Shown: positions 1-64,000 of the stretch, piece by piece | How the letters are laid out: each line of letters begins with the position of its first letter | Numbering within the stretch: the stretch's first letter is position 1 | IMG/VR virus record: IMGVR_UViG_3300003322_000128 | Location: 1 to 64,000 of that record | Direction: 5' to 3' (one strand) | DNA from: a virus | Length of the DNA: 64,000 nt | Position numbers and translations under genes: made by a program | Notes under the pieces: model-generated | Told to the model about the DNA's origin: nothing | What the model saw: the letters and a program-made list of their open reading frames with translations, nothing else | Databases searched by the model: none

Positions 1-116
1 ATATCTCAAAGTCTATCATTATCAACAAGGAAAAGACACCGTTTGACAAGTACGCATATAAGGTGTTTAATCAGGACTGTGATTCAGTAATCGATGAAGT
101 TTTGGAGTCTCTGTGA
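1..116 (+). CDS. C-terminal fragment of an unknown protein
   Basis: An open frame enters from the left edge and stops at 114-116. The visible 37 residues are charged and end in an acidic tail (VIDEVLESL). The gene is truncated by the window, so its family cannot be judged. The next small gene starts inside its stop codon (GTGA overlap), as in a translationally coupled operon. Confidence 0.65.
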   Translation, partial: ISKSIIINKEKTPFDKYAYKVFNQDCDSVIDEVLESL

Positions 117-229
117 GAATTTATAAGGTCCATAAGAGTTTGCCATGTTCTATAAGATTTAGCCGTAGACCTTCAGGACATGTTGAAATCTGTATTTTTC
201 GGTATGTCATTACAACAGAGCCTAAGTGA
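113..229 (+). CDS. Small basic hypothetical protein, 38 aa
   Basis: A GTG start overlaps the upstream stop as GTGA, with GGAG about 8 nt upstream. The product is short and basic, with RFSRRP in the middle. It ends just before the macro-domain gene. I do not recognise the family; overlap and ribosome binding site are the only support. Confidence 0.5.
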   Translation: MRIYKVHKSLPCSIRFSRRPSGHVEICIFRYVITTEPK

Positions 230-237
230 GGTAAGAT

Positions 238-705
238 ATGGTAAAGTATGTCAAGGGTGACGCAACGAAGCCACAGGGTGATGGTAAGAAGATTATCGCT
301 CATGTGTGCAATGATAAGGGTGGCTGGGGAGCTGGATTTGTTCTTGCTTTGAATAAGCTTTCCATGAAGCCACAGAAGTTGTATCGGAATATGTATGAGC
401 GTAGGCGTGATTACTTCCTGCCTCTTGGCGCGACCCAGACTGTTTACTTGTCTGATGACCTGTACGTCTTGAATATGATTGCTCAACATGGTACAGTGAG
501 CAAGTTGAATCCGCAGCCTCTTTGCTATGATGCCCTTGAGATTGCTCTTGAGCAACTTGCTGAGCTTGCAATTGAGCTTGGTGCGACTGTTCATATGCCT
601 CGTATTGGTTGCGGTCTTGCGGGGGGTTCGTGGGATGTGGTAGAATCGATTATCAACCGAACGCTAACGCTGAGGGATGTCGATGTCACAGTCTATGACC
701 TTTGA
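238..705 (+). CDS. Macro domain protein (ADP-ribose binding or hydrolysing)
   Basis: The 155-residue protein is essentially one macro domain. GDAT at residues 7-10 and the glycine-rich HVCNDKGGWGAGF loop from 22 match the adenine/ribose-contacting segments, and PRIGCGLAGG near 119-128 matches the diphosphate-binding loop. The sequence is closest to the Poa1p/ALC1-like type that hydrolyses ADP-ribose-1''-phosphate or removes ADP-ribose from macromolecules; which reaction it performs is inference. GAGG lies just upstream of the ATG. A NADAR protein encoded at 16.4 kb also points to ADP-ribose chemistry. Confidence 0.9.
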   Translation: MVKYVKGDATKPQGDGKKIIAHVCNDKGGWGAGFVLALNKLSMKPQKLYRNMYERRRDYFLPLGATQTVYLSDDLYVLNMIAQHGTVSKLNPQPLCYDALEIALEQLAELAIELGATVHMPRIGCGLAGGSWDVVESIINRTLTLRDVDVTVYDL

Positions 706-919
706 ACAACTTCATTTGTTTGATATTGATATCATTCCGTGGGGTTATTGCTATGATTGCTACACCAAGACGGAGTGGAAGGTTGAGTGGTCTAGGCCAT
801 GGTGCGATGTTTGTAAGAAGCATATAACACCACATAATTGGTCTATGCAAAAGAAGTTTAAGGAGCTTGCCGTAAAGAATAGGTTCCTTAACAAGACTGT
901 TAAAATTGTAGAATGGTAG
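683..919 (+). CDS. Zinc-ribbon-like small protein, 78 aa
   Basis: Two Cys-x-x-Cys pairs (CYDC and CDVCKKH), about 18 residues apart, indicate a zinc ribbon. The C-terminus is basic. The start at 683 is preferred because GAGGG lies 7 nt upstream; an ATG at 677 is possible but has no spacing. It overlaps the end of the macro gene by 23 nt. Function unknown; nucleic-acid or protein binding is the usual role of such ribbons. Confidence 0.7.
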   Translation: MSQSMTFEQLHLFDIDIIPWGYCYDCYTKTEWKVEWSRPWCDVCKKHITPHNWSMQKKFKELAVKNRFLNKTVKIVEW

Positions 920-922
920 ACA

Positions 923-1117
923 ATGCGAGATTTCGTAAATGGTGACAAGGTGGAAGTACTGTCACCACGTGAGGAAAAGGGTGCCCAGGGAATTGTAACT
1001 GAGGTTACTTCTAAGGGATGCACTGTAAGAATTACTAGTTCTGGCCCTAGTTTTAAGATGACCAAGAAGATTGGTGAAGAAATCGGATATCTTAAGAGAA
1101 ATCTTAGGAGAATTTGA
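923..1117 (+). CDS. Small SH3/KOW-like beta protein, 64 aa
   Basis: The sequence starts FVNGDKVEVLSP and continues GAQGIVTEV, the alternating pattern of a KOW/SH3-like barrel. It starts 4 nt after the previous gene and ends with a basic tail. No enzyme motif is visible. It is the last gene before a stem-loop/AAGCTT element. Confidence 0.7.
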   Translation: MRDFVNGDKVEVLSPREEKGAQGIVTEVTSKGCTVRITSSGPSFKMTKKIGEEIGYLKRNLRRI

Positions 1118-1122
1118 TTTTG

Positions 1123-1146
1123 GCGGGGATTCGTCCCCGCAAGCTT
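1123..1146 (+). promoter_or_regulatory. Stem-loop/AAGCTT intergenic element 1
   Basis: Arms GCGGGG (1123-1128) and CCCCGC (1135-1140), 6-nt loop, AAGCTT at 1141-1146. It lies between a stop codon and the rIIA-like gene's ribosome binding site. There is no T tract, so it is not a normal terminator. Confidence 0.85.
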
Positions 1147-1174
1147 TCATTGGTACAACAAAAGGAGATAACCA

Positions 1175-3094
1175 ATGCGACCAAATTCGGCCGTAGCTAC
1201 TCGAATTGGTGACCTTGGTGGAGAAAAGGTTGCCATGTCGTTTGACCAGAACAGTCTTGCTCATATCATGTCTGTTCTGACGGACTTGTATTCTGACCCG
1301 GAGCTTGCTATTGTACGAGAGTACAGCACCAATGCTTGGGATGCACAAGTTCGGGCGGGTGTTACTAGTCCCATTGAAGTTTATACACCAAATTCTCTAA
1401 GCCCTATGTTTAAGGTTAAGGATAATGGTGTTGGAATGAATGCGGATGATATCCGCAAGGTTTATTCTCAGTATGGTGCTTCTACTAAGCGTGATTCTGA
1501 TGAGTTTACAGGAATGCTTGGTCTTGGTTGTAAGGCAGCACTTACTTACACGAATCAGTTCATGGTTAATTCTGTGAAGGATGGAATTCGTACTCAGGTT
1601 GTTGTTTCCCGGACCGAAGATGGTTCTGGTATTATGGAGATTCTTTCTGAGACGGAAACTGATGACAGCAATGGTGTTGAAATCACTGTTCCTGTTAAGA
1701 AGAATAACCTTTTTCACCGCAAGTCTACGGAGTTCTTCAGGTTTTGGCATGAGGGCACTGTCCTTCTTAATGGAGCTGAGCCAGAAAAGATTCAGGGGCG
1801 TAAGCTTACTGATGACCTAATTCTTGTTCCGAACCTTGAGAATGACTTTGTTGTTATGGGTCATGTTGCTTATCCGATTGATAGTGAGCATGCAATTCAT
1901 CGGCGGGACTGGCGTTCCCGTTTTGGTGTTATTGCCAAGGTTCAGATTGGTGATGTAACCTTTACACCATCACGAGAGGCTTTGCAGTATACTATTCGTA
2001 CAGAAAAGACTCTTGATGGGCTGAGGGATAAGTTCGCTCAGAATCTAACTGCGGCGGCGCAGCGCGATATTGACGCCTGTGATAATCACATGGATGCTGC
2101 AAAGGCTTTCTGTGACTGGTCTAAGATTCTTTATGGGCACATTCAGCGTGGACATAAGTTCACTTACATGGATGAGTCTATTCCCACTGAGATTAATATC
2201 AAGGGTGGAATGAATTTCAGACTTCATTATAGTCGCGGTGCTGTTGATGAAGCCCGCTATGAGTCTATTGATTCTCTGACGAATCGTGTGGTAATCTATA
2301 ATTACACGAACGTTGATATCAAGAGTCATAATCGTGAGAAGATTAGGCTGTGGCTTAGTCAGAGTTCCGTTCCTCAAACAAATGTAATTCTTGTTGTGGA
2401 TGAACTTCCTGAGATTTTTGGTAAGTGGGTTAGTGATGAACACACATACGATTGGGAAGATGTAAAGAAGGTTAAGGCTGCTCGACAGACTGTTGAGAGG
2501 ACTGAGCCAACTTATGATGTCTATACTTCTGCGGGATTCCGGTCAATGACACTCAGTACCATTGGTGATGAAAAGGTCAAGGCTATGATTTCTTCAGCTA
2601 AGTTGAAGGAGCTTGACCGAAACTTCATTAGTTGGCTGCGCAAGGAATTTCCAGACATGCACGTTGTGCGACTTGCCAGCAATCGATGGGATAAGTTGCG
2701 GCGGGAACGAAAGAACGTCACCACGGTTCATGAGGTTCTTGTGAAGCACTACAAGAATGTGGTAGACTCTCTTACAGAGGACGACAAGATTTACATGATG
2801 TTGGATTACAACTCAAAGTACATCCTGCCGAATTTGGACGAGTCTGAAGTTCATGACCCCATGCTTGCTAAGATGATTAGGGCTAGCAAGACGCTGGTTG
2901 AATCTGATAATGTTAAGAAGTATCAGGCTGCCAGGACTATGGTGCTGCAATTTGAGTACCTTGATGAAGTTGACCTTGGCGAGATTTATCAGCCATTTGA
3001 AAAGTATCCGCTTCTTAACGCCTTGAATCGTCATGACTACGAAACGTCACGCAATCATGCAATTCAGTATGTGAACATGGTTTACGCGATGTAA
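1175..3094 (+). CDS. rIIA: rIIA-like protein (GHKL ATPase fold)
   Basis: The 639-residue protein has a GHKL ATP-binding N-terminus: REYSTNAWDA near 48-57 (N box), DNGVGM at 83-88 (G1) and GLGCKA at 116-121 (G2). This is the arrangement in T4 rIIA and its relatives. rIIA proteins associate with the membrane or genome and counter host exclusion systems such as RexAB; here the role is inferred from homology. AAAGGAG precedes the ATG. An rIIB-like gene follows after another stem-loop element, as in T4. Confidence 0.88.
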   Translation: MRPNSAVATRIGDLGGEKVAMSFDQNSLAHIMSVLTDLYSDPELAIVREYSTNAWDAQVRAGVTSPIEVYTPNSLSPMFKVKDNGVGMNADDIRKVYSQYGASTKRDSDEFTGMLGLGCKAALTYTNQFMVNSVKDGIRTQVVVSRTEDGSGIMEILSETETDDSNGVEITVPVKKNNLFHRKSTEFFRFWHEGTVLLNGAEPEKIQGRKLTDDLILVPNLENDFVVMGHVAYPIDSEHAIHRRDWRSRFGVIAKVQIGDVTFTPSREALQYTIRTEKTLDGLRDKFAQNLTAAAQRDIDACDNHMDAAKAFCDWSKILYGHIQRGHKFTYMDESIPTEINIKGGMNFRLHYSRGAVDEARYESIDSLTNRVVIYNYTNVDIKSHNREKIRLWLSQSSVPQTNVILVVDELPEIFGKWVSDEHTYDWEDVKKVKAARQTVERTEPTYDVYTSAGFRSMTLSTIGDEKVKAMISSAKLKELDRNFISWLRKEFPDMHVVRLASNRWDKLRRERKNVTTVHEVLVKHYKNVVDSLTEDDKIYMMLDYNSKYILPNLDESEVHDPMLAKMIRASKTLVESDNVKKYQAARTMVLQFEYLDEVDLGEIYQPFEKYPLLNALNRHDYETSRNHAIQYVNMVYAM

Positions 3095-3099
3095 TCGCG

Positions 3100-3122
3100 G
3101 CGGGCTTTATGCCCGCAAGCTT
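3100..3122 (+). promoter_or_regulatory. Stem-loop/AAGCTT intergenic element 2
   Basis: Arms GCGGGC (3100-3105) and GCCCGC (3111-3116), AAGCTT at 3117-3122, followed by CCTAAGAT and an AAGGAG. It separates the rIIA-like and rIIB-like genes. Confidence 0.85.
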
Positions 3123-3149
3123 CCTAAGATATCTAATAAGGAGTAATAA

Positions 3150-4109
3150 ATGAGTTTTCCATTTAGCATCTTCCGTTTCTCTGAGTCCGATGAAGTTAAT
3201 CTGACTGCATTCATTGATGGAGAGATGTATTCTTGCACAAGCGGTCATGACAATTATGACCGCATTAAGGAAATGTGCGAAGCGGGCGATGCTTCTGTTG
3301 TTGCCCTGTTCGATGTTTCTGCTGCTGAAGAGCGTTTTCGGCGGCTTTCTGAGCGGGTTTCCATCAGTGGTGGCGTTATCTACTTTGATGGTGAGCCAGT
3401 AAACAATGCTCTAACCGAGCAGGTTGTTCGATTCATTAATGAGGGTGTTGAAGACTTCAATCCTCTGATTCTCTTTTTCGAGAAGGTTCAGACGAATCCA
3501 AATCCTCACAGCCGTGAGCAGCTTTACCGTTGGCTTAACGACAGGTCTTTCACGATTAACCCGGACGGCAACATTCTTGCTTACAAGGGCGTCCGGAAGG
3601 TTGGCGATGCTTATGAGAGCATTCACCACGGTCGTGCTGTTGTAGATGGTGAGGTTCACAATGGTGCCATTCCTAACCCGATTGGCGCGGTTATTGAGAT
3701 GCCTCGCGGAGAAGTTCAGCATGACCCGTCTCGCGGGTGCCATACTGGTCTTCACGCCGGTACGTGGAATTACGCAAGTGGATTTGCTGAGGGTGCAGTT
3801 CTGACTGTCGAGATTAATCCACGGGACGTAGTTTCCGTACCAACGGACTGTCAGGACCAAAAGATGCGCGTTTGCCGGTACACTGTTGTTGAGGTTGTAG
3901 ACCAGGAGCTTCCTGGTGCTCTTCATGGTACGGTTGACACGCCGGATGTTGATGAGTATGATGAAGAGTCTACTGAAGAGGAACTTGGACCAAAGTTTGA
4001 CAACATTCGGAATGTCCAGACGTATCAGCCGGTAGGACATCTGTACACCGTTCCTTATCCTTATGATGAAGATGATGATGACGAGTACGATGCACCCTGG
4101 AATCAGTAA
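3150..4109 (+). CDS. rIIB: rIIB-like protein
   Basis: The 319-residue protein matches the rIIB pattern: a segment with ENP-like QTNPNPHSREQLYRWL, then FTINPDGNILAYKGVRK, then the conserved block with MPRGEV, DPSRGCHTGLHAGTWNYA. The tail is strongly acidic (EDDDDEYD). It directly follows the rIIA-like gene, the order seen in T4-type phages, and presumably acts with it against host exclusion. Confidence 0.85.
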   Translation: MSFPFSIFRFSESDEVNLTAFIDGEMYSCTSGHDNYDRIKEMCEAGDASVVALFDVSAAEERFRRLSERVSISGGVIYFDGEPVNNALTEQVVRFINEGVEDFNPLILFFEKVQTNPNPHSREQLYRWLNDRSFTINPDGNILAYKGVRKVGDAYESIHHGRAVVDGEVHNGAIPNPIGAVIEMPRGEVQHDPSRGCHTGLHAGTWNYASGFAEGAVLTVEINPRDVVSVPTDCQDQKMRVCRYTVVEVVDQELPGALHGTVDTPDVDEYDEESTEEELGPKFDNIRNVQTYQPVGHLYTVPYPYDEDDDDEYDAPWNQ

Positions 4110-4117
4110 TTGATTCC

Positions 4118-4141
4118 GCCCCCTGAATTGGGGGCAAGCTT
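4118..4141 (+). promoter_or_regulatory. Stem-loop/AAGCTT intergenic element 3
   Basis: Arms GCCCCC (4118-4123) and GGGGGC (4130-4135), AAGCTT at 4136-4141, then TCTAATAAAGGAG. It lies just after the rIIB-like stop. Confidence 0.85.
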
Positions 4142-4160
4142 TCTAATAAAGGAGAAGGAA

Positions 4161-4343
4161 ATGCTATTCTACATTCAAGAACGTTCGACTGGAAAGCCTT
4201 GCCGACTCGACAGGGATGATAATATTGTTCCATGCGATGACTTTGCCGATATGGTAATCATTCGTGATATGGAATACGCAAGAGGTCTTGTGGCAAACGA
4301 CTACAGGTTTTGTGCAAGGGTATTCTTCGGGCAGATTATCTAA
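4161..4343 (+). CDS. Hypothetical protein, 60 aa
   Basis: A compact mixed-charge protein beginning MLFYIQERSTGKPCR. The ATG at 4161 is chosen because AAAGGAGAAGGAA precedes it; upstream in-frame codons run through the stem-loop. No family recognised. Confidence 0.7.
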   Translation: MLFYIQERSTGKPCRLDRDDNIVPCDDFADMVIIRDMEYARGLVANDYRFCARVFFGQII

Positions 4344-4355
4344 GGAGGTATATTT

Positions 4356-4517
4356 ATGCGAGAATTTGTACGCAAGCTGATGGATAGGGATTGGTACCCT
4401 GAAGACGATGTTCCAGAATTTTCTACGATTGAAGAAGAGGACTTCTGGAAGCCGGGCGGATGGATTGATAATAGGTCACACTGGCAACAGTATGACGAAA
4501 TGCCATGGAATGGATGA
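4356..4517 (+). CDS. Acidic Trp-rich hypothetical protein, 53 aa
   Basis: An ATG follows AAGGAGG with good spacing. The product is acidic and carries six tryptophans (DWYPEDD, EEDFWKPGGW, HWQQ, MPWNG). It stops 3 nt before the metallophosphoesterase start, consistent with coupled translation. Family unknown. Confidence 0.65.
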   Translation: MREFVRKLMDRDWYPEDDVPEFSTIEEEDFWKPGGWIDNRSHWQQYDEMPWNG

Positions 4518-4520
4518 GTA

Positions 4521-5294
4521 ATGAAGGTTATGGTCCTTGGGGACACACATGGTGAGACTCAGTGGCTGAAGAATATGGTTAATAAGGCCAAGCGAATGGG
4601 TTGTGACCGAATTCTTCAGGTTGGCGATTTTGGTATTTGGACTCACGAAGCAGAGGGTCACCGCTTTCTTGATACTGCAAATGAGGAACTACGACGAAAT
4701 GGTTTGAAGTTGTATTTTCTCGGCGGGAATCATGAAAACTGGGACCACCTCAATTGGTGGGAAAAGAACAACGCGAAGTCTTATCACGGACACGTATATG
4801 TTAGGTCTCACATTCTTTATACCGGGCGAGTTAATCGTTGGGTATGGGGAGAAAAGGGTTCTGAGAAAGTTTTTCAGGTTGTAGGTGGTGCTGTTTCTGT
4901 AGACAAGAATCATCGTACAGTTGGAAAGACTCTGTGGCTTGATGAGGAAATTCCTGAGCGGGTTGTTTATGGACTTGAGAAGGCTAACCGTCCATGTGAT
5001 TATCTGTTCACACACGATGCACCTACCTGTGTTCCGATGAGCAATTTGAAGCCTGACATTGATTCTGCTAGGCATCGTGGATATATGGACCGAATTGGGC
5101 GGGCTACCCGGCCGAACCTTTGGTTCCATGGCCACTATCATAAGTGGATGGAATATTCCTTTATGCACCAGCAGGGCTATTCATTTGTTTATGGGCTTGA
5201 CCGCGATTTCCAATTTTACAGTTATGTGATTTTGGACACAGATTCTGATAGCGTAAAGATGGCAACTGGCAAGGTTATCGAGCACGGGAATTGA
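4521..5294 (+). CDS. Calcineurin-like metallophosphoesterase, 257 aa
   Basis: The metal-binding motifs occur in order: GDTHG (7-11), GDFG (36-39), GGNHE (68-72), a THDAP segment and a C-terminal HGHYH. This is the binuclear-metal phosphoesterase fold. The substrate cannot be told; phage relatives act on nucleic acid ends, nucleotides or phosphoproteins. A second metallophosphoesterase of a different subtype is encoded at 28641. Confidence 0.9.
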   Translation: MKVMVLGDTHGETQWLKNMVNKAKRMGCDRILQVGDFGIWTHEAEGHRFLDTANEELRRNGLKLYFLGGNHENWDHLNWWEKNNAKSYHGHVYVRSHILYTGRVNRWVWGEKGSEKVFQVVGGAVSVDKNHRTVGKTLWLDEEIPERVVYGLEKANRPCDYLFTHDAPTCVPMSNLKPDIDSARHRGYMDRIGRATRPNLWFHGHYHKWMEYSFMHQQGYSFVYGLDRDFQFYSYVILDTDSDSVKMATGKVIEHGN

Positions 5295-5299
5295 GTCAT

Positions 5300-5328
5300 T
5301 TGCCATTTGAAAATAAACCTTCTATAAT
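5300..5328 (+). promoter_or_regulatory. Sigma70-type promoter
   Basis: TTGCCA (5300-5305), a 17-bp spacer and a perfect TATAAT (5323-5328). A small GGAGG/CCTCC hairpin sits in the 5' leader before an AAGGAGGTG ribosome binding site. It drives the gene at 5382. Confidence 0.8.
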
Positions 5329-5381
5329 TGACTTTATGGAGGTTGAAGCCTCCGAAAGTTTGAAGGAGGTGTAACATTCAA

Positions 5382-5819
5382 ATGGCAAATGATGAAAAGG
5401 CTCCAGAGTCACGTATCCTTTCTAAGGAAGAGCGTGCTGAGGCACTAAAGGCTTCTGATGCTAAGGCTGCAAAGCAGGAGTACAAGCCTTACACGTCAGT
5501 TGACGCCGTTGAACCACATGGTCCACATGGTGTTGAGGAGGCTGCCGCTAAGCGTGCTAAGGATGCTGGTGTGACTGACCCTGCCTTCGTTAATTACGAA
5601 GAGGCTCTAGAGAATTACCAGGCCCGTCCTGACGTTGAGCCACTAAATGAGCGTCGTGCTCGTGAGGGTGGTCGTGATTTCAACGCAGCTTCATTCCGTC
5701 GTGAGGTTGGAGGAACGGACAATGCAGGAGTAACCACTTCTGAGGACGTTTCTACAGATTCTGATGACGACAAGACAGCAAACAAGACTTCCGCTGTTCG
5801 TAAGCCTGCATCTAAGTAA
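5382..5819 (+). CDS. Disordered, highly charged hypothetical protein, 145 aa
   Basis: The protein lacks hydrophobic segments. It is rich in Ala, Glu, Lys and Asp and ends in a low-complexity Ser/Thr/Asp/Lys tail (VSTDSDDDK). It has its own strong promoter and a very strong AAGGAGGTG ribosome binding site, which suggests high expression. No domain recognised; an internal virion or DNA-associated protein is possible but not shown. Confidence 0.75.
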   Translation: MANDEKAPESRILSKEERAEALKASDAKAAKQEYKPYTSVDAVEPHGPHGVEEAAAKRAKDAGVTDPAFVNYEEALENYQARPDVEPLNERRAREGGRDFNAASFRREVGGTDNAGVTTSEDVSTDSDDDKTANKTSAVRKPASK

Positions 5820-5837
5820 GTCTAAGAAGTTTGGTGA

Positions 5838-5877
5838 AAACCCGGTGTTGACAAAGCGCCGGGTTTTTGCTTATACT
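5838..5877 (+). promoter_or_regulatory. Overlapping terminator and promoter
   Basis: AAACCCGG (5838-5845) pairs with CCGGGTTT (5859-5866), followed by Ts: an intrinsic terminator for the gene at 5382. Its loop holds TTGACA (5848-5853), the -35 of a promoter with TATACT at 5872-5877 (18-bp spacer). The downstream unit is thus started from inside the upstream terminator. Confidence 0.75.
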
Positions 5878-5895
5878 AGAAAGCCAGGAGGGAAA

Positions 5896-5946
5896 ATGAA
5901 CTGGTGGTGTAAGAACTGTCATCTATGTGGAAGGCCAAAGGAATGA
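5896..5946 (+). CDS. 16-aa Cys-rich leader peptide
   Basis: An ATG preceded by CAGGAGG encodes MNWWCKNCHLCGRPKE, with three cysteines spaced like a zinc knuckle. Its stop overlaps the next ATG as ATGA, so it probably feeds ribosomes into the downstream gene. It could be a regulatory leader; a similar 15-aa peptide is at 34333. Confidence 0.5.
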   Translation: MNWWCKNCHLCGRPKE

Positions 5947-6227
5947 AGTACCAAGAGGCTGTCAGAGTTTGGGGAGCAAAGAGACTTTCAACAGACAAGA
6001 GGCATGTTAACCCTGATGATGTCATGGTATTCATGGACTTTGATGAAGGATTCGCGTGTTGCGGTGGAACCCAAGAAGGCTGTTATTGTTCTTATGCATA
6101 TGGTCCTTCAGCAAATGTGGTAATTTCTGCCGGGAATTTGAGGGAGACCATCAATGTAGAAGACTTCAACTTTGTTGAAGTTGTAGGAGAAATTGTCAAG
6201 GCTGCCGATGGCATCTTGACAGACTAG
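5943..6227 (+). CDS. Hypothetical protein with Cys cluster, 94 aa
   Basis: The start is the ATG overlapping the leader-peptide stop; an upstream ATG at 5925 is less likely. A cysteine cluster (CCGGTQEGCYC) near residues 39-49 suggests metal binding. It ends 13 bp before a tRNA gene, so its mRNA is probably cleaved there by tRNA processing. Confidence 0.7.
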   Translation: MKYQEAVRVWGAKRLSTDKRHVNPDDVMVFMDFDEGFACCGGTQEGCYCSYAYGPSANVVISAGNLRETINVEDFNFVEVVGEIVKAADGILTD

Positions 6228-6240
6228 GGCTTAGGCCCAT

Positions 6241-6315
6241 AACCCGGTAGCTCAGTTGGTTTAGAGCAGCTTCCTTTTAAGTTGCAGGTCGTGGGTTCAA
6301 GTCCCACTCGGGTTA
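6241..6315 (+). tRNA. tRNA-Lys (TTT)
   Basis: Acceptor AACCCGG/TCGGGTT, D stem GCTC/GAGC, anticodon loop CTTTTAA and T arm GTGGG/CCCAC with TTCAAGT. The 75 bases plus U33 and position fix the anticodon TTT. The anticodon stem (GCTTC/GTTGC) has two T-T mismatches. No CCA is encoded. Confidence 0.88.
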
Positions 6316-6318
6316 CTC

Positions 6319-6348
6319 TTGACACAGACGTGTCAACTTTGTTAAAAT
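6319..6348 (+). promoter_or_regulatory. Promoter with a palindromic -35 region
   Basis: TTGACA (6319-6324), 18-bp spacer, TAAAAT (6343-6348). The -35 lies in an inverted repeat TTGACAC/GTGTCAA (6319-6336) with a 4-bp centre, which looks like an operator. It serves the WhiB operon. Confidence 0.7.
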
Positions 6349-6385
6349 ACTTGTATGATGCAAATTGAACGAAAGGTAAAGACCT

Positions 6386-6619
6386 ATGCCTAATCTTGGT
6401 TACAAGGCGGCACACCGATTTGTCCGTGAGCAGCGTTCGCTTGGAAACAACGTTCGTTGGGATGGATGGGATATGGTGTTTTGGAAGCCAACGCGCCATG
6501 GCTTCAACAGTGTTAACGGAGCATTTCTTAACGGCCGATGGGGCGTTGAGAGCAGGATTTCCGTTGATACTGACGGTGTGTGGAAGGTCCCTAATAAGAA
6601 TGTCAAGTCTTCTCGATGA
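6386..6619 (+). CDS. Hypothetical protein, 77 aa
   Basis: A basic, Trp-containing protein (NNVRWDGWDMVFWKP) behind a GAAAGG ribosome binding site, about 30 nt from the promoter. Its 3' end overlaps the WhiB gene by 20 nt. I do not recognise it; it may be translated to feed the WhiB start. Confidence 0.65.
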   Translation: MPNLGYKAAHRFVREQRSLGNNVRWDGWDMVFWKPTRHGFNSVNGAFLNGRWGVESRISVDTDGVWKVPNKNVKSSR

Positions 6620-6914
6620 ATTTGGACTAGACCCTGACGATTTTGAATGGCAAGACTTGGCCTTGTGTGCTAATATGCCTACATCATTCTTTTACGATAA
6701 ATATGAGACTGATGAAGAAACGGCAAAGGCAACTGACCAAGTCTGCCTTCATTGTCCAGTAATGAAACGGTGTTTCTTTGCAGGTGCAGACGGAGAGCAC
6801 GGTGTTTGGGGCGGGGTTTATTGGAATGGTGCTGGAAATCCAGAAAAGAATAGAAACTCTCACAAAACCCAAGAAATTTGGGATGAGATTCAAAGTGTGG
6901 TGAAAAACACATGA
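6600..6914 (+). CDS. whiB: WhiB-like [4Fe-4S] transcription factor, 104 aa
   Basis: The WhiB signature is complete: Cys23 (LCANM), then CLHCPVMKRC giving Cys49, Cys52 and Cys58, then the GVWGG turn at 68-72. WhiB proteins bind a redox/NO-sensitive [4Fe-4S] cluster and act with region 4 of the principal sigma factor. They are confined to actinobacteria and their phages, where they alter host division and transcription. An upstream start near 6396 would overlap the previous gene fully, so the ATG at 6600 is preferred. Confidence 0.92.
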   Translation: MSSLLDEFGLDPDDFEWQDLALCANMPTSFFYDKYETDEETAKATDQVCLHCPVMKRCFFAGADGEHGVWGGVYWNGAGNPEKNRNSHKTQEIWDEIQSVVKNT

Positions 6915-7165
6915 CAAAATACACCACTGAGATTCAGAGAATCTTCAAGGGTTTTAAGCCACCTTATCCAAATTTTATTGTAGATATTGTTGAATTCAAT
7001 GATTATCTCTCTTTGAGAGTGTATAAAGACAACATTGAGTCATTTAGTGAGTCGCAGAAAGTAGCACTTGCAGAATATCTCTACAGGGTTAGAGATGCTA
7101 TTAGGTCCGAAGTCAACTGCCACATTGAGGGAGTTACCAATGCACCACCTTCTAGAAGAAACTGA
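6911..7165 (+). CDS. Hypothetical protein, 84 aa
   Basis: Starts with an ATGA overlap on the WhiB stop, so it is in the same operon. The sequence is amphipathic with a helical C-terminal half. No family recognised. Confidence 0.7.
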   Translation: MTKYTTEIQRIFKGFKPPYPNFIVDIVEFNDYLSLRVYKDNIESFSESQKVALAEYLYRVRDAIRSEVNCHIEGVTNAPPSRRN

Positions 7166-7334
7166 CCGAATGACCCGGATTCATATGATTGATGAGAATG
7201 TTCCGGGTTGGCTTATCCAAGAGAACGCATTTTTTTCGCGGGTCGCGTATGACTACCTTGGACACCATTATGAAATTGACGTTCTCAATGATGATTACAT
7301 TGTTGTAGAACAGATTGGATATGAAAGCGATTGA
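7140..7334 (+). CDS. Acidic hypothetical protein, 64 aa
   Basis: The ATG at 7140 has GAGGGAG 7 nt upstream; farther upstream in-frame starts lie deep in the previous gene. It overlaps the preceding gene by 26 nt. The C-terminal half (HHYEIDVLNDDYIVVEQIG) is beta-like. Function unknown. Confidence 0.65.
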   Translation: MHHLLEETDRMTRIHMIDENVPGWLIQENAFFSRVAYDYLGHHYEIDVLNDDYIVVEQIGYESD

Positions 7335-7570
7335 GCGAAGTAGTATGCTACTGTTGTGGGGAGCAGCGCCATGAACTACGTGCGCACAAATCAAAACTTA
7401 TTGCCGACAAAAAGTATATGTTCTGTTCTAAGTGTAAGGCTGCTGGTCATGAGCCTCGCTATGTTCTGATTCTTGTGGCCAGGGCGGAAGGAACAAATTC
7501 TGTTGCAGAATTTATTAGAGGCGGAAAGTATTGTGGGCAGGCTATTCTTGGGCGCGAGATGATTCCCTGA
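7331..7570 (+). CDS. Zinc-ribbon protein, 79 aa
   Basis: The start is TTG in a TTGA overlap with the previous stop. CYCCGE near the N-terminus and FCSKC 25 residues later form a zinc ribbon. It closes the operon that begins at 6386. The role is unknown; zinc ribbons are very common among this phage's small proteins. Confidence 0.65.
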   Translation: MSEVVCYCCGEQRHELRAHKSKLIADKKYMFCSKCKAAGHEPRYVLILVARAEGTNSVAEFIRGGKYCGQAILGREMIP

Positions 7571-7601
7571 CAATTGAAAAACGGGCGGGTTTTCCCGTCA
7601 A

Positions 7602-7678
7602 CCCCGGTTAGCTTAACTGGCAAAAGCGGCGTAGTTATAATACGTTGGTTGTGGGTTCGAATCCCGCACTGGGGACCA
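7602..7678 (+). tRNA. tRNA-Ile (TAT), CCA encoded
   Basis: Acceptor CCCCGGT/ACTGGGG, D stem GCTT/AAGC, anticodon stem GCGTA/TACGT with loop GTTATAA, T arm with TTCGAAT. The anticodon is TAT, which would read ATA, a very rare codon in Streptomyces. The 3' CCA (7676-7678) is encoded. Confidence 0.88.
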
Positions 7679-7692
7679 TAATAAATACGTAA

Positions 7693-7722
7693 TTGGACAT
7701 TTAAGTATTGCCAAGTTATACT
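7693..7722 (+). promoter_or_regulatory. Promoter for a leaderless gene
   Basis: TTGGAC (7693-7698), 18-bp spacer, TATACT (7717-7722). The next gene's ATG begins 7 nt after the -10, where transcription would start, and no ribosome binding site is present. Confidence 0.65.
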
Positions 7723-7728
7723 TTTAAT

Positions 7729-8157
7729 ATGTCCAGACTAGTGAAATACGCTAGGAGTGTGTCCGAAAAACCGACAGAAGCTATCGAAGCAATTGTTGCT
7801 TTGGCTGTATTTTTGGCGGGGCTTTGGTTCCTTACTCCATATTATAAGCCATCTTCGTCTGTTCAGTCTCAGATTTGGGAAAGCGCACATATTCCTCAAT
7901 ATACTGGTGCTGTACAGATGGTTGTAGCAGGTCTTTTGCTATTTGCTCTGGTCAGAAAAGGTTGGGCAAGAAGGCAAATGATTCGTCGTCAGGCGACATT
8001 TGCCATTTTCATTCTCTATCTCTTCTACGGACTTTCCTCAACTATGATTCTAGGTTTGGGGAGGGTTTCATGGATTGCTACATTTGCACTGGCACTCATT
8101 TCAGGCGTGGCACATCTAAGGTTGAAGTGGGAGGAGGGTAATCATGCCAGAGATTAG
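7729..8157 (+). CDS. Membrane protein with four predicted TM segments, 142 aa
   Basis: Hydrophobic segments lie near residues 18-38, 62-80, 88-107 and 115-130, separated by basic loops (RKGWARRQMIRRQ). Placement before a one-TM coiled-coil protein recalls holin or lysis cassettes, but no endolysin is near. The protein at 57241 has a similar size and topology. The ATG at 7729 sits at the expected transcription start, so translation is probably leaderless. Confidence 0.75.
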   Translation: MSRLVKYARSVSEKPTEAIEAIVALAVFLAGLWFLTPYYKPSSSVQSQIWESAHIPQYTGAVQMVVAGLLLFALVRKGWARRQMIRRQATFAIFILYLFYGLSSTMILGLGRVSWIATFALALISGVAHLRLKWEEGNHARD

Positions 8158-8443
8158 TCAGGCGTGGCTTGCCCTGCTTGGGGCTTTGCTAGGTGGTTCA
8201 GGACTTAAGTTTATTGAGCATTGGCTTAGCCGTTCAAAGATTCGTGATGATGCTGCCGCGCAAATGAGGACTGAGCTTCGTGAAGAAATTAAGGGGCTTA
8301 GGGAAGAATTGCGCACAGTTGAAGATGAACTTGATAAGTGGCGAGGCAAGTACTATGAACTTATGGACGAATTCATGAAGGCAAAGGGAGACCTTGCCGA
8401 GGCTTTGCGCAATGCACAGAACAAGGCGAATGGACAACCTTGA
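8144..8443 (+). CDS. One-TM plus coiled-coil protein, 99 aa
   Basis: A short hydrophobic N-terminus (WLALLGALLGGSGLKFI) is followed by a long charged heptad region from about residue 30 to the end. It overlaps the four-TM gene by 14 nt. Proteins of this form occur beside holins in actinophages and may be a second holin-like or membrane-tethered component; that is inference. Confidence 0.72.
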   Translation: MPEISQAWLALLGALLGGSGLKFIEHWLSRSKIRDDAAAQMRTELREEIKGLREELRTVEDELDKWRGKYYELMDEFMKAKGDLAEALRNAQNKANGQP

Positions 8444-8499
8444 CCAGTGCAAGCGAGCGGAGCGCTATATCTCCGCATCTAAGAAGGGAGGTGTAAGTT

Positions 8500-8775
8500 T
8501 TGGCATATTATCAGATTTCCGGGTTTTACTATGATGATGATACAGACAATGTCTTTATCTATATCACTAAGCCTGTAGAAGTAGGATATGAGCATGCATT
8601 TGATGCACAGCCCGTCGATATTTATGAGGCTCAGATTTTCCTAGATGGTAACTCCACGCTTATTCAGAAGTGGCGTCCACCATCTGTTGATGGTGAGGTT
8701 CCGGGTGGTATCTATGGAAGAGAGGCAGACCCAAGCGGTAACGTAATTCTTCCGCTTGAAGATGCACCTGAGTGA
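8500..8775 (+). CDS. Hypothetical beta-rich protein, 91 aa
   Basis: The TTG start at 8500 is supported by AAGAAGGGAGGTG just upstream. The protein alternates aromatic and acidic residues (GFYYDDDTDNVFIYI) and has no membrane segment. A short GCGGAG/CTCCGC hairpin lies in the gap before it. Family unknown. Confidence 0.65.
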   Translation: MAYYQISGFYYDDDTDNVFIYITKPVEVGYEHAFDAQPVDIYEAQIFLDGNSTLIQKWRPPSVDGEVPGGIYGREADPSGNVILPLEDAPE

Positions 8776-8778
8776 CGC

Positions 8779-8807
8779 TTGACAGACCATAATGGTTTTG
8801 CTAAGAT
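8779..8807 (+). promoter_or_regulatory. Promoter of the tRNA-Glu unit
   Basis: TTGACA (8779-8784), 17-bp spacer, TAAGAT (8802-8807). The - strand promoter of the tRNA-Thr cluster (47492-47520) uses the same -10. Confidence 0.8.
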
Positions 8808-8922
8808 AGAACATGCGAGAGGGAGAAAGACCCTCAACGTCTGTCAGTAGGCGGAGGCACTAGACAAGAGCTAGTCGCTTAAGATATACTGAATGGAGAA
8901 GAACCGCCACAAAGGGTTCTAT
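8808..8922 (+). other. Untranslated tRNA leader
   Basis: These 115 bases hold two small hairpins (GAGGG/CCCTC; ACTAG/CTAGT) and no convincing reading frame. They are probably the precursor leader removed from tRNA-Glu. Confidence 0.5.
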
Positions 8923-8994
8923 GCCGCCATCGTATAACGGCTAGTACGTTGGGTTCTCAGTCCAGAAGTCGGGGTTCGATTCCCCGTGGCGGTA
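8923..8994 (+). tRNA. tRNA-Glu (CTC)
   Basis: Acceptor GCCGCCA/TGGCGGT, anticodon stem TTGGG/TCCAG with loop TTCTCAG, T arm CGGGG/CCCCG with TTCGATT. The anticodon is CTC (codon GAG). Confidence 0.9.
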
Positions 8995-8995
8995 C

Positions 8996-9154
8996 ATGGC
9001 TAAGGATAAGTACAAAGTTGGAGATTCTGTCCGTGTTGGTTATGAAGGTAAGCGATATGGTGCTAGAGTCATGAAGATTACCGGCAATAAGGCAAGAGTT
9101 AAGCTTAATGAAGGTCCTCACGCCGGAAAAGAATTTGATGTAAACATTGATTAA
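8996..9154 (+). CDS. Small KOW-like protein, 52 aa
   Basis: The frame opens one base after the tRNA-Glu body and closes before the next tRNA. It begins MAKDKYKVGDSVRVGYEGKRYGA, typical of a KOW/SH3-like barrel and akin to the gene at 923. No clear ribosome binding site other than GGCGG in the tRNA acceptor is seen, so translation must use RNA overlapping the tRNA end. Confidence 0.6.
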   Translation: MAKDKYKVGDSVRVGYEGKRYGARVMKITGNKARVKLNEGPHAGKEFDVNID

Positions 9155-9171
9155 CCGCCCGTAAGGGCAAT

Positions 9172-9243
9172 GCCCCCATCGTCTATGGGTTAGGATTAGA
9201 GGCTTTCAATCTTTAGGAGCGGGTTCGAGTCCCGCTGGGGGTA
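9172..9243 (+). tRNA. tRNA-Glu (TTC)
   Basis: Acceptor GCCCCCA/TGGGGGT, D stem GTCT/GGAT, anticodon loop CTTTCAA (anticodon TTC, codon GAA), T arm GCGGG/CCCGC with TTCGAGT. Together with the CTC gene it covers both Glu codons. Confidence 0.9.
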
Positions 9244-9319
9244 CTTTGCAAGGTCATGTCTGACGCGCATGTTAAATACTGTCGAATTGGAGCTAGCCCA
9301 ATTGAAAGTGCCTTGTTAT

Positions 9320-9392
9320 TCCGTAGTGGTGTAATGGCTGCACGTCTCCTTGCCAAGGAGAAGGCTTGCGAGTTCGATTCTCGTCTACGGGA
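9320..9392 (+). tRNA. tRNA-Gly (GCC)
   Basis: Acceptor TCCGTAG/CTACGGG, D stem GTGT/GCAC, perfect anticodon stem TCTCC/GGAGA with loop TTGCCAA (anticodon GCC), T arm GCGAG/CTCGT. The gap before it (9244-9319) holds only an AATTGG/CCAATT hairpin. Confidence 0.88.
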
Positions 9393-9399
9393 CTTTCCG

Positions 9400-9430
9400 G
9401 CCGGATTCATAAAGAGTCCGGCATTTTTAT
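9400..9430 (+). terminator. Intrinsic terminator after the tRNA-Gly gene
   Basis: GCCGGA (9400-9405) pairs with TCCGGC (9417-9422), followed by ATTTTTAT. It ends the tRNA unit that starts at 8779. Confidence 0.7.
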
Positions 9431-9441
9431 TGGAGTAAATT

Positions 9442-9645
9442 ATGATGCAGGTCACTCTTTGGAAGAAGGATAACGAACAGAGCGGTGTCTCTCTTTCGTA
9501 TGTTGGTGATGAAGTTGTTCTAGAATTTGACTATACTGGAAAGCCCACAGCTCATTACTTCGATACGAAGGCGGAAGCTATTGGGTTTATTATCAAGCAG
9601 GCTTATGCTCTGCTTTCTCTTGGATATGAGGTTTTTGCGGAATGA
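9442..9645 (+). CDS. Hypothetical protein, 67 aa
   Basis: GGAG lies 7 nt before the ATG. The N-terminal half is beta-like (VSLSYVGDEVVLEFDY) and the C-terminal half helical. It overlaps the next gene by ATGA. Family unknown. Confidence 0.68.
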   Translation: MMQVTLWKKDNEQSGVSLSYVGDEVVLEFDYTGKPTAHYFDTKAEAIGFIIKQAYALLSLGYEVFAE

Positions 9646-10205
9646 TTGTTAAGGGTTCTAAGGTTAAGATTAAGGACAATTACAGTGGTAACCTTTCCGA
9701 TGTTATTGGAAAGGTCGGAACTGTGATTGATGTTGAGACTCCTAGTGATGAAGCAATTGAGCGGCGTTTCCTTCTTGATATTGAGGGTGGCTATGTTCAT
9801 GAGGCCAGTTACTACCCTGGTGGCAAGAGGTACTACACTGCTAAGGCCATTGTTCATCGTAGTGAGATTGAGGAATACTCTTATGAGATGAAGGATTGCA
9901 AGGGTGTTCTTCTTGAGATTGGTGACAAGGTGGTGTATAGTGGTAACCGCCCCGGAATCATTGAGGGTGAGGTTGTTGACTTCAAGGACACTGAACACTC
10001 ATGGTACAGTGGCACCCGTCAGGTCAATAAGGTTCAACTGAAGATTACTGGCAGTAATCGTCATAGTGATGGTGTTCGATACTTTGACAGTGAGACTTCT
10101 CGTCTTCAGTGGTTTGAGAACACTGACCGAATGATGATTGTCCAGAAGGCTATTAAGCCGGGTGATGTTTTTGATATGCGCAATCTTCGTGTGCTAGACT
10201 GCTGA
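9642..10205 (+). CDS. Hypothetical protein with two SH3-like segments, 187 aa
   Basis: The start overlaps the previous stop. The sequence shows two similar beta segments: IVKGSKVKIKDNY with GKVGTVIDV near the N-terminus, and LEIGDKVVYSG with GEVVDF near residue 95. Such KOW-like modules occur repeatedly in this phage. No catalytic motif. Confidence 0.7.
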   Translation: MIVKGSKVKIKDNYSGNLSDVIGKVGTVIDVETPSDEAIERRFLLDIEGGYVHEASYYPGGKRYYTAKAIVHRSEIEEYSYEMKDCKGVLLEIGDKVVYSGNRPGIIEGEVVDFKDTEHSWYSGTRQVNKVQLKITGSNRHSDGVRYFDSETSRLQWFENTDRMMIVQKAIKPGDVFDMRNLRVLDC

Positions 10206-10206
10206 T

Positions 10207-10395
10207 ATGAAGAAAAAGCCAAAGCCAATCGGTGGCGGACACTACACAGTATGTCGAGAATGCAGAGGAACAGGCAAACGTCTTCTGACTAAGAAGGCAA
10301 ATAATCGACGTGGGCAGGCCATTGTTGCTGAAGATTGCCCAGATTGCCGGGACGGGACTGGAAGCAGTCGTGGATGGATTGCAGTCCCGCGTTGA
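10207..10395 (+). CDS. DnaJ-type zinc-finger protein, 62 aa
   Basis: CRECRGTGKR and CPDCRDGTG match the CxxCxGxG repeats of DnaJ-type zinc fingers, here a single two-half site. It has no J domain and is basic. It may bind zinc and protein or RNA partners. It starts 1 nt after the previous stop. Confidence 0.72.
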   Translation: MKKKPKPIGGGHYTVCRECRGTGKRLLTKKANNRRGQAIVAEDCPDCRDGTGSSRGWIAVPR

Positions 10396-10420
10396 CACTC
10401 CTGGTTGCCTGTGGTAGTAT
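10392..10420 (+). promoter_or_regulatory. Promoter of a short structured RNA
   Basis: TTGACA (10392-10397), 17-bp spacer, TAGTAT (10415-10420). The predicted start falls on the first strand of a long hairpin. Confidence 0.75.
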
Positions 10421-10424
10421 TTAA

Positions 10425-10500
10425 GTGTGGGTCGAAGAAGAACGGTTATCAAACTAATTATGGGTAAACACATCGTTCTTCGCTTTTATATCCACACATG
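10425..10500 (+). ncRNA. Candidate small structured RNA
   Basis: GTGTGG (10425-10430) pairs with CCACAC (10492-10497), and inside it GAAGAACG (10437-10444) pairs with CGTTCTTC (10474-10481). The element begins at the predicted start site, has no credible reading frame and ends before the next promoter. It may be a small RNA or an attenuating hairpin. Confidence 0.5.
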
Positions 10501-10542
10501 ACTTCTAGTATATTTGACATTAGAAGTCAAGCTTGTTATAAT
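10500..10542 (+). promoter_or_regulatory. Stem-loop/AAGCTT element that is a promoter
   Basis: GACTTCTA (10500-10507) pairs with TAGAAGTC (10521-10528), followed by AAGCTT (10529-10534). TTGACA (10514-10519) sits in the loop and TATAAT is at 10537-10542 (17-bp spacer). This is the full form of the family: stem, -35 in loop, AAGCTT, -10. Confidence 0.8.
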
Positions 10543-10548
10543 TCATCT

Positions 10549-10983
10549 ATGGATACGAAGTATTGCCCAAAGTGCAGGGACACAAAAGCTACAGATGAAT
10601 TTGCAAGGAATAAGGCAAGACCCGACGGACTTGCTGCAAGTTGTAAAAAGTGCAACAGTGATTATAAGAAGTTGCATTATGCGGTAAATAAAGATAAGGT
10701 CGTAGCTAAGGTAAAGGCTAGGAAACAAGAACTTATCGATAAGTGTTGGAAGTACAAAAGTGAGCATGCATGTGCTGATTGTGGATTGGTAGACCCTGTA
10801 GTAATGGAGTTTGACCACATCAGTGACAAAACGATGGGAATTGCCGAGATGGTCCAGCAAGGATATTCTTGGGACAATGTTCTTAAAGAAATCGAAAAAT
10901 GTGAACTTGTTTGTGCCAACTGTCACAGAAGAAGAACCCATACTAGAGCAGGATGGGTTAGAAACATAAACATTGTAGTTTAA
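10549..10983 (+). CDS. HNH endonuclease, 144 aa
   Basis: The N-terminus has a zinc pair (YCPKCRDTK and CKKC) of the type common in free-standing phage HNH enzymes. The core follows: CADCGLVDPVVMEFDHI and CELVCANCHRRRTH, with the DHI and NCH residues of an HNH/EndoVII-like site. The ATG is 6 nt after the -10, so the mRNA is likely leaderless. It may be a homing-type nuclease; it sits next to tRNA-Gly. Confidence 0.88.
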   Translation: MDTKYCPKCRDTKATDEFARNKARPDGLAASCKKCNSDYKKLHYAVNKDKVVAKVKARKQELIDKCWKYKSEHACADCGLVDPVVMEFDHISDKTMGIAEMVQQGYSWDNVLKEIEKCELVCANCHRRRTHTRAGWVRNINIVV

Positions 10984-11054
10984 GCGCTATTAGCTCAACA
11001 GTAGAGCGCCAGTCTTCCAAACTGGATACGCGGGGGCGGCACCCGCATAGCGCT
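10984..11054 (+). tRNA. tRNA-Gly (TCC), aberrant T loop
   Basis: Acceptor GCGCTAT/ATAGCGC with discriminator T, D stem GCTC/GAGC, anticodon stem CCAGT/ACTGG with loop CTTCCAA (anticodon TCC). The T stem GCGGG/CCCGC is intact but its loop is GGCGGCA instead of TTCRANY. It starts directly after the HNH stop codon. Confidence 0.8.
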
Positions 11055-11059
11055 CTTTA

Positions 11060-11087
11060 GCCCCGGAAAAGTTCCGGGGCATTTTCA
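11060..11087 (+). terminator. Intrinsic terminator
   Basis: GCCCCGGAA pairs with TTCCGGGGC (11060-11080), followed by ATTTTC. It closes the HNH/tRNA-Gly unit. Confidence 0.75.
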
Positions 11088-11100
11088 TTTAGGAGAAGAA

Positions 11101-11682
11101 ATGGCCACTGGTTATACAAGCAAGCTTCATGATGGCGAGCAGTCATTCAGCGATTTCGTTCTTGATTGTGCTCGGGCTTTTGGTGCATATGTTCATCTTC
11201 GTGACAACCTGAATACAGTAACTCTTCAAATTGAAGACCGCACATCTACATATGCTGGTTATGTTGATAAGTCTCAGACTGCTTATGACAATTTCACTGC
11301 CCTTACCGAAGATGAGCAGCGGCAGCAGTACAACAAGTATGTTGCTGATATGACAAAGTATTACTCTGACCAGAAGGTTAAGGATGCTGAACTTGCTAAG
11401 CGGTATGGCGAAATGCTTGGTAGGGTTATTGCATGGAATGTTCCTAAGGAGCTTAACAACCTTAAGGAATTCATGAAGGAGCAGCTTGAGCGCAGCATTG
11501 AATTTGATTGCAAGACATATAATTTCAATGCGCCTACATTTGAAGAGTGGCTTGATGATAAGGTTAGCTATCTCGAAAGGTCACTCAGAAATGATGTAGA
11601 AAGTCTAGAGAAGGAAAAGAAGAGGATTACAGAAGCACGTGCTTGGCATGAGGCTCTTCTGAAGGCTGCTCAGCAGTTCTGA
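11101..11682 (+). CDS. Helical hypothetical protein, 193 aa
   Basis: AGGAGAAGAA precedes the ATG. The sequence is mostly helical with charged heptads, strongest in the C-terminal 50 residues (SLEKEKKRITEA). No catalytic motif or membrane segment is seen. It stands alone between a terminator and a promoter. Confidence 0.75.
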   Translation: MATGYTSKLHDGEQSFSDFVLDCARAFGAYVHLRDNLNTVTLQIEDRTSTYAGYVDKSQTAYDNFTALTEDEQRQQYNKYVADMTKYYSDQKVKDAELAKRYGEMLGRVIAWNVPKELNNLKEFMKEQLERSIEFDCKTYNFNAPTFEEWLDDKVSYLERSLRNDVESLEKEKKRITEARAWHEALLKAAQQF

Positions 11683-11696
11683 AAAATCCGGGCGGG

Positions 11697-11725
11697 TTGG
11701 CTTGACTCGCCTAAGCTGCTATAAT
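11697..11725 (+). promoter_or_regulatory. Promoter for a leaderless gene
   Basis: TTGGCT (11697-11702), 17-bp spacer ending in AAGCTGC, TATAAT (11720-11725). The ATG follows 6 nt later. The AAGCT just before the -10 links it to the stem-loop/AAGCTT family. Confidence 0.7.
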
Positions 11726-11731
11726 ATACTC

Positions 11732-11929
11732 ATGGAAGAAACAGTTTCATACAGCTTTGCTGTACAAATCTATCGTAATGACGCAGGCACCTACACATAT
11801 GGTGTCTTTCAGGAAATTGAATCTGAAGAAGAGGACGACCTACAGTTGCTAGAAGTTGGTGAAGCTGATACAATCAACGAAGCAGCAGAGATGGTTGGAA
11901 AAAGTTTGAAGACTCTATTTCCTGCGTGA
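11732..11929 (+). CDS. Acidic hypothetical protein, 65 aa
   Basis: The ATG lies at the expected transcription start, so the message is probably leaderless. The product is acidic, with a run EIESEEEDD in the middle and a helical end. Family unknown. Confidence 0.68.
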   Translation: MEETVSYSFAVQIYRNDAGTYTYGVFQEIESEEEDDLQLLEVGEADTINEAAEMVGKSLKTLFPA

Positions 11930-11934
11930 TTTTT

Positions 11935-11953
11935 GACCCTTTCGTAAAGGGTC
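11935..11953 (+). promoter_or_regulatory. CTTTCGTAAAG hairpin
   Basis: GACCCTTT pairs with AAAGGGTC across a CGT loop, just before tRNA-Gln. The same loop and inner stem recur at 14144-14156, 18719-18731, 21470 and 21511. Here it may end the upstream mRNA or guide tRNA processing. Confidence 0.55.
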
Positions 11954-11955
11954 TT

Positions 11956-12027
11956 TCCCCTATGGTCTAATGGCAGTGACGCGGGTTTTTGGTGCCTGAG
12001 GTGTTAGTTCGAGTCTAGCTGGGGGAG
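11956..12027 (+). tRNA. tRNA-Gln (TTG)
   Basis: Acceptor TCCCCTA/TGGGGGA with discriminator G, D stem GTC/GAC, anticodon stem CGGGT/GCCTG with loop TTTTGGT (anticodon TTG), T arm TTAGT-type pairing with TTCGAGT. The G discriminator agrees with Gln identity. Confidence 0.87.
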
Positions 12028-12048
12028 CTGTCTAAAAAGGAGAAAATA

Positions 12049-12270
12049 ATGCCTGATTGGGTAGTTACGGTAACAATCATCTACTATCTTGTGGCAGCCA
12101 TTATGATGTTTATGCTCTTGTGTGGTATTGACAAGTATGATGGATTTATACCGAGGTACGGTATGTACCGAGGAGCTACATTGGAAATTGCAGTAAGACT
12201 TCTTATTGCGGCATTTTGGCTTCCATATGCTCTGTTCTTTTACATTCGCGGTCTGATTAGAGGAGACTGA
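12049..12270 (+). CDS. Two-TM membrane protein, 73 aa
   Basis: Hydrophobic stretches lie at about residues 5-25 and 46-66, with a basic end (IRGLIRGD). AAAGGAGAAAATA precedes the ATG. It is the first of six consecutive small membrane proteins, probably one operon. Function unknown. Confidence 0.72.
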   Translation: MPDWVVTVTIIYYLVAAIMMFMLLCGIDKYDGFIPRYGMYRGATLEIAVRLLIAAFWLPYALFFYIRGLIRGD

Positions 12271-12271
12271 A

Positions 12272-12469
12272 ATGCTTTGGCTGCTTATCGTTTTTTTGGC
12301 CGGGTTTGCTATTATGATGGCTGCAATGGGTCCATGGATTTACCGAGCATTTAGGGAAAGCATCCATGACGGATTGCTGATTCTACTGTTTGCAATTATT
12401 CTTGGAACGCTCTTTGTTCCTCTGTCTGTTTTTGGCATCATTGCCATGATGTTCCCTAAGAAGGATTAA
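12272..12469 (+). CDS. Two-TM membrane protein, 65 aa
   Basis: Hydrophobic segments at 2-22 and 33-60 are joined by a charged loop (RAFRESIHD). It starts 1 nt after the previous stop. A gene pair with the previous protein is likely; no family is recognised. Confidence 0.7.
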   Translation: MLWLLIVFLAGFAIMMAAMGPWIYRAFRESIHDGLLILLFAIILGTLFVPLSVFGIIAMMFPKKD

Positions 12470-12470
12470 G

Positions 12471-12734
12471 ATGGAAATTCTGTTCTGGGTTTGGGTTATT
12501 CCTGCCGCTGTATTTGCGATTATCCTTTCACTCATGGTGTTTTGCTTTGCTATGATGAATAGTCAGTCTGGTGACCAAGTTGGAGCATTTCTGACTCTTC
12601 TGCTGATTCCTGTTGTTATTGCTGGTTCATCAATTTGGCCGGTTTCCTTCCCGATTGTTTCTTATCTTGGATATCGAGATGAGAAGCGTATTAAGAAGGT
12701 TAATGCTGAATGGCAGGCTAAGCACGGTCTATGA
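12471..12734 (+). CDS. Two-TM membrane protein, 87 aa
   Basis: Two long hydrophobic regions (about 3-28 and 38-66) are followed by a basic cytoplasmic-type tail (RDEKRIKKVNAEW). It begins 1 nt after the preceding stop. Function unknown. Confidence 0.72.
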   Translation: MEILFWVWVIPAAVFAIILSLMVFCFAMMNSQSGDQVGAFLTLLLIPVVIAGSSIWPVSFPIVSYLGYRDEKRIKKVNAEWQAKHGL

Positions 12735-12741
12735 ACAACCC

Positions 12742-12761
12742 GCCCGGAAACGGGCAAGCTT
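12742..12761 (+). promoter_or_regulatory. Stem-loop/AAGCTT intergenic element
   Basis: Arms GCCCG and CGGGC around a GAAA tetraloop (12742-12755), AAGCTT at 12756-12761, then GAAGGGAG. Confidence 0.85.
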
Positions 12762-12776
12762 TGAAGGGAGATTGTT

Positions 12777-13073
12777 ATGGGATGGGTGTTGCTGGTTGTC
12801 GTCTTGGTTGCACTGTGGTACCGTAGCAACTACAAAGGCGCAATAAAAATGTATGAGCATGAGAAAATGCTCAACAAACTAGCCCAAGGTGAAAATTACC
12901 GAAGGCTTGTGGGATTTACTCATAACGGTAGGAAGTATAAGGCCAGGGTTAGGCGCTGGGATGTTGACGAAGCCGGGCCGGATATGGCAGAGTTGTGGTG
13001 TATTGAAGGTTCTAATCCAGACGGATGGACCGAATATTTTTTGTGGAATAAGAAGGACTTGAAGTTCCTATGA
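12777..13073 (+). CDS. One-TM membrane protein, 98 aa
   Basis: An N-terminal anchor (WVLLVVVLVALWY) is followed by a soluble domain of about 80 residues with basic and aromatic residues. It overlaps the next gene by ATGA. No family recognised. Confidence 0.72.
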   Translation: MGWVLLVVVLVALWYRSNYKGAIKMYEHEKMLNKLAQGENYRRLVGFTHNGRKYKARVRRWDVDEAGPDMAELWCIEGSNPDGWTEYFLWNKKDLKFL

Positions 13074-13267
13074 TATTCTTTATCATTGCATATACAGTGG
13101 TTGGAATGTATGCAACTCTCCTTGCATGGGGTCTTGCGACTATTGATATCCGGAAGCGAGACATTTCTTTGCTTGGGGCAATTCGTTCTATTGCCATAGG
13201 AATTTTCTGGCTTCCTTGTTTGATAATCTGTCTAATTTGGGTTGGATGGGAATATCATACAAAGTAA
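13070..13267 (+). CDS. Two-TM membrane protein, 65 aa
   Basis: Hydrophobic segments near 2-22 and 38-58 flank a charged turn (DIRKRD). It is coupled to the previous gene by a 4-nt overlap. It resembles the 12049 product in layout (a TM pair ending in W and basic residues). Confidence 0.7.
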   Translation: MIFFIIAYTVVGMYATLLAWGLATIDIRKRDISLLGAIRSIAIGIFWLPCLIICLIWVGWEYHTK

Positions 13268-13273
13268 TAAACT

Positions 13274-13291
13274 GCCCGAAAGGGCAAGCTT
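13274..13291 (+). promoter_or_regulatory. Stem-loop/AAGCTT intergenic element
   Basis: GCCC/GGGC stem with GAAA tetraloop (13274-13285), AAGCTT at 13286-13291. Confidence 0.82.
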
Positions 13292-13311
13292 TCATAACAG
13301 GAAGGTTGACA

Positions 13312-13509
13312 ATGGACATCCTTTTTAGCTTCTATATGGTTGGCGCAATTGTAATGCTCTGCTTTGTAATTCTATGTATGTTCCTTGCCGTAATGGGTGG
13401 GGAAATTCCATGGAATTGGTTTGTGCAGGCTGTTCTTATCGCAGCAACTTGGCCAATCATGATTGCATGGGGATTGGCTGCTGTTGTCTGGAATAAGATT
13501 AGGAAGTAA
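13312..13509 (+). CDS. Two-TM membrane protein, 65 aa
   Basis: The ATG at 13312 follows CAGGAAGG; an upstream in-frame TTG would run through the stem-loop. Hydrophobic segments at about 4-27 and 36-58 end in a basic tail (NKIRK). It abuts the next gene, which starts right after its stop. Confidence 0.7.
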   Translation: MDILFSFYMVGAIVMLCFVILCMFLAVMGGEIPWNWFVQAVLIAATWPIMIAWGLAAVVWNKIRK

Positions 13510-14124
13510 ATGGATTTTAAAACTCTGCATGAATCAATTCCCTATGCAACTGGGGATAAACTTCATGTAATGGAAATGAAGCCTTATCCCAATATTACAT
13601 TGTCAATGCCTGGACGGCATCAAAACGATACTGACCCTAAGGGCGGAGATTTTGTTGTCATGGTTGATGATGTAAATAAGGGTTGGGTGAAGCATCAGTT
13701 TACTCATGGTGACCTTTGGCATGACCTTGAAAAGAAGCTCTGGGCTCATGGTCCGGAGGCTAAGGAATTGATGAGAGATTATGCCAAGGTTGTCCGTGGT
13801 GCAGACCCTGAGTCTACTGGTTGGGATTTTGAGAACGGTCTTATTTCTGAGACGCTAGAGGAGTGGTGGGGGCATACGCTGTTGCCTCAGACATTTTTGT
13901 ACGCTGTTCAGTGCCTAGCTGTGGCTGAACACCGCCGCTATTGGCCTCATGAGTGCAAGGGTGGCGGAAGGTACTTGCCAGCACGCTTCTCAATGGGTAT
14001 CATCGAAGGAAAGTGGTCCGCCGAAGATGCTGAGAAGTTTCAATATCGTGGCAGACAGGGACTTGAGAATCTGATTAAGGAGAAGGGCAGGCCCACTCCG
14101 CTTAAGAAGTTCGCCGAAAGCTAA
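13510..14124 (+). CDS. Hypothetical soluble protein, 204 aa
   Basis: A globular protein with conserved-looking His and Trp residues (HQFTHGDLWHDLEKKLWAHG; EEWWGHTLLPQTF). It starts immediately after the previous stop. No known fold can be named from the sequence. Confidence 0.75.
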   Translation: MDFKTLHESIPYATGDKLHVMEMKPYPNITLSMPGRHQNDTDPKGGDFVVMVDDVNKGWVKHQFTHGDLWHDLEKKLWAHGPEAKELMRDYAKVVRGADPESTGWDFENGLISETLEEWWGHTLLPQTFLYAVQCLAVAEHRRYWPHECKGGGRYLPARFSMGIIEGKWSAEDAEKFQYRGRQGLENLIKEKGRPTPLKKFAES

Positions 14125-14139
14125 TTTTGGCGGGTTTAC

Positions 14140-14167
14140 GGGACCTTTCGTAAAGGGCCCGAAGCTG
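14140..14167 (+). promoter_or_regulatory. Stem-loop/AAGCTG intergenic element
   Basis: GGG-A-CCTTT pairs with AAAGG-G-CCC across a CGT loop (14140-14160), then G and AAGCTG (14162-14167). TACAAT (14169-14174) follows as a possible -10. Confidence 0.7.
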
Positions 14168-14172
14168 ATACA

Positions 14173-14382
14173 ATGAAAGGCATGATGACACAGAATCCAA
14201 AGGCTACTGAGAAAACAGTTACCTTGACACTGAAGATTAAAGCGGATAACATGGCTGAGGTTTACGGCCGGATTGCAGAGATTGTAAAGTCTGCTGAGAA
14301 TTCCGCAGATGTTGTTTCAGTAGATGTAAGGGACGCAACCCCTAAGATTACTATTGGGGCAACGCGTGAAGCAACTTTCTGA
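14173..14382 (+). CDS. Small helical/beta hypothetical protein, 69 aa
   Basis: The first ATG at 14173 overlaps the possible TACAAT -10, so translation may instead begin at the ATG at 14182, which lies where a transcript would start. The sequence EKTVTLTLKIKADNMAEVYGRIAEIV suggests an alpha/beta fold. Function unknown. Confidence 0.62.
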   Translation: MKGMMTQNPKATEKTVTLTLKIKADNMAEVYGRIAEIVKSAENSADVVSVDVRDATPKITIGATREATF

Positions 14383-14623
14383 AGAATTGGCCACCCACTT
14401 CCTTGCTAAAGATTATAAGTGGAAGTTCGATTATGGCTATGCCAATCCCGACGCTGATGACATTGAAAAGGCTCTTCAGAAAGCCGTGCTAATGTTGACA
14501 GAACACGATGACAATACTCAACTTGAGGTTGGGCATCTGCTGTTTAAAAAGCGGACAGGTGTTATTGACGTGTTTGTTCATGCAGGAACAATTGGAGAAA
14601 ATAATGAAGACAGCAACGTTTGA
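14366..14623 (+). CDS. Hypothetical protein, 85 aa
   Basis: GTG at 14366 is preferred, with GGGG 6-9 nt upstream; it overlaps the previous gene by 17 nt. The protein is helical at its N-terminus and ends in a beta-like VIDVFVHAG. Family unknown. Confidence 0.65.
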   Translation: MKQLSEELATHFLAKDYKWKFDYGYANPDADDIEKALQKAVLMLTEHDDNTQLEVGHLLFKKRTGVIDVFVHAGTIGENNEDSNV

Positions 14624-15047
14624 GTATACTGATAAGACCGACGTTGATAGCAGTCTTGCCACGACTGTATATTACAATTCTGGCAATGAGACGATGGCCA
14701 TTGAGTTTCACAATGGCGGGTCTGCAATTTACGGCAGCGTGCCCGAGGGATTTTACAAGGGATTTGTAACCCTTGAAAGCATCGGCGGAACGTACAACAG
14801 TTTCGTTAAGAAGACTTTCCCTAATGTAAGTGATGGGACTGTTTACGATGTAAACTATGTTGACGTCAATTCTAAGAAGCCAACTCATCGCTATATGGTG
14901 AAGGGTTATGTACGCCACTTCGGTACATTTACGGCCGGAAGTGATGAAGAGGCACGTCAGCAGTTCCTTGACAGCCTTCATGATGATGGCTATGATGGTG
15001 CCGACCTTGCGGTAACGGAGGTGTACATTCTTGAGTCAGGTTCATAA
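14604..15047 (+). CDS. KTSC-domain protein, 147 aa
   Basis: Residues 12-65 fit the KTSC domain: SSLATTVYYNSGNETMAIEF, GSAIYGSVPEGFY and a SIGGTYNSFVKK segment like the Lys-Thr-Ser-Cys region at the end of lysyl-tRNA synthetases. The remainder (RYMVKGYVRHFGTF, EARQQFLDSL) is a second small domain. GGAGAAAATA precedes the ATG. Role unknown. Confidence 0.75.
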   Translation: MKTATFEYTDKTDVDSSLATTVYYNSGNETMAIEFHNGGSAIYGSVPEGFYKGFVTLESIGGTYNSFVKKTFPNVSDGTVYDVNYVDVNSKKPTHRYMVKGYVRHFGTFTAGSDEEARQQFLDSLHDDGYDGADLAVTEVYILESGS

Positions 15048-15342
15048 TGCTCGGTCTATTGCTGAGCTAACGGAACTGATGAACAACAATGATGAACTTG
15101 TTGTTGATTTCAGTAAGTCAGTTGGTTGTGTTTACTGTACTAGGCTGAAGCCTCATTTTGAAAAGGCAGCCGCGAAGTCTGATAAGACTTTTGTGGTTGT
15201 TGACCTTCTTGAGGTTCCTGATGCCATTAATGCATATGGTATTCAGTCAGTCCCTACTGTTCTGCACTTTAAGGTAGGGGAACAGACTGCTGTTATTACT
15301 GGCCGAACATCCGTCACAATCCTCAGGGAGCTTGGCGAATAA
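15031..15342 (+). CDS. Thioredoxin-like protein, 103 aa
   Basis: The redox motif is GCVYC at residues 32-36 within a VVDFSKSVGCVYCTRLKP strand-loop-helix, and SVPT supplies the cis-proline. The TTG start is supported by GGAGGTG upstream. It probably reduces a phage or host enzyme; the class II ribonucleotide reductase encoded at 50449 needs such a partner. Confidence 0.88.
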   Translation: MSQVHNARSIAELTELMNNNDELVVDFSKSVGCVYCTRLKPHFEKAAAKSDKTFVVVDLLEVPDAINAYGIQSVPTVLHFKVGEQTAVITGRTSVTILRELGE

Positions 15343-15348
15343 TTCGGG

Positions 15349-15372
15349 GCGGGTGTAAAAACCCGCAAGCTT
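15349..15372 (+). promoter_or_regulatory. Stem-loop/AAGCTT intergenic element
   Basis: Arms GCGGGT (15349-15354) and ACCCGC (15361-15366), AAGCTT at 15367-15372, then an AT-rich stretch and AAAGGAG. Confidence 0.85.
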
Positions 15373-15400
15373 TCAATTTTAAAATTTAAAGGAGAATCAG

Positions 15401-15676
15401 ATGCTTAAGGATTTGGACCTTCCTGCTCTTCCTGAGAATATGCGATGGAATTTTCGGCGGGTTGAGCTTGATTATGTACTTCCAGTACTTTCAATTCAAT
15501 ATCTTAAGAAGCCCCGCTTTGGTAAGGCTAGGTGGGAAGACCTTGATTCAGTTGCTCCTAGCAAGTCATTTGCCAATTACTCAACTGAGAATGCTATCCT
15601 TAAGGCAGCAAAGGTTCTCGTTGAACGAAATGGCCTTGACAAGGAATTCTTCAAGTACTTCGGCACCAAGCCCTAG
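15401..15676 (+). CDS. Hypothetical protein, 91 aa (tandem paralogue 1)
   Basis: Begins MLKDLDLPALPENMRW and shares this opening with the next gene (MLSDIDLPKLPHGYRW), so the two arose by tandem duplication. The C-terminus is helical and basic. Function unknown. Confidence 0.72.
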   Translation: MLKDLDLPALPENMRWNFRRVELDYVLPVLSIQYLKKPRFGKARWEDLDSVAPSKSFANYSTENAILKAAKVLVERNGLDKEFFKYFGTKP

Positions 15677-15688
15677 AGTGGAGACAGA

Positions 15689-15958
15689 ATGCTAAGTGAT
15701 ATTGACCTTCCTAAGCTTCCTCATGGATATCGATGGAGGCTGTGCAATAAGTATAATCCAACACTTTATCTTGAAGCCCACGTTGCATTCGGTCTATACA
15801 ATTTTGTAGATTCTGAACTTCTTGACAAGAGTCTTGAAGATGATGATGAAATTCGAAAGAATATTCTGAGTGCGGCAGAAAAGATAAAGTCTGATATGCA
15901 TGGCTTGCTGTATCCGACAAAGAACAAGAAGTATTATAAGTACGAAGGGACTATTTAA
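15689..15958 (+). CDS. Hypothetical protein, 89 aa (tandem paralogue 2)
   Basis: Similar to the preceding protein in its first 20 residues and overall layout; the remainder has diverged. It ends TAATG, sharing an A with the next start. Function unknown. Confidence 0.72.
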   Translation: MLSDIDLPKLPHGYRWRLCNKYNPTLYLEAHVAFGLYNFVDSELLDKSLEDDDEIRKNILSAAEKIKSDMHGLLYPTKNKKYYKYEGTI

Positions 15959-16146
15959 TGGGCAACTATGATTTGGTAATTGCTAAGGCTAAGGCTTTTC
16001 GCGGAGAGACCTATGTGGGTCTTTTGAGAGAGATTGCCGATTTTGCAGAGGCTGTCAGTCACCGGGTGATTCTTGGTATAAATATCGAGGCGAATGCGGA
16101 AGATGATGAGTTTCCTCTGACAGCATATGTGATGTATGAAGATTGA
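15958..16146 (+). CDS. Hypothetical protein, 62 aa
   Basis: The ATG overlaps the previous stop by one base. The sequence is helical at first, then beta-like (VILGINIEA), and acidic at the end. It is the last gene before a terminator. Confidence 0.68.
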   Translation: MGNYDLVIAKAKAFRGETYVGLLREIADFAEAVSHRVILGINIEANAEDDEFPLTAYVMYED

Positions 16147-16153
16147 TACAATT

Positions 16154-16183
16154 GGGCTAGGGAGAAATCCCTGGCCCTTTTTG
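16154..16183 (+). terminator. Intrinsic terminator
   Basis: GGGCTAGGGA (16154-16163) pairs with TCCCTGGCCC (16168-16177) around a GAAA loop, followed by TTTTTGT. Confidence 0.85.
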
Positions 16184-16200
16184 TATTTGAAAGGAAATTA

Positions 16201-16380
16201 ATGAAGACGATTCATTACTACTATGACAAGCTGGGATTTGAGGAAACTCATGAAGGCTCTGCACATAGTTGTATGATGAAGGGATGTGTGCGTGAGCGCA
16301 AGTATTATGCTAGCGTCCCCACAATAGACCCCGGACCGGATGTACCGGACCCGTGGATGTTCAACCGATATGCGGAGTAA
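16201..16380 (+). CDS. Hypothetical protein, 59 aa
   Basis: GAAAGGAAATTA precedes the ATG. The product is Tyr- and Pro-rich (HYYYDKLG; IDPGPDVPDP) with two cysteines. It stops 3 nt before the NADAR gene. Family unknown. Confidence 0.6.
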   Translation: MKTIHYYYDKLGFEETHEGSAHSCMMKGCVRERKYYASVPTIDPGPDVPDPWMFNRYAE

Positions 16381-16383
16381 AAA

Positions 16384-16878
16384 ATGCATGTAGTACCTAG
16401 ATTTGATGGAGAGTACTTTTTCCTCAGCAACTTTTTTGAGGCTCCCACAATTTTTTCTATGAATGGTGAGGAGGTGTCCATGCCTACAGGAGAGCATGCC
16501 TTCCAGGCCGCCAAGTGTCACGCCATGCTTGACACAGCCAAGAGGAGGGAGTATGTTCTTTCGGTAGCCAACGCACCATCACCCGGTAAGGCAAAGTATC
16601 TTGGTCGTTCTGTCAAGATTGACACCCGTAAGTGGGATGATATCAAGGTCGAATGTATGCGAGAGGTTGTCTGGCAAAAGTTTTATCAGCACACTGACCT
16701 TCGCGGGGAACTATGTATGACTGATGATGCAATGCTTGTGGAAGGAAATGACTGGGGCGATACTTTTTGGGGTCGCGTAGGTGGCAAGGGTTATAATAAG
16801 CTCGGTGTCATTTTGATGGAAGTGCGTGGATTCTGGCTTTGGCAGGGTAGGCGCAATCAATTGGAGATGGGTTCATGA
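16384..16878 (+). CDS. NADAR-family (YbiA-like) N-glycosidase, 164 aa
   Basis: All family blocks are present: YFFLSNFFEAP (11-21), GEHAFQAAKC (37-46), the KWDDIKVECM region, LVEGNDWGDTFWG (about 118-130) and GYNKLGVILMEVR. NADAR enzymes cleave N-glycosidic bonds of ADP-ribose-type substrates, including riboflavin intermediates and ADP-ribosylated guanine. In a phage the likely job is reversing host ADP-ribosylation or salvaging NAD derivatives; this is inference, strengthened by the macro domain at 238. Confidence 0.9.
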   Translation: MHVVPRFDGEYFFLSNFFEAPTIFSMNGEEVSMPTGEHAFQAAKCHAMLDTAKRREYVLSVANAPSPGKAKYLGRSVKIDTRKWDDIKVECMREVVWQKFYQHTDLRGELCMTDDAMLVEGNDWGDTFWGRVGGKGYNKLGVILMEVRGFWLWQGRRNQLEMGS

Positions 16879-17069
16879 GTGACTTAAAGTTTTCAAGAGG
16901 GCAATTCGTTCAGCTTGGTGATATTTCAATGATGAGAGGTAGAATCATTGAAGCAAAGCCGGGCAGGAAGAGAAATAAGTACAAGGTAAGAATGATTTAT
17001 CAAACTGGTCCTATTAGAACATACTGGGAAAGTCAATTGAAGTTGTGTAAGGAACAGAGATGGCTTTGA
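16875..17069 (+). CDS. Small basic KOW-like protein, 64 aa
   Basis: Starts as an ATGA overlap on the NADAR stop. FSRGQFVQLGDI and RGRIIEAKPGRKRNKYKV form a basic SH3-like barrel. Probably binds nucleic acid; not shown. Confidence 0.66.
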   Translation: MSDLKFSRGQFVQLGDISMMRGRIIEAKPGRKRNKYKVRMIYQTGPIRTYWESQLKLCKEQRWL

Positions 17070-17185
17070 GGTATCGTAAGGCACAGCGTCTTATTGCATC
17101 CCGCCGTTATTCGCGGCGGGTCCGTAATAGATGGCGTAAGTACGGTTGTTCTTGTAACAACCACAACATGAGAGGTGATAAATGA
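17060..17185 (+). CDS. Arginine-rich peptide, 41 aa
   Basis: The ATG overlaps the previous gene by 10 nt and follows TAAGGAACAGAG. About a third of the residues are Arg or Lys (ASRRYSRRVRNRWRKYG), and it ends in CSCNNHN, a possible metal site. The stop overlaps the next ATG. It could bind RNA or DNA. Confidence 0.58.
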   Translation: MALRYRKAQRLIASRRYSRRVRNRWRKYGCSCNNHNMRGDK

Positions 17186-17349
17186 GTAATCGACAGCCTA
17201 ACTTCAAGAATAATGAATGGGTCGAGTATAATGGTAGGCAAGGACAGATTACAAAGGTCTGGACTACTGACCCTAGGGCACCAAAGTACACTGTTAAGTT
17301 TTCTGATGGGAATCGCATTCTTAGTGAAGGACAGCTAAAGCGAGCATGA
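17182..17349 (+). CDS. Small KOW-like protein, 55 aa
   Basis: The ATG overlaps the previous stop (ATGA). The sequence NNEWVEYNGRQGQITKVW is a KOW/SH3-like opening followed by KYTVKFSDG. A similar plan is seen at 923, 8996 and 16875. Confidence 0.62.
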   Translation: MSNRQPNFKNNEWVEYNGRQGQITKVWTTDPRAPKYTVKFSDGNRILSEGQLKRA

Positions 17350-17534
17350 AGTATAACGTAATTGTACAGACGGATGGAAAGCACGATACATACAAGGTAT
17401 ATTCTCACAGACTTGAGAATTACTGTCTTGTTCTGAATTTCGGCAGGCTTGAGAAATCAAAGGCTCCGGAAGAGATTGCTATTCCTGTTTTTACGTTTGA
17501 TTTGTTCTACACTGAAGATATTGATGAAGCCTAA
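17346..17534 (+). CDS. Hypothetical protein, 62 aa
   Basis: Coupled to the previous gene by ATGA. Mostly beta (YNVIVQTDG; CLVLNFGRL) with an acidic end. Family unknown. Confidence 0.66.
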   Translation: MKYNVIVQTDGKHDTYKVYSHRLENYCLVLNFGRLEKSKAPEEIAIPVFTFDLFYTEDIDEA

Positions 17535-17679
17535 GTACAAAAAGGGCCAGATTGTAACAGGTCCAGGTAACATTTCTGCAACAATTATTAACATTCTGTC
17601 AGATGCGGCGGGATTTAAGTATATCGTAAAGCCAGATGGCAAAAATCCTGTCATCTGGAGAGAGCACGATATCAAATAG
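17524..17679 (+). CDS. Small KOW-like protein, 51 aa
   Basis: The ATG at 17524 overlaps the previous gene by 11 nt. KPKYKKGQIVTGPGNISATI resembles the other short SH3-like proteins. It is the last gene before a promoter. Confidence 0.6.
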   Translation: MKPKYKKGQIVTGPGNISATIINILSDAAGFKYIVKPDGKNPVIWREHDIK

Positions 17680-17686
17680 TTACCAA

Positions 17687-17723
17687 GAGAGGGGTTGACA
17701 GCTCCTCTCAAGCTAGTTAGAAT
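17687..17723 (+). promoter_or_regulatory. Stem-loop/AAGCTA element that is a promoter
   Basis: GAGAGG (17687-17692) and CCTCTC (17704-17709) flank TTGACA (17695-17700). AAGCTA (17710-17715) and TAGAAT (17718-17723) follow, with a 17-bp spacer. A 60-nt leader separates it from the next gene. Confidence 0.82.
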
Positions 17724-17783
17724 AGAAAAAGAATAAAACAACTTATAGCAAAGATATAGAATCAAAGAGAATAGATAATAATT

Positions 17784-17972
17784 ATGACTATTTCGCTAGT
17801 GGTTCTCTTCGGCATCGCCCTTGTGGTGTGTATTCTGAAGGACAATATGGGTAAGCTCCACGCGTTCATCGCTGTGATGTTCGGGCTTTACCTTGGTTCT
17901 ACTGGAGTTGGACCTTCTCTCAAGGAGGGGACTGAGAATTTCCTCCATTGGCTGAGTCAGATTCAATTCTGA
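17784..17972 (+). CDS. Small membrane protein, 62 aa
   Basis: A hydrophobic N-terminus (ISLVVLFGIALVVCIL), then HAFIAVMFGLYLGSTGVGPSL. The layout resembles short membrane proteins of Streptomyces plasmids and phages whose second segment ends in LGSTG. No strong ribosome binding site is seen. Function unknown. Confidence 0.7.
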   Translation: MTISLVVLFGIALVVCILKDNMGKLHAFIAVMFGLYLGSTGVGPSLKEGTENFLHWLSQIQF

Positions 17973-17978
17973 TTTGGC

Positions 17979-18005
17979 GGGGTTTCGTAAAGAGACCCCA
18001 AGCTT
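17979..18005 (+). promoter_or_regulatory. Stem-loop/AAGCTT intergenic element
   Basis: GGGGT (17979-17983) pairs with ACCCC (17995-17999); the loop contains TTCGTAAAG. AAGCTT at 18000-18005, then an AAGGAG. Confidence 0.82.
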
Positions 18006-18027
18006 TGTCTACATAAGGAGAGATATA

Positions 18028-18681
18028 ATGCGCGAGTACCCTAAGATTGATAATCTGTACAAGCGTAATCCTGAGAAGAAGTCAGAGCTTCTTGTCGGTA
18101 CATATACCCGGCCGGAATTTTCTCTGATTGATGCTTGGGATGTTACGGAGAAGGTTGACGGTACAAACGTTCAGCTGAAGTTCCACAGGGTTTTTAACGG
18201 CTCGTTTGATATTAATGGGCGTACCGAGCGCGCGCAGTTTACCATTGGCCAGGAGAATTTTCTTGAGGAGCTTGGTGACAGCATTCGCGGTAAGGTTCTT
18301 CACACCATTAATGCATTCAACCTTGATACGCTGACCATCTATGGTGAGCTATATGGCCCAAGGATTCAGTCTGGTGGGAATTATTCTACTGAGCTTGGAT
18401 TCCGGGCATTTGACATGATGGTGAATGACAAGGTATGGTTGGCACCTGAGGATGTTCGTAAGAACGCCGAGTACTTTGGTGTTGAGCAGGTTCCTAACCT
18501 GGGGACAATGACTACTGAGAGTATCTTTCTGATGGTTGCCGGGGGATTTAAGTCCACCTTTGCAATCAATGAAGATTATGATGCAGAAGGTGTTATTGCA
18601 AAGCCGCCGTGGAATCTGTATGACCAGCGTGGAGAGCGGGTTATGTTTAAGCTCAAGACGTGCGATTTGAAGCATCTGTAA
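18028..18681 (+). CDS. RNA ligase, T4 Rnl2-like, 217 aa
   Basis: Nucleotidyltransferase motif I is EKVDGTN with the adenylated lysine at residue 42. Motif III-like GELYG, IIIa-like FRAFDMMV, motif IV EGVIAKP and motif V FKLKT follow. The length suits a minimal Rnl2-type adenylyltransferase domain. It would seal 3'-OH/5'-phosphate RNA nicks, for example in tRNAs cut by host nucleases. The ATG at 18028 follows AAGGAGAGATATA. Confidence 0.9.
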   Translation: MREYPKIDNLYKRNPEKKSELLVGTYTRPEFSLIDAWDVTEKVDGTNVQLKFHRVFNGSFDINGRTERAQFTIGQENFLEELGDSIRGKVLHTINAFNLDTLTIYGELYGPRIQSGGNYSTELGFRAFDMMVNDKVWLAPEDVRKNAEYFGVEQVPNLGTMTTESIFLMVAGGFKSTFAINEDYDAEGVIAKPPWNLYDQRGERVMFKLKTCDLKHL

Positions 18682-18687
18682 AGATGC

Positions 18688-18713
18688 GGCCAGATGAAAA
18701 TCTGGCCAAGCTT
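18688..18713 (+). promoter_or_regulatory. Stem-loop/AAGCTT intergenic element
   Basis: GGCCAGAT and ATCTGGCC around a GAAA tetraloop (18688-18707), AAGCTT at 18708-18713. Confidence 0.87.
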
Positions 18714-18718
18714 TTTCC

Positions 18719-18731
18719 CCTTTCGTAAAGG
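18719..18731 (+). promoter_or_regulatory. Hairpin sequestering a ribosome binding site
   Basis: CCTTT (18719-18723) pairs with AAAGG (18727-18731) across CGT. The AAAGGA half is the only Shine-Dalgarno sequence for the ATG at 18739, so the hairpin would mask it. Confidence 0.55.
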
Positions 18732-18738
18732 ACATATA

Positions 18739-19506
18739 ATGACAAGAATTCTTATTGGTTCTCAGGCAATGAAGTTCTGGTTTGGGGAGCATTTCCCAAG
18801 AACGCCTAGCGATACAGATTGCTTTTCGGATGAATTTATTCCAAATGTTGAGTCATTCTGGCATCCGAAGCTTTCTGAATATGAATGGAAGTTTGGGATT
18901 GTTGCTTCCATTGAAGAGCTATACACCATCAAAGTTTCCCATGCTTTTTGGTTTCATGGTGACCGCAAGTGGTGGAAGCATATGTACGATGTGAAGTTCC
19001 TTCAGGACAAGGGGTACGACCATCTTGTTCCTGAGCTGTATGATATTCTGTATAGTATTTGGGTTGAGCGTCATGGAAAGAAGAAGGCGTTTCTTAACGT
19101 ACCCGCCGATGAATTTTTCAATCCAAATGTGGACCGGATTTATGAGCATGACAGCATTCATCAGTCTATTGCCTATTATGATGAACCGCTATTCAGCAGA
19201 ATTTTGCGGGACGGGCATGAAGTTATGGTAGATGAATCAAAGTTCTGGTCTCTCTCACAAGAGGATAGGTTCAAGCTTGTCCGTGAAGAGGTGTACGCAA
19301 CGGCTCTAGAACGAATTCTCATCCCCAGCAATTATGTGAAGAGTCCTAGAGGCGCCTACAATTGGGCAATGCGGAAGACAATTACTGACTTCTCAAAGGG
19401 TTGGTTTCCCAAGTTCATCGTGCTACACTGGAATGAGCTGTACCGGCCGGATGTTGATTACTTGAAGATTCATCTGAATAATAAGGATAAGTTGATAACG
19501 CTATGA
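18739..19506 (+). CDS. Nucleotidyltransferase-fold-like protein, 255 aa
   Basis: The N-terminus reads ILIGSQAMKFWF then RTPSDTDCFSD, the GSxxxx...DxD arrangement of minimal nucleotidyltransferases of the polymerase-beta type. The rest is a helical domain typical of phage proteins in this group. It directly follows the RNA ligase, which suggests a joint role in RNA end repair; that is inference and the substrate is unknown. Confidence 0.65.
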   Translation: MTRILIGSQAMKFWFGEHFPRTPSDTDCFSDEFIPNVESFWHPKLSEYEWKFGIVASIEELYTIKVSHAFWFHGDRKWWKHMYDVKFLQDKGYDHLVPELYDILYSIWVERHGKKKAFLNVPADEFFNPNVDRIYEHDSIHQSIAYYDEPLFSRILRDGHEVMVDESKFWSLSQEDRFKLVREEVYATALERILIPSNYVKSPRGAYNWAMRKTITDFSKGWFPKFIVLHWNELYRPDVDYLKIHLNNKDKLITL

Positions 19507-19838
19507 ATGATTTTGTAACTGAATTTGAACAGTATCTTGCCAAGAATTGGGAGTTTAAGTTCAGGTATGGTACCTTCCATGGAACCTTTGGATTTTATCA
19601 GGTTCTTTGGTCCGGTGATGCTATTGAGCTGAATACCCTATATGGTAAGGCTAAGGTTGTTGAGCGTTCTACTGACTATGCAGATGGTCAGGAAGAACGA
19701 ACCATGGTTGTTAAGATTGGTGACCGATTCGTAAAGAAGGTTGGTTACTACGACTCATGGGACAGTTCAGATTGGGATGGCTCTATTACTGAGGTAAAGC
19801 CTGTAGACAGGATTGTCACGGTTTATGAGCCAGTCTGA
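19503..19838 (+). CDS. Repeated family member 1, 111 aa
   Basis: The C-terminal half (VVKIGDRFVKKVGYYDSWDSSDW-DGSITEVKPV) aligns with the ends of the next two proteins, so these three genes form a family. It overlaps the previous gene by ATGA. The domain has alternating beta pattern and conserved Trp and Asp. Function unknown. Confidence 0.75.
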   Translation: MNDFVTEFEQYLAKNWEFKFRYGTFHGTFGFYQVLWSGDAIELNTLYGKAKVVERSTDYADGQEERTMVVKIGDRFVKKVGYYDSWDSSDWDGSITEVKPVDRIVTVYEPV

Positions 19839-19844
19839 TATCCC

Positions 19845-19864
19845 GCCCCGAAAGGGGCAAGCTT
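19845..19864 (+). promoter_or_regulatory. Stem-loop/AAGCTT intergenic element
   Basis: GCCCC/GGGGC with GAAA tetraloop (19845-19858), AAGCTT at 19859-19864. Confidence 0.85.
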
Positions 19865-19881
19865 TCTGATTGGAGAATAAC

Positions 19882-20196
19882 ATGACTAAGTTCAGTGCTG
19901 CTCAGGTTGAGGCGGCTATTGAGGAAGAGTTTGACGGTTATCCCGAAGAATTCTATGGTGAGGTTGGCACGGATGGCTACGAATTGACCATGCTTGATGG
20001 TGCAGTGGCTTATGGTGTTGCCCGTGAAGGTGGTTATGAAGGCGGCGGGGATTACATGGATGTAGTCTTTCGAATTGGACAACAGTTTTTCCGTAAGCAG
20101 GGAACACACAACTCTTGGGATGCTAGCTATTGGGATGGCACTCTCGAAGAGGTTGAGCCTTATCAAGAGACTGTTACAAAGTACCGGGCGGTTTAA
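19882..20196 (+). CDS. Repeated family member 2, 104 aa
   Basis: Carries the same C-terminal module (FRIGQQFFRKQGTHNSWDAS, then EEVEPY). The N-terminus is acidic and different from member 1. TTGGAGAATAAC precedes the ATG. Function unknown. Confidence 0.75.
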   Translation: MTKFSAAQVEAAIEEEFDGYPEEFYGEVGTDGYELTMLDGAVAYGVAREGGYEGGGDYMDVVFRIGQQFFRKQGTHNSWDASYWDGTLEEVEPYQETVTKYRAV

Positions 20197-20495
20197 TGTA
20201 TACTAAGAATCAAATTCAAGATGCAATTCTTGAAGACTATGATGGCGATTGGTCAGAGTTCCTTTACATGGTGAATGACAGTCATGATGAAGAGGCAGAG
20301 CTTCCGTCACTTGGTGTAAAGGCAATTGGTGTTGAAAATGGCGGAGAAAAGTATCTCTGGGAAGTTTTCAAGGTTGGTGACCAGTATTTCCGCATGAACG
20401 GCACTCATGATTCTTATGAGGGTTCTATGTGGGATGGAGAGCTTGAAGAGGTTGAGCCCTTCAAGAAGACTGTGGTAGACTATCGTTCTAAGTGA
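20196..20495 (+). CDS. Repeated family member 3, 99 aa
   Basis: The ATG shares a base with the previous stop. The shared C-terminal module reads FKVGDQYFRMNGTHDSYEGS then EEVEPF. Members 2 and 3 are closer to each other than to member 1, which suggests two successive duplications. Confidence 0.75.
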   Translation: MYTKNQIQDAILEDYDGDWSEFLYMVNDSHDEEAELPSLGVKAIGVENGGEKYLWEVFKVGDQYFRMNGTHDSYEGSMWDGELEEVEPFKKTVVDYRSK

Positions 20496-20502
20496 CGGTG
20501 CT

Positions 20503-20522
20503 GCGGGGCAACCCGCAAGCTT
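20503..20522 (+). promoter_or_regulatory. Stem-loop/AAGCTT intergenic element
   Basis: GCGGG/CCCGC with GCAA tetraloop (20503-20516), AAGCTT at 20517-20522, immediately followed by GGAGG. Confidence 0.85.
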
Positions 20523-20531
20523 GGAGGTATT

Positions 20532-20726
20532 ATGAAGTTCAAGTATAGAATTTGGGTTACAGAGCGTGAGCGCGGTTGGGGTGAATCTTGCTGGACTGAA
20601 GACTTTGATACACCAGAAGAGGCCCAGGAAAGAATTAACAAAATTAATGAACGTAATAAGCCTGGTCCTGTTCCAGATTACTATATTCAGGCAGACAATG
20701 AAATTCGCGCTGTTCGAGTAGCTTGA
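20532..20726 (+). CDS. Hypothetical protein, 64 aa
   Basis: Starts KFKYRIWVTERERGWGESCWTEDFDTPEEAQ, an alpha/beta pattern also seen in the short proteins at 20759, 28344 and 28493 (beta strand, then PEEA/SEKA helix). Ribosome binding site GGAGG. Function unknown. Confidence 0.68.
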   Translation: MKFKYRIWVTERERGWGESCWTEDFDTPEEAQERINKINERNKPGPVPDYYIQADNEIRAVRVA

Positions 20727-20752
20727 CATCTGATATGAAGGGTTGGTAATAT
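20723..20752 (+). promoter_or_regulatory. Promoter for a leaderless gene
   Basis: TTGACA (20723-20728), 18-bp spacer, TAATAT (20747-20752). The ATG begins 6 nt later and has no ribosome binding site. Confidence 0.72.
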
Positions 20753-20758
20753 CTGACC

Positions 20759-20935
20759 ATGAGATATGAAGTTCGAGAAGATGTAGACCGATACAACAAG
20801 CCTACGGGACAGTGGGCTATTTGGGATACACATGAAGGCAAGGCGACAGCCCGGTTTAGTGAAAAGGCCAGGGCTGAAGAGATTGTCGATAAGTACTATG
20901 CCGCACAATTCGCGGCTGAATCTGCTGCGGAGTAA
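20759..20935 (+). CDS. Hypothetical protein, 58 aa
   Basis: Begins MRYEVREDVDRYNKPTGQWAIW; the helix FSEKARAEEIVDKYYAAQ follows. The ATG is at the expected transcription start. It immediately precedes the SsgA-like gene and probably shares its message. Confidence 0.66.
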   Translation: MRYEVREDVDRYNKPTGQWAIWDTHEGKATARFSEKARAEEIVDKYYAAQFAAESAAE

Positions 20936-20937
20936 AC

Positions 20938-21324
20938 GTGTCTGTTGAGTTTAACACCTTTTGTGCTGTTGGGGATAAGGAAATTCCTGCTAAGCTTTTC
21001 TATAGCAGTGATGACCCTGCTGTACTTGAATTCACATTCTATAATACTGGTAAGACCACAACATCCGCCCGGTGGATTTTTGCCCGGGATTTGATTCATG
21101 ATGCATTCAATTCAGAATGCGGAGAATCAGGGATTGGTGATATCAGGGTAGAAGCAGACAATGAATCCGTTTTGTTCTGGATTACCTCAAATGACGGAGA
21201 TGCTTTGGCTACATTTGAGCGGGCGGTCATTGATGAGTTTATGGAATGTGTATATGATGAAGTTCCCGAAGGAGAAGACCACTACGAAATCCCGGATGAA
21301 TTTCCTGAGGAATGGCTAGTGTAA
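20938..21324 (+). CDS. SsgA-like (SALP) protein, 128 aa
   Basis: The sequence follows the SsgA/SsgB plan through its length: a DDPAVLEFTF strand (25-34), the signature RWIFARDLI (45-53), GIGDIRV (65-71), an LFWITSNDGDALATFER strand-helix, and a C-terminal EVPEGEDH like the VPxGxE of SALPs. Host SALPs localise FtsZ and control septation and sporulation in mycelial actinomycetes. A phage copy could modulate host cell division or spore formation; that is inference. The GTG start lies 2 nt after the previous stop. Confidence 0.85.
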   Translation: MSVEFNTFCAVGDKEIPAKLFYSSDDPAVLEFTFYNTGKTTTSARWIFARDLIHDAFNSECGESGIGDIRVEADNESVLFWITSNDGDALATFERAVIDEFMECVYDEVPEGEDHYEIPDEFPEEWLV

Positions 21325-21357
21325 AACTCTTGAGGTACAATAGACTCAGGAGGCAAT

Positions 21358-21510
21358 ATGGAAGGTGAGCTAATTTCCGTGGACCAGGTATGGTTTGGAA
21401 TTCGAGAACCAGAATGGTGGCCGGAAGACGAAGAAGATTTTGAAGAAAGACTTTTTGTGCCAAAAAAGGTGACCTTTCGTAAAGAGCTAAAAATTCGGCG
21501 CAAAAATTAG
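21358..21510 (+). CDS. Acidic then basic hypothetical protein, 50 aa
   Basis: AGGAGG precedes the ATG. The middle is acidic and Trp-rich (EPEWWPEDEEDFEE) and the end is basic (RKELKIRRKN). A CTTTCGTAAAG hairpin is embedded in its 3' coding end, with a second copy just downstream. Function unknown. Confidence 0.6.
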   Translation: MEGELISVDQVWFGIREPEWWPEDEEDFEERLFVPKKVTFRKELKIRRKN

Positions 21511-21532
21511 ACCTTTCGTAAAGGGCCTATTT

Positions 21533-21553
21533 GCCCCATTCAGGGGCAAGCTT
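21533..21553 (+). promoter_or_regulatory. Stem-loop/AAGCTT intergenic element
   Basis: GCCCC/GGGGC (21533-21547), AAGCTT at 21548-21553. A perfect 12-bp palindrome CACGCATGCGTG (21569-21580) follows, possibly an operator. Confidence 0.82.
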
Positions 21554-21610
21554 GAATGTATATATGAACACGCATGCGTGATACCATACTTCGGTTGAGG
21601 AATCAAGAGG

Positions 21611-21639
21611 TTGACATCTTCCCTCTGCTCCCGTAGTGT
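21611..21639 (+). promoter_or_regulatory. Promoter, distal of a tandem pair
   Basis: TTGACA (21611-21616), 17-bp spacer, TAGTGT (21634-21639). Confidence 0.65.
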
Positions 21640-21676
21640 CTGACCCATCGAAGCAACCCGCCCAAAAAATTGGGGG

Positions 21677-21705
21677 TTGACAGCAAGAGACAAGACAGCT
21701 AAAGT
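21677..21705 (+). promoter_or_regulatory. Promoter, proximal of a tandem pair
   Basis: TTGACA (21677-21682), 17-bp spacer, TAAAGT (21700-21705), 30 nt before the gene at 21735. Confidence 0.75.
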
Positions 21706-21734
21706 AGGACTCAAGAAACCAACAGGAGGTCAAA

Positions 21735-22088
21735 ATGAAGGTGTCCGTTCGATTCAACAAGAGCACGGTTAAGAAGACCTCTCGCTCTAAGGTTGGCGGG
21801 ATTGTTGTCAAGCGTCTCGGCAAGGTTCGTGACACCCACGTTGCCGGAACTGTTGTGCTTAAGAAGGTGCATTTTGGCCGGACTCTCCTTGGTGAGGTGA
21901 TTGAGGAGACCGACAACATCTTGACCCCCCGTGCTGAGGATGGTATGTTTTCTCGTGCGGTGAAGAACTGGAATCGTGCTCGGTTCATCGGCTCTCTTGG
22001 TGGATACTACAACACCAGGACTGGTGAGCGTGTGATGGATGCCGAGTATGTTTACATGGCTGGTTCTGACATTTACTACACTGACTGA
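21735..22088 (+). CDS. Basic hypothetical protein, 117 aa
   Basis: The N-terminal 30 residues are strongly basic (RFNKSTVKKTSRSKVGG), the rest beta-rich with conserved-looking aromatic residues. Tandem promoters and an AGGAGG site suggest high expression together with the Lsr2-like gene. It may bind DNA. Confidence 0.75.
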   Translation: MKVSVRFNKSTVKKTSRSKVGGIVVKRLGKVRDTHVAGTVVLKKVHFGRTLLGEVIEETDNILTPRAEDGMFSRAVKNWNRARFIGSLGGYYNTRTGERVMDAEYVYMAGSDIYYTD

Positions 22089-22102
22089 AAAGGAATAGTT
22101 AA

Positions 22103-22684
22103 ATGGCTACGGAGCGTGAATACCTTATTAGCATCGGTCTCGCTAAGGAAGGACGCGGGCGGTTTTCTTCTGAAGCTAAGGCTGCTTTGGAAAAGGCTAA
22201 GTCTGAGGGTATGGTTTTTGACCTGACCCCGGCTGAAATTGCTAAGCTGGAAAGGCAGAATAGGACAAAGAGGGTCAAGGAAGTTTCTCCTAAGCCTGTG
22301 AGTGTCCGTCGCCCCACTCAGGATGAATACGACGTCAAGGCTGTTCGTGCATGGGGTGAGCAGACTGGGGCTATCGAAAAGGGAAAGCGCGGTAAGCTTT
22401 CTACAGCTCTTATCAACGCCTACCTTGCATCTAACAAGGTTGAAAAGAAGGTGGCCGTTAAGAAGTCTGCTGTAAAGAGGTCTATTGTCAGGTCTGAGAC
22501 GGTTGGTTATACTTTTGCCAAGCGTAAGGATACTGACCCGGCATTCATTTCGGAGCCGCTGGTTGCCGTGATGACTTGCGGGAAGTGCTCTCGTGGGGTA
22601 TCCTACTGTGGATGCCAGGATGGTCCGGTTGCCCCAAGTTATCTTGGTGGTCAGCCTCTGATGTTGACCCGCCCGGTTAAGTAG
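22103..22684 (+). CDS. Lsr2-like DNA-binding protein with zinc motif, 193 aa
   Basis: Residues 76-105 (VRAWGEQTGAIEKGKRGKLS then LINAYLASNK) match the Lsr2 C-terminal DNA-binding module, in which an RGR-type turn inserts into the AT minor groove. An N-terminal segment (YLISIGLAKEGRGRFSSEAKAAL) repeats the same helix-turn-helix pattern. A Cys cluster (TCGKCSRGVSYCGC) follows near 172-185. Phage Lsr2-like proteins may silence or protect AT-rich DNA in a GC-rich host. Confidence 0.75.
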   Translation: MATEREYLISIGLAKEGRGRFSSEAKAALEKAKSEGMVFDLTPAEIAKLERQNRTKRVKEVSPKPVSVRRPTQDEYDVKAVRAWGEQTGAIEKGKRGKLSTALINAYLASNKVEKKVAVKKSAVKRSIVRSETVGYTFAKRKDTDPAFISEPLVAVMTCGKCSRGVSYCGCQDGPVAPSYLGGQPLMLTRPVK

Positions 22685-22693
22685 GGTAACGTT

Positions 22694-22718
22694 GTTGGGG
22701 AGGATAAACCTCCCCAAC
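22694..22718 (+). promoter_or_regulatory. Intergenic hairpin without AAGCTT
   Basis: GTTGGGGAGG (22694-22703) pairs with CCTCCCCAAC (22709-22718). It occupies the usual place of the stem-loop family but lacks AAGCTT and a T tract. Confidence 0.65.
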
Positions 22719-22730
22719 TGAGAGGAAAAA

Positions 22731-23057
22731 ATGTACGGAGACAATTCATATCGGCCGGATTATCCTGGTGCTAGGCTGACGAATCACCAGCACCGTGGAA
22801 ATAGGCGCGATAATGCTGCGATTAACAAGCTTCTTGACTCCATTACCAATGTGGATAGCAATGTCATTCAGTTGGCTAATGCTATGGTAAATACTGCTAG
22901 TCCAGGAGTTCGCGGTAGGCTTATGGATTTGGCAATTGCCATTATCTTTGCCGAAGCAGATGCATACGTTTATCAGAATGATGATTCTGATGGACCGAAG
23001 AACGCCATGGTTTTGGTTGACACTATGAACCAGTTTGGCATCCAACTGAAGCCTTGA
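22731..23057 (+). CDS. Hypothetical protein, 108 aa
   Basis: The N-terminus is Asn/Arg/Tyr-rich and probably flexible; residues 28-105 are helical (INKLLDSITNVDSNVIQLA...). GAGAGG precedes the ATG. Function unknown. Confidence 0.72.
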   Translation: MYGDNSYRPDYPGARLTNHQHRGNRRDNAAINKLLDSITNVDSNVIQLANAMVNTASPGVRGRLMDLAIAIIFAEADAYVYQNDDSDGPKNAMVLVDTMNQFGIQLKP

Positions 23058-23082
23058 CAGGCACCGAAGCACCTGCTAGTCT
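23054..23082 (+). promoter_or_regulatory. Promoter
   Basis: TTGACA (23054-23059) overlaps the upstream stop; 17-bp spacer, TAGTCT (23077-23082). It drives the DUF932 gene. Confidence 0.75.
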
Positions 23083-23120
23083 TTAATCAATCAAGCAAGA
23101 CAAACCGAGGAGAAAAAATC

Positions 23121-24134
23121 ATGGTTGCTGCTGTTGAGACCTACAAGGATATGGCTGCATTTGCTTCCCTCCGTGAGGAAGCTTGGCATGGACTTGGTAC
23201 GGTGTTTGACAAGCCGGTCACCACGTCTGAGATGTTGGACCTTGCTCACCTTTCTAACTGGAATCTTCGTATGGTTCCACTGGACATCGATGGTGAGTAT
23301 TCTGACCGTATCGAGTACAAGATTCTTCGCGACAATCCGTTCATGAAGCGCGTTGACCGTCTTGGAATTGTTGGGCGGCGCTATAAGCTTTTCCCGAACG
23401 AAGAGCTTTTCGCCTTCGGTGACAATCTGACCAATCAGAGGCGCCGGTGGGAAACGGCTGGTAGCCTTGATGGTGGCCGAACGGTATTTGCAACTCTTGC
23501 CGATACGGAAGACATTGTTCTTGACCCGAATGGCGCAGGAGATATCATTAAGAAGTATCTTCTTCTGAAGTCTTCTCACGATGGTTCTGGCAAGATTGTT
23601 GCCAAGCGTATCAACACCCGTGTTGTTTGCAAGAATACTCTGAACATTGGTCTGAAGGAGAATGGCGCGGAATTCAGCATTCGTCACACTCAGAAGCTGG
23701 AAGGCCGTCTTGCTGAGGCTAAGTTGGCTCTAGGGTTTGCTGAGGATTACGATGAAGAGTTTGAGGCTGCCATGCAGACTCTTTACGCCAAGGATATGAC
23801 CATGGTGGAATTCGAGCGGATTGTTCTGGCCGAATTCCCTGAGCCGGATGCCGAAAAGGCTGGGGCTTACACTCGGTGGGAAAACAAGATTGATACTATT
23901 CTGGATGTCTGGGGAGACTCTACCAAGTCTGTCACTGACCTTCCGAATAACGCCTACCGTGGTCTTCAGGTTCTGACTGAGCACAACCAGTGGTTCCGTA
24001 ACCTGCGAAATGAAGAGGGAACGGATACTCCGAATCTGGAGAACTTCCATGCTGCTGGAATGGGTATGGAGGCAAAGACGAATGAGTTCCGGACCCGGGT
24101 CTTCGGCCGGATGATGGAATTCGCAACTGCCTAA
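23121..24134 (+). CDS. DUF932 / phage-plasmid-like protein, 337 aa
   Basis: The family (TIGR03299-like) signature is seen: EEAWHGLGTVF near the N-terminus, then RRYKLFPNEELFAF, the VKRINTRVVCKNTL segment (KRINTRVVCKNTLN) and a late WGDSTK. Members are common on actinobacterial plasmids and phages, where their role is unknown. It has its own promoter and GAGGAG site, which points to a major early product. Confidence 0.87.
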   Translation: MVAAVETYKDMAAFASLREEAWHGLGTVFDKPVTTSEMLDLAHLSNWNLRMVPLDIDGEYSDRIEYKILRDNPFMKRVDRLGIVGRRYKLFPNEELFAFGDNLTNQRRRWETAGSLDGGRTVFATLADTEDIVLDPNGAGDIIKKYLLLKSSHDGSGKIVAKRINTRVVCKNTLNIGLKENGAEFSIRHTQKLEGRLAEAKLALGFAEDYDEEFEAAMQTLYAKDMTMVEFERIVLAEFPEPDAEKAGAYTRWENKIDTILDVWGDSTKSVTDLPNNAYRGLQVLTEHNQWFRNLRNEEGTDTPNLENFHAAGMGMEAKTNEFRTRVFGRMMEFATA

Positions 24135-24144
24135 TCTGTGAATA

Positions 24145-24182
24145 GAGGGGCTATCTCATAAACGGGATAGCCCCTCAAGCTT
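24145..24182 (+). promoter_or_regulatory. Stem-loop/AAGCTT intergenic element
   Basis: An 11-bp stem GAGGGGCTATC/GATAGCCCCTC (24145-24176), AAGCTT at 24177-24182. TATAAT lies at 24191-24196 but no -35 is at the right distance. Confidence 0.87.
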
Positions 24183-24210
24183 TTGTATTGTATAATGAGG
24201 AGATAAAGCG

Positions 24211-24375
24211 ATGGCAGAGTTTCTGCTTTCTGTAGTTGGGAGTGCAGTAATTGCCGGGGTTATTGAGGCAATTGCATTCATGACTGGCCATGACCCGAAT
24301 TACTTCGTTGTCTGGCTTTTTGTATTCCTTGCATGGTGGGGTATCTTCCTGATTGATGCAGACCTTGACTTTTAG
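24211..24375 (+). CDS. Two-TM membrane protein, 54 aa
   Basis: Hydrophobic segments at 4-24 and 33-49 around a polar loop (TGHDPNY). GAGGAGATAAAGCG precedes the ATG. Function unknown. Confidence 0.66.
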   Translation: MAEFLLSVVGSAVIAGVIEAIAFMTGHDPNYFVVWLFVFLAWWGIFLIDADLDF

Positions 24376-24383
24376 GAATACAT

Positions 24384-24405
24384 GGGGAAGTAATTCCCCA
24401 AGCTT
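24384..24405 (+). promoter_or_regulatory. Stem-loop/AAGCTT intergenic element
   Basis: GGGGAA/TTCCCC with GTAA loop (24384-24399), AAGCTT at 24400-24405, then GAAGGAGG. Confidence 0.85.
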
Positions 24406-24414
24406 GAAGGAGGA

Positions 24415-24753
24415 ATGAAATTGAAACTGCCAATGTTCACCAAAGCTTTGGAGACAAAGGTAATCGAAGAAAGGGTATTCGTTGACCTAGAGCATCTAGT
24501 TCAGCTATTGTTTGATATCTCGAATGAAACATCTATTGCAGCAACTAAGAACAGGGACCCGGCATTGGGTGCCATGACTCTTGGTGTGACGACCATCGGA
24601 CAGGCTCTAGATGGGGCTCTGACAGCCCACAAGGAAGCCAACGGACTTACGGAGCAACCGAAGCCTTGTGGAGTCTCACGGCCACACCCTAGCCATTTGA
24701 GGATGCTGGACCGTAAGAGGGTTCGTTGTCCTGGTGTTGACCAGCCTGATTAA
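24415..24753 (+). CDS. Hypothetical protein, 112 aa
   Basis: Helical centre (EHLVQLLFDISNETSIAATK) and a basic, Cys/His-containing tail (CGVSRPHPSHL, RKRVRCPG). The ATG at 24415 follows GAAGGAGG. The next promoter's -35 lies within its 3' end. Confidence 0.72.
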   Translation: MKLKLPMFTKALETKVIEERVFVDLEHLVQLLFDISNETSIAATKNRDPALGAMTLGVTTIGQALDGALTAHKEANGLTEQPKPCGVSRPHPSHLRMLDRKRVRCPGVDQPD

Positions 24754-24765
24754 ACATGCTACACT
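24737..24765 (+). promoter_or_regulatory. Promoter of a structured leader
   Basis: TTGACC (24737-24742), 17-bp spacer, TACACT (24760-24765). The transcript would begin near 24772 and carry about 145 untranslated bases. Confidence 0.75.
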
Positions 24766-24810
24766 AGATACATTCGTTAGGTTGAATAACCAACGCCTTT
24801 CTTTCAAATA

Positions 24811-24879
24811 GATTCCGGTACTCCTATCAGTCTAATCAGGCAAGGAGCTAAGCAACAAGTCGGCTGTTGTGCCGGAATC
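24811..24879 (+). ncRNA. Three-way-junction RNA leader
   Basis: GATTCCGG (24811-24818) closes with CCGGAATC (24872-24879). Inside are two further stems: CTCCT/AGGAG and CAACA/TGTTG. An upstream hairpin (AGGTTG/ACCAAC-type) precedes it. The fold sits between a good promoter and an AAGGAGG site, as a riboswitch or protein-binding leader would. No known class is recognised. Confidence 0.55.
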
Positions 24880-24915
24880 TCTTCATATCAGCAAACATAA
24901 ACAAGGAGGATTAAC

Positions 24916-25041
24916 ATGCCTACGGTTTACGATTACGATGACGAGACTGGTGACTTCAAGGTCATTGATGAGCCAGAGCAGCGTACTTTTGTTGATTCTA
25001 GCTTTGATTTTGACCCTTATAGTTACATTGAGAACAAGTAA
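24916..25041 (+). CDS. Acidic peptide, 41 aa
   Basis: Asp/Tyr-rich (YDYDDETGDFKV; FDFDPYSY), no basic or membrane segment. AAGGAGGATTAAC precedes the ATG. It lies under the structured leader, so it may be the regulated product. Function unknown; DNA mimicry would fit the composition but is speculation. Confidence 0.62.
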   Translation: MPTVYDYDDETGDFKVIDEPEQRTFVDSSFDFDPYSYIENK

Positions 25042-25052
25042 AAGGAAATACA

Positions 25053-25277
25053 TTGGCTATTGTTAAGGTAAGCACCACTCAGCGGAATGCGTCTGTTGTT
25101 AATGTTCAGGCTTGTGTGTTTGGTGTAGAGTCTGAAATTCTTCAAGCAACTGACCCTAAGAATATCATTATTGAATTGATGGGTGCTCCGGAAAAGATTG
25201 CTCAAATTGTTGGCCGAACGGGTTCCCGAATTGTGGCACAGGTTGACCGTATGCCACGGGACATGAACGCAGAGTAA
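25053..25277 (+). CDS. Hypothetical protein, 74 aa
   Basis: TTG start with AAAAGGAAATACA upstream. Alpha/beta pattern (VNVQACVFGVE; NIIIELMGAPEKIAQIVGR). It is followed by a promoter-type stem-loop. Family unknown. Confidence 0.66.
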   Translation: MAIVKVSTTQRNASVVNVQACVFGVESEILQATDPKNIIIELMGAPEKIAQIVGRTGSRIVAQVDRMPRDMNAE

Positions 25278-25283
25278 TCTTCT

Positions 25284-25320
25284 GGTGGGGCTTGACAGCC
25301 TCACCAAGCTTAGGTAGGGT
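25284..25320 (+). promoter_or_regulatory. Stem-loop/AAGCTT element that is a promoter
   Basis: GGTGGGGC/GCCTCACC (25284-25305) with TTGACA in the loop (25292-25297), AAGCTT (25306-25311), TAGGGT (25315-25320) at 17 bp. Confidence 0.82.
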
Positions 25321-25354
25321 TCTCTCAAGAAGCCCGGAAGAAAGGCAAGGAAAA

Positions 25355-26020
25355 ATGGCTGACCCTAACTCACTTGATGGAGTGTTCGAGAGCTGGAAGG
25401 GAATCTGCTGGATTTGCGATAAGCGAGTCAAGCGAACTGTAGCCAGTCGGGACCACATCATTCCAAAGTCTCATGGTGGACCTAACCATGCGGCCAACTA
25501 CGCTCTTGCTCACAAGATTTGCAATGAGCGGCGGGGTAATGATACACACCTTCCTAGTGTTACTGAGGCACTTCGCATTCTGAACATTTGCCAGAATGAC
25601 ATTTGTGGCCGGTGTGGAATTGAAAAGCAGAACTGTGGTATGATTCTGTTGGTTCAGAAGGGAACATCCCGCTGGATTTTGACAGCAGTGTGCCTGATGT
25701 GTAAGCTTATGGACCAGACAGCTTCGGATGAAGAGCGATTTTCATCTATTCCATTTCAAAAGAAGAGGATTGAGAGAGTTTCTATGGATGACATGTCTGT
25801 TGTTGACACCCTGACTCCTGCTCAGCTTGAAGAGGGCGACTATGTTCTTTTCCGGGCCGGAAAGAAGGAGCACATGGGAGTCGTATCCAGTCTTCCCACC
25901 GATAATGGGACTTTCTTTTCTGTGGAAATTCATGATGATGAGCGTGACGAGAAGGTTGTTTACAATCTGAGTGTTGACGCTGAAATTAGCCTTCTGATGT
26001 ATACTCAGATGGCTGTTTGA
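25355..26020 (+). CDS. HNH endonuclease with C-terminal domain, 221 aa
   Basis: The HNH core is CWICDKRV, SRDHIIPKSHGGPNHAANY and AHKICNERRGN, in the order of McrA-type HNH enzymes. A second Cys set (CGRCGIEKQNC, CLMC) follows, then a beta-rich C-terminal domain (EEGDYVLFRAGKKEHMGVV). Such enzymes may cut host DNA or act in phage DNA processing. It has its own promoter. Confidence 0.87.
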   Translation: MADPNSLDGVFESWKGICWICDKRVKRTVASRDHIIPKSHGGPNHAANYALAHKICNERRGNDTHLPSVTEALRILNICQNDICGRCGIEKQNCGMILLVQKGTSRWILTAVCLMCKLMDQTASDEERFSSIPFQKKRIERVSMDDMSVVDTLTPAQLEEGDYVLFRAGKKEHMGVVSSLPTDNGTFFSVEIHDDERDEKVVYNLSVDAEISLLMYTQMAV

Positions 26021-26026
26021 TAAATT

Positions 26027-26059
26027 GGGCCGGGTTGCAAATCAACCCGGCCCAAGCTT
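26027..26059 (+). promoter_or_regulatory. Stem-loop/AAGCTT intergenic element
   Basis: A 10-bp stem GGGCCGGGTT/AACCCGGCCC (26027-26053), AAGCTT at 26054-26059, then TTTAAGGAG. Confidence 0.87.
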
Positions 26060-26074
26060 ATTTAAGGAGATGCA

Positions 26075-26182
26075 ATGCGAATCATTGAATGGCTTTTCAA
26101 GCTGGTAATTTACACCACCTGTGGTGTTCTTGGCGGCGTGGTAGGTTTCTGGGGTTCAGTGTGGATTGTGTCACACATGTGA
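26075..26182 (+). CDS. One-TM peptide, 35 aa
   Basis: A single hydrophobic segment (LVIYTTCGVLGGVVGFWGSVWIV). AAGGAGATGCA precedes the ATG. Size and layout fit a small membrane modulator; function unknown. Confidence 0.6.
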   Translation: MRIIEWLFKLVIYTTCGVLGGVVGFWGSVWIVSHM

Positions 26183-26191
26183 CCACATCAC

Positions 26192-26224
26192 GGGGTTGAC
26201 GTTCAACCCCAAGCTTGTTAGACT
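26192..26224 (+). promoter_or_regulatory. Stem-loop/AAGCTT element that is a promoter
   Basis: GGGGTT/AACCCC (26192-26210), TTGACG (26196-26201) overlapping the left arm, AAGCTT (26211-26216), TAGACT (26219-26224) at 17 bp. Confidence 0.82.
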
Positions 26225-26247
26225 TGCACCAACGAATGGAGGTAAAG

Positions 26248-26667
26248 ATGGAATCCACTAATGGAATGAAGCTTATTTTTACACGGCATGCAGAGGAGCA
26301 GATTCAGGCTAAGGGATTCGACAAGGATTTGATTGTCTCTGAATTCCCGAATGTGACCGAAGACAAGATTTCTCCGAATAAGAAGTTTGAGGGGCAGTTC
26401 CGAGTAGTTGTGGGAGATGTCTGCCTTGTCGGTGCTCCAATGTACGGCATGTTTAGGGTGTTTACTTTGTATGAGGATGGTGTGATGACACCCCCTCGCC
26501 CTGACCAACTCAATACTATTGAGGGCCAGCGGTATGCTCACCTGTATGAGAAGATGCAGCGTGAGAAGAATCGTACGGCAAACAATGGGAATATGAAGCG
26601 GAAGAATGAATACTGGCCGCGAGTTCATGAGCGTCGTAGTGAGATTGGTCACAGGCTCATAAAGTAA
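26248..26667 (+). CDS. DUF4258/RelE-like N-terminus protein, 139 aa
   Basis: The opening MKLIFTRHAEEQIQAKGFDKDLI matches the TrHAxxRixxRgi start of DUF4258-type RelE/BrnT-fold proteins, followed by beta strands (FRVVVGDVCLVG, FRVFTLYEDGVM). A basic helical tail extends it. A nuclease function is possible, but no antitoxin is evident. GGAGGTAAAG precedes the ATG. Confidence 0.66.
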   Translation: MESTNGMKLIFTRHAEEQIQAKGFDKDLIVSEFPNVTEDKISPNKKFEGQFRVVVGDVCLVGAPMYGMFRVFTLYEDGVMTPPRPDQLNTIEGQRYAHLYEKMQREKNRTANNGNMKRKNEYWPRVHERRSEIGHRLIK

Positions 26668-26695
26668 TTGTAAGTATGGTACCCTAGTGAAATCC

Positions 26696-26717
26696 GTTAC
26701 CCCAGAAATGGGGTAAC
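26696..26717 (+). promoter_or_regulatory. Intergenic hairpin without AAGCTT
   Basis: GTTACCCC (26696-26703) pairs with GGGGTAAC (26710-26717), 28 nt before the NlpC/P60 gene. Confidence 0.65.
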
Positions 26718-26745
26718 GCGCACTAAACTTAGGAGATATTTTAAT

Positions 26746-27213
26746 ATGTATAAGAAGACTGCGGTAGTCGGAAGTCTGATTGCCTCAACACTGGTAATGG
26801 CTGTTCCGGGAAATGCGGAAGCCGCCACAATTCAGAGTAAGGCAGTAACCGTTGCAAAGGGCAAGATTGGTTCCCCATATAAGTGGGGTGCTAAGGGCCC
26901 AAGCAAGTTCGATTGCTCAGGTCTGACATGGTATTCCTTCAAGCAGGCTGGTAAGAATTGGAAGTATAAGCCTACTAACGGAATGCGAAAGTATCAGACA
27001 AAGGATATTACAGTCAATGAACGTAAGCCTGGTGACCTTATCTTTTTCAGGCGCAAGGGTTCATCTGATTGGAGCCATGTTGGAATCTACGTTGGTAGTG
27101 GATACATGGTGAATGCGGTAAATGGTAACACGTATAAGGGTGTTCGCAAGGGTAAGGTAAAGGATGGCTATTGGAACAAGTATTACGTCATCGATTACCG
27201 CCGCGTAAAGTAA
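26746..27213 (+). CDS. Secreted NlpC/P60 peptidase, 155 aa
   Basis: A signal peptide (KKTAVVGSLIASTLVMAVPGNAEAA, cut near residue 27) precedes a minimal NlpC/P60 domain. The catalytic cysteine is in FDCSGL, the histidine in WSHVGIYVG, with a following VNAV strand. It should cleave peptidoglycan stem peptides outside the membrane. Because it is exported by Sec during infection and lies far from the endolysin, it may act in wall remodelling or superinfection control. Confidence 0.9.
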   Translation: MYKKTAVVGSLIASTLVMAVPGNAEAATIQSKAVTVAKGKIGSPYKWGAKGPSKFDCSGLTWYSFKQAGKNWKYKPTNGMRKYQTKDITVNERKPGDLIFFRRKGSSDWSHVGIYVGSGYMVNAVNGNTYKGVRKGKVKDGYWNKYYVIDYRRVK

Positions 27214-27233
27214 GACCTCAAAATCAGAAATAC

Positions 27234-27266
27234 GCGGGGTGTTTTCCCTTGACACCCCGCAAGCTA
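27234..27266 (+). promoter_or_regulatory. Stem-loop/AAGCTA intergenic element
   Basis: GCGGGGTGT/ACACCCCGC (27234-27260) with TTGACA overlapping the right arm, AAGCTA at 27261-27266. The next ATG overlaps the last base. Confidence 0.78.
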
Positions 27267-27445
27267 TGAACAACCTAATTATTGCAGGAATCGCATCCTT
27301 TGTCATGGCATTTGTTTGCCTGATGGCTTCTACAATTCTAGAGGGGTTCGAAATGTTTGCTGCCGGATTTTTTGCGGCGGCTGTGTATTGGATACTTGCA
27401 GGCATGTTGCCCGATGGTGTTGACAGCCCCGAAGCAAGCGAGTAG
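27266..27445 (+). CDS. Two-TM membrane protein, 59 aa
   Basis: Hydrophobic segments at about 3-22 and 30-48, acidic end. ATG at 27266 is preferred though it lacks a ribosome binding site; a GTG at 27239 inside the hairpin is the alternative. Function unknown. Confidence 0.58.
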   Translation: MNNLIIAGIASFVMAFVCLMASTILEGFEMFAAGFFAAAVYWILAGMLPDGVDSPEASE

Positions 27446-27464
27446 GGTAGTAACCAGAAAGCTT
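27420..27464 (+). promoter_or_regulatory. Promoter plus AAGCTT
   Basis: TTGACA (27420-27425), 17-bp spacer, TAGGGT (27443-27448), the same -10 as at 25315. AAGCTT (27459-27464) follows without a stem. Confidence 0.72.
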
Positions 27465-27481
27465 CAATTTGAGGAGAAAAA

Positions 27482-27724
27482 ATGTATCACAAGATTGCCG
27501 CTAGGAAGTCACTCGCTGCACTGGCTAACTTCTTTATCTGTGCGGTAAATGCCTCACTTGCATGGGTTTCCTACAATGCAGGAAGCTCATTGTATGGAGT
27601 GAACATCATTTTCAGCATCTTCAGCGCAATTCTTGCCCTTGGTAACTTTTTCGGTTACCTTGATGCCAAGGATAGGGCGAATGCCGAAGACATGTACAAT
27701 GAGGTTTACGGACGTCGTCGTTAG
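27482..27724 (+). CDS. Two-TM membrane protein, 80 aa
   Basis: Hydrophobic segments at about 10-32 and 38-58, then a charged C-terminus (DAKDRANAEDMYNEVYGRRR). GAGGAGAAAA precedes the ATG. Function unknown. Confidence 0.72.
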   Translation: MYHKIAARKSLAALANFFICAVNASLAWVSYNAGSSLYGVNIIFSIFSAILALGNFFGYLDAKDRANAEDMYNEVYGRRR

Positions 27725-27731
27725 CAATACC

Positions 27732-27751
27732 GGCCCGAAAGGGCCAAGCTT
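27732..27751 (+). promoter_or_regulatory. Stem-loop/AAGCTT intergenic element
   Basis: GGCCC/GGGCC with GAAA tetraloop (27732-27745), AAGCTT at 27746-27751. Confidence 0.85.
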
Positions 27752-27768
27752 TCTGAATAGGAGAAGAA

Positions 27769-27996
27769 ATGCCTAAGGAAACTGTCAAGTACGAAGTCGA
27801 GCGGATTCCTAATGGAATGTACCGCAGTTCTATCACTCGTAAGCTAGATGGTGAGTGGAAGGAAATGCATCGCGAGATTACCCACACAATGTGGGGCGGA
27901 AAGTCTCATTGTAAGCGCTGGATTAAGAAGTGGGCTAACGGAAACTACCGGCAGCACAGCTATATGAACCTTGTGACTGTTGACCGTAAGTGGTAA
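27769..27996 (+). CDS. Basic hypothetical protein, 75 aa
   Basis: Basic and Trp-rich (MWGGKSHCKRWIKKWANGNYRQHSY) with an N-terminal beta part. AGGAGAAGAA precedes the ATG. It may bind nucleic acid; family unknown. Confidence 0.7.
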   Translation: MPKETVKYEVERIPNGMYRSSITRKLDGEWKEMHREITHTMWGGKSHCKRWIKKWANGNYRQHSYMNLVTVDRKW

Positions 27997-28008
27997 ACTG
28001 GCAACATC

Positions 28009-28030
28009 GCCCCAGAGATGGGGCAAGCTT
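28009..28030 (+). promoter_or_regulatory. Stem-loop/AAGCTT intergenic element
   Basis: GCCCC/GGGGC (28009-28024), 6-nt loop, AAGCTT at 28025-28030. Confidence 0.85.
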
Positions 28031-28053
28031 TCATAGAGACCAAGGAGAATGAA

Positions 28054-28272
28054 ATGTTTATTAATGACCCAAGCATTTTTCTCAAGGACGCTGAAGATGA
28101 AACTTACGTTGGAGTTGATAGGCAGTCTGGTGGATATCCTTACAGGGCTACTACCCTTAAGGAAGTGGAATTCTTTCCAACAGTGGAAGAGGCTGAAGAG
28201 TACGCTAACCACTGGCCTGGTAGATTCACCATTCATCGCCTTACCTCAATGAATTCAGAGCGGGTCAAGTAA
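28054..28272 (+). CDS. Hypothetical protein, 72 aa
   Basis: The ATG at 28054 follows CAAGGAGAATGAA. An alpha/beta protein with EVEFFPTVEEAEEYANHW, the strand-helix pattern shared with several other short proteins here. Function unknown. Confidence 0.68.
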   Translation: MFINDPSIFLKDAEDETYVGVDRQSGGYPYRATTLKEVEFFPTVEEAEEYANHWPGRFTIHRLTSMNSERVK

Positions 28273-28278
28273 AAATCC

Positions 28279-28301
28279 GCCCGGCTATGTCGGGCAAGCT
28301 T
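28279..28301 (+). promoter_or_regulatory. Stem-loop/AAGCTT intergenic element
   Basis: GCCCG/CGGGC (28279-28295), 7-nt loop, AAGCTT at 28296-28301. Confidence 0.85.
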
Positions 28302-28343
28302 TCCTTCTAGATGATAATTGGATATCAATACTAGGAGGACAAA

Positions 28344-28496
28344 ATGAAGATATGGGTTATTACGACAGAGTGCGCTTGTGGATGGTACTCTGGAGAAGAA
28401 ATCGCTGGAGCCTACAGCACTGAAGAAAAGGCTAAGGAAGCCTTGAAGGAATTCAACGGAGAATTCTATTACATCAGTGAACTGGAGGTAAAGTGA
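28344..28496 (+). CDS. Short alpha/beta protein, 50 aa (paralogue pair)
   Basis: AGGAGGACAAA precedes the ATG. KIWVITTECACGWY then AYSTEEKAKEALKEF; the next gene has the same pattern (KVWLVSEGNCNCCMY, FSTEEKAKAYET), so the two are tandem duplicates with a Cys cluster. Function unknown. Confidence 0.66.
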   Translation: MKIWVITTECACGWYSGEEIAGAYSTEEKAKEALKEFNGEFYYISELEVK

Positions 28497-28639
28497 AGGT
28501 TTGGCTGGTAAGTGAAGGTAATTGCAACTGCTGCATGTATGTTGCGGCTGTCTTTTCAACAGAAGAGAAGGCTAAGGCTTACGAAACTGACAGCGAATTC
28601 GTAGAAATTAACTTTCACATTGTAGATGAAGGGGAATAA
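28493..28639 (+). CDS. Short alpha/beta protein, 48 aa (paralogue pair)
   Basis: GTG start overlapping the previous stop (GTGA). Clearly related to the preceding 50-aa protein, with a CNCC cluster and the same STEEKAKA helix. It ends 1 nt before the phosphoesterase gene. Confidence 0.65.
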   Translation: MKVWLVSEGNCNCCMYVAAVFSTEEKAKAYETDSEFVEINFHIVDEGE

Positions 28640-28640
28640 A

Positions 28641-29222
28641 ATGGCTAGGTTCTTTACCAGCGATACGCATTTTGGCCATCAGCGTATTATAGAGCTGTGC
28701 AATCGCCCATTCAGTTCTGTTGAGGAAATGAATGAGGCTATGATTGAGCGGTGGAATGCAGTTGTGCGACCGACTGATACCGTTTACCATATGGGTGATG
28801 TTGCCATGGGTAGAATTGCAGAATCTCTGCCACTTGTTGGCAGGCTGAATGGTCGTAAGAAGCTGGTTCCTGGTAATCATGACCGGATTTTCTCTGGAGA
28901 AAAGGCAAAGCAGCGAGAGCGTTTTACTCCAGAGTATGAGAAGGTGTTTCAGGAGATTCTTCCTGAGCAGGTTGCTCTGAATCTGGATGGTCGTTGGGAT
29001 GGCGTCTTTCCTATTCTGTGCCATTTCCCATACAGTGGTGATTCTCATGGGGAAGACCGTTATGCTGATAAGCGCCCCATTGATGTCGGCACCCCGCTGA
29101 TTCACGGTCATGTTCATGATTCATGGCAGTTTAACGGCCGGATGTTTAATGTAGGTGTTGATGTAAACAACTTCACTCCTGTTCATGAAGATGTGGTCAG
29201 GGATTGGATTAAGGCTCTGTAA
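28641..29222 (+). CDS. Metallophosphoesterase, 193 aa
   Basis: Motifs in order: SDTHFGH (7-13), HMGDVA, VPGNHD, CHFPYSGD and HGHVHDSW. This is the small phage/bacterial calcineurin-like type, different from the 257-aa enzyme at 4521. Candidate substrates are nucleic-acid ends or cyclic phosphates. AAGGGGAATAAA precedes the ATG. Confidence 0.9.
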   Translation: MARFFTSDTHFGHQRIIELCNRPFSSVEEMNEAMIERWNAVVRPTDTVYHMGDVAMGRIAESLPLVGRLNGRKKLVPGNHDRIFSGEKAKQRERFTPEYEKVFQEILPEQVALNLDGRWDGVFPILCHFPYSGDSHGEDRYADKRPIDVGTPLIHGHVHDSWQFNGRMFNVGVDVNNFTPVHEDVVRDWIKAL

Positions 29223-29225
29223 TAT

Positions 29226-29253
29226 GATGGGGTGGAAACACCCCATCAAGCTT
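29226..29253 (+). promoter_or_regulatory. Stem-loop/AAGCTT intergenic element
   Basis: GATGGGGTG/CACCCCATC with GAAA tetraloop (29226-29247), AAGCTT at 29248-29253. Confidence 0.88.
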
Positions 29254-29270
29254 TCAACAAAGGAGACGAA

Positions 29271-29567
29271 ATGTTTTACGACTGGTCATTGCTGGACCTG
29301 ATTCCACTGCCATTGTTTATTTTGGCCGTCCGGGCGCTGATTTTCAAGCGGGTTGCCGGACAAACATCGAATAAGGAATGCGAAGGATACATGGCCCTGC
29401 ATAGCCTGGTTTATCTTGTGATAGACATTATTCGTCATTGGAATGGTCACGCTGTGCTTGATTCAGCATTCTTGGCTTATTGGGCATATTCGTGGTGGAA
29501 TTCTGGTGGTGGAGACTCTGTTAAGAACTTCATTCGGAGTTTTGGATTGAAGCCCGCAGTGAATTGA
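29271..29567 (+). CDS. Membrane protein, 98 aa
   Basis: Hydrophobic stretches at 6-24 and about 40-70 with a Trp/Tyr-rich region (FLAYWAYSWWNSGGG). AAAGGAGACGAA precedes the ATG at 29271. Function unknown. Confidence 0.7.
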   Translation: MFYDWSLLDLIPLPLFILAVRALIFKRVAGQTSNKECEGYMALHSLVYLVIDIIRHWNGHAVLDSAFLAYWAYSWWNSGGGDSVKNFIRSFGLKPAVN

Positions 29568-29573
29568 AATACC

Positions 29574-29597
29574 GCCCGATGAAAATCGGGCAAGCTT
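29574..29597 (+). promoter_or_regulatory. Stem-loop/AAGCTT intergenic element
   Basis: GCCCGAT/ATCGGGC with GAAA tetraloop (29574-29591), AAGCTT at 29592-29597. Confidence 0.88.
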
Positions 29598-29647
29598 GCT
29601 ACAACACACAGTACAAAGATTGGCTGTGTTGCTTTCTAGGAGGATAG

Positions 29648-29830
29648 ATGAACGTGGCTAGGGAGTTGCGCCGGAAGGAACATTCTAGGCCCGGACACAA
29701 GCTGAGGGACACTACGGATGAGGTGACTAGGAAGAACGTTGACACCGTAACCCGCCGCTTTCATCGCTGTTCGTGTGGTTGGTTCGGATGGTTGACAGCC
29801 GAGACGGAAGCAACTAAGGTCAAGCCATGA
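29648..29830 (+). CDS. Basic hypothetical protein, 60 aa
   Basis: Arg/Lys/His-rich N-terminus (ARELRRKEHSRPGHKLR) with a CSCGWFGW motif near residue 42. It overlaps the cREC-like gene by ATGA. Family unknown. Confidence 0.66.
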   Translation: MNVARELRRKEHSRPGHKLRDTTDEVTRKNVDTVTRRFHRCSCGWFGWLTAETEATKVKP

Positions 29831-30135
29831 AGATTTGGCTTGATGACGAGAGAGACCCGCAAGGTCGGGTGGATAACCCAAAGTCGTGGTTTTGGGTCAA
29901 GAACAGCTATGATGCAATTGAGCTTCTTGACGACATTCGTCGCAAGGGTAATTCAATTGATGTCATGTCCTTTGACCATGACTTGGGTGGTGACGACACA
30001 TCCCGCCGTGTGGTATTGTGGATGTGCGAAAATGATTTCTGGCCGGATGAGTGTCGAGTGCACAGCATGAACAATGTTGGCCGTGAATGGTTGACCGGAA
30101 TGATTGACAGATATGGACCGGGAGTTTCCAAGTGA
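29827..30135 (+). CDS. cREC-type receiver-like protein, 102 aa
   Basis: The sequence KIWLDDERDPQG opens the protein, followed by VMSFDHDLGGDDTS, the two acidic blocks of the cyclic-phosphate-processing receiver (cREC) family, and VHSMNNVGREWL with the conserved H-S-x-N and G. The family is predicted from gene neighbourhoods to process cyclic-phosphate RNA ends. It would fit with the RNA ligase and phosphoesterases in this phage. Confidence 0.8.
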   Translation: MKIWLDDERDPQGRVDNPKSWFWVKNSYDAIELLDDIRRKGNSIDVMSFDHDLGGDDTSRRVVLWMCENDFWPDECRVHSMNNVGREWLTGMIDRYGPGVSK

Positions 30136-30332
30136 GACCTGATGATAGTTATGAGCGCCTGATTTCTGACCCAACCCTGTTTGAGGGTGCTTTGGGTCAT
30201 GCTATTGACAATGAAGGCTTGACACATGGTGAGGCTCTTGCTATGCTGCTGCTTGTCAGAGGAGACCGTGCGTGGAATAATAATCCTGGTGTATTCGCTG
30301 GAATGGAGCCGATTGATGATTCAGCACTTTAA
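30132..30332 (+). CDS. Hypothetical protein, 66 aa
   Basis: GTG start overlapping the previous stop (GTGA). Mostly helical and acidic. It overlaps the next gene by 17 nt. Family unknown. Confidence 0.66.
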   Translation: MRPDDSYERLISDPTLFEGALGHAIDNEGLTHGEALAMLLLVRGDRAWNNNPGVFAGMEPIDDSAL

Positions 30333-30684
30333 GCAAATCTGCAAGTGTGGTATCGTTGATTTCGAATGCAAGTGTTCCGCCCCAAATAAGCGGATTGACA
30401 CGCTTATGACGTGCTCTCATGAGTGGTGGGAAGACATCATCACTGAGCTTGATGAGCAGTATGATATTGCCGCTTATTGGGATAAGCGTCACAGGTATCT
30501 GGAAATTGACCTTCCGGCTTCCCGGCACAGCCTTGAGGTTTCGCTGACCAATGTTTATGGTTTCGTTATCTCACTGGTGATTACCAACGAAACCGGCGGG
30601 GTCATGAAGGACATAACCATATTTTCTTGCGTCAATCGAAAGAACCTTGCCACCGACATTCACAGCGTGTACAATAGCTACTGA
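30316..30684 (+). CDS. Hypothetical protein with N-terminal Cys cluster, 122 aa
   Basis: The ATG at 30316 lies in the end of the previous gene. ICKCGIVDFECKC at 8-20 suggests a metal site; the rest is alpha/beta (HSLEVSLTNVYGFVISLVI). Function unknown. Confidence 0.68.
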   Translation: MIQHFKQICKCGIVDFECKCSAPNKRIDTLMTCSHEWWEDIITELDEQYDIAAYWDKRHRYLEIDLPASRHSLEVSLTNVYGFVISLVITNETGGVMKDITIFSCVNRKNLATDIHSVYNSY

Positions 30685-30693
30685 AGAGGGATT

Positions 30694-30885
30694 ATGACAC
30701 ACGATACAGAATTCCCATCTAATTGGGATATGATGACCAGTGCTGAAAGGACTGCTTGGTTAGCTAAGTGGTTCGATGCTAACGTAAGTAAGCATCAGAA
30801 CATTGGGAACATGAAGCGTGCAAAGGCAGAACGTGAATGGAGGGCTTACCGCACTAAGAACGGTAGGGGTAAGCGCAGGAAGTAG
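30694..30885 (+). CDS. Basic helical protein, 63 aa
   Basis: Helical, with a very basic C-terminus (KRAKAEREWRAYRTKNGRGK). GAGGG precedes the ATG. Its stop overlaps the GTG of a zinc-ribbon gene. Confidence 0.66.
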   Translation: MTHDTEFPSNWDMMTSAERTAWLAKWFDANVSKHQNIGNMKRAKAEREWRAYRTKNGRGKRRK

Positions 30886-30998
30886 TGCCAAGTTGTCCAA
30901 GATGCAGGAAAAGCGATAAGGTACAAAAATCAAAGTCTAGGTCCATTTTAATCAAATTCATCTGTAAGAGATGCAATCACGAATTTGAGGCGCCTTGA
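30885..30998 (+). CDS. Zinc-ribbon peptide, 37 aa
   Basis: GTG start sharing a base with the previous stop (TAGTG); AGGAAG precedes it. CPRC and CKRC pairs 24 residues apart are joined by basic residues and followed by NHEF. It is a minimal zinc ribbon, probably nucleic-acid binding. Confidence 0.62.
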   Translation: MPSCPRCRKSDKVQKSKSRSILIKFICKRCNHEFEAP

Positions 30999-31004
30999 TT
31001 TTGC

Positions 31005-31031
31005 GGGGGTGGGCTTTCCACCCCCAAGCTT
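31005..31031 (+). promoter_or_regulatory. Stem-loop/AAGCTT intergenic element
   Basis: GGGGGTGG/CCACCCCC (31005-31025), 5-nt loop, AAGCTT at 31026-31031. Confidence 0.87.
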
Positions 31032-31049
31032 GTCTACATAGGAGAAAAA

Positions 31050-31241
31050 ATGATTTCCCGTAATGGATGTATTGCTTTTGCATGTGGAGCTTTTCTACTT
31101 GCCTTCGTGAATTTTATCGCGGGATTGGGTGCTGTTGTTACTCATGACCCGTTGTGGCTTGTGGGAGTAAAGTTTGCAAGTGCAGCGATTTGGTTTGCAT
31201 GTTGTGCGGTGTGGGTTGTTGGAGCCATTACCCGCGAGTAA
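31050..31241 (+). CDS. Two-TM membrane protein, 63 aa
   Basis: Hydrophobic segments at 7-29 and 36-60 with several cysteines. AGGAGAAAAA precedes the ATG. Function unknown. Confidence 0.7.
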   Translation: MISRNGCIAFACGAFLLAFVNFIAGLGAVVTHDPLWLVGVKFASAAIWFACCAVWVVGAITRE

Positions 31242-31251
31242 CCTATTGACA

Positions 31252-31275
31252 GGCAGATGAAAGTCTGCCAAGCTA
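31252..31275 (+). promoter_or_regulatory. Stem-loop/AAGCTA intergenic element
   Basis: GGCAGA/TCTGCC (31252-31269), AAGCTA at 31270-31275. TTGACA (31246-31251) abuts it but no -10 stands at the right distance. Confidence 0.75.
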
Positions 31276-31302
31276 GCACTACCAACAGCAAGGAGGTAGG
31301 AG

Positions 31303-31743
31303 ATGCTGAACCAATATATTTGCCTAAATTGTTACAATGGCAATTGCGACGAGTGTGCTGATAAGCACAAGGTTTTCCCTGATTGTCAGCATGAATGTAA
31401 CAGGCAGAAGGAAGAGGCTCGGAAGATGAACGTCCACAAGCTTGACGTAGTTGCCGAGAATGGTGTACCGTTCCGAGTGGTGGTGCTGGTTGACGGGAAG
31501 TCTGAGAATTTCAACACGGCTTCCTTGAGCAATAAGAGTCTGGTAGAGTTCTATGACAGGCGCTATGACTTCACCCCTGATGGTCAGTTTACCGGTCATC
31601 GTATCTACCTTGACACTGCTCTTGAAGCCTCTGTGTACACCATGAGCTTTGACCAGCCTTCTTGGCAGATGGACTCTCGTACTTCCCGAACGGTTCGCGA
31701 TTGGTTGCACTTCCTGGTTGACAGGGAATCGGTTCGGGTGTAA
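31303..31743 (+). CDS. Protein with N-terminal Cys/His cluster, 146 aa
   Basis: Residues 7-32 carry CLNCYNGNCDECADKH and CQHEC, a probable zinc site. The remainder is alpha/beta (FRVVVLVDGKSENF; TSRTVRDWLHFLV). Overlapping its 3' end is the -35 of the next promoter. Family unknown. Confidence 0.72.
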   Translation: MLNQYICLNCYNGNCDECADKHKVFPDCQHECNRQKEEARKMNVHKLDVVAENGVPFRVVVLVDGKSENFNTASLSNKSLVEFYDRRYDFTPDGQFTGHRIYLDTALEASVYTMSFDQPSWQMDSRTSRTVRDWLHFLVDRESVRV

Positions 31744-31746
31744 GGT
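31718..31746 (+). promoter_or_regulatory. Promoter of the long untranslated RNA unit
   Basis: TTGACA (31718-31723), 17-bp spacer, TAAGGT (31741-31746). The transcript would start near 31753 and run to the terminator at 32116-32190. Confidence 0.72.
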
Positions 31747-31849
31747 AGTAACACGTAAAACGGTGGGGCAAGGTGAGATAAGTTCCCCAAACTCCACCAA
31801 GCTTTCTAAACTGCCGATGACCCCGGAATGAAAATTCCGGGCGAGGACA

Positions 31850-31924
31850 GCCCCAATAGCATAATCCCGGCGAATGCGCCTTTAGAATAGTAGGAGATAG
31901 CAGGTTCAAATCCTGCTGGGGTTG
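31850..31924 (+). tRNA. tRNA-like element, anticodon not assignable
   Basis: AGCCCCA pairs with TGGGGTT as an acceptor, GCAT/ATGC as a D stem, and GCAGG-TTCAAAT-CCTGC is a perfect T arm. The anticodon arm region (CCT...AGG) gives at best a 6-nt loop with a mismatch and no U33. It may be a degenerate tRNA or a tRNA mimic. Confidence 0.5.
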
Positions 31925-32115
31925 CTAGGACAAATCTTCTGTTAGATTGTGTCCTAAGTAAAATGACCGGCTAGCTCGTGTGCAGGAACGCTAAGGGTGC
32001 TTTCGCGGGGATTCAGTTAGAATCCCACCGAACGTTTAAAGGTCCTGTTCCTGTACTAGGCGAGGGTTAATGGGCTTAGTAGGAAATCCCCGAAAAGTCA
32101 CTGATAACAATTACC

Positions 32116-32190
32116 GGGTAGCCCAGTTAAATAGCGAGGTGGAGACGAAAGTCGTAGAAGCCAATGACCTATTTAACTGGGCTTTTTGTT
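32116..32190 (+). terminator. Long-stem terminator of the RNA unit
   Basis: AGCCCAGTTAAATA pairs with TATTTAACTGGGCT (14 bp) across a structured loop that contains an ACG/CGT-type inner hairpin, followed by TTTTTG. Confidence 0.78.
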
Positions 32191-32221
32191 TGACCAAAAT
32201 CGTCTGAAGGAGACAGTAAAC

Positions 32222-32410
32222 ATGATGATTCCCGCTCCCCGTGTTGCTGAGCCTACCGTATTGAAGTGCCGTGAGGATGGCTGTGAAGGCACTTATGAGC
32301 CGTACCGAGATGGTTCGCTGTCCTGTTACTGCGGCAGCCGCTCTAACCTCACTGTGGACGATGTAGAGATTCTGAACATGACCATTGTGTATGAGCGTAG
32401 CGACTGCTAA
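32222..32410 (+). CDS. Zinc-ribbon protein, 62 aa
   Basis: CREDGCEG and CYCG about 18 residues apart form a zinc ribbon, followed by a beta/acidic part. AAGGAGACAGTAAAC precedes the ATG pair. Function unknown. Confidence 0.68.
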   Translation: MMIPAPRVAEPTVLKCREDGCEGTYEPYRDGSLSCYCGSRSNLTVDDVEILNMTIVYERSDC

Positions 32411-32417
32411 GATTTAT

Positions 32418-32445
32418 GCTGGGGATGAAAATCTCCAGCAAGCTT
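32418..32445 (+). promoter_or_regulatory. Stem-loop/AAGCTT intergenic element
   Basis: GCTGGGGAT/ATCTCCAGC with GAAA tetraloop and one G-T pair (32418-32439), AAGCTT at 32440-32445. Confidence 0.87.
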
Positions 32446-32476
32446 GCAACATCGACATTCTAATTAAGGAAACAAA

Positions 32477-32689
32477 ATGGTGTTTTTCGTTCTGCTCCTG
32501 GTTCTCGGTTCGGCTTGGGTTATTTCTGCCTGGTCTTTCATGCTGTTCGTTGGTATGGTTCATCATGACATTCTTCCGGCCGTGATTCCCATTTCGTATC
32601 AGACTTCTCTTCAGATTACTGGTGTGATGCTTGCGTTCACCTTTGGCTTTGCTCTTCTTTCTGGAATTCTTCGAGAGGCTGCAAAGTAG
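32477..32689 (+). CDS. Two-TM membrane protein, 70 aa
   Basis: Hydrophobic segments at 2-26 and 42-64. A weak TAAGGAAACAAA site precedes the ATG. Function unknown. Confidence 0.7.
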   Translation: MVFFVLLLVLGSAWVISAWSFMLFVGMVHHDILPAVIPISYQTSLQITGVMLAFTFGFALLSGILREAAK

Positions 32690-32695
32690 TAATCC

Positions 32696-32720
32696 GGCCG
32701 GATTTATTCCGGCCAAGCTT
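32696..32720 (+). promoter_or_regulatory. Stem-loop/AAGCTT intergenic element
   Basis: GGCCGGA/TCCGGCC (32696-32714), 5-nt loop, AAGCTT at 32715-32720. Confidence 0.87.
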
Positions 32721-32746
32721 TCAACAACAAATGTGAGGTAAATTAA

Positions 32747-33121
32747 ATGCTATTCAGTGATGCACAGAGCCTCAATGAGGGCGACGAGATGTTCGTTACC
32801 GATGGTGTTGGTCGTGCTACTCATCAGGTGGTTACCAAGCTGAGTGGCCCATACTACAATGGATTCTCAAGCCACGGTGTCCTTGTTGTCAGGGATGAGA
32901 GCAACCAGGTTCGGGTCTACAACCTTGGTGACCTAGTGATAAAGCCTGCTGTGCCTGTTGAGGGACAAACGTGGGTTCGTAAGACTGATGGTAAGAGCCG
33001 ATATGTTGCTGGTGTGACAGACAATTTTGTCATCGTAAAGCAGAGTGCCGGGGCTTCTAATGCCAGGGCATATGTGGTTGAGATGAGCCTGTTTCTGACT
33101 ACGTATCGTAAGTACAGTTAG
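32747..33121 (+). CDS. Beta-rich hypothetical protein, 124 aa
   Basis: Two similar beta segments (GDEMFVTDGVGRATHQVV; GQTWVRKTDGKSRYVAGV) suggest duplicated SH3-like modules. GTGAGGTAAATTAA precedes the ATG. Function unknown. Confidence 0.72.
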   Translation: MLFSDAQSLNEGDEMFVTDGVGRATHQVVTKLSGPYYNGFSSHGVLVVRDESNQVRVYNLGDLVIKPAVPVEGQTWVRKTDGKSRYVAGVTDNFVIVKQSAGASNARAYVVEMSLFLTTYRKYS

Positions 33122-33128
33122 GATTGTC

Positions 33129-33602
33129 ATGATTGGCTGTGTTGAGGATGCCGAATTCATTGCAGAATGGGATTTTCGGCATCCTCTTCCAGATGGGTGG
33201 AGTTTTGCCGGTGAAGGCGCAACACGTGTTGCAGTGATAAGCCCGGATGGAATTGTCTATAAGGTAGAGCTTAGTCCAGATGGTTCTAATTCAAACGAAT
33301 ATATGAACATTCAGAGGATTAAAAAGCTGCCTCCCATTAAGGGATGGGAAATTGCGGATGCCTCCCTTTACATTCTAGATAACTTCAAATCAGTCATTGC
33401 TATGGAATACATTGAAGGCAGTGATGATATTGAATGCGGTTCGTATCTTGGACCAGAGTTTAAATGCACATGTAAAATGAAGCCTTGTGTGGCTTATGTG
33501 TGGGAGGTCACCGCTAGACTGTGGGGTGTGTGGGACCTTACAAGTGATAACATCAGAGTGCAGCCTGATGGTACTCGGATTGTCATCGATGCAGTGTCTT
33601 GA
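33129..33602 (+). CDS. Kinase-fold-like protein, 157 aa
   Basis: The pattern recalls a compact protein-kinase/APH fold: GEGATRVAVI as a nucleotide loop, IVYKVEL with a candidate lysine, VIAMEYIEG as hinge, and WDLTSDNIRV with RIVIDAVS where the catalytic D-x-x-x-x-N and metal-binding D occur. It is much shorter than normal kinases, so it may be a pseudokinase or have a different use. Confidence 0.6.
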   Translation: MIGCVEDAEFIAEWDFRHPLPDGWSFAGEGATRVAVISPDGIVYKVELSPDGSNSNEYMNIQRIKKLPPIKGWEIADASLYILDNFKSVIAMEYIEGSDDIECGSYLGPEFKCTCKMKPCVAYVWEVTARLWGVWDLTSDNIRVQPDGTRIVIDAVS

Positions 33603-33609
33603 CTGACCA

Positions 33610-33637
33610 GCCCAGTCTTGATAGACTGGGCAAGCTT
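33610..33637 (+). promoter_or_regulatory. Stem-loop/AAGCTT intergenic element
   Basis: GCCCAGTC/GACTGGGC (33610-33631), 6-nt loop, AAGCTT at 33632-33637. Confidence 0.87.
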
Positions 33638-33669
33638 CAGAAGGAACCATATCCTTTAAGGAAGAGAGT

Positions 33670-33909
33670 ATGGGAACGAAGATTCGGCACGTGACGGTAA
33701 TGATTGGTAAGGTTGAGTCCGTACCATTGACCCGTTTTGCCAAGCGAATTTGTCCGGCATGCAAGACTGAGCGTTTCATTACTCAGCGCAGTAAGTTTCT
33801 CAAGCACAATAATGGCGAAAAGGAATGCCGTGCTGTTGGCCTGACAATTGACCAGTACAATAAGCTTAACGAAGAGCTGATTGCAGCTCGTAAGGCAACT
33901 TTCAAGTAA
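33670..33909 (+). CDS. Basic zinc-finger-like protein, 79 aa
   Basis: CPACKTERF, later a lone His and ECR give one possible zinc site (CxxC...H...C). The protein is basic and helical at its end. AAGGAAGAGAGT precedes the ATG. Possibly nucleic-acid binding. Confidence 0.7.
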   Translation: MGTKIRHVTVMIGKVESVPLTRFAKRICPACKTERFITQRSKFLKHNNGEKECRAVGLTIDQYNKLNEELIAARKATFK

Positions 33910-33919
33910 GGATATGCAT

Positions 33920-34066
33920 ATGGCTAAGGTTGTTCGTCGTCAGCAGACCCGCAAGATTCAGACTCCTCGGAGTAAGAAGACTCGGGACTATCGCAACGGC
34001 AATGACTTTTCCAATTTCAAGGGTCCTAGGTATTCTCGTAAGGATAAGTATCCTGTAGCGTACTGA
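33920..34066 (+). CDS. Very basic peptide, 48 aa
   Basis: About one third Arg/Lys (KVVRRQQTRKIQTPRSKKTRDYR). TAAGGATATGCAT precedes the ATG at 33920; an ATG at 33914 is possible. A nucleic-acid-binding role is likely from composition only. Confidence 0.6.
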   Translation: MAKVVRRQQTRKIQTPRSKKTRDYRNGNDFSNFKGPRYSRKDKYPVAY

Positions 34067-34074
34067 CTAATTCG

Positions 34075-34105
34075 CCCGGCTGTGATAACATGGCCGGGTA
34101 AGCTT
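34075..34105 (+). promoter_or_regulatory. Stem-loop/AAGCTT intergenic element
   Basis: CCCGGC/GCCGGG (34075-34098), 12-nt loop, then TAAGCTT (AAGCTT at 34100-34105). Confidence 0.78.
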
Positions 34106-34128
34106 CCAACAAACAATGGAGAATAAAA

Positions 34129-34278
34129 ATGAGTGAGTTTGACAAGAGTGTGGATGAGCTTTTCGACACTGCTGCTCGATGGAGTAAGGGAATTGTAGTA
34201 GCGTCTGTCGTTCTGGCCCTGGGGGTCCTGAGCGTTGTTCTTTGGGCCATTATTTCTCTGGTCCTTCACTTCACGTGA
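34129..34278 (+). CDS. One-TM protein, 49 aa
   Basis: An acidic N-terminus (SEFDKSVDELFD) is followed by one long hydrophobic segment (22-47). GGAGAATAAAA precedes the ATG. Function unknown. Confidence 0.64.
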   Translation: MSEFDKSVDELFDTAARWSKGIVVASVVLALGVLSVVLWAIISLVLHFT

Positions 34279-34284
34279 AATTTC

Positions 34285-34310
34285 GGCGGGTTGAAAAATC
34301 CGCCAAGCTT
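34285..34310 (+). promoter_or_regulatory. Stem-loop/AAGCTT intergenic element
   Basis: GGCGGGTT/AATCCGCC with GAAA tetraloop (34285-34304), AAGCTT at 34305-34310. Confidence 0.87.
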
Positions 34311-34332
34311 TAGCACCATCGTAAGGAGAGAA

Positions 34333-34380
34333 ATGTATTGTCGCTGTGGTAGACCTTACCCCTGCTTTGAACATCAGTGA
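34333..34380 (+). CDS. 15-aa Cys-rich leader peptide
   Basis: TAAGGAGAGAA precedes the ATG of MYCRCGRPYPCFEHQ, a zinc-knuckle-like peptide. Its stop lies 10 nt before the GTG of the next gene, so it probably acts by translational coupling. Compare the 16-aa peptide at 5896. Confidence 0.5.
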   Translation: MYCRCGRPYPCFEHQ

Positions 34381-34390
34381 AGGAACCAAA

Positions 34391-34750
34391 GTGAAGCTGT
34401 TCAAGACAAAGGAAATTCCCTCCGCTCGTAAGCCTGATTATGATTTCATCAGTAAGGCTGAGAAGGAATTCCGAATTGATGATGAGGGTTTCAATGAGAG
34501 GTTTGATGAAGCTCTCATTAATGATTACAAGGCCCGGAAGAATGCATCAAACTGGACTACAGAGGAACGGCTGAGGGAAGTCGAGAGGCTTTCTTCTCAG
34601 CTGACATCTTTCAGGTGGAAGATGGTTGCTGTCAATCAGACTGTCCGAATTGAAAGTCAGTTGCGTGATGAACGCCATGGCCCTGGCTTTGATGCAGCAT
34701 GCAAGGCACTGCGTAGTCGAATGATGTTGCCCCGAAGCATCAACAGATAA
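34391..34750 (+). CDS. Helical charged hypothetical protein, 119 aa
   Basis: The GTG at 34391 with GAAGGA upstream is preferred; a GTG at 34346 would overlap the leader peptide. The protein is helical and charged (EERLREVERLSSQL) with basic C-terminus. Function unknown. Confidence 0.66.
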   Translation: MKLFKTKEIPSARKPDYDFISKAEKEFRIDDEGFNERFDEALINDYKARKNASNWTTEERLREVERLSSQLTSFRWKMVAVNQTVRIESQLRDERHGPGFDAACKALRSRMMLPRSINR

Positions 34751-34756
34751 AATTGC

Positions 34757-34784
34757 GGCGGGTTAGAAATAACCCGCCAAGCTG
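34757..34784 (+). promoter_or_regulatory. Stem-loop/AAGCTG intergenic element
   Basis: GGCGGGTTA/TAACCCGCC with GAAA tetraloop (34757-34778), AAGCTG at 34779-34784. Confidence 0.86.
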
Positions 34785-34821
34785 CAACACCAAAATAAAT
34801 AATAAACCGTTAGGAATAAAA

Positions 34822-35196
34822 ATGAACCGTCGTATTACGGCTGCTGTTGTCTCTGCTGTTGCTGTCTCTGTGGTGGCTACGGGTTGTTCTGCCTCTGCTG
34901 GTCACTCTGTCAGCCGCGCGGGAATTGTGGTGGACCGCGATATTGAAGGGCATGGCTATGAACTGGAGACTAAGAACAGTTCTGGCAAGCACGAGTTTAG
35001 TGTGAGCGCCAAGGTTTATCACGATTGTCAGAAGCGCGAGTACTACCCCTCTTGCATTAAGAGCAGCAAGAAGGACAGCGATAACCGCAAGAGCTACAAG
35101 AAGTCCAAGAAGAAGCGCTCTTGGTCTTGGACTAAGAAGAACAAGTCTAAGAAGTCTTCTAAGGGATTTAGCTTTAAGCGGAGTAAGAGGCGCTAA
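34822..35196 (+). CDS. Putative lipoprotein with Lys-rich tail, 124 aa
   Basis: A signal peptide with lipobox VATGC (cysteine 22) precedes a short beta domain with two cysteines, then a Lys/Ser-rich tail (KKSKKKRSWSWTKK). It would be anchored outside the membrane. Phage lipoproteins often block superinfection; here that is inference. TAGGAATAAAA precedes the ATG. Confidence 0.78.
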   Translation: MNRRITAAVVSAVAVSVVATGCSASAGHSVSRAGIVVDRDIEGHGYELETKNSSGKHEFSVSAKVYHDCQKREYYPSCIKSSKKDSDNRKSYKKSKKKRSWSWTKKNKSKKSSKGFSFKRSKRR

Positions 35197-35205
35197 GTAA
35201 AACCC

Positions 35206-35231
35206 GGGCGAAAGAAATTTCGCCCAAGCTT
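35206..35231 (+). promoter_or_regulatory. Stem-loop/AAGCTT intergenic element
   Basis: GGGCGAAA/TTTCGCCC with GAAA tetraloop (35206-35225), AAGCTT at 35226-35231. It is the last clear + strand copy before the family disappears. Confidence 0.87.
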
Positions 35232-35527
35232 GCAATTTTGCCAAAAATTATGACCATCGTAACAGCAAATTCTGTGGCAGTTTTTTGGACCATCGTAAAG
35301 GGGTTCCCGGCGAGTCGGGAATGTCGGACATGCCCCGCTTCGCGGGGCTTAGCCCGTGTTTGTACCAATTTGATAGTGTTTGTACAAATATGTACCAGAA
35401 TGTCCGATTTGCCCAAGGCTAGTCGGCAAGGTGGGAAACTTTACCAAACCGTGACCAAAAAACCTTCCGTGACGTGCTATCGCGCGATAGGATGGCGCTA
35501 CGCGCCACCCAAACAGGAGGTACCAAA
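35232..35527 (+). promoter_or_regulatory. Repeat-rich control region
   Basis: No gene. It holds two GACCATCGTAA repeats, a GCCCCG/CGGGGC hairpin, two copies of GTGTTTGTAC spaced exactly 20 bp (35356, 35376), the palindrome TTTGTACAAA, the 14-bp palindrome CTATCGCGCGATAG (35477-35490) and a TGGCGC/GCGCCA hairpin. The layout suggests operators for a DNA-binding protein. Confidence 0.6.
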
Positions 35528-35782
35528 ATGGCCAGGATTACGAACAACAAGCACGTTATGCACTGGAGCGGCGAGACTGTCACCATTACCCGTCGGTTTC
35601 TCAAGTCGGGCGCCGTGCGCGTTCGTGTTGTTGTGGCTGAATCATTCAATGGTACGGAGCGTTTGAACGAATACCGCGATTACGTTGACATGCACAAGGG
35701 TGATGCTGTATATGCTCGACACATCAAAAAGTTTGAGCGTGCAATTGAGTCAGCCGCTCGCGAAGCTTGGAACGCTCGTTAG
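35528..35782 (+). CDS. Basic hypothetical protein, 84 aa
   Basis: AGGAGGTACCAAA precedes the ATG. The N-terminal half is beta and basic (ITRRFLKSGAVRVRVVV), the C-terminal half helical. It is the only gene between the two control regions and could be the DNA-binding protein that uses the upstream palindromes; that is inference. Confidence 0.7.
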   Translation: MARITNNKHVMHWSGETVTITRRFLKSGAVRVRVVVAESFNGTERLNEYRDYVDMHKGDAVYARHIKKFERAIESAAREAWNAR

Positions 35783-35795
35783 GCATACCTAACCA

Positions 35796-35822
35796 GGGAG
35801 CCGGACAACCGGCTCCCTTTTC
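35796..35822 (+). terminator. Intrinsic terminator
   Basis: GGGAGCCGG/CCGGCTCCC with ACAA loop (35796-35817), followed by TTTTCT. Confidence 0.88.
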
Positions 35823-35849
35823 TATGCCTGCTAAAAGGTTGAATTCTGT

Positions 35850-35881
35850 ACATCCACAGCTGTGGATAAACCTGTGGATAA
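35850..35881. promoter_or_regulatory. DnaA-box cluster
   Basis: Two perfect TGTGGATAA sequences (35861-35869, 35873-35881; complement TTATCCACA) lie 3 bp apart, with a third near-match in the opposite orientation (35850-35858). A further perfect copy is at 36126-36134. Confidence 0.6.
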
Positions 35882-36176
35882 CTTCGCTACTCTCTGCAAT
35901 GTTACTTTACAGTATGTGAGAAAAGCTCTGTACGCCCTTCTAAGAGCCTCCCAGGGATGCCAATAGGCGACCACCCCAGGACACCCGCGAAAGGCCGTTA
36001 GACGCGATTTTCACGTTGTGTAGTATCTGATGGAGTGTCAGAGAACCAACGAAAGCGCAGGTCAGACACTGTTTTTCAATCTGACAGCGTGTCAGGTTAC
36101 CGGCCAGTGGTCACAGACTGCTGACTGTGGATAACTTTCTTTACCTAAACGTTACGAAGACACGCCGACATAGGGG

Positions 36177-36206
36177 TTGACAATCTTTAAAAAATTTGCA
36201 TAGGGG
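36177..36206 (+). promoter_or_regulatory. Candidate promoter
   Basis: TTGACA (36177-36182), 18-bp AT-rich spacer, TAGGGG (36201-36206). The nearest + strand gene is 700 bp away, so it may drive an untranslated RNA. Confidence 0.5.
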
Positions 36207-36255
36207 GAAAAGCCGGCCACTTAGGTAAAATTTTGGTAAAGAAAATCAGAAATGG

Positions 36256-36284
36256 TTGACACAGACTGAGAGTGCCTGTATTTC
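36256..36284 (+). promoter_or_regulatory. Candidate promoter
   Basis: TTGACA (36256-36261), 17-bp spacer, TATTTC (36279-36284); a weak -10. Confidence 0.4.
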
Positions 36285-36905
36285 GCGCACACTCACACAC
36301 TCGCCGCATGTTGGGAGCGGCTAGGTTACTCGCGAGTTAACTAACGATGTGACGCACGTCACACAAATAGCATGGGAAAGGTTAGGCATGCTAAACATGG
36401 CCTCTGACCTGCGAAAACTCACAAAACCGCAGGTCAGAGCATAGGCTAGTGTTTACCTCAGAACGAACGGCCCGGAGGAAAGCCCCGCAAGGGGCGAGTA
36501 CAAAGGAAGTCGCGGTTACTTGAGAACTAAATAGCGGGATTCAGAAACACATTACGCACAAGGAAACTCGCGGGTCACTGCCTAGAGGTCTAGCTAGGAA
36601 ATCACCCCTTACATTCTGCGAGTTGAATTGACATTCTCGGCACTTTGCCAGGATTAGCGAACGGGCGGTTCTTCCCTTTCCGATATGCCAGGAAATATCG
36701 ACCGTCGAATATAGTGCGATTCCTTTTGGGATAGCGGTAGATATCCAATGCCACTAAAGGGATTCAAGTAGCGAAATCCAGCGGGTGTTTTGTTTGTCAG
36801 TCGAAAGTGCGCCGTGTCCCGATTATCTAGGGACTGTGGCTTTAGACGCTTACCCTTTCGAGCGTCTAGTGTCCACAAAGGAATTAGGGAAGAAAGTGAG
36901 TCATC

Positions 36906-37235
36906 ATGACGACTGCCGCTCCTGCCAAGAAGACTGCCGCCCCGCGCAAGCGGGCGACTAAGAAGGCTGTCAGCACTCCTCAGACGGCCGAACAGACGAC
37001 GACTGTGTCTGTTGTTGACCCGGACGTCTACGTGCCCCCTACGGGGCTTGCAGAGGGTTTCCAGAGTGATGGGTCCGGCCCGCTGTTGGATGACCGTCTG
37101 ACTCCGCGTGCGCTGGAGAACCTGACAGAGCTTGCCACGGACGGAAACACGAACACGGCCCGAAAGTACTGGATTGCCGTGCTGGCAAAGTACGGCGTCA
37201 CGGTTCCTTTTGTGCCGGTTGACGAAAGCGAGTAA
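36906..37235 (+). CDS. Protein with histone-like tail, 109 aa
   Basis: The first 21 residues (APAKKTAAPRKRATKKA) resemble Ala/Lys/Pro-rich DNA-binding tails; the rest is acidic and helical. It is the first gene of a higher-G+C block. A DNA-associated role is likely from the tail only. Confidence 0.7.
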   Translation: MTTAAPAKKTAAPRKRATKKAVSTPQTAEQTTTVSVVDPDVYVPPTGLAEGFQSDGSGPLLDDRLTPRALENLTELATDGNTNTARKYWIAVLAKYGVTVPFVPVDESE

Positions 37236-37322
37236 AACCGCCGCGCAAAACAACTGAATAGCAATTCCCAAACAAACAACCCCCTAATTCCTCTGCGGAC
37301 ACTAGAAACCGGAGGAAAAGTA

Positions 37323-37724
37323 ATGGACGCAATGACCGCAAAGGTTGCTCTCCGCATTCTCAAGAAATTGAAGCAGCGTGAGGCGGAATACTGGGAGGCT
37401 CGCCGCTATTGGTATGAAAGCGGTGATGGACGTCCGTCCGATTGGCGAGTTGACCCGGAAACGGGTCGGCACTGGAATGCAGGCGGTAAGGGTTGGACCT
37501 ATCCGGAATGCATTCATGGCACTTCCCGTTGGACGGATTATGACAACATTTGTGGCGGGTGTGAGGATGGATATTCCATCTATCAACTCGCCATTTGGGA
37601 GGCCCAAGAAAAGGTCGCTCAATTCAAGGAACGTGCCGAATGGGTTGGGGCAATGCCTAGTTCCTTTAGGCACACGGAAATGTATCATGACGTGCTCGAT
37701 TGGGTTTTCGAGACCGTCCGGTAA
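37323..37724 (+). CDS. Trp-rich hypothetical protein with Cys pair, 133 aa
   Basis: Helical N-terminus (LRILKKLKQREAEYWEAR), a central Trp/Gly part with CIHG and ICGGCEDG, and a helical end. GGAGGAAAAGTA precedes the ATG. Function unknown. Confidence 0.72.
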   Translation: MDAMTAKVALRILKKLKQREAEYWEARRYWYESGDGRPSDWRVDPETGRHWNAGGKGWTYPECIHGTSRWTDYDNICGGCEDGYSIYQLAIWEAQEKVAQFKERAEWVGAMPSSFRHTEMYHDVLDWVFETVR

Positions 37725-37798
37725 TTCCAAGCTGTAGGGATTTGGGGGCGTTATCCGAAAGGATGACGTTCCCCATGTCCACACAGAGGGGAAACGCA

Positions 37799-38272
37799 AT
37801 GCAGCACTACAACCCGACCAAACCGCTTACGTTGGACAACTATGCTATTCAGGTTGACTATTACCTGAATGGTGAAAGCGGCGAAAAGTGCGCGCGGTTC
37901 GGTTCGGCAAAGGAATTTGCCGAATGGATGGACTCATTCGACTACAGTTCGGGTGACATTACTGGCTGGACTGGCGACAGTGCGACCATGCAGGCGGTAA
38001 ACAGTTACCGCAATGACAGGCCATACCGCGCAATTCCGGAGTTCATCACGGAATTCAACACGAACGATGGTAGTTCGGAAATCGTTGGGGCAGACCAATT
38101 CCACAATTTGCGTCGCATGTTTACCCGCGACCGCGATAACTACCGCGTTTACCGGCATTACGCCGATGACGCAAAGGTCTACTCGGTAATGTACGTCGGA
38201 AAGGGGGATGCCCGACTTTCTTCCTACGTCTGGCATGTTCCTTTTGGAGCGGATGAAATTCCGATTTCCTGA
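37799..38272 (+). CDS. Hypothetical protein, 157 aa
   Basis: Begins MQHYNPTKPLTLDNYAIQVDYYL; later RDRDNYRVYRHYADDAKVYS. The ATG at 37799 follows AGAGGGGAAACGCA. Upstream lies a GNRA-loop hairpin GGGGGCGTTATCC with GAAA. An alpha/beta protein of unknown role. Confidence 0.74.
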   Translation: MQHYNPTKPLTLDNYAIQVDYYLNGESGEKCARFGSAKEFAEWMDSFDYSSGDITGWTGDSATMQAVNSYRNDRPYRAIPEFITEFNTNDGSSEIVGADQFHNLRRMFTRDRDNYRVYRHYADDAKVYSVMYVGKGDARLSSYVWHVPFGADEIPIS

Positions 38273-38420
38273 AAAGGAACGTGCGAGAATGAAAGGGGGT
38301 GGTTTCCTTGCGACGTAGGCGCAAGCGCAAATTACCCGGGTAAAAACCCAAGCTAATTGATTTGGCCCCGGGCATTCTTCGGAATGTTCGGGGAGCATGT
38401 CCATTAGAAGGGTGAAGCAA

Positions 38421-38834
38421 ATGGTGGATGAGTGGCATTACTATTCTGACCAATTCGATGCCCGCGAGACTGGGGAGCATGGTTGGCGGAAATCAAATGT
38501 GAAGCCACGGGAAAGCATCCTGCGTAGGGATTCAACACACCGCGCGGGAAGTCGTTGCGGAAAGCTGTGCGTTGACGGGCTGTGGCCTATTCCTAGGGAA
38601 TTGACGAGTGTCAAGCCTCCCCAGGGTCCGGGCCCATTCGGATTCACTTCCAATGAATTCGCGTGTGCTTGGTATGTGACGCAAAACGGCCGGATTTTCA
38701 AGCTCATTCGCCACCACGGGAACAATCACAATCTCGTGGTGGAAATTGCTTGGCAGATTCATCAGCCGTATTCATGGATTCCGAATTACCCCCGGACGCA
38801 AGTTTGGGATTGGGTCGGAGTTCAGAGCATCTAG
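38421..38834 (+). CDS. Hypothetical protein, 137 aa
   Basis: The ATG at 38421 with AGAAGGG upstream is preferred to 38397. The central part (CGKLCVDGLWPIPREL) and the AWYVTQNGRIFKLIRHHGNNH segment suggest a small mixed fold. A short GGGT/ACCC hairpin with AAGCTA lies at 38338-38355. Family unknown. Confidence 0.68.
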   Translation: MVDEWHYYSDQFDARETGEHGWRKSNVKPRESILRRDSTHRAGSRCGKLCVDGLWPIPRELTSVKPPQGPGPFGFTSNEFACAWYVTQNGRIFKLIRHHGNNHNLVVEIAWQIHQPYSWIPNYPRTQVWDWVGVQSI

Positions 38835-38922
38835 TGACATTTAGTGTGTCAGGGGACGCACAAGCCTTTCCGGTTGTGCTTTCCCCTAATGCATTGAAAG
38901 TCAATGCATGAAAGGGGTCAAA

Positions 38923-39102
38923 ATGCGTACCTGCACCGTGAACGGCCGGACGGGCATCATCACTGCACAGAACGGTAAGAGTGGCGTTCCCGCCACTCAG
39001 GTTTTCGTTCTGTTCGATGACAACCGTCCGACCGAATCGGATGCTGCATGGTTCGACGTGTCCGCCGTTCTGCCCACGGGCATGGTGACTGTCACGTTCT
39101 GA
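38923..39102 (+). CDS. Small beta protein, 59 aa
   Basis: ATG at 38923 with AAAGGGG upstream. CTVNGRTGIITAQNG and VFVLFDDNRP suggest an SH3/KOW-like barrel. An ATGCATTG/CAATGCAT hairpin precedes it. Confidence 0.66.
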   Translation: MRTCTVNGRTGIITAQNGKSGVPATQVFVLFDDNRPTESDAAWFDVSAVLPTGMVTVTF

Positions 39103-39111
39103 GTGTCTGGG

Positions 39112-39141
39112 GACCGTTCTAAGCGACTCGGAACGGTCCCC
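39112..39141 (+). promoter_or_regulatory. Intergenic hairpin of the second type
   Basis: GGGGACCGTTC pairs perfectly with GAACGGTCCCC around a short loop after the 38923 gene. It has no T tract and no AAGCTT. Similar long-stem hairpins follow most genes of this block. Confidence 0.65.
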
Positions 39142-39205
39142 CGGCCCGGTTGTCCAACCAAGCCACGAACGGCCGTTAGAACGGCACAGAGAGGTTTTTT
39201 GTACC

Positions 39206-39430
39206 ATGGCACGTACCAAGTGGGAAATCCTGACTGCCCGACTCGAAAAGGCACGGCAGGAAGTTGCCGAACTGGAAAGCATTATGCGGGGGATGGAAAA
39301 CACCCCGGATAACGTTGCATGCTCCGGTTGCGGTGAACAGTTCCGAGTGAATGCCGATTTCGCGCGGCATTTCAAGATTCCGAATGAGCAATTGCTCAAC
39401 ACGGGATATTGCCCCAACAATCCGCGATAG
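39206..39430 (+). CDS. Coiled coil plus zinc finger protein, 74 aa
   Basis: Residues 5-28 form a helix (EILTARLEKARQEVAELES); CSGCGEQF with a following ARHF and a late CP suggest a zinc finger. No strong ribosome binding site besides GAGAGG. Function unknown. Confidence 0.66.
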   Translation: MARTKWEILTARLEKARQEVAELESIMRGMENTPDNVACSGCGEQFRVNADFARHFKIPNEQLLNTGYCPNNPR

Positions 39431-39439
39431 GGGCGAGAA

Positions 39440-39685
39440 ATGGAAAACGCGGAAAACTGCAAGGATTGTCGGACTCCTATCACCTTTGCTTATCGCGAAT
39501 GGTGGGATGAGAACGACGACAATACATGTCCCAAGGGTGGAACGCATTTCCCGTATTTCAAGACGGAACTTGCGCCTACTCCGGTTTTTTCGACTTCCGG
39601 GCCGATAGCGAAGAATCGCGAAAAGCGTTTCGTTCCGCTCCGGGCCCAAAGGGCACAAAGAAGGGGTTTGGTTACTGACGCTTAG
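39440..39685 (+). CDS. Cys-containing hypothetical protein, 81 aa
   Basis: CKDCRTPITFAYREWWD and TCPKG give a CxxC...C site, followed by a basic, Arg-rich tail. GGGGCGAGAA precedes the ATG. Function unknown. Confidence 0.64.
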   Translation: MENAENCKDCRTPITFAYREWWDENDDNTCPKGGTHFPYFKTELAPTPVFSTSGPIAKNREKRFVPLRAQRAQRRGLVTDA

Positions 39686-39761
39686 TTGTCTTGGGATTGC
39701 CATTCTTTCGGGAATGGCATTGCCCAAAATGTCTAAGGGTTAGGCATTAGAAGGGGCTGCA

Positions 39762-40094
39762 ATGCTTATTCAGATTCTCGACATTCTCTCTCGCCAGATG
39801 CGGGGTCAGTCACTTACGACTGGTCTTGAAACGGCGCGAGAAATTGAGGCCCTGGTTAGGGAGACTTCCCCTAAGTCTCCCGTTCGTTCGAATCACTCGG
39901 ACGAGATTCCGCTTTCGGTCGATATGATTCGCGCGACTGCATGGGCCGAGCGGGCTTTCAATTCCGATGATTTGACGAATTACAAGATTCGTGCAATCAA
40001 GGAAATCCGCACGAATTGGAATTTGGGCCTTAAGCAGGCTAAGGACATTGCCGATAACGTTTACGGTTCGGCGCCTAAGTCCTATTGGGACTAG
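39762..40094 (+). CDS. Protein with L7/L12-like C-terminal motif, 110 aa
   Basis: The C-terminus (KIRAIKEIRTNWNLGLKQAKDIADNV) matches the IKxIRxxTxLGLKEAKxLV helix-turn-helix of ribosomal L7/L12 C-terminal domains. The N-terminal 55 residues are helical and then flexible. It might contact translation factors; this is inference. Confidence 0.7.
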   Translation: MLIQILDILSRQMRGQSLTTGLETAREIEALVRETSPKSPVRSNHSDEIPLSVDMIRATAWAERAFNSDDLTNYKIRAIKEIRTNWNLGLKQAKDIADNVYGSAPKSYWD

Positions 40095-40186
40095 CTCTCT
40101 GCGCTTTATGGTGGTGGCCATTTCGGGCGGGTTTTGAAATGGCCATTCGCCAAATGCGTTAAGGGTTAACGCAGGAAAGGGAATCA

Positions 40187-40549
40187 ATGCGTACGGAAAT
40201 GGTTCACCTCACCAATGCGTTTGTCCGTTACTGCGCTTCCGCTCGGAAGCTTGGTTACGACACTACGGGTTGGGGGCTTACGGTCGGTTCTAAGACCCAA
40301 GGGAACCCCTACAAGGTTGGGGTGAAGGGTGAATGCGGTAAGAGTCTTCCTGGCATGGGAGATGGAGATATCGGCCGGACCCGTGGCGAGGCTTACGACA
40401 GGTTGGTTACCGCCGCGAACGTGCTTGACGACGTGTGCAAGCATCTTTACGGATGTTCCGGAGACGGCTATGCGAGTGAAATGCCGCATGACACTTTCGT
40501 TCGGGAATCTCTGCACGTTTCCGGATTTCATCAGTACTGCAATAACTGA
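40187..40549 (+). CDS. Hypothetical protein, 120 aa
   Basis: Gly-rich centre with several Cys and His (GECGKSLPGMGDGD; CKHLYGCSGDG). GCAGGAAAGGGAATCA precedes the ATG. Hairpins with long stems lie in the gap before it. Function unknown. Confidence 0.7.
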   Translation: MRTEMVHLTNAFVRYCASARKLGYDTTGWGLTVGSKTQGNPYKVGVKGECGKSLPGMGDGDIGRTRGEAYDRLVTAANVLDDVCKHLYGCSGDGYASEMPHDTFVRESLHVSGFHQYCNN

Positions 40550-40568
40550 ATAGAAAGGAAAAGACATC

Positions 40569-40760
40569 ATGCGAATTCAGCCGCGCCAAAGTGTTCAGAC
40601 TACTTGGAATCGAGCTATCAACGATTCGTTTTTCCGGTTTGAGCATTACGTTATTCCGGGCAAGGAATCCGCCACTTACGTTTATCGGCGGGTTTTCGAT
40701 TCGTGGACTCCCGATGGACGTTGGGAGCTGGAAAAGCTCATTCGGCTCTATGCTGAATAG
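40569..40760 (+). CDS. Basic hypothetical protein, 63 aa
   Basis: GAAAGGAAAAGACATC precedes the ATG. Short mixed protein with aromatic residues (FFRFEHYVIPG) and a helical end. Family unknown. Confidence 0.66.
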   Translation: MRIQPRQSVQTTWNRAINDSFFRFEHYVIPGKESATYVYRRVFDSWTPDGRWELEKLIRLYAE

Positions 40761-40829
40761 CTGAATGTCCGGGGCACAATGTGTCCCGTGGCATTGTCTA
40801 TTCAGAGTGAGTAGGCAGGAAAGGGCATC

Positions 40830-40910
40830 ATGCGGAAGATTCTTGGTGACATTGCGCTTACGGTCGTTGTCTTTGTGGGCGTTACTGTTGTCTGGAATTG
40901 GCTTTTCTGA
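40830..40910 (+). CDS. One-TM peptide, 26 aa
   Basis: CAGGAAAGGGCATC precedes the ATG. Nearly the whole peptide is one hydrophobic segment (LTVVVFVGVTVVWNWLF). Very short, but spacing and ribosome binding site match its neighbours. Confidence 0.5.
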   Translation: MRKILGDIALTVVVFVGVTVVWNWLF

Positions 40911-40974
40911 GTAGCTGAATGCGGCGGGTATGCCTTTATGGATATCCGTTCGCATTGTCTACTTAGGAGGAGCA

Positions 40975-41130
40975 ATGCGGGAAGTTGCCAGTATCTATCT
41001 TTCCAGCAATGGAAAGGAATTCCTGATTTATGACAGAAACGAGCAATTGGTTTCTGTCAAGGCAATTAGCGACCTTGCCGATTTGGGAGAGACGGTTGTC
41101 AATACTGTCTCGGAAGCTATTGAGGAGTAG
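40975..41130 (+). CDS. Hypothetical protein, 51 aa
   Basis: AGGAGGAGCA precedes the ATG at 40975. Beta hairpin (ASIYLSSNGKEFLIYDRNEQ) then an acidic helix. It ends 2 nt before the next gene. Function unknown. Confidence 0.66.
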   Translation: MREVASIYLSSNGKEFLIYDRNEQLVSVKAISDLADLGETVVNTVSEAIEE

Positions 41131-41132
41131 AA

Positions 41133-41471
41133 ATGCCCTACGGAACGATTTCGCCGGAAGTCAAGAATTTCGTCGAAATGCGTGCAAGGCAGGGGAACGT
41201 TTTCGGGCGCTTCGAACTTGAGCCGCAAACGTGTGAATTTCCCGATGACTGCGAAAAGGCGGAAAACTGCATCTGCTTTGTTCCGGGCCTTTCGCGAATC
41301 TCCATTATCGTCGAAGGTGCCCTAGACGAAGAATTCGAAATCCGGGGTGGCGGCTTTGAGGTCAACATTGCCGACTGGATTTCAGAATTCATGTTCTGTG
41401 AGAACGTCGGCAATTACTGGATTATGGTTTCCGACAGTGAGGGAAACCTGACTTACTCGGTAGAGGGGTGA
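41133..41471 (+). CDS. Acidic hypothetical protein, 112 aa
   Basis: Four central cysteines (CEFPDDCEKAENCIC) suggest a metal or disulfide site; the rest is beta-rich and acidic. Coupled to its neighbours by short gaps. Function unknown. Confidence 0.7.
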   Translation: MPYGTISPEVKNFVEMRARQGNVFGRFELEPQTCEFPDDCEKAENCICFVPGLSRISIIVEGALDEEFEIRGGGFEVNIADWISEFMFCENVGNYWIMVSDSEGNLTYSVEG

Positions 41472-41477
41472 CCAGCA

Positions 41478-41837
41478 ATGGCATGGGTTGAATTCACGCC
41501 GGGTGTTCCGGACATTGTCCGCGAATACCAAAGCAAGGTTGAGGACACAGAAAATGGAATCACCCTTTATGAAAACATCGGGTTGATTTCGGCAATTCGA
41601 AAGTCCGGGGACCGCTACTGGATTTACGAAACGGATTTCCGGGAAATGCTGGAAATTGACGTCACGGAATTGCAGCCGGGTGATGTTATCTGGCATTGCT
41701 TGGATGACGGCCCGGTTAAGAGTCACGAACCGTATTCGTCATATCCGACTGAGGAATTGGTTTCTTTTCGGTCTGGCACAGCTGAACGGTTCGGCAAGCC
41801 GCAAAAGTTGGGTGTTTTGAGGGGTGGGCAGTTTTAG
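41478..41837 (+). CDS. Acidic hypothetical protein, 119 aa
   Basis: Beta-rich with the segment ELQPGDVIWH and a basic tail. It starts 6 nt after the previous stop. No family recognised. Confidence 0.7.
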   Translation: MAWVEFTPGVPDIVREYQSKVEDTENGITLYENIGLISAIRKSGDRYWIYETDFREMLEIDVTELQPGDVIWHCLDDGPVKSHEPYSSYPTEELVSFRSGTAERFGKPQKLGVLRGGQF

Positions 41838-41937
41838 GCAGTAGATTGGTACATAGCTTGCTACAAAAAGGGGCTGTGTGCCTTTCTAGGGCCCCGGACA
41901 ATCGAGCCGGGGTCATTGCCTAGGGGAGGTCCTGAAA

Positions 41938-42294
41938 ATGGCTTACAGCGCAACTGAGTGCAAGGGTGACGGCATGGGGGACTACGGGCGTCCCTGCAAC
42001 GGATACGCGCGTACCGAATCGCCGTGTGCGGTATGCCTGCTGGCACACAAGCTCTATTCCACTGAAGAGAATTCGGCCGGGTTTGTTGAGGTAGAAGAGA
42101 CAGATAACTTCCCCATTACAGTAATTGCCTATAGAGGAATAAACACAGTAACAGTGAAGGGTATTCGCTGTGACTCAATCAGTACTCAGGTAGACAAGCG
42201 GGGCAATGCCCATCTGTCCTTTGAGTTCTACGAGAATGCAAACCGAATCGGTTACATTCCTTGCGTCGATTGGTACGAGACGGTATGCGAGTAA
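41938..42294 (+). CDS. Cys-containing hypothetical protein, 118 aa
   Basis: GRPCNGYARTESPCAVC near residues 18-34 looks like a small metal site. The remainder is beta (ITVIAYRGINTVTVKGIRC). GGGGAGGTCCTGAAA precedes the ATG. Codon use drops back towards AT-rich within this gene. Confidence 0.7.
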   Translation: MAYSATECKGDGMGDYGRPCNGYARTESPCAVCLLAHKLYSTEENSAGFVEVEETDNFPITVIAYRGINTVTVKGIRCDSISTQVDKRGNAHLSFEFYENANRIGYIPCVDWYETVCE

Positions 42295-42449
42295 AGGTAT
42301 GCAGGAAGTGTGCCCATGACATACCCCATCCTTTGGCACATTGGCATGTGTGGTGCCGTTACTGCCATAGGGTAAGGGTATTCAGGGGACCTAGCTGTAA
42401 GGTCTGTTACAGGAAGGCTAGGGCCCTTGTAGCAGACCTGTTCAAATAG
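42285..42449 (+). CDS. Zinc-ribbon protein, 54 aa
   Basis: Three Cys-x-x-Cys motifs (CRKC, CRYC, CKVC) and several His residues in a basic protein. The ATG at 42285 overlaps the previous gene by 10 nt. Probably nucleic-acid binding. Confidence 0.68.
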   Translation: MRVKVCRKCAHDIPHPLAHWHVWCRYCHRVRVFRGPSCKVCYRKARALVADLFK

Positions 42450-42576
42450 GAACTACCCACTATCTTTTGGAAAGCACTAACTAAAAGTTAGTGTAAATGT
42501 AGGGTATTTGTGCGGCTATCTAGGCGCAATTAAGCCGCATTTCTGCCTGAATTCGGGCAAAAACAAGGGAAAAAGC
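42450..42576 (+). other. Intergenic gap with a perfect hairpin
   Basis: CACTAACT/AGTTAGTG (42475-42493) is a perfect 8-bp hairpin; a GCGGC/GCCGC pair lies downstream near 42512-42537. No T tract. I see no gene. Confidence 0.5.
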
Positions 42577-42663
42577 ATGTATTCGCTTGCATTTCTTGCA
42601 ATTACGGCCCTTTTCCTGATTGCCGCCTACTTTGCCGGGGTATTGCCGGGCGGTATTCAGTAG
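42577..42663 (+). CDS. One-TM peptide, 28 aa
   Basis: CAAGGGAAAAAGC precedes the ATG. The peptide is one hydrophobic segment (FLAITALFLIAAYFAGVL) with a short polar end. Comparable to the 26-aa peptide at 40830. Confidence 0.5.
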   Translation: MYSLAFLAITALFLIAAYFAGVLPGGIQ

Positions 42664-42683
42664 ATACAGAAAGGTAAATACAC

Positions 42684-42971
42684 ATGCCTATTGCTATTCA
42701 GTATATGGATAGGCCCAATTCTCCTAATGGTGCATACTATGGGGGGTATTGTGTGAATGATGGTAGCAATACCGTATTCATAGAAACCCGGGCTGCAAAT
42801 AATCTCTTGCCTGTATATGCATGGCTAGGTAATGGAGATAGGGCTATTGGCAGGGAGGTCTATAAGACAGCTCTAGTTATGCCTAGCGTTACTCTCAATG
42901 CCAAGCAGTACAATACCTTGGTATGTTCTATTCCTACTCATGAGCAGAGGGCATATAGCAAAGGAGATTGA
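42684..42971 (+). CDS. Hypothetical protein, 95 aa
   Basis: GAAAGGTAAATACAC precedes the ATG. Asn/Gly/Tyr-rich N-terminus, then beta and helical parts. Function unknown. Confidence 0.68.
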   Translation: MPIAIQYMDRPNSPNGAYYGGYCVNDGSNTVFIETRAANNLLPVYAWLGNGDRAIGREVYKTALVMPSVTLNAKQYNTLVCSIPTHEQRAYSKGD

Positions 42972-43149
42972 GACAGAAATTCCCCCGAATTCTCCTGAAA
43001 TCAATAGGGGAAAGGCAATTGCAGCTAGTTCTATAACTGTAGTTGTGGGAAGTGGCTTTTCTGCCTTGGTCATCATTGCAGTCTCGTTTATCCTGGTCAC
43101 AATTCTTTGTGTCCTATGGGGCGTAGGGATTGCTATTTCGGCAGTATAG
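42940..43149 (+). CDS. Membrane protein with one or two TM segments, 69 aa
   Basis: A hydrophilic N-terminus is followed by about 40 hydrophobic residues (SSITVVVGSGFSALVIIAVSF and on). The start is uncertain: ATG at 42940 lies inside the previous gene, and AAGGAG at 42963 has no good start after it. Confidence 0.5.
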   Translation: MSRGHIAKEIETEIPPNSPEINRGKAIAASSITVVVGSGFSALVIIAVSFILVTILCVLWGVGIAISAV

Positions 43150-43374
43150 GAATTCTTTAGTGGGACCCCCGAGATAATTTCAAATGGGTCCCCCGAATTC
43201 TTTTTGAATTCAATATGCATTTGCTTTTATGGGCGCACTAATTGCAAGTGCGAATTCTATTTGCCGGCCTATATCATACATCTACAAAATTTTTTAACAT
43301 TTTGAATCTGGAAATTAGGTTACTTTGAGTTGATTGTAGCTAACTGAGAGTAATGGTCTGTAAACATAGAAAAT

Positions 43375-43399
43375 CCCCACACCCTTTTTGGGTGTGGGG
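43375..43399. terminator. Bidirectional terminator between convergent operons
   Basis: CCCCACACCC (43375-43384) and GGGTGTGGGG (43390-43399) around a T5 loop, with A/T-rich flanks. It separates the + strand block from the - strand operon. A GGGACCC/GGGTCCC inverted repeat lies upstream at about 43162-43189. No gene is seen from 43150 to 43406. Confidence 0.85.
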
Positions 43400-43406
43400 A
43401 AGTCTT

Positions 43407-43556
43407 TCATGAATAAATCTGTGCATGCTTCTTACACATCATTCTCAAAACGCCTCTGAAGAAAACTTTTTGAAATGGTTTATTTTGACATCTTGCCATG
43501 AAGCATTTGTTGTCGTTTCCTGACCTGTCTTCTCTCTTTGGTCCGCTATGTCCCAT
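43407..43556 (-). CDS. Zinc-binding peptide, 49 aa
   Basis: CFMARC followed 16 residues later by MCKKH gives a C-x4-C...C-x2-H site. The downstream-placed start overlaps the stop of the related 42-aa gene, and ACTATGG is the start context. It is the last gene of the - strand operon. Confidence 0.58.
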   Translation of the reverse strand: MGHSGPKREDRSGNDNKCFMARCQNKPFQKVFFRGVLRMMCKKHAQIYS

Positions 43557-43674
43557 AGTATTCCTTACTATGTTTTTTACATAGGAGGAGTGTTCTTCCT
43601 CTTACTTTTGTCTTATAAACCCGGCCGGATTTCTTACATAGGAAACACTTGCCAGTTAACTTCTCTTCGCTCAT
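43546..43674 (-). CDS. Zinc-binding peptide, 42 aa
   Basis: CFLCKKS and LLLCKKH form a CxxC...CxxH ribbon. The ATG overlaps the previous stop (ATGA) and GGAGGAA precedes it. It is similar to the next peptide (CFMARC...CKKH), so the two are probably duplicates. Confidence 0.62.
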   Translation of the reverse strand: MSEEKLTGKCFLCKKSGRVYKTKVRGRTLLLCKKHSKEYYGT

Positions 43675-43877
43675 TCTTCCTCCATAGAAAATGCGGGATT
43701 AGGGGTAAAGGTCAATCCCTTCTCATGCATATCCGCCAATTGTGTAGCCTTAACAGGGTCATGTACAGACAACAAAGCAAGGTTGATATCATACAGTCTC
43801 ATAAGCATAATCAAGAGTACTGTTTGAAAATTTTCCGGGTCAAAAGCGAAGCCCGGCTGGATTTCTTCCTCACTCAT
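43671..43877 (-). CDS. Acidic hypothetical protein, 68 aa
   Basis: Begins MSEEEIQPGFAFDPENF; central helix with Met and Leu (TVLLIMLMRLYDINLALL), acidic end. Linked to both neighbours by ATGA overlaps. Function unknown. Confidence 0.68.
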   Translation of the reverse strand: MSEEEIQPGFAFDPENFQTVLLIMLMRLYDINLALLSVHDPVKATQLADMHEKGLTFTPNPAFSMEEE

Positions 43878-44041
43878 TGAATAAACAACAACTTATCATT
43901 ACGGTCTAGAACACACTTCAAATGCCCCACGAAAATATAGTTGGCGCCCTCTACTGTATTGGCACCAATCTTCTTTGCATACTTAATAATGTCCTTCTTG
44001 TTCTTACAACGAAGAAGGAGCTTTGCATTTGGTTCACTCAC
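43874..44041 (-). CDS. Basic hypothetical protein, 55 aa
   Basis: GTG start with GAAGG upstream, overlapping the preceding gene's end. The sequence LLLRCKNKKDIIKYAKKIGANTV is an alpha/beta, basic motif. Function unknown. Confidence 0.62.
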   Translation of the reverse strand: MSEPNAKLLLRCKNKKDIIKYAKKIGANTVEGANYIFVGHLKCVLDRNDKLLFIQ

Positions 44042-44249
44042 TGTATTCCTTCAATCTTTCAATCAAATCATGTAGAGCTTGATTTGCCAGGGCTGTGGCG
44101 GATGTAAGAGGTGGATACATTACCTTGTCTGACATATGAAGCCCGGCGTTTGCCTCGCTTTGTATTTGCAGATACTTTGTAACCTTCTCAAACACGCCCT
44201 CAACCTTTTCTAGCTCTCTAATCAAATCTTCGTTTTTCAAATTCTTCAC
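44034..44249 (-). CDS. Helical hypothetical protein, 71 aa
   Basis: Charged helices at both ends (DLIRELEKVEGVFEKV; LHDLIERLKEY) with a polar centre. It overlaps the methyltransferase gene end by 32 nt. Function unknown. Confidence 0.68.
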   Translation of the reverse strand: MKNLKNEDLIRELEKVEGVFEKVTKYLQIQSEANAGLHMSDKVMYPPLTSATALANQALHDLIERLKEYSE

Positions 44250-44871
44250 CTATATATCTTGTATATGCTGGAGGAATGGCTTCGTTGATTTCTTTTGTAA
44301 TCATCCAGTCAATTCCCATAGCTGCCCTCTTTGCCGCGATAGGAGCATTTCCTCCGCCTGTTACCTGAACGAACATATCATCAGTCAATGGCCGTCCAAA
44401 ATGATGCTTTCGTTTATCGAATGTATATACGAGTGCTGTGTGCTTTGGATGGTCTGGTTGTTTCAGAGACCAATTAGTCTCAAATAGTCTATGCCTGTAG
44501 ACTCTAAGCCCCTTGAACATCCCGCCGCAAAGCATCACCGGCTGCTCCAATGGAGCAGTATCTACATTCTCAATAACGTAAGGCAATCCAGAGTCCTGTA
44601 GCATTTCCCTCACAGGTTTAATTAGGTCTGGATATTCCTTGCCTGTTCGTTTTTGCAAGTCGCTGTATTTTTGGCAGGGAGGCGATGCGTGTACAAGGTC
44701 GAATCGACCAGACATCATCATACGCCAACCTACAGAAAGAGCGTCACCCAATACGAAATTGAAAGGGTAACGCACTTGAAAACGATTGTCAACACCGACA
44801 ACCTCAAATCCAGCTTGGTGATAGCCCATTGCACTACCACCAGCTCCGCTAAACAAATCCAATACTCTCAC
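44218..44871 (-). CDS. DNA (cytosine-5) methyltransferase, 217 aa
   Basis: Motif I DLFSGAGGSAMGY (5-17), motif II-like VGVDN, motif IV ASPPCQ with the catalytic cysteine, and motif VI VIENV. The protein is short, with a reduced target-recognition region, as in several phage enzymes. It likely protects phage DNA from host restriction. No cognate nuclease is adjacent. Confidence 0.9.
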   Translation of the reverse strand: MRVLDLFSGAGGSAMGYHQAGFEVVGVDNRFQVRYPFNFVLGDALSVGWRMMMSGRFDLVHASPPCQKYSDLQKRTGKEYPDLIKPVREMLQDSGLPYVIENVDTAPLEQPVMLCGGMFKGLRVYRHRLFETNWSLKQPDHPKHTALVYTFDKRKHHFGRPLTDDMFVQVTGGGNAPIAAKRAAMGIDWMITKEINEAIPPAYTRYIGEEFEKRRFD

Positions 44872-45110
44872 GAATCAATTTTATCAGATTCTGCGGGCTT
44901 TGTCTCTGTCCATTCGAAGAAATTCTTTACATAAATCACTAGATAAACTACACATACTATAATAAACGGATATTGCTTAGTAAAGTATGCGTAAAGAATC
45001 CATAGGATTTGGTAAAGCGCTCCGATGGCCCATCCCCATCTGTTCTTCTTGCCAGCGATGTAGACACCAATGATGCCTACAGCCGCCAAAATCCAGCTAA
45101 AAAGTTCCAT
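44868..45110 (-). CDS. PnuC-like small membrane protein, 80 aa
   Basis: Three hydrophobic segments; the motif AGKKNRWGWAIGALYQILWILYAY resembles the K-x-x-x-GW...Q...W...Y signature of PnuC-type nicotinamide riboside/NMN transporters, in a truncated form. Overlaps the methyltransferase start by ATGA. A role in NAD precursor supply would match the NADAR and macro proteins, but transport is not shown. Confidence 0.65.
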   Translation of the reverse strand: MELFSWILAAVGIIGVYIAGKKNRWGWAIGALYQILWILYAYFTKQYPFIIVCVVYLVIYVKNFFEWTETKPAESDKIDS

Positions 45111-45304
45111 CAGCTAAGCTGCTTCACTACATGCTCAGCTACTGAAATAATTGTTCCTTGAGTGTCCTCACTCTGGTAAATCTTTACAAGAGCGTTACCC
45201 CTCATATAATTTGAGGCAGCAAGGAATTCCCTTATTTCAGAAAGAGTGACTTCTCCATTGCGACCAACGTTCATTTCTACTTTCGTCTTTACAATGCTTG
45301 ACAT
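45110..45304 (-). CDS. Hypothetical protein, 64 aa
   Basis: Alpha/beta: VKTKVEMNVGRNGEVTLSEIREFLAASN, then ALVKIYQSEDTQGTIISV. It abuts ThyX. Function unknown. Confidence 0.68.
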   Translation of the reverse strand: MSSIVKTKVEMNVGRNGEVTLSEIREFLAASNYMRGNALVKIYQSEDTQGTIISVAEHVVKQLS

Positions 45305-46071
45305 TACTTGTCCTTAATAGTTTCCATACATACAGGGAAGTGTTCGTGTGTCAACTCCCACACTCCCTTGGCGTAATCCTGAATTTCCTTCTGAGCATCA
45401 TGCTCAAGTCTCTGGTGAAGGAAATGAGTTAGAGCGCCAAGAGAGCAAGTCCAGCGCCAACGGACATAAAGTCCATAAGCGGGGAGAAATAGTCTTGCTT
45501 GCTCAGCACAAACACCATTAGCCATGGCGGAGTCATAAAGGTCAACGCTCTTACGGACAAGCTCTGTAAGCTCGTCTGACCAGAAGTTTCCGTACTCCTC
45601 AGCAAAATCGTCCCTAACATCAAGTGAATAGTCGTTGTATCGCCAAGCACCCCACTCAACATCATCAAGTGACTTGAGAGGTTCGCTTGAACCCTGCTTC
45701 TTGTTCTCTGGAGCAGAGCGCCACTCATTTGGTGCAGGAACATAAAATTCTGGGATTTCAGTTACATAACGACGACTCGACTCATTCCAACCATTCTGGT
45801 CCTCAAGATGAGTGGACGCTACTGCGTACTTCCACCACTGTCTTGCAACGAAGAGTGGTGCATAAACCTCAAAAGTGAGAGCGGAATGACGGAACACTGA
45901 GGAGTGCTCTTCACGTTGAAGAAAGGCGAGAAGTCGTGCCTCTCTATCTCCAAACTCTGCTGACTCCTTGGCAAAGGAAACTTTTGCTGAGTTCACTGGG
46001 TCCAAATCGTCACCCATGTGCTTAATGTATCTTACATAGCCCTTGTCAAGGACTTCAATCTTATCTATCAT
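45304..46071 (-). CDS. thyX: FAD-dependent thymidylate synthase ThyX, 255 aa
   Basis: FRHSALTFEVYAPLFVARQWW (60-80) and WNESSRRY (95-102) place the dUMP/FAD site. It converts dUMP to dTMP using methylenetetrahydrofolate and NADPH. The canonical RHR of the ThyX signature after the ARQWW is replaced by KYA (81-83), as in a divergent phage-type group. With class II ribonucleotide reductase it supplies DNA precursors. Confidence 0.9.
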   Translation of the reverse strand: MIDKIEVLDKGYVRYIKHMGDDLDPVNSAKVSFAKESAEFGDREARLLAFLQREEHSSVFRHSALTFEVYAPLFVARQWWKYAVASTHLEDQNGWNESSRRYVTEIPEFYVPAPNEWRSAPENKKQGSSEPLKSLDDVEWGAWRYNDYSLDVRDDFAEEYGNFWSDELTELVRKSVDLYDSAMANGVCAEQARLFLPAYGLYVRWRWTCSLGALTHFLHQRLEHDAQKEIQDYAKGVWELTHEHFPVCMETIKDK

Positions 46072-46282
46072 ATGTATTTCCCAAAACGTGTCTCATAAGT
46101 GCTTCGTGCTTGTTTGTCATTTCGTACTTTCGGCGGGCTTCGTCATAACCCGCCATAATTGCATTAGCGAACCAGCCATGCATCATGTCTTCATCAATTT
46201 GCAGATTGCCATCTTCAACAACCTTCATAAATTCTTCTGCCCAAGCAAGCGCGTCGGTGTTTGATGTATCGAAGTGAGTCAT
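46061..46282 (-). CDS. Acidic helical hypothetical protein, 73 aa
   Basis: Helical with acidic N-terminus (ALAWAEEFMKVVEDG) and basic C-terminal part. It overlaps ThyX by 11 nt. Function unknown. Confidence 0.68.
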   Translation of the reverse strand: MTHFDTSNTDALAWAEEFMKVVEDGNLQIDEDMMHGWFANAIMAGYDEARRKYEMTNKHEALMRHVLGNTYDR

Positions 46283-46434
46283 TGAATCTTATTCAAGTCA
46301 TTCTGAAGTTTCTTGATTTTATTCTCAGCGCGCTTGGCACCAACTTCATTGCCCTCACGCTTATGCTGCTCAAGAATAGCCTTCTGATGATTAATCAGAT
46401 TCGTCAGCCTCAGTGCCTCTAGCATCGAGCCCAT
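46279..46434 (-). CDS. Short coiled-coil protein, 51 aa
   Basis: GGAGGTTGTAA precedes the ATG. Charged helix throughout (QKAILEQHKREGNEVGAKRAENK). The motif REGNEVGAKRA resembles NSGDELGMRRA in the 55-aa protein at 46721, so the two are related. Its stop overlaps the next start. Confidence 0.64.
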   Translation of the reverse strand: MGSMLEALRLTNLINHQKAILEQHKREGNEVGAKRAENKIKKLQNDLNKIQ

Positions 46435-46549
46435 TTACAACCTCCTCAAACTTCTTAGAGTCATTGACCTTTTCCTGAGTGACGTAGAAAGCTCCATCGT
46501 CGTCCTGTTCGAATGGAATTCCGTCTGCGCCAATAACGACGTTTCCCAC
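46391..46549 (-). CDS. Acidic hypothetical protein, 52 aa
   Basis: GTG start with AAAAGGAGACAAA upstream. Acidic, beginning VGNVVIGADGIPFEQDDDGAF. It overlaps the coiled-coil gene by 44 nt in another frame. Function unknown. Confidence 0.58.
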   Translation of the reverse strand: MGNVVIGADGIPFEQDDDGAFYVTQEKVNDSKKFEEVVNGLDARGTEADESD

Positions 46550-46718
46550 TTTGTCTCCTTTTCATAACAATCCAGCCCTTTTCTTGACATTGCCAGCAGG
46601 GTTGGAATACGTAGTTATCCATGTCCAGAACAGACTTTCGAATCTGACAAACTGGACATGCGTAATCATGTTGTGCAAACAGGCCATCGGTTAGAATCTT
46701 TGGCTTATGCATCTTCAT
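46461..46718 (-). CDS. Zinc-ribbon protein, 85 aa
   Basis: CPVC and CWQC, 18 residues apart, form a clear zinc ribbon. After residue 50 the frame continues as an Arg-rich tail that overlaps the 46391 gene by 89 nt. The tail may be real or the overlap may mean the smaller gene is not translated. Confidence 0.6.
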   Translation of the reverse strand: MKMHKPKILTDGLFAQHDYACPVCQIRKSVLDMDNYVFQPCWQCQEKGWIVMKRRQSGKRRYWRRRNSIRTGRRWSFLRHSGKGQ

Positions 46719-46720
46719 TG

Positions 46721-46888
46721 CTACTTCCTTTCTCGGAAGAGCCTTACAATTTCCTTATTGATTTTCTCAATTGCTTCGCGTGCCCTGCGCATACCAAGTT
46801 CATCGCCTGAATTTCTTGCGGCCTCATACTTGGTTGCCTGGACTACCTTATCTTGCTTGAGATTTTGAAGTGTTTTCTTTCTGGACAT
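46721..46888 (-). CDS. Basic coiled-coil protein, 55 aa
   Basis: A basic helix (SRKKTLQNLKQDKVVQATKYE) and a second one (RAREAIEKINKEIVRLFRERK). No strong ribosome binding site. It is the first gene after the tRNA-Thr cluster. Related to the 51-aa protein at 46279. Confidence 0.62.
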   Translation of the reverse strand: MSRKKTLQNLKQDKVVQATKYEAARNSGDELGMRRAREAIEKINKEIVRLFRERK

Positions 46889-46937
46889 AAAAATGCCGCT
46901 GTGAATACAGCGGCGGGTCTCCTTTTCTATTCACAAG

Positions 46938-47010
46938 AGCCTAGTGTGAGAATCGAACTCACGACCTCTTCCGTACCAAGGAAGCGTTCTTCCACTGCAA
47001 CTAACTAGGC
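46938..47010 (-). tRNA. tRNA-Thr (GGT)
   Basis: Acceptor GCCTAGT/ACTAGGC, D stem GTT/AAC, perfect anticodon stem CTTCC/GGAAG with loop TTGGTAC (anticodon GGT), T arm GTGAG/CTCAC with TTCGATT. Confidence 0.9.
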
Positions 47011-47061
47011 AAGTATAAGCTTGCCGGTATCAAGAAAGGAGAATAAAAAGATACCGACCAG

Positions 47062-47133
47062 AGCCAAATAACGGATTCGAACCGTTTTCTCATCTTTACG
47101 AGAGATGCGTTTTTCCTATTAAACTAAGCTGGC
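47062..47133 (-). tRNA. tRNA-Thr (CGT)
   Basis: Acceptor GCCAGCT/ATTTGGC (one mismatch and one G-T), D stem GTTT/AAAC, anticodon stem CATCT/AGATG with loop CTCGTAA (anticodon CGT), T arm AACGG/CCGTT with TTCGAAT. Confidence 0.88.
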
Positions 47134-47138
47134 AAGAG

Positions 47139-47210
47139 AGCCGCCTGGGGATTCCGAGACCCCGACCTGTGCTTTACAAGAGCACTGCTCTGCCTCTGAG
47201 CTAAGGCGGC
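47139..47210 (-). tRNA. tRNA-Thr (TGT)
   Basis: Acceptor GCCGCCT/AGGCGGC, D stem GCTC/GAGC, anticodon stem GTGCT/AGCAC with loop CTTGTAA (anticodon TGT). The T arm is GGGG/CCCC with the loop TCTCGGAAT, so the last stem pair is T-T and the loop is unusual. Confidence 0.87.
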
Positions 47211-47491
47211 AACGCCAGTATATCACATAGCTTCCCCTCAGGGCAAGATTTCTGTCGCATTCAGTCCTCTTGGTAACATACTGGTAAGTTGGTTCCGTTA
47301 ACAACGACCAACGGTTTCCGAAATGTCTCGTGCGCCCCTAGAGACTTAAACTCCAGACTACCAGCGTATCAGGCATGGCGTGCAATCGTAACACTAGAGC
47401 GCATGCGGTCAGTTTCTATTTCAACTATTTCATCAATCTGACCAAGCTTGGGATGCTTTGTTCGAAGCCCCATCCCTAGGCCAGTTACTAC
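47211..47491 (-). other. Untranslated leader of the tRNA-Thr unit
   Basis: About 280 bases between promoter and first tRNA, without a credible gene. On the - strand a GGTCAG/CTGACC hairpin (arms at 47438-47443 and 47407-47412) follows the stem-loop/AAGCTT element. The rest shows no fold I can name. Confidence 0.5.
47444..47476 (-). promoter_or_regulatory. Stem-loop/AAGCTT element on the - strand
   Basis: Read on the - strand: GGGATG (47476-47471), loop, CATCCC (47455-47450), AAGCTT (47449-47444). It is the only clear copy on this strand and lies just downstream of the tRNA-Thr promoter. Confidence 0.75.
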
Positions 47492-47520
47492 ATCTTAGCA
47501 TAACGGATTATGCGTGTCAA
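47492..47520 (-). promoter_or_regulatory. Promoter of the tRNA-Thr/ThyX operon
   Basis: On the - strand: TTGACA (47520-47515), 17-bp spacer, TAAGAT (47497-47492). The spacer is an inverted repeat GCATAA/TTATGC, a possible operator. Confidence 0.8.
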
Positions 47521-47523
47521 GAA

Positions 47524-48177
47524 TCAGTAGCCGCAACGTGGGGCTGTAACCCAGTTGCCTGCTCCCCTTCCATTATTCCACAACTTCCAGAATGCCGCAT
47601 CCTGTTGTGCAGGTGAGTAATTCATGGCCTTTCCTGAAAGTCCGGTCACTGTGTGCCAAGTGGCATCCATGAACTGATAAGCTCCTGATGCTCCAGAGCT
47701 AGGGTTTAGCGCTCTGTAGTTTCCACCTGACTCATACTTCCGGATACACGCGGCAATTCCTCCTGGGGCCGCGTAATTATTCTTTGGTTGAGTTGCCCTA
47801 TGCTTATATACTCGTGGCTTAGAATTTAGCTGACGCTGCTTCCTGGCCTTTTCAGCAGCAGCCGCTAGGGCTGCCTTTCGGGCTGCTTCTTCACGAGCCT
47901 TCTTTTCTTCGGCCCGCTTCTTTGCTTCTGCAATATCCCTTAGGCGCTTCTCTTCAATTGCCTTCTGGTTATTGCGTTTATCAATTGCCATTTGTTCAAC
48001 TTCTGAAACAAGTGGCTGCCGCGTTTCACTTCGTGATGTCCTATGGTCATCTTCTCTGCTATCCGACTGGCTGTCGGCTGCTACGACAGGTCTTTCTGTA
48101 TTACTCTCCACAACTACAAAAGATGTAGTTCCTCCGACTGCAAGGATTGTGGCTAGTGTTGCGATTGTTCTCTTCAT
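47524..48177 (-). CDS. Secreted Rpf/transglycosylase-like protein, 217 aa
   Basis: A signal peptide (KRTIATLATILAVGGTTSFVV) and a long Lys/Glu/Ala coiled region (about 60-115) precede a C-terminal lysozyme-like domain: IRKYESGGNYRALNPSSGASGAYQFM with the catalytic Glu, then a WN..GAGNW end. This is the resuscitation-promoting-factor/SLT fold. It may cut glycan strands outside the membrane during infection or be a virion-associated lysin. Confidence 0.87.
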   Translation of the reverse strand: MKRTIATLATILAVGGTTSFVVVESNTERPVVAADSQSDSREDDHRTSRSETRQPLVSEVEQMAIDKRNNQKAIEEKRLRDIAEAKKRAEEKKAREEAARKAALAAAAEKARKQRQLNSKPRVYKHRATQPKNNYAAPGGIAACIRKYESGGNYRALNPSSGASGAYQFMDATWHTVTGLSGKAMNYSPAQQDAAFWKLWNNGRGAGNWVTAPRCGY

Positions 48178-48207
48178 GAGACCTCCTTTGTCAGCAACGA
48201 TTCATCT

Positions 48208-48236
48208 AATGTATCAGAACTGTAACAGCAATGCAA
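48208..48236 (-). promoter_or_regulatory. Promoter of the Rpf-like gene
   Basis: On the - strand: TTGCAT (48236-48231), 17-bp spacer, TACATT (48213-48208), followed by AAAGGAGG and ATG. Confidence 0.68.
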
Positions 48237-48270
48237 GTACGATATTGGAAAAATTGCCGGGGTTTACTAC

Positions 48271-48300
48271 TTGACAGACAAAGGAAGGTGTTGGTAGAGT
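48271..48300 (+). promoter_or_regulatory. Promoter of the glycosyltransferase pair
   Basis: TTGACA (48271-48276), 18-bp spacer, TAGAGT (48295-48300). It diverges from the Rpf-like promoter 35 bp away, so both could share a regulator. Confidence 0.68.
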
Positions 48301-48341
48301 ATTAATTATACTAGAAACAAAGGAAAGAAGAGTATCTACAA

Positions 48342-49346
48342 TTGAAAATAAGTTTTTATACAGTTAGAGGAGATATTAGAGAAGATAATGGATTCGGTTA
48401 CGCTGGTAATAGCATTCGTAACAGCCTTCAGAATCTTGGTCATGATGTCTCCCTTTTTGATGACCAAGCAGACGTTCAACTGAGCTTTTGTCATCCAACA
48501 TATTACGAGCCCAACCATCAGTATCAGATTGGTTACTCTCCATGGGAGTCCTCAGCCTTGCCAGAAGGATGGCTTGAAGGATTTAATTCTATGGATGAGG
48601 TATGGACTACATCTCGTAAGTGTCAAGAATGGTTTCATGATGCTGGCGTAGAGAAGCCTATTTATGTTTATGAACATGGTGTAGACTCTATTTGGACTCC
48701 TAAGCATCGAAAGCCTCAGCAGAAGATTAGATTTCTTCATATTGGCGAACCCGCCCCAAGAAAGGGTGGACAGCTTGCTTTTGAGGCATTTATTGAAGCC
48801 TTTGGAGCAAGACAGGATGTTCATTTGACTATCAAGGCTAATGGTCATAATACAACCAGAGCATACGTTCCCGGCCAAATTCGGCGGGGTGGTCCAAGGA
48901 ACATTCTTGGATTGCCACATCAAGTTTATAGAAATGTTACATTGATTGAAGACTCCCTGTCTCTTGAAGAACTTGTTGCACTGTACCATAGCCATGATGT
49001 GTTGGTCTACCCATCCTGGGGAGAAGGTTTCGGACTCATTCCATTGCAAGCTTTGGCTACAGGAATGCCAACGATTTGTACAGCCGAATGGGCTTCTTAC
49101 GATAGATTTCTTGGTAATCTCGCCCTTGATTCGCATGAAGTCTCATCGCCATGGCCAGATATTCATCCTGGCATGATGTCAGAACCAGATAGACATCATC
49201 TAGTTGAGCTATACAGATATTCATATGAAAACTTTGACGCCTTGTCAAGGACTCATTTTGATAACGCTGAGGATGTTCATAGCCAATATAATTGGAATGA
49301 ACTTACTAAAAATGCATTTACATATTTGGAGAATAAGATTAAGTGA
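48342..49346 (+). CDS. GT4-family glycosyltransferase 1, 334 aa
   Basis: TTG start behind AGGAAAGAAGAG. The GT-B C-terminal nucleotide-sugar site is clear: FLHIGEPAPRKGG, LYHSHDVLVYPSWGEGFGLIPLQALATGMP with the E-x7-E-type EGFGLIPLQA. The N-terminus is typical of phage GT4 enzymes. It may glycosylate DNA bases or virion proteins; the acceptor is unknown. Confidence 0.87.
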   Translation: MKISFYTVRGDIREDNGFGYAGNSIRNSLQNLGHDVSLFDDQADVQLSFCHPTYYEPNHQYQIGYSPWESSALPEGWLEGFNSMDEVWTTSRKCQEWFHDAGVEKPIYVYEHGVDSIWTPKHRKPQQKIRFLHIGEPAPRKGGQLAFEAFIEAFGARQDVHLTIKANGHNTTRAYVPGQIRRGGPRNILGLPHQVYRNVTLIEDSLSLEELVALYHSHDVLVYPSWGEGFGLIPLQALATGMPTICTAEWASYDRFLGNLALDSHEVSSPWPDIHPGMMSEPDRHHLVELYRYSYENFDALSRTHFDNAEDVHSQYNWNELTKNAFTYLENKIK

Positions 49347-50338
49347 AAATTTCATTTCACACTGTAAAAGACAATCTGGATACAACACGTGGATACGGTA
49401 ATGCTGGAATGCATGTTGTCAAGTCATTGCAATCTCTAGGTCATGAAGTTCCTTTTGACGACCCTACAGCTCCTGTTCAGATTTCCTTCTGCCCGCCGCA
49501 TTGGTACAACTTCCATGAGGGGCAGTACAAGATTGGATATACTCCTTGGGAATCTACTGAATTGCCTAGTGGTTGGGCTGAAATCATGAATGAATGTGAT
49601 GAGGTATGGGCTACATCACAGTGGGTTGCCGATGTTTATAAAAATGCTGGAGTGACAAAGCCAATCTACGTTTATCACCATGGCCTTGACCACAAGTGGA
49701 AGCCAAAGAAGCGTGAGAGAGGAGACGTAGTCAAGTTTCTTCATATGGGTGAGCCTGCTTTGCGCAAGGGTGGTCAGATGACTGTTGATGCATTTCGGGC
49801 GGTCTTTGGAGATAGAACAGATGTTCATCTGACAATCAAGGCTTATCATCAGCATTTTTTGCGGGTCTGGCATAACGGTAAGGTAATTGAACCGGATGAT
49901 GCATACAATAATGTAACAGTAATCAAGGATTCTATTCCTGAGAATGAATTGTTGCAACTGTATTACGACCACGACGTTCTTGTTTATCCTTCATATGGTG
50001 AAGGCTTTGGTCTTATTCCATTGCAAGCACTTGGAACTGGAATGCCCGTGATTTGTACAGATGAATGGGCACCATACAGAAATTACACACAAATGCTATC
50101 AATTGGCGGCCGGTGGGATAGAAGTATTTGGGCTCTTCACCCTGGTGATGTTTTCTATCCTGACTACGAATGGTTGAAGTCTAAGATGGAACGTCTTGTT
50201 GACGACGAACCAAACCTACTGGATAAGATGTTCAAGTACTATTTTGACCAGGCTGACCACATCCATAAGCAATTTGATTGGGATTTCCAAACTGAATATG
50301 CCTTCCGTCATATTGTTGAGAAGTTTACAGAAACGTGA
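49343..50338 (+). CDS. GT4-family glycosyltransferase 2, 331 aa
   Basis: GTG start overlapping the previous stop (GTGA). It is a paralogue of the upstream enzyme along its whole length (KISFHTVKDN, HMGEPALRKGG, YPSYGEGFGLIPLQALGTGMP). Two diverged copies suggest sequential addition of two sugars. Confidence 0.87.
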   Translation: MKISFHTVKDNLDTTRGYGNAGMHVVKSLQSLGHEVPFDDPTAPVQISFCPPHWYNFHEGQYKIGYTPWESTELPSGWAEIMNECDEVWATSQWVADVYKNAGVTKPIYVYHHGLDHKWKPKKRERGDVVKFLHMGEPALRKGGQMTVDAFRAVFGDRTDVHLTIKAYHQHFLRVWHNGKVIEPDDAYNNVTVIKDSIPENELLQLYYDHDVLVYPSYGEGFGLIPLQALGTGMPVICTDEWAPYRNYTQMLSIGGRWDRSIWALHPGDVFYPDYEWLKSKMERLVDDEPNLLDKMFKYYFDQADHIHKQFDWDFQTEYAFRHIVEKFTET

Positions 50339-50353
50339 CCTAAAAACTCCTGA

Positions 50354-50388
50354 AACACCCCTGTCTTCTAAAGATGGGGGTGTTATCA
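50354..50388 (+). terminator. Intrinsic terminator
   Basis: AACACCCC (50354-50361) pairs with GGGGTGTT (50377-50384), with an inner TCTT/AAGA pairing. The T tract is short. Confidence 0.65.
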
Positions 50389-50448
50389 TAGAAGAACCAC
50401 AACATATTGTATATAGGCCCGGAAGGGTCAGAAGGAGTTTTGTTTTTT

Positions 50449-52395
50449 ATGGATTTCATCGACGCTTCGGGCCGGATTACCGACCCTTATCGTAACTTTA
50501 TTCACTTGTCTCGCTACTCAAGATGGCTAGAAGACAAGGAACGCAGAGAGACTTGGGTTGAGACAGTTGACCGTTATGTCAGTTTTATGCTTGACCATCT
50601 GAACAAGAACAATGGATATACACCACCTGAGCATGATGTTCAGCTTGTTCGCACTTTTATTCTTGAGCACATGGCACTTCCATCAATGCGTGCTCTTATG
50701 ACAGCAGGACCCGCCCTTGAGCGCAATAACATTGCAGGATATAACTGCTCCTATGTAGTTTTGGATAATCCAACAGCATTCGATGAGATTCTTTACATTC
50801 TTATGAATGGAACAGGTGTTGGGTTCTCTTGCGAAGAGCGATATGTCTCTCAGCTTCCTGTTATTCCTCAACTTCATGATTCAGAAAATACGATTGTAGT
50901 TGAGGATTCCAAGGAAGGATGGGCAAATGCTTACAAGGAGCTTGTTGCAGGTCTTTACAACGGAGTCATTCAGGGTTGGGATGTTAGCAAGGTTCGACCA
51001 GCAGGCGCAAGACTTATGACTTTTGGTGGTCGCGCTTCCGGTCCAGCACCACTTGTTGAGCTATTTGAGTTCACTATTGACACGTTTCTTCGTGCTCAGG
51101 GTCGTAAGCTGACTGACCTTGAAGCGCATGACATCGTGTGTGAAATTGCAAGCGTTGTAGTTGTTGGTGGCGTTCGGCGCTCCGCTCTTATTTCTCTGGG
51201 AGACCTAGATTCCTCTGGGCACCGTACAGCAAAGTCAGGTGCATGGTGGGAGAAGGACGGACAGCGCGCTCTTGCTAATAACTCAGCAGTATTCGATGAG
51301 AAGCCTTCCCGTGAGCGTTTTGATGAAGAATGGCAGTCATTGATTGATTCTGGTTCTGGTGAGCGTGGTATTTTCAGCCGGGTTGCTTCTCAGAAGCAGG
51401 CATCAAAGTTTGGTCGTAGGAGTCCAGATATTGAATATGGAACGAATCCATGCTCGGAAATTATTCTTCGTCCTAATCAGTTCTGTAACCTGACAACAGT
51501 TGTTGTTTCTGGCGACGACGATTATCTGATTTTGTCAAAGAAGGTTGAAGCCGCAACCATTCTTGGAACATGGCAATCAACTTTGACAAACTTTAAGTAT
51601 CTTCGTCCAATCTGGAAGCAGAACACTGAAGAGGAAAGACTTCTTGGAGTTTCAATGACAGGCCCGTTCGGTAACAAGTTGCTGAATGGCTCTCTTGGAA
51701 TGAGGAAGACAGAAGAGGTTCTTTATGCTCTCCGCGCACATGCTGTAAAGGTTAACAAGATTGTTGCTGAGCAGATTGGAATTCCTCAGGCGTCGGCGGT
51801 TACGTGTGTAAAGCCAGAGGGAACATCTTCACAATTGACCCTTACTTCATCTGGATTGCATGCTTGGCATAAGGAGAAGTACATTCGTACAGTAAGAATG
51901 GACCGAAAGGACCCACTTGCCCAGTATATGATGGACGCGGGCTTCCCATGGGAGCCTGATGTTATGAATCCAGAGAATACCGCAGTGTTCTCATTCCCTA
52001 TTGCAGCTCCAGAGGGCGCATTGACAAGGAATGACCTTACTGCGATTGAGCACCTTGAGCTTTGGATGACATATCAGAGAATGTGGTGTGAGCACAAGCC
52101 TTCGGTTACTATTTATGTGAAGCCTGAAGAGTGGGAGGAGGTTGGAAATTGGGTTTATGACAATTTTGATGAAGTTTCTGGAATCTCATTCCTTCCTCAT
52201 TCAGAGCACACATACCAGCAGGCTCCATATCAGGATATTACTGATGCCGAATATGATGAGTGGATTGCTAGAATGCCTAAGGATGTTGATTGGGATATGC
52301 TTTCTTCTTATGAGTTGGAAGACACAACTACTGGAACGCAGGAGCTTGCTTGCGTTGCGGGTTCTTGTGAAGTCGTAGATACTGTTACTAGTTAA
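50449..52395 (+). CDS. nrdJ: Class II (B12-dependent) ribonucleotide reductase, 648 aa
   Basis: NCSYVV (Cys100), MNGTGVGFS, NPCSEI with the N-x-C-x-E of the thiyl-radical site, PEGTSSQLTLTSSGLH and a C-terminal CVAGSC redox pair. This set and the monomeric length match the adenosylcobalamin-dependent RTPR/NrdJ type. It reduces ribonucleotides to deoxyribonucleotides without oxygen-dependent radical generation and needs a thioredoxin-like partner (15031). ATG at 50449 is chosen; AAGGAG is 11 nt upstream. Confidence 0.88.
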   Translation: MDFIDASGRITDPYRNFIHLSRYSRWLEDKERRETWVETVDRYVSFMLDHLNKNNGYTPPEHDVQLVRTFILEHMALPSMRALMTAGPALERNNIAGYNCSYVVLDNPTAFDEILYILMNGTGVGFSCEERYVSQLPVIPQLHDSENTIVVEDSKEGWANAYKELVAGLYNGVIQGWDVSKVRPAGARLMTFGGRASGPAPLVELFEFTIDTFLRAQGRKLTDLEAHDIVCEIASVVVVGGVRRSALISLGDLDSSGHRTAKSGAWWEKDGQRALANNSAVFDEKPSRERFDEEWQSLIDSGSGERGIFSRVASQKQASKFGRRSPDIEYGTNPCSEIILRPNQFCNLTTVVVSGDDDYLILSKKVEAATILGTWQSTLTNFKYLRPIWKQNTEEERLLGVSMTGPFGNKLLNGSLGMRKTEEVLYALRAHAVKVNKIVAEQIGIPQASAVTCVKPEGTSSQLTLTSSGLHAWHKEKYIRTVRMDRKDPLAQYMMDAGFPWEPDVMNPENTAVFSFPIAAPEGALTRNDLTAIEHLELWMTYQRMWCEHKPSVTIYVKPEEWEEVGNWVYDNFDEVSGISFLPHSEHTYQQAPYQDITDAEYDEWIARMPKDVDWDMLSSYELEDTTTGTQELACVAGSCEVVDTVTS

Positions 52396-52407
52396 GAATA
52401 CTCTTAG

Positions 52408-52436
52408 AACCCCGCCTTTTTGGCGGGGTTTCTTTG
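52408..52436 (+). terminator. Intrinsic terminator
   Basis: AACCCCGCC/GGCGGGGTT (52408-52430) with a T loop, followed by TTTCTTTG. Confidence 0.88.
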
Positions 52437-52462
52437 TATTCACACATCTTTCAATGTATAAT
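52434..52462 (+). promoter_or_regulatory. Promoter of the endolysin gene
   Basis: TTGTAT (52434-52439), 17-bp spacer, TATAAT (52457-52462), then AAGGAGGTG. Confidence 0.7.
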
Positions 52463-52488
52463 ATGTAAAGGAGGTGAAGAAATAAGAT

Positions 52489-53373
52489 ATGGCAACACCA
52501 ATGACATCCTCACAGATTGTAGCTCAGCTAAAGAAGTGGGGAATTAAGTACAAGGAAGTAAAGTCATGGGAGACCCACAACCGTAATTCCAAGGGAGCTT
52601 GGGGCGGTATGAATGGTTTCATTTGGCACCACACCGGAGCTGATGTTTCGGCGGCTAATGCAGCATCATATGCTGGTTCTACTCTTTATAATGGGCTAAG
52701 TACATTGCCAGGACCGCTTTGCCACTTTGGTCTAGCGCCTGATGGAACAGTTTATCTAGTAGGTTGGGGTAGAGCAAACCATGCTGGTGGTGGAGACCCA
52801 GTAGTTTTGAATCATGTCATTAATGAAGATTATTCCGGTCAGCTAAAGCCAACTAAGGGTAATGCTGATGGTACAGATGGTAATGCTCACTTTTATGGTG
52901 TAGAAATTATGTATTCAGGAAGCCATAAGATGACTGATGCTCAGTATCAGGCAGCTCTAAAGCTTTCTGCTGCTATTCTCGATTTCCACAAGTGGACAGA
53001 GAAGTCTGTAATTGGTCATGGAGAGTGGTCTAACGATAAGTGGGACCCAGGTTATGCTTCTGGAAAGATTATGGATATGTCTGCTGTACGTAAGGATGTT
53101 CTAGCGACATTGAAGGCTGGACCTAATACAACACCAGCAAAGCCAAGTACCCCTTCAACGGGAGGTGGAACTGTGACAACACCAGCAAAGGATGCAACGT
53201 ATAAGTCAGTATGGGACCTTGATGTGGCTACTCCACCAAAGGGGCACGAGACTACTGAGAATCCAAAGTGGGCGCCAATGAGTCTTCTTAAGGGAATTTA
53301 TGAAAATCTGGATGTTCTTTCAAAGAAGGTCGATGAACTTTCTAAGAAGATTGACGCTCTAGAATCAAAGTGA
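52489..53373 (+). CDS. Endolysin, N-acetylmuramoyl-L-alanine amidase, 294 aa
   Basis: Amidase_2/PGRP-type domain: GFIWHHTGADV with the first zinc His, VGWGRANHAG, FYGVEIMYSG and IGHGEWSNDKWDPG with the second His and Asp/Cys-type ligand. A Thr/Pro linker (about 208-232) leads to a C-terminal segment KSVWDLDVATPP then a heptad coil (LSKKVDELSKKIDAL), common in actinophage lysins. No holin is adjacent. Confidence 0.92.
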   Translation: MATPMTSSQIVAQLKKWGIKYKEVKSWETHNRNSKGAWGGMNGFIWHHTGADVSAANAASYAGSTLYNGLSTLPGPLCHFGLAPDGTVYLVGWGRANHAGGGDPVVLNHVINEDYSGQLKPTKGNADGTDGNAHFYGVEIMYSGSHKMTDAQYQAALKLSAAILDFHKWTEKSVIGHGEWSNDKWDPGYASGKIMDMSAVRKDVLATLKAGPNTTPAKPSTPSTGGGTVTTPAKDATYKSVWDLDVATPPKGHETTENPKWAPMSLLKGIYENLDVLSKKVDELSKKIDALESK

Positions 53374-53379
53374 TATAAT
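53351..53379 (+). promoter_or_regulatory. Strong promoter of a short RNA
   Basis: TTGACG (53351-53356), 17-bp spacer, extended -10 TGATATAAT (TATAAT 53374-53379). It lies in the end of the endolysin gene. Confidence 0.82.
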
Positions 53380-53385
53380 CTAAGT

Positions 53386-53490
53386 ACAGCCTATGGAAAT
53401 GAGTCCGGGTTGTCTATGGCGCTAAGTGCAGCGCTACTTAGGTGGTTATACTTACCGACATACCCCGTCTTTGGACGGGGTTTTGTCGTT
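53386..53490 (+). ncRNA. Short terminated RNA, possible attenuator or sRNA
   Basis: About 100 nt from a strong promoter to a strong terminator, with no gene. CTAAGTA (53380-53386) can pair with TACTTAG (53435-53441), while an internal CTAAGT (near 53422) can pair with the same ACTTAG. GGGTTGTC (near 53407-53414) can pair with GACATACCC (53457-53465), which overlaps the terminator's left arm. These exclusive pairings are typical of a switch. No known class recognised. Confidence 0.6.
53463..53490 (+). terminator. Intrinsic terminator of the short RNA
   Basis: ACCCCGTC and GACGGGGT around TTTG, followed by TTTGTCGTTT. Confidence 0.85.
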
Positions 53491-53511
53491 TAATCTCCAT
53501 AGTGATATACT
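53483..53511 (+). promoter_or_regulatory. Promoter of the LamG tail gene
   Basis: TTGTCG (53483-53488), 17-bp spacer, extended -10 TGATATACT (TATACT 53506-53511). The ATG follows 9 nt later without a ribosome binding site. Confidence 0.68.
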
Positions 53512-53520
53512 TTAATTACA

Positions 53521-55239
53521 ATGACTTATGTATATAGTGTATTGAGAGACGGACCTATTGGATTGTGGTCTTTTGATTCTCTACCACTTAATGATTCTAC
53601 TGGATATGGTAACAATGCCACTTATTCAGGTACTCCACAAACAACCCGCCCAATTGTGGCGGGCGGTGTTGCTGCTCAGTATCTAAGCTCAGACGACACA
53701 GTAAATTATCCAGTGTCCTCAATTATGATTGCTGGTCGAGAGTCCAGGGCATTTTCTCTGGAGGCGTGGATTAAGCCTCAAAGCGGTACAGCAGCAATCT
53801 TGGCAAGAGACAATAGCGGACTCTTCCTTGACGGATTGACCCTTAGATTCTCGATGGACTTTTCTTCACTGGTTAGTGTTATTTATGAACACTTGCAGGC
53901 TGGTGAAATCTATCATGTTGTAGCTGTCTATGATGGCAAGTCAATGGTTTTGTATGTTAACGGGGAAACTGTTGCCAGTTCTGATATTGACGACTCAGAG
54001 ATTTTGGCCGGGATTTCAGATACAACCACCAATCTTAAGACTACAATGACAACAACTATGGTTATGGATACTCCAGCAGTATATAACTATGGACTAGATT
54101 ACGTTCGTGTAAGCAGACATTACAACACTGGAATAAAGTACCCGCAAGTTGTCAATCTTTCAGCGAATAATTCTGGCAAGTATTATCTGTTCTCAGATGC
54201 ATACAGTTCGGTATATGACACAGTTTCATTTGGTGAAACTGATGACTGGAATTCAGGAATTTTCGCGGGTAATGTAACGTCAGTAGACGATGAGCTTGTC
54301 AATCTATTTGATGAAACAACAGGAGAGTGGCTTACTGGAACATGGACATACCAATATTCTGTAGCAGGAGACGAAGGTTCCGGTATTACACTCAATGGCT
54401 CAAGAATCACATGGGACTCGCTTGACACAATCACTGTAGAAACATCAACAGACAATGTAACGTGGACTCCAGTAACAAATGGCAGTTCAATTGTTGGAAC
54501 TCAGAGTCTGTCTTCTGGATGGGCTATTGCTGTCAGAGTAACTATTCCAACAACAACTGACCATCAATCCACTGTTAGCAACCTGAAGGTTGTATTTTAC
54601 ACAGACAAGCATATTAAGGGTTCCGACGAGTCTCTTGTTGCTTCATTTAATGCACCACTGACAGTCACATTGGCAGATATGGCATATCCACCAGCAAGTT
54701 TCAATGATAACGCCGGGGTTTTGTTGCCAGCATCCAATGGGATTTCAATTCCAGCAGACACAGACTTTGACCCTTATTCTGTAGTGGAGATGACTGTTAA
54801 ATTCGATACCAGCACAGCGAGTAAGACGGTCCTTGCCCTAGGTTCTGCTTCAATTACATCAAATGGTTCGGGCCAGTGGGTTTCTACAGGACTCACCGCT
54901 TTGTACGTTGATGGAGTATCGGTTTCATCACCATTTTCTATTGCTGCGGGAAAGTGGCACCATGTGTTGGCTGTATTTCCGGCAACAACAGATATTGTTT
55001 ATATTGGAAATAGTTCAGCAGGTTCTGCGGGCTACCCAATGAGGGTCGGATATGTTGCCTTGTATCCAGACACTATCACATCAGGCACAGCAACTGCAAT
55101 TTATGATGCTTGGGTTGGGGTAGCAGCAGTTCAGATGGAAGATGAGAATACATCGAACATTTCTGAGCATATTTTTTCAGATACTTCGTCACCATTCAGG
55201 GGATATTCATTCGATTGGTCTATTACGGGCGCCGGATAA
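53521..55239 (+). CDS. LamG-domain tail or receptor-binding protein, 572 aa
   Basis: Two concanavalin/LamG-like jelly-roll domains: residues 10-175 (IGLWSFDSLPLNDSTGYGNNATY, FSLEAWIKP, YHVVAVYDGKSMVLYVNG) and about 390-545 (VEMTVKFDT, WHHVLAVFP). A beta-rich linker lies between. Such domains bind glycans; the protein is likely displayed on the tail or capsid. It stands before the portal operon. Confidence 0.83.
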   Translation: MTYVYSVLRDGPIGLWSFDSLPLNDSTGYGNNATYSGTPQTTRPIVAGGVAAQYLSSDDTVNYPVSSIMIAGRESRAFSLEAWIKPQSGTAAILARDNSGLFLDGLTLRFSMDFSSLVSVIYEHLQAGEIYHVVAVYDGKSMVLYVNGETVASSDIDDSEILAGISDTTTNLKTTMTTTMVMDTPAVYNYGLDYVRVSRHYNTGIKYPQVVNLSANNSGKYYLFSDAYSSVYDTVSFGETDDWNSGIFAGNVTSVDDELVNLFDETTGEWLTGTWTYQYSVAGDEGSGITLNGSRITWDSLDTITVETSTDNVTWTPVTNGSSIVGTQSLSSGWAIAVRVTIPTTTDHQSTVSNLKVVFYTDKHIKGSDESLVASFNAPLTVTLADMAYPPASFNDNAGVLLPASNGISIPADTDFDPYSVVEMTVKFDTSTASKTVLALGSASITSNGSGQWVSTGLTALYVDGVSVSSPFSIAAGKWHHVLAVFPATTDIVYIGNSSAGSAGYPMRVGYVALYPDTITSGTATAIYDAWVGVAAVQMEDENTSNISEHIFSDTSSPFRGYSFDWSITGAG

Positions 55240-55252
55240 CCAACTTATGGAC

Positions 55253-55327
55253 AAAACTTGCCTCTAAAGCTGAATTTTGACGCAAAACTTGCCTAAATTT
55301 GCTCATAGGCAAGGATAAAGGTATAAT
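55253..55327 (+). promoter_or_regulatory. Promoter with repeated operator
   Basis: AAAACTTGCCT occurs twice (55253-55263, 55284-55294; 31 bp apart) and AGGCAAG in inverse (55307-55313). The promoter TTGCTC (55299-55304), 17-bp spacer, TATAAT (55322-55327) lies between the second copy and the inverse one. It controls the head operon. Confidence 0.7.
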
Positions 55328-55334
55328 TTCTGAT

Positions 55335-55652
55335 ATGAAGACTACACGAAAGCAAATTGTAGAAGAGGTCCCCTGGGGTGTTTATGTCTGGGAAATGCCT
55401 GATGGTCGCTGGATTGGCGACGATGAAGGCAATTTCTTGAGTATTGCATCCATGAAGGGTGATAAGAAGCGAATGCAGCAGCTAAAGGACTCTGTTCGCT
55501 CATATGGTGTTACCGAGGGTAAGCCATTCTTCCTTTCTGGTCACAGAAAGGTCTCAGATGAAGAGTTCGAAAATCAGAAGCGACGCATGGAATTCGGTTT
55601 GATTCCAGATGAGCTTGATATTGCAGCGTTTAGAGAGGGTCAGGTTAGCTAA
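55335..55652 (+). CDS. Conserved phage protein upstream of portal, 105 aa
   Basis: The ATG is 7 nt after the -10, so the message is probably leaderless. VPWGVYVWEMPDGRWIGDDEGNFLSI is characteristic of a short protein found before portal genes in actinophages. It may help portal assembly; function is unproven. Confidence 0.75.
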   Translation: MKTTRKQIVEEVPWGVYVWEMPDGRWIGDDEGNFLSIASMKGDKKRMQQLKDSVRSYGVTEGKPFFLSGHRKVSDEEFENQKRRMEFGLIPDELDIAAFREGQVS

Positions 55653-57235
55653 TGGCAAATAAGGTTGTATCAGCAGAGGAAGAGTCAAGGGAAATTGAGG
55701 TTAAGGTAGGCTCAATCGTAGAATATTCGGCATCTTCTTCTGAAATTGATGTATTCTCAAAGTCAGCAGATGAAGTCCGTAAGATGGATGGAATCACTCC
55801 TGCCCTTAAGAGGAAGACGACTCGTGAAATCCAGAAGTTCCAACGTGGAACTGGTGGAGCAAAGACCAAGCGTGAAGAGCGAGACGAGATTACGGGGTAC
55901 AACCTATTTGAAGTAGTTATGCCACCCTATAATCTTGATTATCTAGCAGCTCTATACGAGAAGTCTTCTCCACATGCGGCAGCTGTTAAGGCTAAGGTCA
56001 AGAATATCGCCGGGTTGGGTTATCAGTTTGTAGAATCAGAGGCAACGAAGGAACTTCTAGACAGAGCAGAAGGAAATGAGTCTAAGCTTTCTCAGCTACG
56101 TAGGAGACTGTCCCGTGGTCGTATCCAGCTCAACGAGTGGCTTGACTCATGTAATGAAGAGGATGAATTCGATGAGACTCTAGGGAAGCTGTGGACAGAT
56201 TATGAAACCACCGGAAACGCTTACCTTGAGATTGGTAGAAAGAACACTGGAGAAATCGGATATCTTGGACATATTCCTGCAACTACATTGAGAATCCGTA
56301 AGCAGCGTGATGGATTTGTTCAGATTATCTCAAATCGGGCGGTTTTCTTTAGGAACTTTGGTGACAAGGAAACAACCGACCCAATTGGTCATGACCCACG
56401 TCCTAATGAGATTATCCACTTCAAGAAGTACACTCCTACACATGGATATTACGGTGTTCCTGATATCATTTCTGCAATGACGGCGGTTACTGGTAATGAG
56501 TTCTCCGCTCGATTTAATCTTGATTATTTTGAGAACAAGGCAGTTCCTCGTTATGTTATCGTTATCAAGGGTGGCAACCTTTCTGCTCGTTCAGAGCAGC
56601 AGATTCTAGAATTCTTCCAGGCTTCTTTGAAGGGTAAGAATCACAGGACTCTGTATGTTCCACTTCCAGCAGATGAGGAAGGCAAGAAGGTTTCGTTCGA
56701 AATGAAGCCTGTTGAAACTGGAACGCAGGATTCTTCGTTCAATAATTACCGAAAGGGCAATCTGAACGAAATTCTGATGGCTCATGGAGTCCCTATCTCA
56801 AAGGTGTCTCTTGGTGAGGGAGTTTCTTTGGCGGCGGCTAGAGATGCAGACAAGACGTTCAAGGAACAAGTATGTAGGCCAGACCAGAGAATTCTTGAAA
56901 AGAAGTTGAACAAGATTGTCAAGGAACTCACACAAGTATTTGTGTTGAAGTTGAATGAGCTTTCTTTGACTGATGAAGATACTCAGTCAAAGATTGATGA
57001 GCGTTACCTACGTCTTGGTACCTATTTGCCAAATGAGGTTCGTGCTCGTAAGGGTATGCCTGGCATTAAGGGCGGAGACAAGCCTGTAGAACTTAAGCCA
57101 CAGCAGGCGGCAGAGCAAAAGACTCAGGCTTCCGGTAATAGAAAGAGGGACCAGGAGCGTCAGGGTAATTCGACAGATTCCGCTTCCTCAAATAACACAA
57201 GAAATCCGCAAGGGGAAGGAAGACAGACCGCCTAA
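55652..57235 (+). CDS. Portal protein, 527 aa
   Basis: Fits the HK97-type phage portal family: YNLDYLAALYEKSSPHAAAV early, DYETTGNAYLEI (wing/stem start), HFKKYTPTHGYYGVPDI, and the long helix ARFNLDYFENKAVP. The C-terminal tail is disordered and Gln/Ser/Asn-rich. It forms the dodecameric DNA entry channel. It starts on the last base of the previous gene. Confidence 0.9.
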   Translation: MANKVVSAEEESREIEVKVGSIVEYSASSSEIDVFSKSADEVRKMDGITPALKRKTTREIQKFQRGTGGAKTKREERDEITGYNLFEVVMPPYNLDYLAALYEKSSPHAAAVKAKVKNIAGLGYQFVESEATKELLDRAEGNESKLSQLRRRLSRGRIQLNEWLDSCNEEDEFDETLGKLWTDYETTGNAYLEIGRKNTGEIGYLGHIPATTLRIRKQRDGFVQIISNRAVFFRNFGDKETTDPIGHDPRPNEIIHFKKYTPTHGYYGVPDIISAMTAVTGNEFSARFNLDYFENKAVPRYVIVIKGGNLSARSEQQILEFFQASLKGKNHRTLYVPLPADEEGKKVSFEMKPVETGTQDSSFNNYRKGNLNEILMAHGVPISKVSLGEGVSLAAARDADKTFKEQVCRPDQRILEKKLNKIVKELTQVFVLKLNELSLTDEDTQSKIDERYLRLGTYLPNEVRARKGMPGIKGGDKPVELKPQQAAEQKTQASGNRKRDQERQGNSTDSASSNNTRNPQGEGRQTA

Positions 57236-57240
57236 TTTAA

Positions 57241-57675
57241 ATGGTTAAGATTCTAAGAAGGGCTTGGGAGAGCCTAGCCACAGCTTTGGCTAGGCCAATC
57301 AATAAAGTAGCCGCAGTAGTTTTGTCAGTTTATACATTTCTCTGGGGGTTCTGGATTGCCAACCCCTTCTGGGATGTTTTTGGAAATGCACATGTATATG
57401 ATTGGCTATCTAGTGTAGCCCCAGAAGAATATTGGGGTAGTATGGCAATGGCTGTTGGCGCAATCATGACTTATGGGGTAATTCGCGGCTCCAGAAAATC
57501 CTTGACGATTGGAGCATTTGTCGGTTTTATTCATTGGCTAATCATTGCCATGGGATATTTTGCGGGTGACTGGAGAAATACCGGTGGAATTACATCAAGC
57601 GCAATGGCACTTTATTGTGCAGCTATCTATCTAAACATCAGATACCTTCATTTTAAAGAAACACATCCCGAATAA
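57241..57675 (+). CDS. Four-TM membrane protein, 144 aa
   Basis: Hydrophobic segments near 23-42, 68-82, 88-108 and 115-132; basic N-terminus. Its layout parallels the protein at 7729 (same length, four segments, a Trp/Pro-rich first loop). Placed between portal and protease, it could be a holin-like or head-associated protein; function unknown. Confidence 0.75.
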   Translation: MVKILRRAWESLATALARPINKVAAVVLSVYTFLWGFWIANPFWDVFGNAHVYDWLSSVAPEEYWGSMAMAVGAIMTYGVIRGSRKSLTIGAFVGFIHWLIIAMGYFAGDWRNTGGITSSAMALYCAAIYLNIRYLHFKETHPE

Positions 57676-57711
57676 TTTGCCTTTTTAAAAGGCGGCTGAT
57701 AATATACAACT

Positions 57712-59025
57712 ATGGAGATTAAGAAGGCTCAGTGGGCTTCAGATGGCGAAAGTATTCGTCTGACGATGCCACTTTCTAAGGTTGATAAGGAGAACCGCCT
57801 AGTTTCAGGGTGGGCCTCTCTTGACAACGCTGATAGCCAAGGAGATGTAGTTCTCAAGGAGGCCAACCAGCGTGCATTCAGCCGTTTCCGTGGAAACATC
57901 CGAGAGATGCATCAGCCAATTGCTGTTGGTCGCATGGTTGATTTCAAGGAAGACTCCTACTTCGACCAGGAGACGCAGAAGTTCTATAATGGAATTTTTG
58001 TTACAGTATATGTTTCCAAGGGTGCGCAGGATACTTGGGAGAAGGTTCTAGACGGAACGCTCCAGGGATTTTCTATCGGCGGTGCGATTAAGGATGCTGA
58101 GACTCAGTGGGTAAAGGAAGCAAATGCAGCCATCCGCTTTGTTAAGGACTATGACCTAGTTGAACTAAGCTTGGTAGATTCTCCAGCTAACCAGCTTGCA
58201 AATATCTTCTCTATTACAAAGTCATCTGATGGTGAGGTTGTAATGAAGGGAATTGTAGCAGATACTCATTCAGAGAATGTCTACTACTGTGAGCAGGATG
58301 GTATTGCTAAGACTTCCACTGATGAGTCAGCAGAATGCGGTAACTGCGGTTCCGCAATGCAAAACATTGGATGGTTTGAGTACGGCAGCGATGAAGAGAA
58401 GGCGGAAAAGGTTTCGTCACTAGTTGCTGCACGTAATTCTTCTAACACGAGCGGTTCAGAGGAACCAATCGCTAAGCAGGATACTGCACAAAACGAAGGA
58501 GGTGTAATCGTGGCAGAAGAGAACAAGAATTCTGAGACTGAGGTTCCGGCCGGTTCTACTTCAACTGAGGTTAACGAAGTTGCAGAAGAAGGAAAGGCTG
58601 AGACTGAAGTTGAGTCAAGCACAGAGACAGTAGCAGAAGAGGCAAAGAAGGAAGAGGAGACCGCCGACAATTCGGAGGTTGCTCCAGAGCCAGACATTGC
58701 AAAGATGTTTGGTGACCTACAGACTGCTATTTCGTCTGGCCTTGAGAAGAATGCAAAGGCGGCTGAGGAAGCAATTGCTAAGGCAGCAGAAGCATTCGAG
58801 ACCAAGGTAGGAGAACTTGTAGAGAAGCACGAAGAGCTTGTAAATAAGTTTGAGTCTCTAAAGACTGACATCGGTGGCGTTGAAAAGCGTCTTGAGGGTG
58901 TAGAGTCTGAGACTGCTATGAAGAAGTCCGGAGACCTAGGCGGGTCAACGGAGGATACCCTAAAGAAGAGTAAGGGTTCAACGTGGGGCGGGCGCTTCCT
59001 CGGCCTTTCCGACCTACAAAACTAA
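57712..59025 (+). CDS. Prohead protease fused to scaffold, 437 aa
   Basis: Residues 1-170 match the HK97/XkdF-type prohead serine protease: VSGWASLDNADSQGD, the catalytic-type His in REMHQP, GFSIGGAI and LVELSLVDSPAN. Then a zinc-type segment (CEQDG...CGNCG). The C-terminal 170 residues are acidic then coiled coil, the pattern of a scaffold. The protease would cleave scaffold and capsid during maturation. Confidence 0.87.
   Translation: MEIKKAQWASDGESIRLTMPLSKVDKENRLVSGWASLDNADSQGDVVLKEANQRAFSRFRGNIREMHQPIAVGRMVDFKEDSYFDQETQKFYNGIFVTVYVSKGAQDTWEKVLDGTLQGFSIGGAIKDAETQWVKEANAAIRFVKDYDLVELSLVDSPANQLANIFSITKSSDGEVVMKGIVADTHSENVYYCEQDGIAKTSTDESAECGNCGSAMQNIGWFEYGSDEEKAEKVSSLVAARNSSNTSGSEEPIAKQDTAQNEGGVIVAEENKNSETEVPAGSTSTEVNEVAEEGKAETEVESSTETVAEEAKKEEETADNSEVAPEPDIAKMFGDLQTAISSGLEKNAKAAEEAIAKAAEAFETKVGELVEKHEELVNKFESLKTDIGGVEKRLEGVESETAMKKSGDLGGSTEDTLKKSKGSTWGGRFLGLSDLQN
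58510..59025 (+). CDS. Nested scaffold protein, 171 aa (internal start)
   Basis: Inside and in frame with the protease gene, AAGGAGGTG (58496-58504) is followed by a GTG at 58510. This is one of the best ribosome binding sites in the window and is out of place within a coding region. It would give the scaffold domain alone, as in lambda C/Nu3. Confidence 0.65.
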   Translation: MAEENKNSETEVPAGSTSTEVNEVAEEGKAETEVESSTETVAEEAKKEEETADNSEVAPEPDIAKMFGDLQTAISSGLEKNAKAAEEAIAKAAEAFETKVGELVEKHEELVNKFESLKTDIGGVEKRLEGVESETAMKKSGDLGGSTEDTLKKSKGSTWGGRFLGLSDLQN

Positions 59026-59056
59026 TTTCTAGGAAATATGGAGGTGACACAAACAG

Positions 59057-60055
59057 ATGAGTAATACAGAACTACTAGAGAAGGTTATCCGTACTACCGA
59101 GGTTGGTTCCGGTGGTGGTGGTCTTCTTAACGCAGAGCAGGCAGACCGTTTCATTGATTACATGTGGGATGCAACTGTACTTGGTTCACAGGTACGTACA
59201 ATCCGCATGCGTGCAACGGAGCAGGACATCGACAAGATTGGTGTTGGAGAGCGTCTAATGCGTGTTGCAACTGAGGCTGTTGACGACGGTGTCAACGCTG
59301 GTGCGACATTCACCAAGATTTCTCTAACTACAAAGAAGTTGCGTCTTGACTGGGAGCTTTCAACCGAGTCTCTTGAGGACAACATTGAAGGTGACGCTCT
59401 TGAGGACCACATTGCGCGCCTTATGGCAACGCAGGCGGGTAACGACATTGAGGATGTTGCTATTAACGGTAACACCGCTCTTACTTCAGACCCGCTGATG
59501 AAGGCATTTGACGGTTGGCGTAAGCTAGCCCTTGCAGGTGGACACGTTGTTGACCACGCTGGACAGCCACTTAACCGTGCTGCTGCCAACAAGGCTCTTA
59601 AGGCAATGCCACGTAAGTACATGCAGCGACGTAACGGTCTTAAGTTCTTCACCGGTTCAAACCTAATTCAGGATTACCTATACGGTCTAACACAGACTGC
59701 TTCTGGCCTAATCAGCCTTGAGCAGGTTGCGCAGAACGTAACCCAGAACGGTGTTCGTACTGAGGGTCCTGCTGGATTTACCAGTCAGGCAATCTTCGGT
59801 GTTCCAGTTCAGGAGGTTCCACTATTCCTTGAGACAGTGGATGGTGACTACTCAGGTGCTACAGGTGACCATGGTGACCTATGGCTAACATTCCCACAGA
59901 ACATGCTTTGGGGTGTAAAGCGTGAGATTCAGGTTTACCGTGAGTTCAAGCCAAAGAAGGACACAATCGAGTACACAATGTACTGCCGTGTTGGTACACA
60001 GATTGAGAATGCAGACGCTTTCGTTGTTGTAAAGAACGTTAAGGTCTCAGCCTAA
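59057..60055 (+). CDS. Major capsid protein, HK97 fold, 332 aa
   Basis: The length, position after protease/scaffold and pattern fit HK97-fold capsid proteins: an N-terminal helix (LLNAEQADRFIDYMWDATVL), the E-loop/P-domain region with LRLDWELSTESLEDNIEG, and the end VPLFLETVDGDYSG then YCRVGTQIENADAFVVVKNV. GGAGGTGACACAAACAG precedes the ATG. Codon use is strongly biased, as for a highly expressed gene. Confidence 0.92.
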   Translation: MSNTELLEKVIRTTEVGSGGGGLLNAEQADRFIDYMWDATVLGSQVRTIRMRATEQDIDKIGVGERLMRVATEAVDDGVNAGATFTKISLTTKKLRLDWELSTESLEDNIEGDALEDHIARLMATQAGNDIEDVAINGNTALTSDPLMKAFDGWRKLALAGGHVVDHAGQPLNRAAANKALKAMPRKYMQRRNGLKFFTGSNLIQDYLYGLTQTASGLISLEQVAQNVTQNGVRTEGPAGFTSQAIFGVPVQEVPLFLETVDGDYSGATGDHGDLWLTFPQNMLWGVKREIQVYREFKPKKDTIEYTMYCRVGTQIENADAFVVVKNVKVSA

Positions 60056-60069
60056 AATTCTGTTTGACG

Positions 60070-60098
60070 AACCCCGCCCAAAAGGGCGGGGTTTCGTG
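60070..60098 (+). terminator. Intrinsic terminator after the capsid gene
   Basis: AACCCCGCCC/GGGCGGGGTT with AAAA loop (60070-60093), then TTCGTGTTTT. An AAGCTT (60107-60112) and TATAAT (60117-60122) follow, so a promoter may overlap; no good -35 is seen. Confidence 0.87.
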
Positions 60099-60147
60099 TT
60101 TTACACAAGCTTCTGCTATAATGAAATCAACATGGAGGATATGATTA

Positions 60148-60537
60148 ATGAGTTTTGAGACACTAAAGAAGGAAGACCTTCTGAAGATTGCCGATGATTA
60201 CGGCGTAGAAACAAAGCCAACCGACACTAAGGCGGTCATTATTGCTGCGCTTGCTGAGGATGGCGTTAATTGGGAAGATGTTGCTAAGATGGACAAGACT
60301 GTTGCAGAACAGGATGCTGTTCTAAAGGAAGAGGCTGCTGAAAAGAAGTCTAATGGACCTAAGCAGCTTCTTAAGATGCTTCGTGCGAATGGAACATACG
60401 AAATTCGCGGGATTAAGTTCACCAAGGAACACCCATTTGCTCTTGTACCAGAAGATGATGCTGAGTATATCGTAGAAAGCGATGCTCAGGGATTCCGTTA
60501 CGCAACTCCAAAGGAGGCTGCGGAATATTATGGCTGA
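60148..60537 (+). CDS. HeH/LEM-domain head protein, 129 aa
   Basis: The N-terminal 40 residues (KKEDLLKIADDYGVETKPTDTKAVIIAALAEDG) form a HeH/LEM helix-extended-loop-helix. The C-terminal half is beta-like (GTYEIRGIKFTKEHPFALV). Similar proteins sit after capsid genes in actinophages and may be capsid decoration or head-completion factors. Confidence 0.75.
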   Translation: MSFETLKKEDLLKIADDYGVETKPTDTKAVIIAALAEDGVNWEDVAKMDKTVAEQDAVLKEEAAEKKSNGPKQLLKMLRANGTYEIRGIKFTKEHPFALVPEDDAEYIVESDAQGFRYATPKEAAEYYG

Positions 60538-60916
60538 TATTGTCTTCCCAGGAATGGCAGCGGGGGGTCCTATTGGACAGGACTATCTTCCTGCCAATTA
60601 TGACCTTGTGCTGTATAAGGGAGACTATCTACCATTTACAGTAACTCTTAAGGACAGCCAGGGTAATGCGATTGACCTAACGGGTCATACAGCAAAGTGC
60701 AGTCTAAGGACGTCCTTTGATGCAGTAGAATCTTTTGACGCAGATTGCACAATTACTCCGTCAGAGGGAACAATTGATATTGTATTTCCATCATCGTTGA
60801 CATCAACTTTGACAGCAAGTTCCTACATTTGGGATTTTCAGGTAACTGATGAAGATGGAAATAACAGAACGTATTTTGCTGGTGACGTCACAGTATACTC
60901 AGAGGTAACAAGGTGA
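60530..60916 (+). CDS. Ig-like head or tail protein, 128 aa
   Basis: ATG at 60530 overlaps the previous stop. After a flexible start, the segment [27 protein letters not shown] resembles the BppU/Ig-like N-terminal modules of phage tail and fibre proteins. It may attach the downstream fibre proteins. Confidence 0.7.
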
Positions 60917-61467
60917 CAACCCCATCAGGGCCAATTAATATTGAAATTGTGCAGGCGGAGTCCCCAATGGTATCTATTACCAGGACTCCGCCACCTGGTG
61001 TTTCTGTTTCAGGTTCTGGGCCAAGAGGTCCGCAGGGAATTCAGGGACCTACAGGGGCTACCGGAGCGACAGGGCCCAAAGGAGATAAAGGCGACACTGG
61101 TAATACTGGTGCAACAGGAGCCACGGGCGCAACTGGTCCTGCCGGAAATAATGGTACAGATGGTGCACAATGGTTGAATGGAACAGTAAATCCAACAAGT
61201 GGCCAGGGTGTTGTTGGAGACTGGTTTATTAATACAACAAGTCAGGATGTATTTAAGAAGACTAATTCAACCACATGGACATTGCAAGTCAATATTAAGG
61301 GTGCCACTGGTGCTACTGGAAGTACAGGTGCGCAAGGTGTCAAGGGCGATACTGGAGCAGCCGGACCAAATAATTTGGTTATTGTTACGGCTGGAACTGC
61401 ACTACCAACCGACCCAACAGAACTAGCTGCTCTTGAAGGCAAGTTGTGGGTGGAGTACACGCCATGA
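60913..61467 (+). CDS. Collagen-like tail fibre protein, 184 aa
   Basis: GTG start overlapping the previous stop (GTGA). Residues 34-88 and 127-150 are Gly-X-Y repeats ([16 protein letters not shown]), forming a collagen-like triple helix, interrupted by a globular piece with W. It is probably a fibre shaft followed by the LamG tip protein. Confidence 0.87.
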
Positions 61468-62246
61468 CAGGAGTTCTACTTGGTGAGTGGGGATTTCTCG
61501 ATAATCTGAATGATACATCTGGTCATGGTCATACAGCTACTGTAAATTACACTCCAACGTATGTAAATGGACCTCATGCTGGTTCACGGGGGATTACATT
61601 TTCGGCAGACGGACAGACTATTACTTATGGCCGAACAGGTCTAGAACCAGTCGCATCAGACGGGGGTGTTTGTATGATGGCTTGGGTTAAACTTTCGGCA
61701 TCATCAACCGGATATCTTGGAGTTATCCATAAGCACAGAGACCCAAGCTCATTGTCTACTAGAGCAGGCTGTGACATGATTGGGAACAAGTTCAGACCAT
61801 TTGCGAGATGGCGTGACCAGCTAGCTTTTGCAGATGGAATTGGCCCGGATTTGAACGATAACACTTGGCATCATCTTGCTGTAGTAGATGCAGATGACAG
61901 ATATGAATGGTATGTCGATGGAACAAGTGTTCAGTCTGCAAGTAGAACGGGAACGGGAAGTGTAACTTGGGAGCCTTATCCATGGTTTAGTGGTTTTACT
62001 GCGGACATGCATTCAAGCTCTCTGCTTTCAATTTCTGGAGTGAGGATTTTTTCCGGGTCACTGACAACAACTGAAGTAAATACATGGAAGAACACTGCTA
62101 TTACATCTGCTCAGCCGGGAAATATTATTGTGGGCGGTATTAAGAAGCCGGTTTCTTCAAAGTCTGCCATTGTCGGCGGGGTTAAGAAGTCAGTTTCAGG
62201 TGCATATGTTATTGTAGGTGGAGTAAAGAAGCCTGCAAACCTATAA
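61464..62246 (+). CDS. LamG-domain fibre protein with C-terminal repeats, 260 aa
   Basis: The ATG overlaps the previous stop. A LamG-like domain ([40 protein letters not shown]) fills residues 4-210. The tail has three short repeats, [36 protein letters not shown]. Likely receptor or surface-glycan binding. Confidence 0.82.
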
Positions 62247-62276
62247 CTCAATTTTAGGTTTTATATATTCAAATGT

Positions 62277-62284
62277 GATATACT
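62277..62284 (+). promoter_or_regulatory. Extended -10 promoter for a leaderless gene
   Basis: TGATATACT (-10 TATACT 62279-62284), the same extended form as at 53374 and 53506. No good -35 is seen. The ATG follows 6 nt after the -10. Confidence 0.55.
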
Positions 62285-62290
62285 GACGAC

Positions 62291-63211
62291 ATGGAAATCT
62301 ATAGAAATGAACTAGCAAATATTGACCTGAAGGTGCCTGTCACTGCGGTCAGTGGAACCTTTGAGGTAGCTGCCTATGAAGGTAACACACTGCTGTACAC
62401 GTTCGCAACTGTATCACAGATTTCTGGTGGCTATAGAGTCGTGCTTCCATTCAGCCTTGTTCAGTCAGATAAGACTATCCAGATTAGATGGAAGTTCAAT
62501 TATGTTGAAAATTCTGTAACCAAGACATACAACTACACTACTGTTGTTGATGTTGTGACTCCGTATGTGACTTTGGATGAAATTAAGGAAGCTATTCCTG
62601 AAGTTTTGACCATGTTCGATACCACTGACAAGATGGACCTTGAGCTGAAGAGGCTTGAGAGAAGGATTCGCGGCATTATTGATAATTATACCGGGCAGTC
62701 ATTTGGCAGGTATGTTGGAACACGTGAGGTGATTGGTTCTGGTGATGAAGAGCTTAAGCTTTCTGATAGGCTGGTTTCTCTAGAAAACATTGCTGGAGCG
62801 AATATTATTTACTCAAGTGACGGCATTTCTTCTCCTGGCCTTTACACTTCTAGAGGAGACGGATGGTACATTGGATTTTCCGCCCCAACTCCTACAGGTG
62901 ATTATGTGTTTGAGAATGTTATCAGAGACCCGGACAGTGTTTATTCGCGCGGGTTTAGGGATAATTTTGTCTATACAATTACTGGAGTATGGGGATGGGA
63001 CGATGTTCCTGCCGAAGTTAAAGAAGCAGCCCTGTCACTTTGTGAAGATGAATTGTGTCCACAAGCAGAATATAGAGACAGATACTTGAAGAGCATTTCT
63101 GGAGATGGCTGGAGATACGAGTACAATCCAAATGCTTACTATGGAACAGGAAGTGTGATTGTAGACCAGCTTCTTGAGCCTTTCCGACGTAGCACTATGG
63201 TTGTGATTTAA
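62291..63211 (+). CDS. Head-tail connector with N-terminal beta domain, 306 aa
   Basis: Residues 1-95 are a beta domain like the BppU/Ig module. From 95 the pattern DEIKEAIPEVLTMFD, LKRLERRIRGIIDNYTGQSFG and VPAEVKEAALSLCEDEL matches gp6-type head-tail adaptor proteins that bind the portal. The fusion is unusual. The mRNA is probably leaderless. Confidence 0.75.
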   Translation: MEIYRNELANIDLKVPVTAVSGTFEVAAYEGNTLLYTFATVSQISGGYRVVLPFSLVQSDKTIQIRWKFNYVENSVTKTYNYTTVVDVVTPYVTLDEIKEAIPEVLTMFDTTDKMDLELKRLERRIRGIIDNYTGQSFGRYVGTREVIGSGDEELKLSDRLVSLENIAGANIIYSSDGISSPGLYTSRGDGWYIGFSAPTPTGDYVFENVIRDPDSVYSRGFRDNFVYTITGVWGWDDVPAEVKEAALSLCEDELCPQAEYRDRYLKSISGDGWRYEYNPNAYYGTGSVIVDQLLEPFRRSTMVVI

Positions 63212-63700
63212 TTGATTAGATGTCTAGCAAGTGCGAAGTTCAGTATGCTGGCAGACATTGTGAAGCCTGATGCTGCACCAGATGATTCTTCATCATCAAC
63301 AGGTCATTGGGAATGGGTTCAGGACCCTGATTCCTGGGCTTTCATTCAGGTTTGGGTAACAGATGACCCAAATACCCCGGATGTGGAAGGTCATGTTGTC
63401 ACAGTTAAGTGTCGTGCTAAGGCTGCAATGACCGGAAGCATCCGAGCAGCAGAACAGTTTGGCTCAGAGTATTTGAATGAGGAGTGGGTTAAGCTCGAAC
63501 TACCATTTAATGCCGATATTACTCTGAGAGACAGAGTAGCCAATATCAGGACTCTCAAGGGACAGACTCTTTGGTCTGAAGAGGAATCTGATGGCAATCC
63601 ACCAACTACATTCGATGTATTCAGGGTTTCTCCTGAAATCGACGGGTTTGGAATGCTTATTGGCAAAATTGCTCTAGTCAAGAGGGCGGTTGTTCAATAA
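63212..63700 (+). CDS. Head-tail joining or neck protein, 162 aa
   Basis: TTG start directly after the previous stop; ATG at 63249 is an alternative. The sequence has a flexible Ser-rich part, then a beta-rich domain (WAFIQVWVTDD; ITLRDRVANIRTLKGQTLW) of the type found in head-closure proteins. Assignment rests on position as well as pattern. Confidence 0.66.
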   Translation: MIRCLASAKFSMLADIVKPDAAPDDSSSSTGHWEWVQDPDSWAFIQVWVTDDPNTPDVEGHVVTVKCRAKAAMTGSIRAAEQFGSEYLNEEWVKLELPFNADITLRDRVANIRTLKGQTLWSEEESDGNPPTTFDVFRVSPEIDGFGMLIGKIALVKRAVVQ

Positions 63701-64000
63701 TGGCTAAAAAGTACATTGGTTTCAATGTTGACATTGCTGAGTCAGCCGCCCTCACCGGATTTTTGCAAGAGCTTTCTATGGGTATTAAGACATCTAGACA
63801 TATTGGTCCAGTCCTTAAGTATACCCATGTGATTATGTCACAAGCATTTACTGATTATATGTCAGTAGTTGGTCCAGCGCAGCCTTCAAGGTTCCATCAT
63901 GTCTATGAATGGGGGCAGATTGGAGACCCTACAGCTAAATTGTGGGACGATAAGCTTTTGGGAAGCGGTGCTACAAGGACAGCGACATTTTCTTGGCGGG
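63700..64000 (+). CDS. Neck/tail protein, N-terminal fragment
   Basis: The ATG shares a base with the previous stop and the frame runs off the window after 100 codons. IAESAALTGFLQELSMGIKTSRH, then GPAQPSRFHHVYEWGQIGDP, is the form of minor tail or tail-completion (gp10/HK97 gp10-like) proteins. Truncated by the window edge. Confidence 0.65.
   Translation, partial: MAKKYIGFNVDIAESAALTGFLQELSMGIKTSRHIGPVLKYTHVIMSQAFTDYMSVVGPAQPSRFHHVYEWGQIGDPTAKLWDDKLLGSGATRTATFSWR

Follow-up and report, generated by a model that had tools for sequence, protein, structure and literature searches.

Elements of the window

The window, by which we mean the whole 64,000-nucleotide stretch of viral DNA analysed here, is DNA of a Streptomyces phage (Stanwilliamsviridae, Loccivirinae). 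It carries copies of a short element, a hairpin with AAGCT, and all features given coordinates below lie on the + strand. Host promoters of the sigma-70/HrdB type have the consensus TTGACN, a spacer of 16-18 bp and TAnnnT. An earlier note had placed TTGACA or TTGACG in or at a hairpin loop, with a second hexamer at 17 bp, at 10500, 17687, 25284 and 26192. We have located the exact hexamers, and all four sites carry the host-type pattern. In the putative promoter element at 10499..10542, TTGACA (10514-10519) is followed by N17 and TATAAT (10537-10542), with AAGCTT at 10529-10534. TTGACA extends from the loop (ATTTG) into the 3' arm, and the ATG of an HNH endonuclease (HNH by PHROGs) stands at 10549, a leaderless 6 nt past the -10. 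Element PA (17687..17723) combines TTGACA (17695-17700), N17, AAGCT at 17710 and TAGAAT (17718-17723), and precedes a 62-aa ORF (17784-17972), after which comes an RNA ligase gene. PB (25283..25320; TTGACA 25292-25297, N17, AAGCTT 25306-25311, TAGGGT 25315-25320) lies before an HNH endonuclease gene, and PD (26192..26224; TTGACG 26196-26201, N17, AAGCTT 26211-26216, TAGACT 26219-26224) before a gene for a BrnT/RelE-like protein. We call these elements the loop class. A further promoter element, PC, was not found in the window, which has at 26025..26059 a plain element with a stem like PC of phages Faust and TunaTartare. At three window sites the start codon is 6-7 nt past the -10.

Two weaker, leaderless elements had been described as lacking a classic -35 in the loop. 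Their hexamers are indeed poor, but in both cases a hexamer does stand in register, at N17. The first (11690..11725) has TTGGCT (11697-11702, in the loop region), N17, AAGCT at 11713, TATAAT (11720-11725) and ATG at 11732; a second register, TTGACT-N17-TATACT, overlaps it, and the element is grouped with Faust_17033. The other (14139..14174), which we assign to a leaderless class, is without a canonical -35, TTTCGT (14146-14151, at the loop) being a poor one, followed by N17, AAGCT at 14162, TACAAT (14169-14174) and ATG at 14182. Similar elements with TTCGTA at the loop occur in Faust, Tuna, Sham, Comrade, Gilson, Moab and G004, and the protein encoded behind 14139..14174 groups with none from these phages. 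As RNA, 11690 and 14140 fold no better than shuffled sequences (z -0.8 and -0.7).

A second kind of nesting is found at 31246..31275. Here TTGACA (31246-31251) precedes the hairpin (31252-31269, loop GAAA), which sits in the spacer, and CAAGCT (31269-31274) forms the -10-like hexamer. We refer to such promoter-like elements as the spacer class.

The remaining copies in the window are plain. Their loop is GAAA at 12742..12761, 13273..13291, 18688..18713, 19845..19864, 27732..27751, 29225..29253, 29574..29597, 32417..32445, 34285..34310, 34757..34784 and 35206..35231, GCAA at 20502..20522, GTAA at 24383..24405, GAGA at 28009..28030 and TTCG at 1123..1146. Other loops are TTTAT (3100..3122 and 32696..32720), GTAAAA (15349..15372), GTAAA (17979..18005), ATTCA (21530..21553), TAT (28279..28301), CTT (31005..31031), TGAT (33610..33637) and ATAA (34074..34105). 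Further plain elements lie at 4120..4141 and, with a 13-bp stem, at 24145..24182. We also count as plain the element at 27234..27266, in which TTGACA lies across the loop end and the 3' arm without an in-register TAnnnT.

Occurrence and register in related phages

The repeats are located mainly in the right arm. We scanned 13 full right arms of 47-60 kb each and found 34-51 elements per arm, with 21 more in a 20-kb piece of G005; phage Samisti12 lacks the element. The detector requires both pairing and AAGCT, so it limits the number of broken pairs that can be seen and hides elements from which one of the two has been lost. Pooled counts take in orthologues, and their rows are therefore not independent. 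In the first 47 kb of the window there are 35 hits on the + strand, 5 on the - strand and 3 in the reversed sequence. The pentamer AAGCT itself is found in 238 cases across six arms, against a median of 14 over 60 pentamer permutations.

TTGAC lies in or at the loop in 66/559 elements from 14 right arms, and 61 of these 66 have TAnnnT at 16-18 bp; in the other 5, TTGAC spans the border between the loop and the 3' arm. Promoters were scored with a hand-set consensus (maximum 19.1, cut-off 16). The cut-off is reached by 5/35 window elements, where permutations that redeal the downstream halves give a mean of 1.31; only 5/2000 permutations reach the window's five. Over nine right arms the figure is 44/344, compared with a permuted mean of 8.2 and a top value of 15 in 200 permutations. 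The same score is reached by 12/573 AAGCT sites without a detected hairpin and 42/4160 hairpins without AAGCT. In the 44 elements, the -35 midpoint is offset from the hairpin centre by -0.1 +/- 1.7 nt. Aligning all 559 elements on AAGCT, as had been suggested, bears out the register: TTGAC starts peak at -16 to -14 (52) and at -24 (20), with 0-6 elsewhere. The idea that a start signal and an RNA structure share one cassette is borne out at the level of sequence, with some elements passing every such test as predicted promoters with the -35 in the loop.

AAGCT precedes the -10 in the loop class. Relative to the end of the hairpin it sits at 0 or -1 in 45/56 loop-class elements, and also in 321/364 of those below the loop score. 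The earlier note's alternative, that AAGCTT is a candidate site for a phage regulator touching the -10 region, could apply here. The spacer class offers another role. TTGAC is found 24-25 nt ahead of AAGCT in 21/559 elements, where the -10-like hexamer ends in AAGCT; in 16 of the 21 this hexamer is CAAGCT, which is poor as a -10. TTGAC, N17 (after the hexamer) and xAAGCT occur together 34 times on the + strand and once on the - strand (14 arms). Two orthologous groups are spacer-class throughout, one in 6/6 members (including the window's 31246 element) and one in 3/3. TTGAC at -24 is also seen in 14/849 AAGCT sites without a detected hairpin. Where its five bases complete a -10-like (T/C)AAGCT hexamer, AAGCT can therefore belong to a putative promoter.

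Conservation at orthologous positions

PA and PD are loop-class in 11/11 arms each, and PC in all 10 arms where it was found. PB is loop-class in 10/11; the exception is phage Sham, whose element (Sham_31736) is plain, with a GAAA loop and without the hexamers, where ten other phages have TTGACA. Judged from the sequences, this is one clear interconversion between promoter and plain forms.

The two hairpin arms vary jointly at the four positions, and TTGAC is constant there. There are 8-10 distinct stems per position; PC has 10, yet TTGACA and TAGTCT are each present in 10/10. Own arms of PA-PD pair in 98-99% of cells, compared with 75-88% when arms are swapped among orthologues. Swapping arms among the promoter elements of one genome lowers pairing from 98-100% to 48% in the window, 68% in Faust, 70% in Moab and 79% in Sham. 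Comparisons of orthologous loop-class pairs gave 398 compensatory, 158 one-sided and 26 broken cases, although these events are not independent. For six aligned PA sequences, the covariation score was reached by 61/500 shuffles.

It had also been proposed that plain elements are decayed promoters that kept the RNA part. As a general account this is not supported: in 40/50 orthologous groups every grouped genome has a plain element, and GNRA or UNCG loops are present in 183/342 plain elements. With the three promoter-like classes set aside, these 342 elements contain no clear -35 or -10 residue. TTG occurs 11 times at -24 and 8, 3 and 10 times at -16, -15 and -14 (1-10 elsewhere), and TAnnnT 3-7 times at +7 to +9 (1-11 elsewhere).

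RNA signature and location

The stems of the loop class contain 58 G.T but 13 A.C, where base composition predicts about 1.5 to 1. Among elements below the loop score, 194/364 have GNRA or UNCG loops, against 72/1391 other hairpins; the reverse-complement classes of these loops are found in 8/364, and a C-G pair closes UNCG in 47/63. From this sequence evidence the hairpin looks to have been selected as sense-strand RNA.

The hairpin lies about 6 nt past the stop codon of the upstream gene, the distance being 3-8 nt in 258/346 elements below the loop score and 32/54 of the loop class. In Faust, the sole genome counted, it is present at most junctions of two CDSs that lie more than 20 nt apart: 31/43 gaps of 35-80 nt have an element (6 of the 12 misses have one by eye), compared with 0/38 gaps of at most 20 nt. 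Faust CDS-tRNA junctions have it in 0/7 cases, so a pure 3'-end role needs the assumption that tRNA processing makes those ends. The median distance from AAGCT to the start codon is 38 nt in the loop class and 23 nt in the others. The latter is too short for a promoter to fit behind the hairpin, which makes strong termination at plain elements unlikely.

Interpretation and alternatives

These large Streptomyces phages seem to use one kind of hairpin between many small right-arm genes, with a host-type promoter nested at some of them. We think it probable that the element is an intercistronic 3'-end or separator hairpin for the left gene, combined at some junctions with a nested host-type promoter for the right gene. 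The anatomy, the register, the conservation, the paired change of the arms and the sense-RNA signature are observed directly; from them we infer promoter activity at the elements and a 3'-end role for the hairpin. One DNA stretch would then have two functions that act in different transcripts. The hairpin with AAGCUU would be an intercistronic RNA module, often with an extra-stable tetraloop. Its most likely role is to mark and shield the 3' end of the left message, as a block to 3' exonucleases or as a processing or pause point, and to separate this message from the next ribosome-binding site. At certain junctions a sigma-70/HrdB-type promoter for the right gene may be nested in it, in one of two arrangements. 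Loop-class elements would use the loop TTGACA as the -35 and the 3' arm as the spacer, with the -10 after AAGCT; in the spacer class, TTGACA would precede a hairpin located within or across the spacer, and (T/C)AAGCT would be the -10-like hexamer. Some starts are probably leaderless. Transcripts initiated at the nested promoter would be without the hairpin, and RNA reading in from upstream would contain it.

It is possible, but on the whole unlikely, that the hairpins act as terminators or attenuators of the U-poor, 'I-shaped' kind and end the upstream transcript, with the nested promoter restarting transcription at some of them. U-poor hairpins are common at Streptomyces transcript 3' ends, making up 353/535 structured 3' ends in the S. 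clavuligerus data as described (PMC8269248). A related design without AAGCT also speaks for this reading: in 8/11 arms there is a T-run hairpin with TTGACA at the loop and a -10 behind it. In the window this is the terminator-like hairpin at 5833..5877 (T-run in the 3' arm, TTGACA 5848-5853 at the loop, N18, TATACT 5872-5877), which lies upstream of an ORF (5925-6227) and then tRNA-Lys at 6241; in Faust, TunaTartare and Sham the design directly precedes tRNA-Lys. However, base counts show that the AAGCT elements have no T-run, and a canonical terminator, a GC-rich hairpin with a T-run, was found at 5833-5877 only. An efficient terminator at plain elements would also silence the genes behind them, which have no in-register promoter and start a median of 23 nt past AAGCT, unless an antiterminator exists.

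The shared topology of a read-through RNA with the hairpin and an inner-promoter RNA that lacks it recalls the switch of T4 I-TevI as reported (PMC2988022), where the promoter times translation by replacing a poorly translated message with a well translated one. HNH endonuclease genes indeed lie behind two promoter elements of the window. Such a switch is nonetheless very unlikely here, as start codons 38 nt (loop class) or 23 nt (others) past AAGCT, at the median, leave the ribosome-binding site uncovered, and an inner promoter is absent from the plain elements although they carry the hairpin; neither the start-codon distances nor the RNA folds place a ribosome-binding site in a stem. Repeats centred on the -35, mainly in the right arm, might suggest a DNA-level operator bound by a phage repressor or activator. 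This, too, we regard as very unlikely: arm sequences are free, swapped arms lose pairing, and the stem comparison and arm swaps revealed no conserved half-site of a protein operator dyad. The G.T bias and the strand bias of the tetraloops would moreover be meaningless for duplex DNA. Chance and composition have a negligible probability. TTGACAA is partly self-complementary, so some loop matches come cheaply, but the permutations, the strand and reversed controls, the pentamer permutations and the orthology refute an artefact for the element as a class, even if single sites could be inactive.

Relation to known systems

The nearest relatives of the element that we consider are the start-associated and extended start-associated sequences (SAS and ESAS) of cluster K mycobacteriophages. 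In the descriptions we draw on (PMC3203893, PMC11373665), these are likewise repeats at gene starts in the right, non-structural half and largely stable by gene family; the ESAS are a subset, inverted repeats with a SigA-like promoter at 17-18 bp spacing, and a leaderless start is predicted beside one in Adephagia. The phage elements here similarly include inverted repeats that enclose a SigA-like promoter in the non-structural half. SAS is, however, a 13-bp sequence adjoining the start codon, and ESAS arms have a sequence consensus (PMC3203893, PMC11373665). In the listed elements, inspection revealed no 13-bp sequence like GGGATAGGAGCCC at the start codon, and the SD regions are variable; nor is there an arm consensus, given the 8-10 stems per position and the arm swaps. 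In contrast to SAS and ESAS, the element here has arms that pair although their sequence is free, and its loop may itself serve as the -35. Many plain copies carry RNA tetraloops, and the module comes after the stop codon of the upstream gene.

The RNA part of the module may be modelled, by analogy, on the E-hairpin at the galE-galT junction of E. coli, which is described as a hairpin with a GC-rich stem, roughly 8 bp long, and a 4-nt loop that blocks 3' exonucleases and marks an mRNA 3' end (PMC9239205). The galE hairpin is a single case, and the portion of that report we rely on mentions neither AAGCUU nor a nested promoter. The T4 I-TevI and segB and Aeh1 mobE genes share the hairpin in read-through RNA that inner-promoter RNA lacks, but their hairpin is reported to hide the ribosome-binding site (PMC2988022), which the hairpin here does not. 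The 17-bp palindromic repeats of cluster O mycobacteriophages also exceed 30 dyads per genome, with 14/34 between genes in Corndog; their arms are described as having a fixed sequence and as lying inside genes as well (PMC4351075), whereas in the element studied here it is the pairing that is conserved, and the sequence is free.

A phage subfamily apparently places a single short module at many junctions between non-structural genes and converts it, on the spot, into a promoter by a new spelling of the loop or of the bases before the hairpin. Since arms, loop, AAGCT and hexamers vary separately, natural variation can reveal each function and single changes can probe it. The 34-51 elements per arm are a ready set for studying gene insulation in compact phage genomes, 3' ends without classical terminators and the placement of leaderless starts, and annotators can use the element to mark where genes start and end in these phages.

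A more specific proposal, which we consider rather improbable, is that the hairpin with AAGCUU is a phage mRNA separator: a phage endoribonuclease would cut at or near AAGCUU and split long transcripts into messages of one gene each, with capped 3' ends. Since a -10 can also end in AAGCT, a separator could turn into a promoter by gaining TTGACA in the loop or 24 nt upstream. The BrnT/RelE-like protein that PD itself would express (26248-26667) is a candidate for the cutter. It would, if so, be a counterpart of T4 RegB, which has the fold of RelE/YoeB and cleaves at a fixed motif located between early genes. The element-less Samisti12 is not among the 38 phage records with this protein family. 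All 14 phages with the element whose arms we examined have it, and the 38 records are all Streptomyces phages of 121-131 kb.

Hairpin elements and their place in the genome

The window is the opening 64 kb of a 98,783-base IMG/VR virus record, and the closest phage records to it are those of the Streptomyces phages Faust, TunaTartare and Sham (Stanwilliamsviridae, Loccivirinae). Two proteins of this virus are 100% identical in a 129,916-base record, which is also the sole match of a search with the phrog_1221 protein. The elements described here, intercistronic hairpins followed directly by AAGCT, are concentrated in the arm that has many small genes, tRNAs and an RNA ligase gene. In the virus's own record 35 of 38 plus-strand elements lie within the first 40 kb; in Faust and Sham most are found past the 80-kb mark (44 of 51 and 40 of 49, respectively). 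The arms of Wakanda, BillNye and Byblos hold 49, 42 and 48 elements, respectively; Samisti12, from the sister subfamily, has one, which is not above its controls. Pooled counts leave out two records (G001 and G003) which, judging from identical protein identities, look like duplicates of the window's phage and of G004.

Over its first 47 kb, the window's plus strand carries 35 hairpins with AAGCT and its minus strand 5, and the same sequence reversed gives 3; the corresponding figures for eleven arms or pieces are 21–51, 1–10 and 0–3. Among the 60 permutations of the pentamer, counted in six arms, AAGCT comes first with 238; the runner-up has 41, and the median is 14. The hairpin starts 3–8 nt past the stop codon of the gene before it in 258 of 346 elements below the loop score, and so it does in 32 of 54 loop-class elements, which combine TTGACA/G in or at the loop with a -10 downstream of AAGCT. 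The distance from AAGCT to the start codon is looser (medians of 23 and 38 nt, respectively). In annotated Faust, an element is found in 31 of 43 CDS-CDS gaps of 35–80 nt (six of the 12 misses have one by eye), in 7/12 longer gaps, in 0/2 of 21–34 nt and in 0/38 of 20 nt or less; the figures for CDS-tRNA and tRNA-CDS junctions are 0/7 and 2/8. Rfam tRNA matches at window positions 31850–31923 (31.7 bits) and 10984–11054 (55.5 bits) are both absent from the ARAGORN output.

Putative promoters nested in the elements

An earlier note described six elements in which AAGCT falls just before a -10, four of them (10500–10542, 17687–17723, 25284–25320 and 26192–26224) with a -35 in or at the loop. Exact hexamers could be located for this anatomy at all six, and in each the 3′ arm of the hairpin falls inside the spacer. 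The other two, 11697–11725 and 14162–14174, had been said to lack a classic -35; a hexamer does stand at 17 bp (TTGGCT and TTTCGT), though not a classic one. Scoring -35 and -10 hexamers across elements, as that note had proposed, gave a clear excess: 44 of 344 elements in nine arms reach a promoter score of at least 16, where permutations have a mean of 8.2 and a maximum of 15. For the window alone the count is 5/35, a number that 5 of 2000 permutations reach. The cut-off of 16 applies to these two counts; 15.5 was used for the orthology classes and the loop-type, pair, arm-swap and leaderless counts. Over 14 arms with 559 elements, TTGAC lies in or at the loop in 66, and in 61 of those cases TAnnnT follows at 16–18 bp. 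Neither the array of hairpins with AAGCT nor the nested promoter register is due to chance. An extended -10 TG is commoner in loop-class elements (24/56) than at other TTGAC-N17-TAnnnT sites in five arms (25/112), yet it is not general.

Grouping 420 elements from 11 arms by the protein encoded behind them, which makes visible those genes that have a detected element, gave 50 groups spanning at least three genomes. Forty are plain throughout, with neither arrangement of hexamers; three are loop class, two are spacer class (TTGACA before the hairpin, AAGCT ending a -10-like hexamer), one mixes leaderless with plain, two loop with plain and two spacer with plain. The promoter positions are stable. 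Among the orthologous positions PA to PD, the loop class holds at PA (window 17687) and PD (window 26192) in 11/11 arms, at PC in 10/10 where it was found and at PB (window 25284) in 10/11. PB is the clear case of a loop-class switch, with a promoter in ten phages and, in Sham, TGGTGGGGA-GAAA-TCCCCACCA, which has neither hexamer. In the other mixed groups, one has leaderless starts in 4/6 members and two include just one spacer-class member; one mixed group was judged a false positive of the promoter score. The group GCGGGGTGTT..GACACCCCGC (window 27261, Faust_32790, Sham_33798) passes the score in some genomes but was rejected as a promoter position, since TTGACA or TTGGCA lies across the arm and the -10 is poor. 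Faust_32790, Sham_33798 and, singly, Blueeyed_31799 are nevertheless part of the totals of 44 and 56 given above.

Wakanda, BillNye and Byblos have PA-like loop promoters that we do not assign to PA, because the long ORF behind them encodes another protein. Loop-class elements common to two genomes each (Faust/Sham, Comrade/Gilson, Moab/G004 and window/Faust, the last at 11713) were not counted as stable positions.

An unexplained TTG peak at -24 before AAGCT led to the spacer class. TTGAC starts peak at -16 to -14 (the loop class; 23, 20 and 9) and at -24 (20), with 0–6 at other offsets. The class comprises 21 elements (20 at -24, one at -25), with the hairpin inside the spacer in 17 and across TTGACA in four; the -10-like hexamer is CAAGCT in 16 and TAAGCT in five. 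One member lies in the window (31246–31275), and two orthologous groups are spacer class throughout (6/6 and 3/3). The same register also occurs at 14 of 849 AAGCT sites that have no detected hairpin. AAGCT, the end of the hairpin in every element, can thus also end a putative -10. The spacer class supports promoter nesting, but its predicted -10 is poor. A promoter-like cross between the loop and spacer classes, with TTGACA in the hairpin and TAAGCT as -10 at 17 bp, is found in Faust (L008, 37969–38031) and in the Sham record at 118215. At window 25679–25707, TTGACA-N17-TAAGCT lies within an HNH gene where no hairpin was detected, probably by chance.

A hairpin probably selected as RNA

At PC, TTGACA and TAGTCT stand in all ten phages around ten different stems. 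Across PA to PD, arms from the same element pair in 98–99% of cells; exchanging arms between orthologues lowers this to 75–88%. Orthologous loop-class comparisons give 398 compensatory, 158 one-sided and 26 broken cases (sequence pairs counted, not events); alignment A1 was left out of the pair counts because of its unequal loop lengths. Six aligned PA sequences contain one two-sided change, and their covariation score is matched by 61 of 500 shuffles and by no slid register. This formal count being weak, the case for paired change rests on the larger set. The hairpin arms change together.

G.T pairs outnumber A.C pairs by 58 to 13 in loop-class stems and by 183 to 77 in other elements, where base composition over the first 35 kb of the window predicts a ratio of ∼1.5 to 1. 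GNRA or UNCG loops close 183 of 342 plain elements and 194 of 364 elements below the loop score, compared with 72 of 1391 other hairpins; the reverse-complement loop classes occur in 8 of the same 364. Since neither bias is expected of DNA cruciforms or protein sites, the hairpin looks selected as sense-strand RNA. Predicted RNA folds are better than shuffles at 17680–17740 (z -2.8), 25275–25335 (z -2.3) and the plain element 26015–26085 (z -4.2), and weakly or not better at 10490 (z -1.7), 26180 (-1.1), 11690 (-0.8) and 14140 (-0.7).

Preferred model and alternatives

The suggestion that plain elements are decayed promoters fails as a general account on the register test and on orthology, with 40 of 50 groups plain throughout. 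We keep it for single cases, namely Sham_31736 and the pair of window 10529 (promoter) and G004_18425 (plain). Window 26054 is possibly another decayed promoter: its stem resembles PC of Faust and TunaTartare, although the match between the proteins encoded downstream is not convincing.

Alternatively, the elements may be fusions of a terminator with a promoter. A third version of nesting supports this: in 8/11 arms (window 5833–5877) a T-run hairpin carries TTGACA at its loop, and a -10 follows the T-run at a spacing of 18 bp. The gene for tRNA-Lys comes directly after it in Faust, TunaTartare and Sham, and after an intervening ORF in the window. That said, plain elements probably do not terminate strongly: most genes behind them start too close to leave space for an intervening promoter. 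We prefer a model in which the hairpin is a 3′-end module of the left gene, with a host-type promoter for the right gene nested in it. A transcript from the nested promoter would begin downstream of the -10 and lack the hairpin, so the RNA part could act only on read-through RNA. From its position behind the upstream stop codon, the hairpin seems to act for the left gene.

Some elements are predicted to give leaderless starts. In 11 arms we find 11, three of them in the window, with a start codon 5–8 nt after the -10 and no Shine–Dalgarno; for S. griseus, the accessible text of one study gives 364 mRNAs with a leader of 0–10 nt (PMC8914203). TTCGTA lies at the loop in most leaderless-class elements. 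The sequence TTTCGTAAA recurs at window 11940, 14146, 17983, 18721, 21475 and 21514, and 5/7 copies form part of a short hairpin. Seven copies stand on the plus strand and one on the minus strand of the window's first 47 kb, and in Faust and the own record the sequence lies mainly in the same arm.

It is improbable, in our estimate, that the protein behind PD separates messages by cutting at AAGCUU. PD precedes a gene at 26248–26667 whose product is annotated as BrnT-like in three relatives, and the family occurs in 38 phage records, all of Streptomyces phages. One of three members matches DUF4258 in Pfam (E 0.003); the PD protein gave nothing useful in PHROGs, NCBIfam or Pfam alone, and a PDB search by sequence gave one unrelated match (E 0.64). 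For a low-confidence model (mean pLDDT 64), the RelE, HigB and YoeB toxins are among the top Foldseek matches (the lowest E is 1.6e-3, short of 0.001). T4 RegB, which cuts a fixed motif between early genes, has the RelE/YoeB fold class (PMC3014915, available text). The shared distribution of protein and element is expected from common descent.

Comparison with known systems

In the texts available to us, the closest worked example for the RNA part comes from E. coli: the galE hairpin sits where two cistrons meet and keeps 3′ exonucleases from passing (PMC9239205). Nearest in kind are the ESAS of cluster K mycobacteriophages, inverted repeats enclosing SigA-like promoters in the non-structural half; like the elements here they are largely stable by gene family, but their arms have a sequence consensus and they come with a start-associated sequence (PMC3203893, PMC11373665). 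T4 I-TevI has the same topology of promoter and hairpin, but its hairpin hides a ribosome-binding site (PMC2988022). We do not claim the elements as members of either type. Literature listings for stem-loops, tetraloops, leaderless promoters, intercistronic hairpins and these phage genera and families, with most subscription journals excepted, showed no description of the element.

The pattern GGGNTTGACANNCCCNAAGCT matched five contigs, with no element array in the pieces examined. A GNRA pattern matched viral records, again without arrays in the pieces examined except in Comrade's record, and bacterial genomes, with many phyla among the matches listed. Two other viral contigs, with no array in their pieces, carry GGGCTTGACAAGCCCAAGCT and a -10-like hexamer at 18 bp (L024 at 2222, L025 at 2995), which may be chance or a parallel case.
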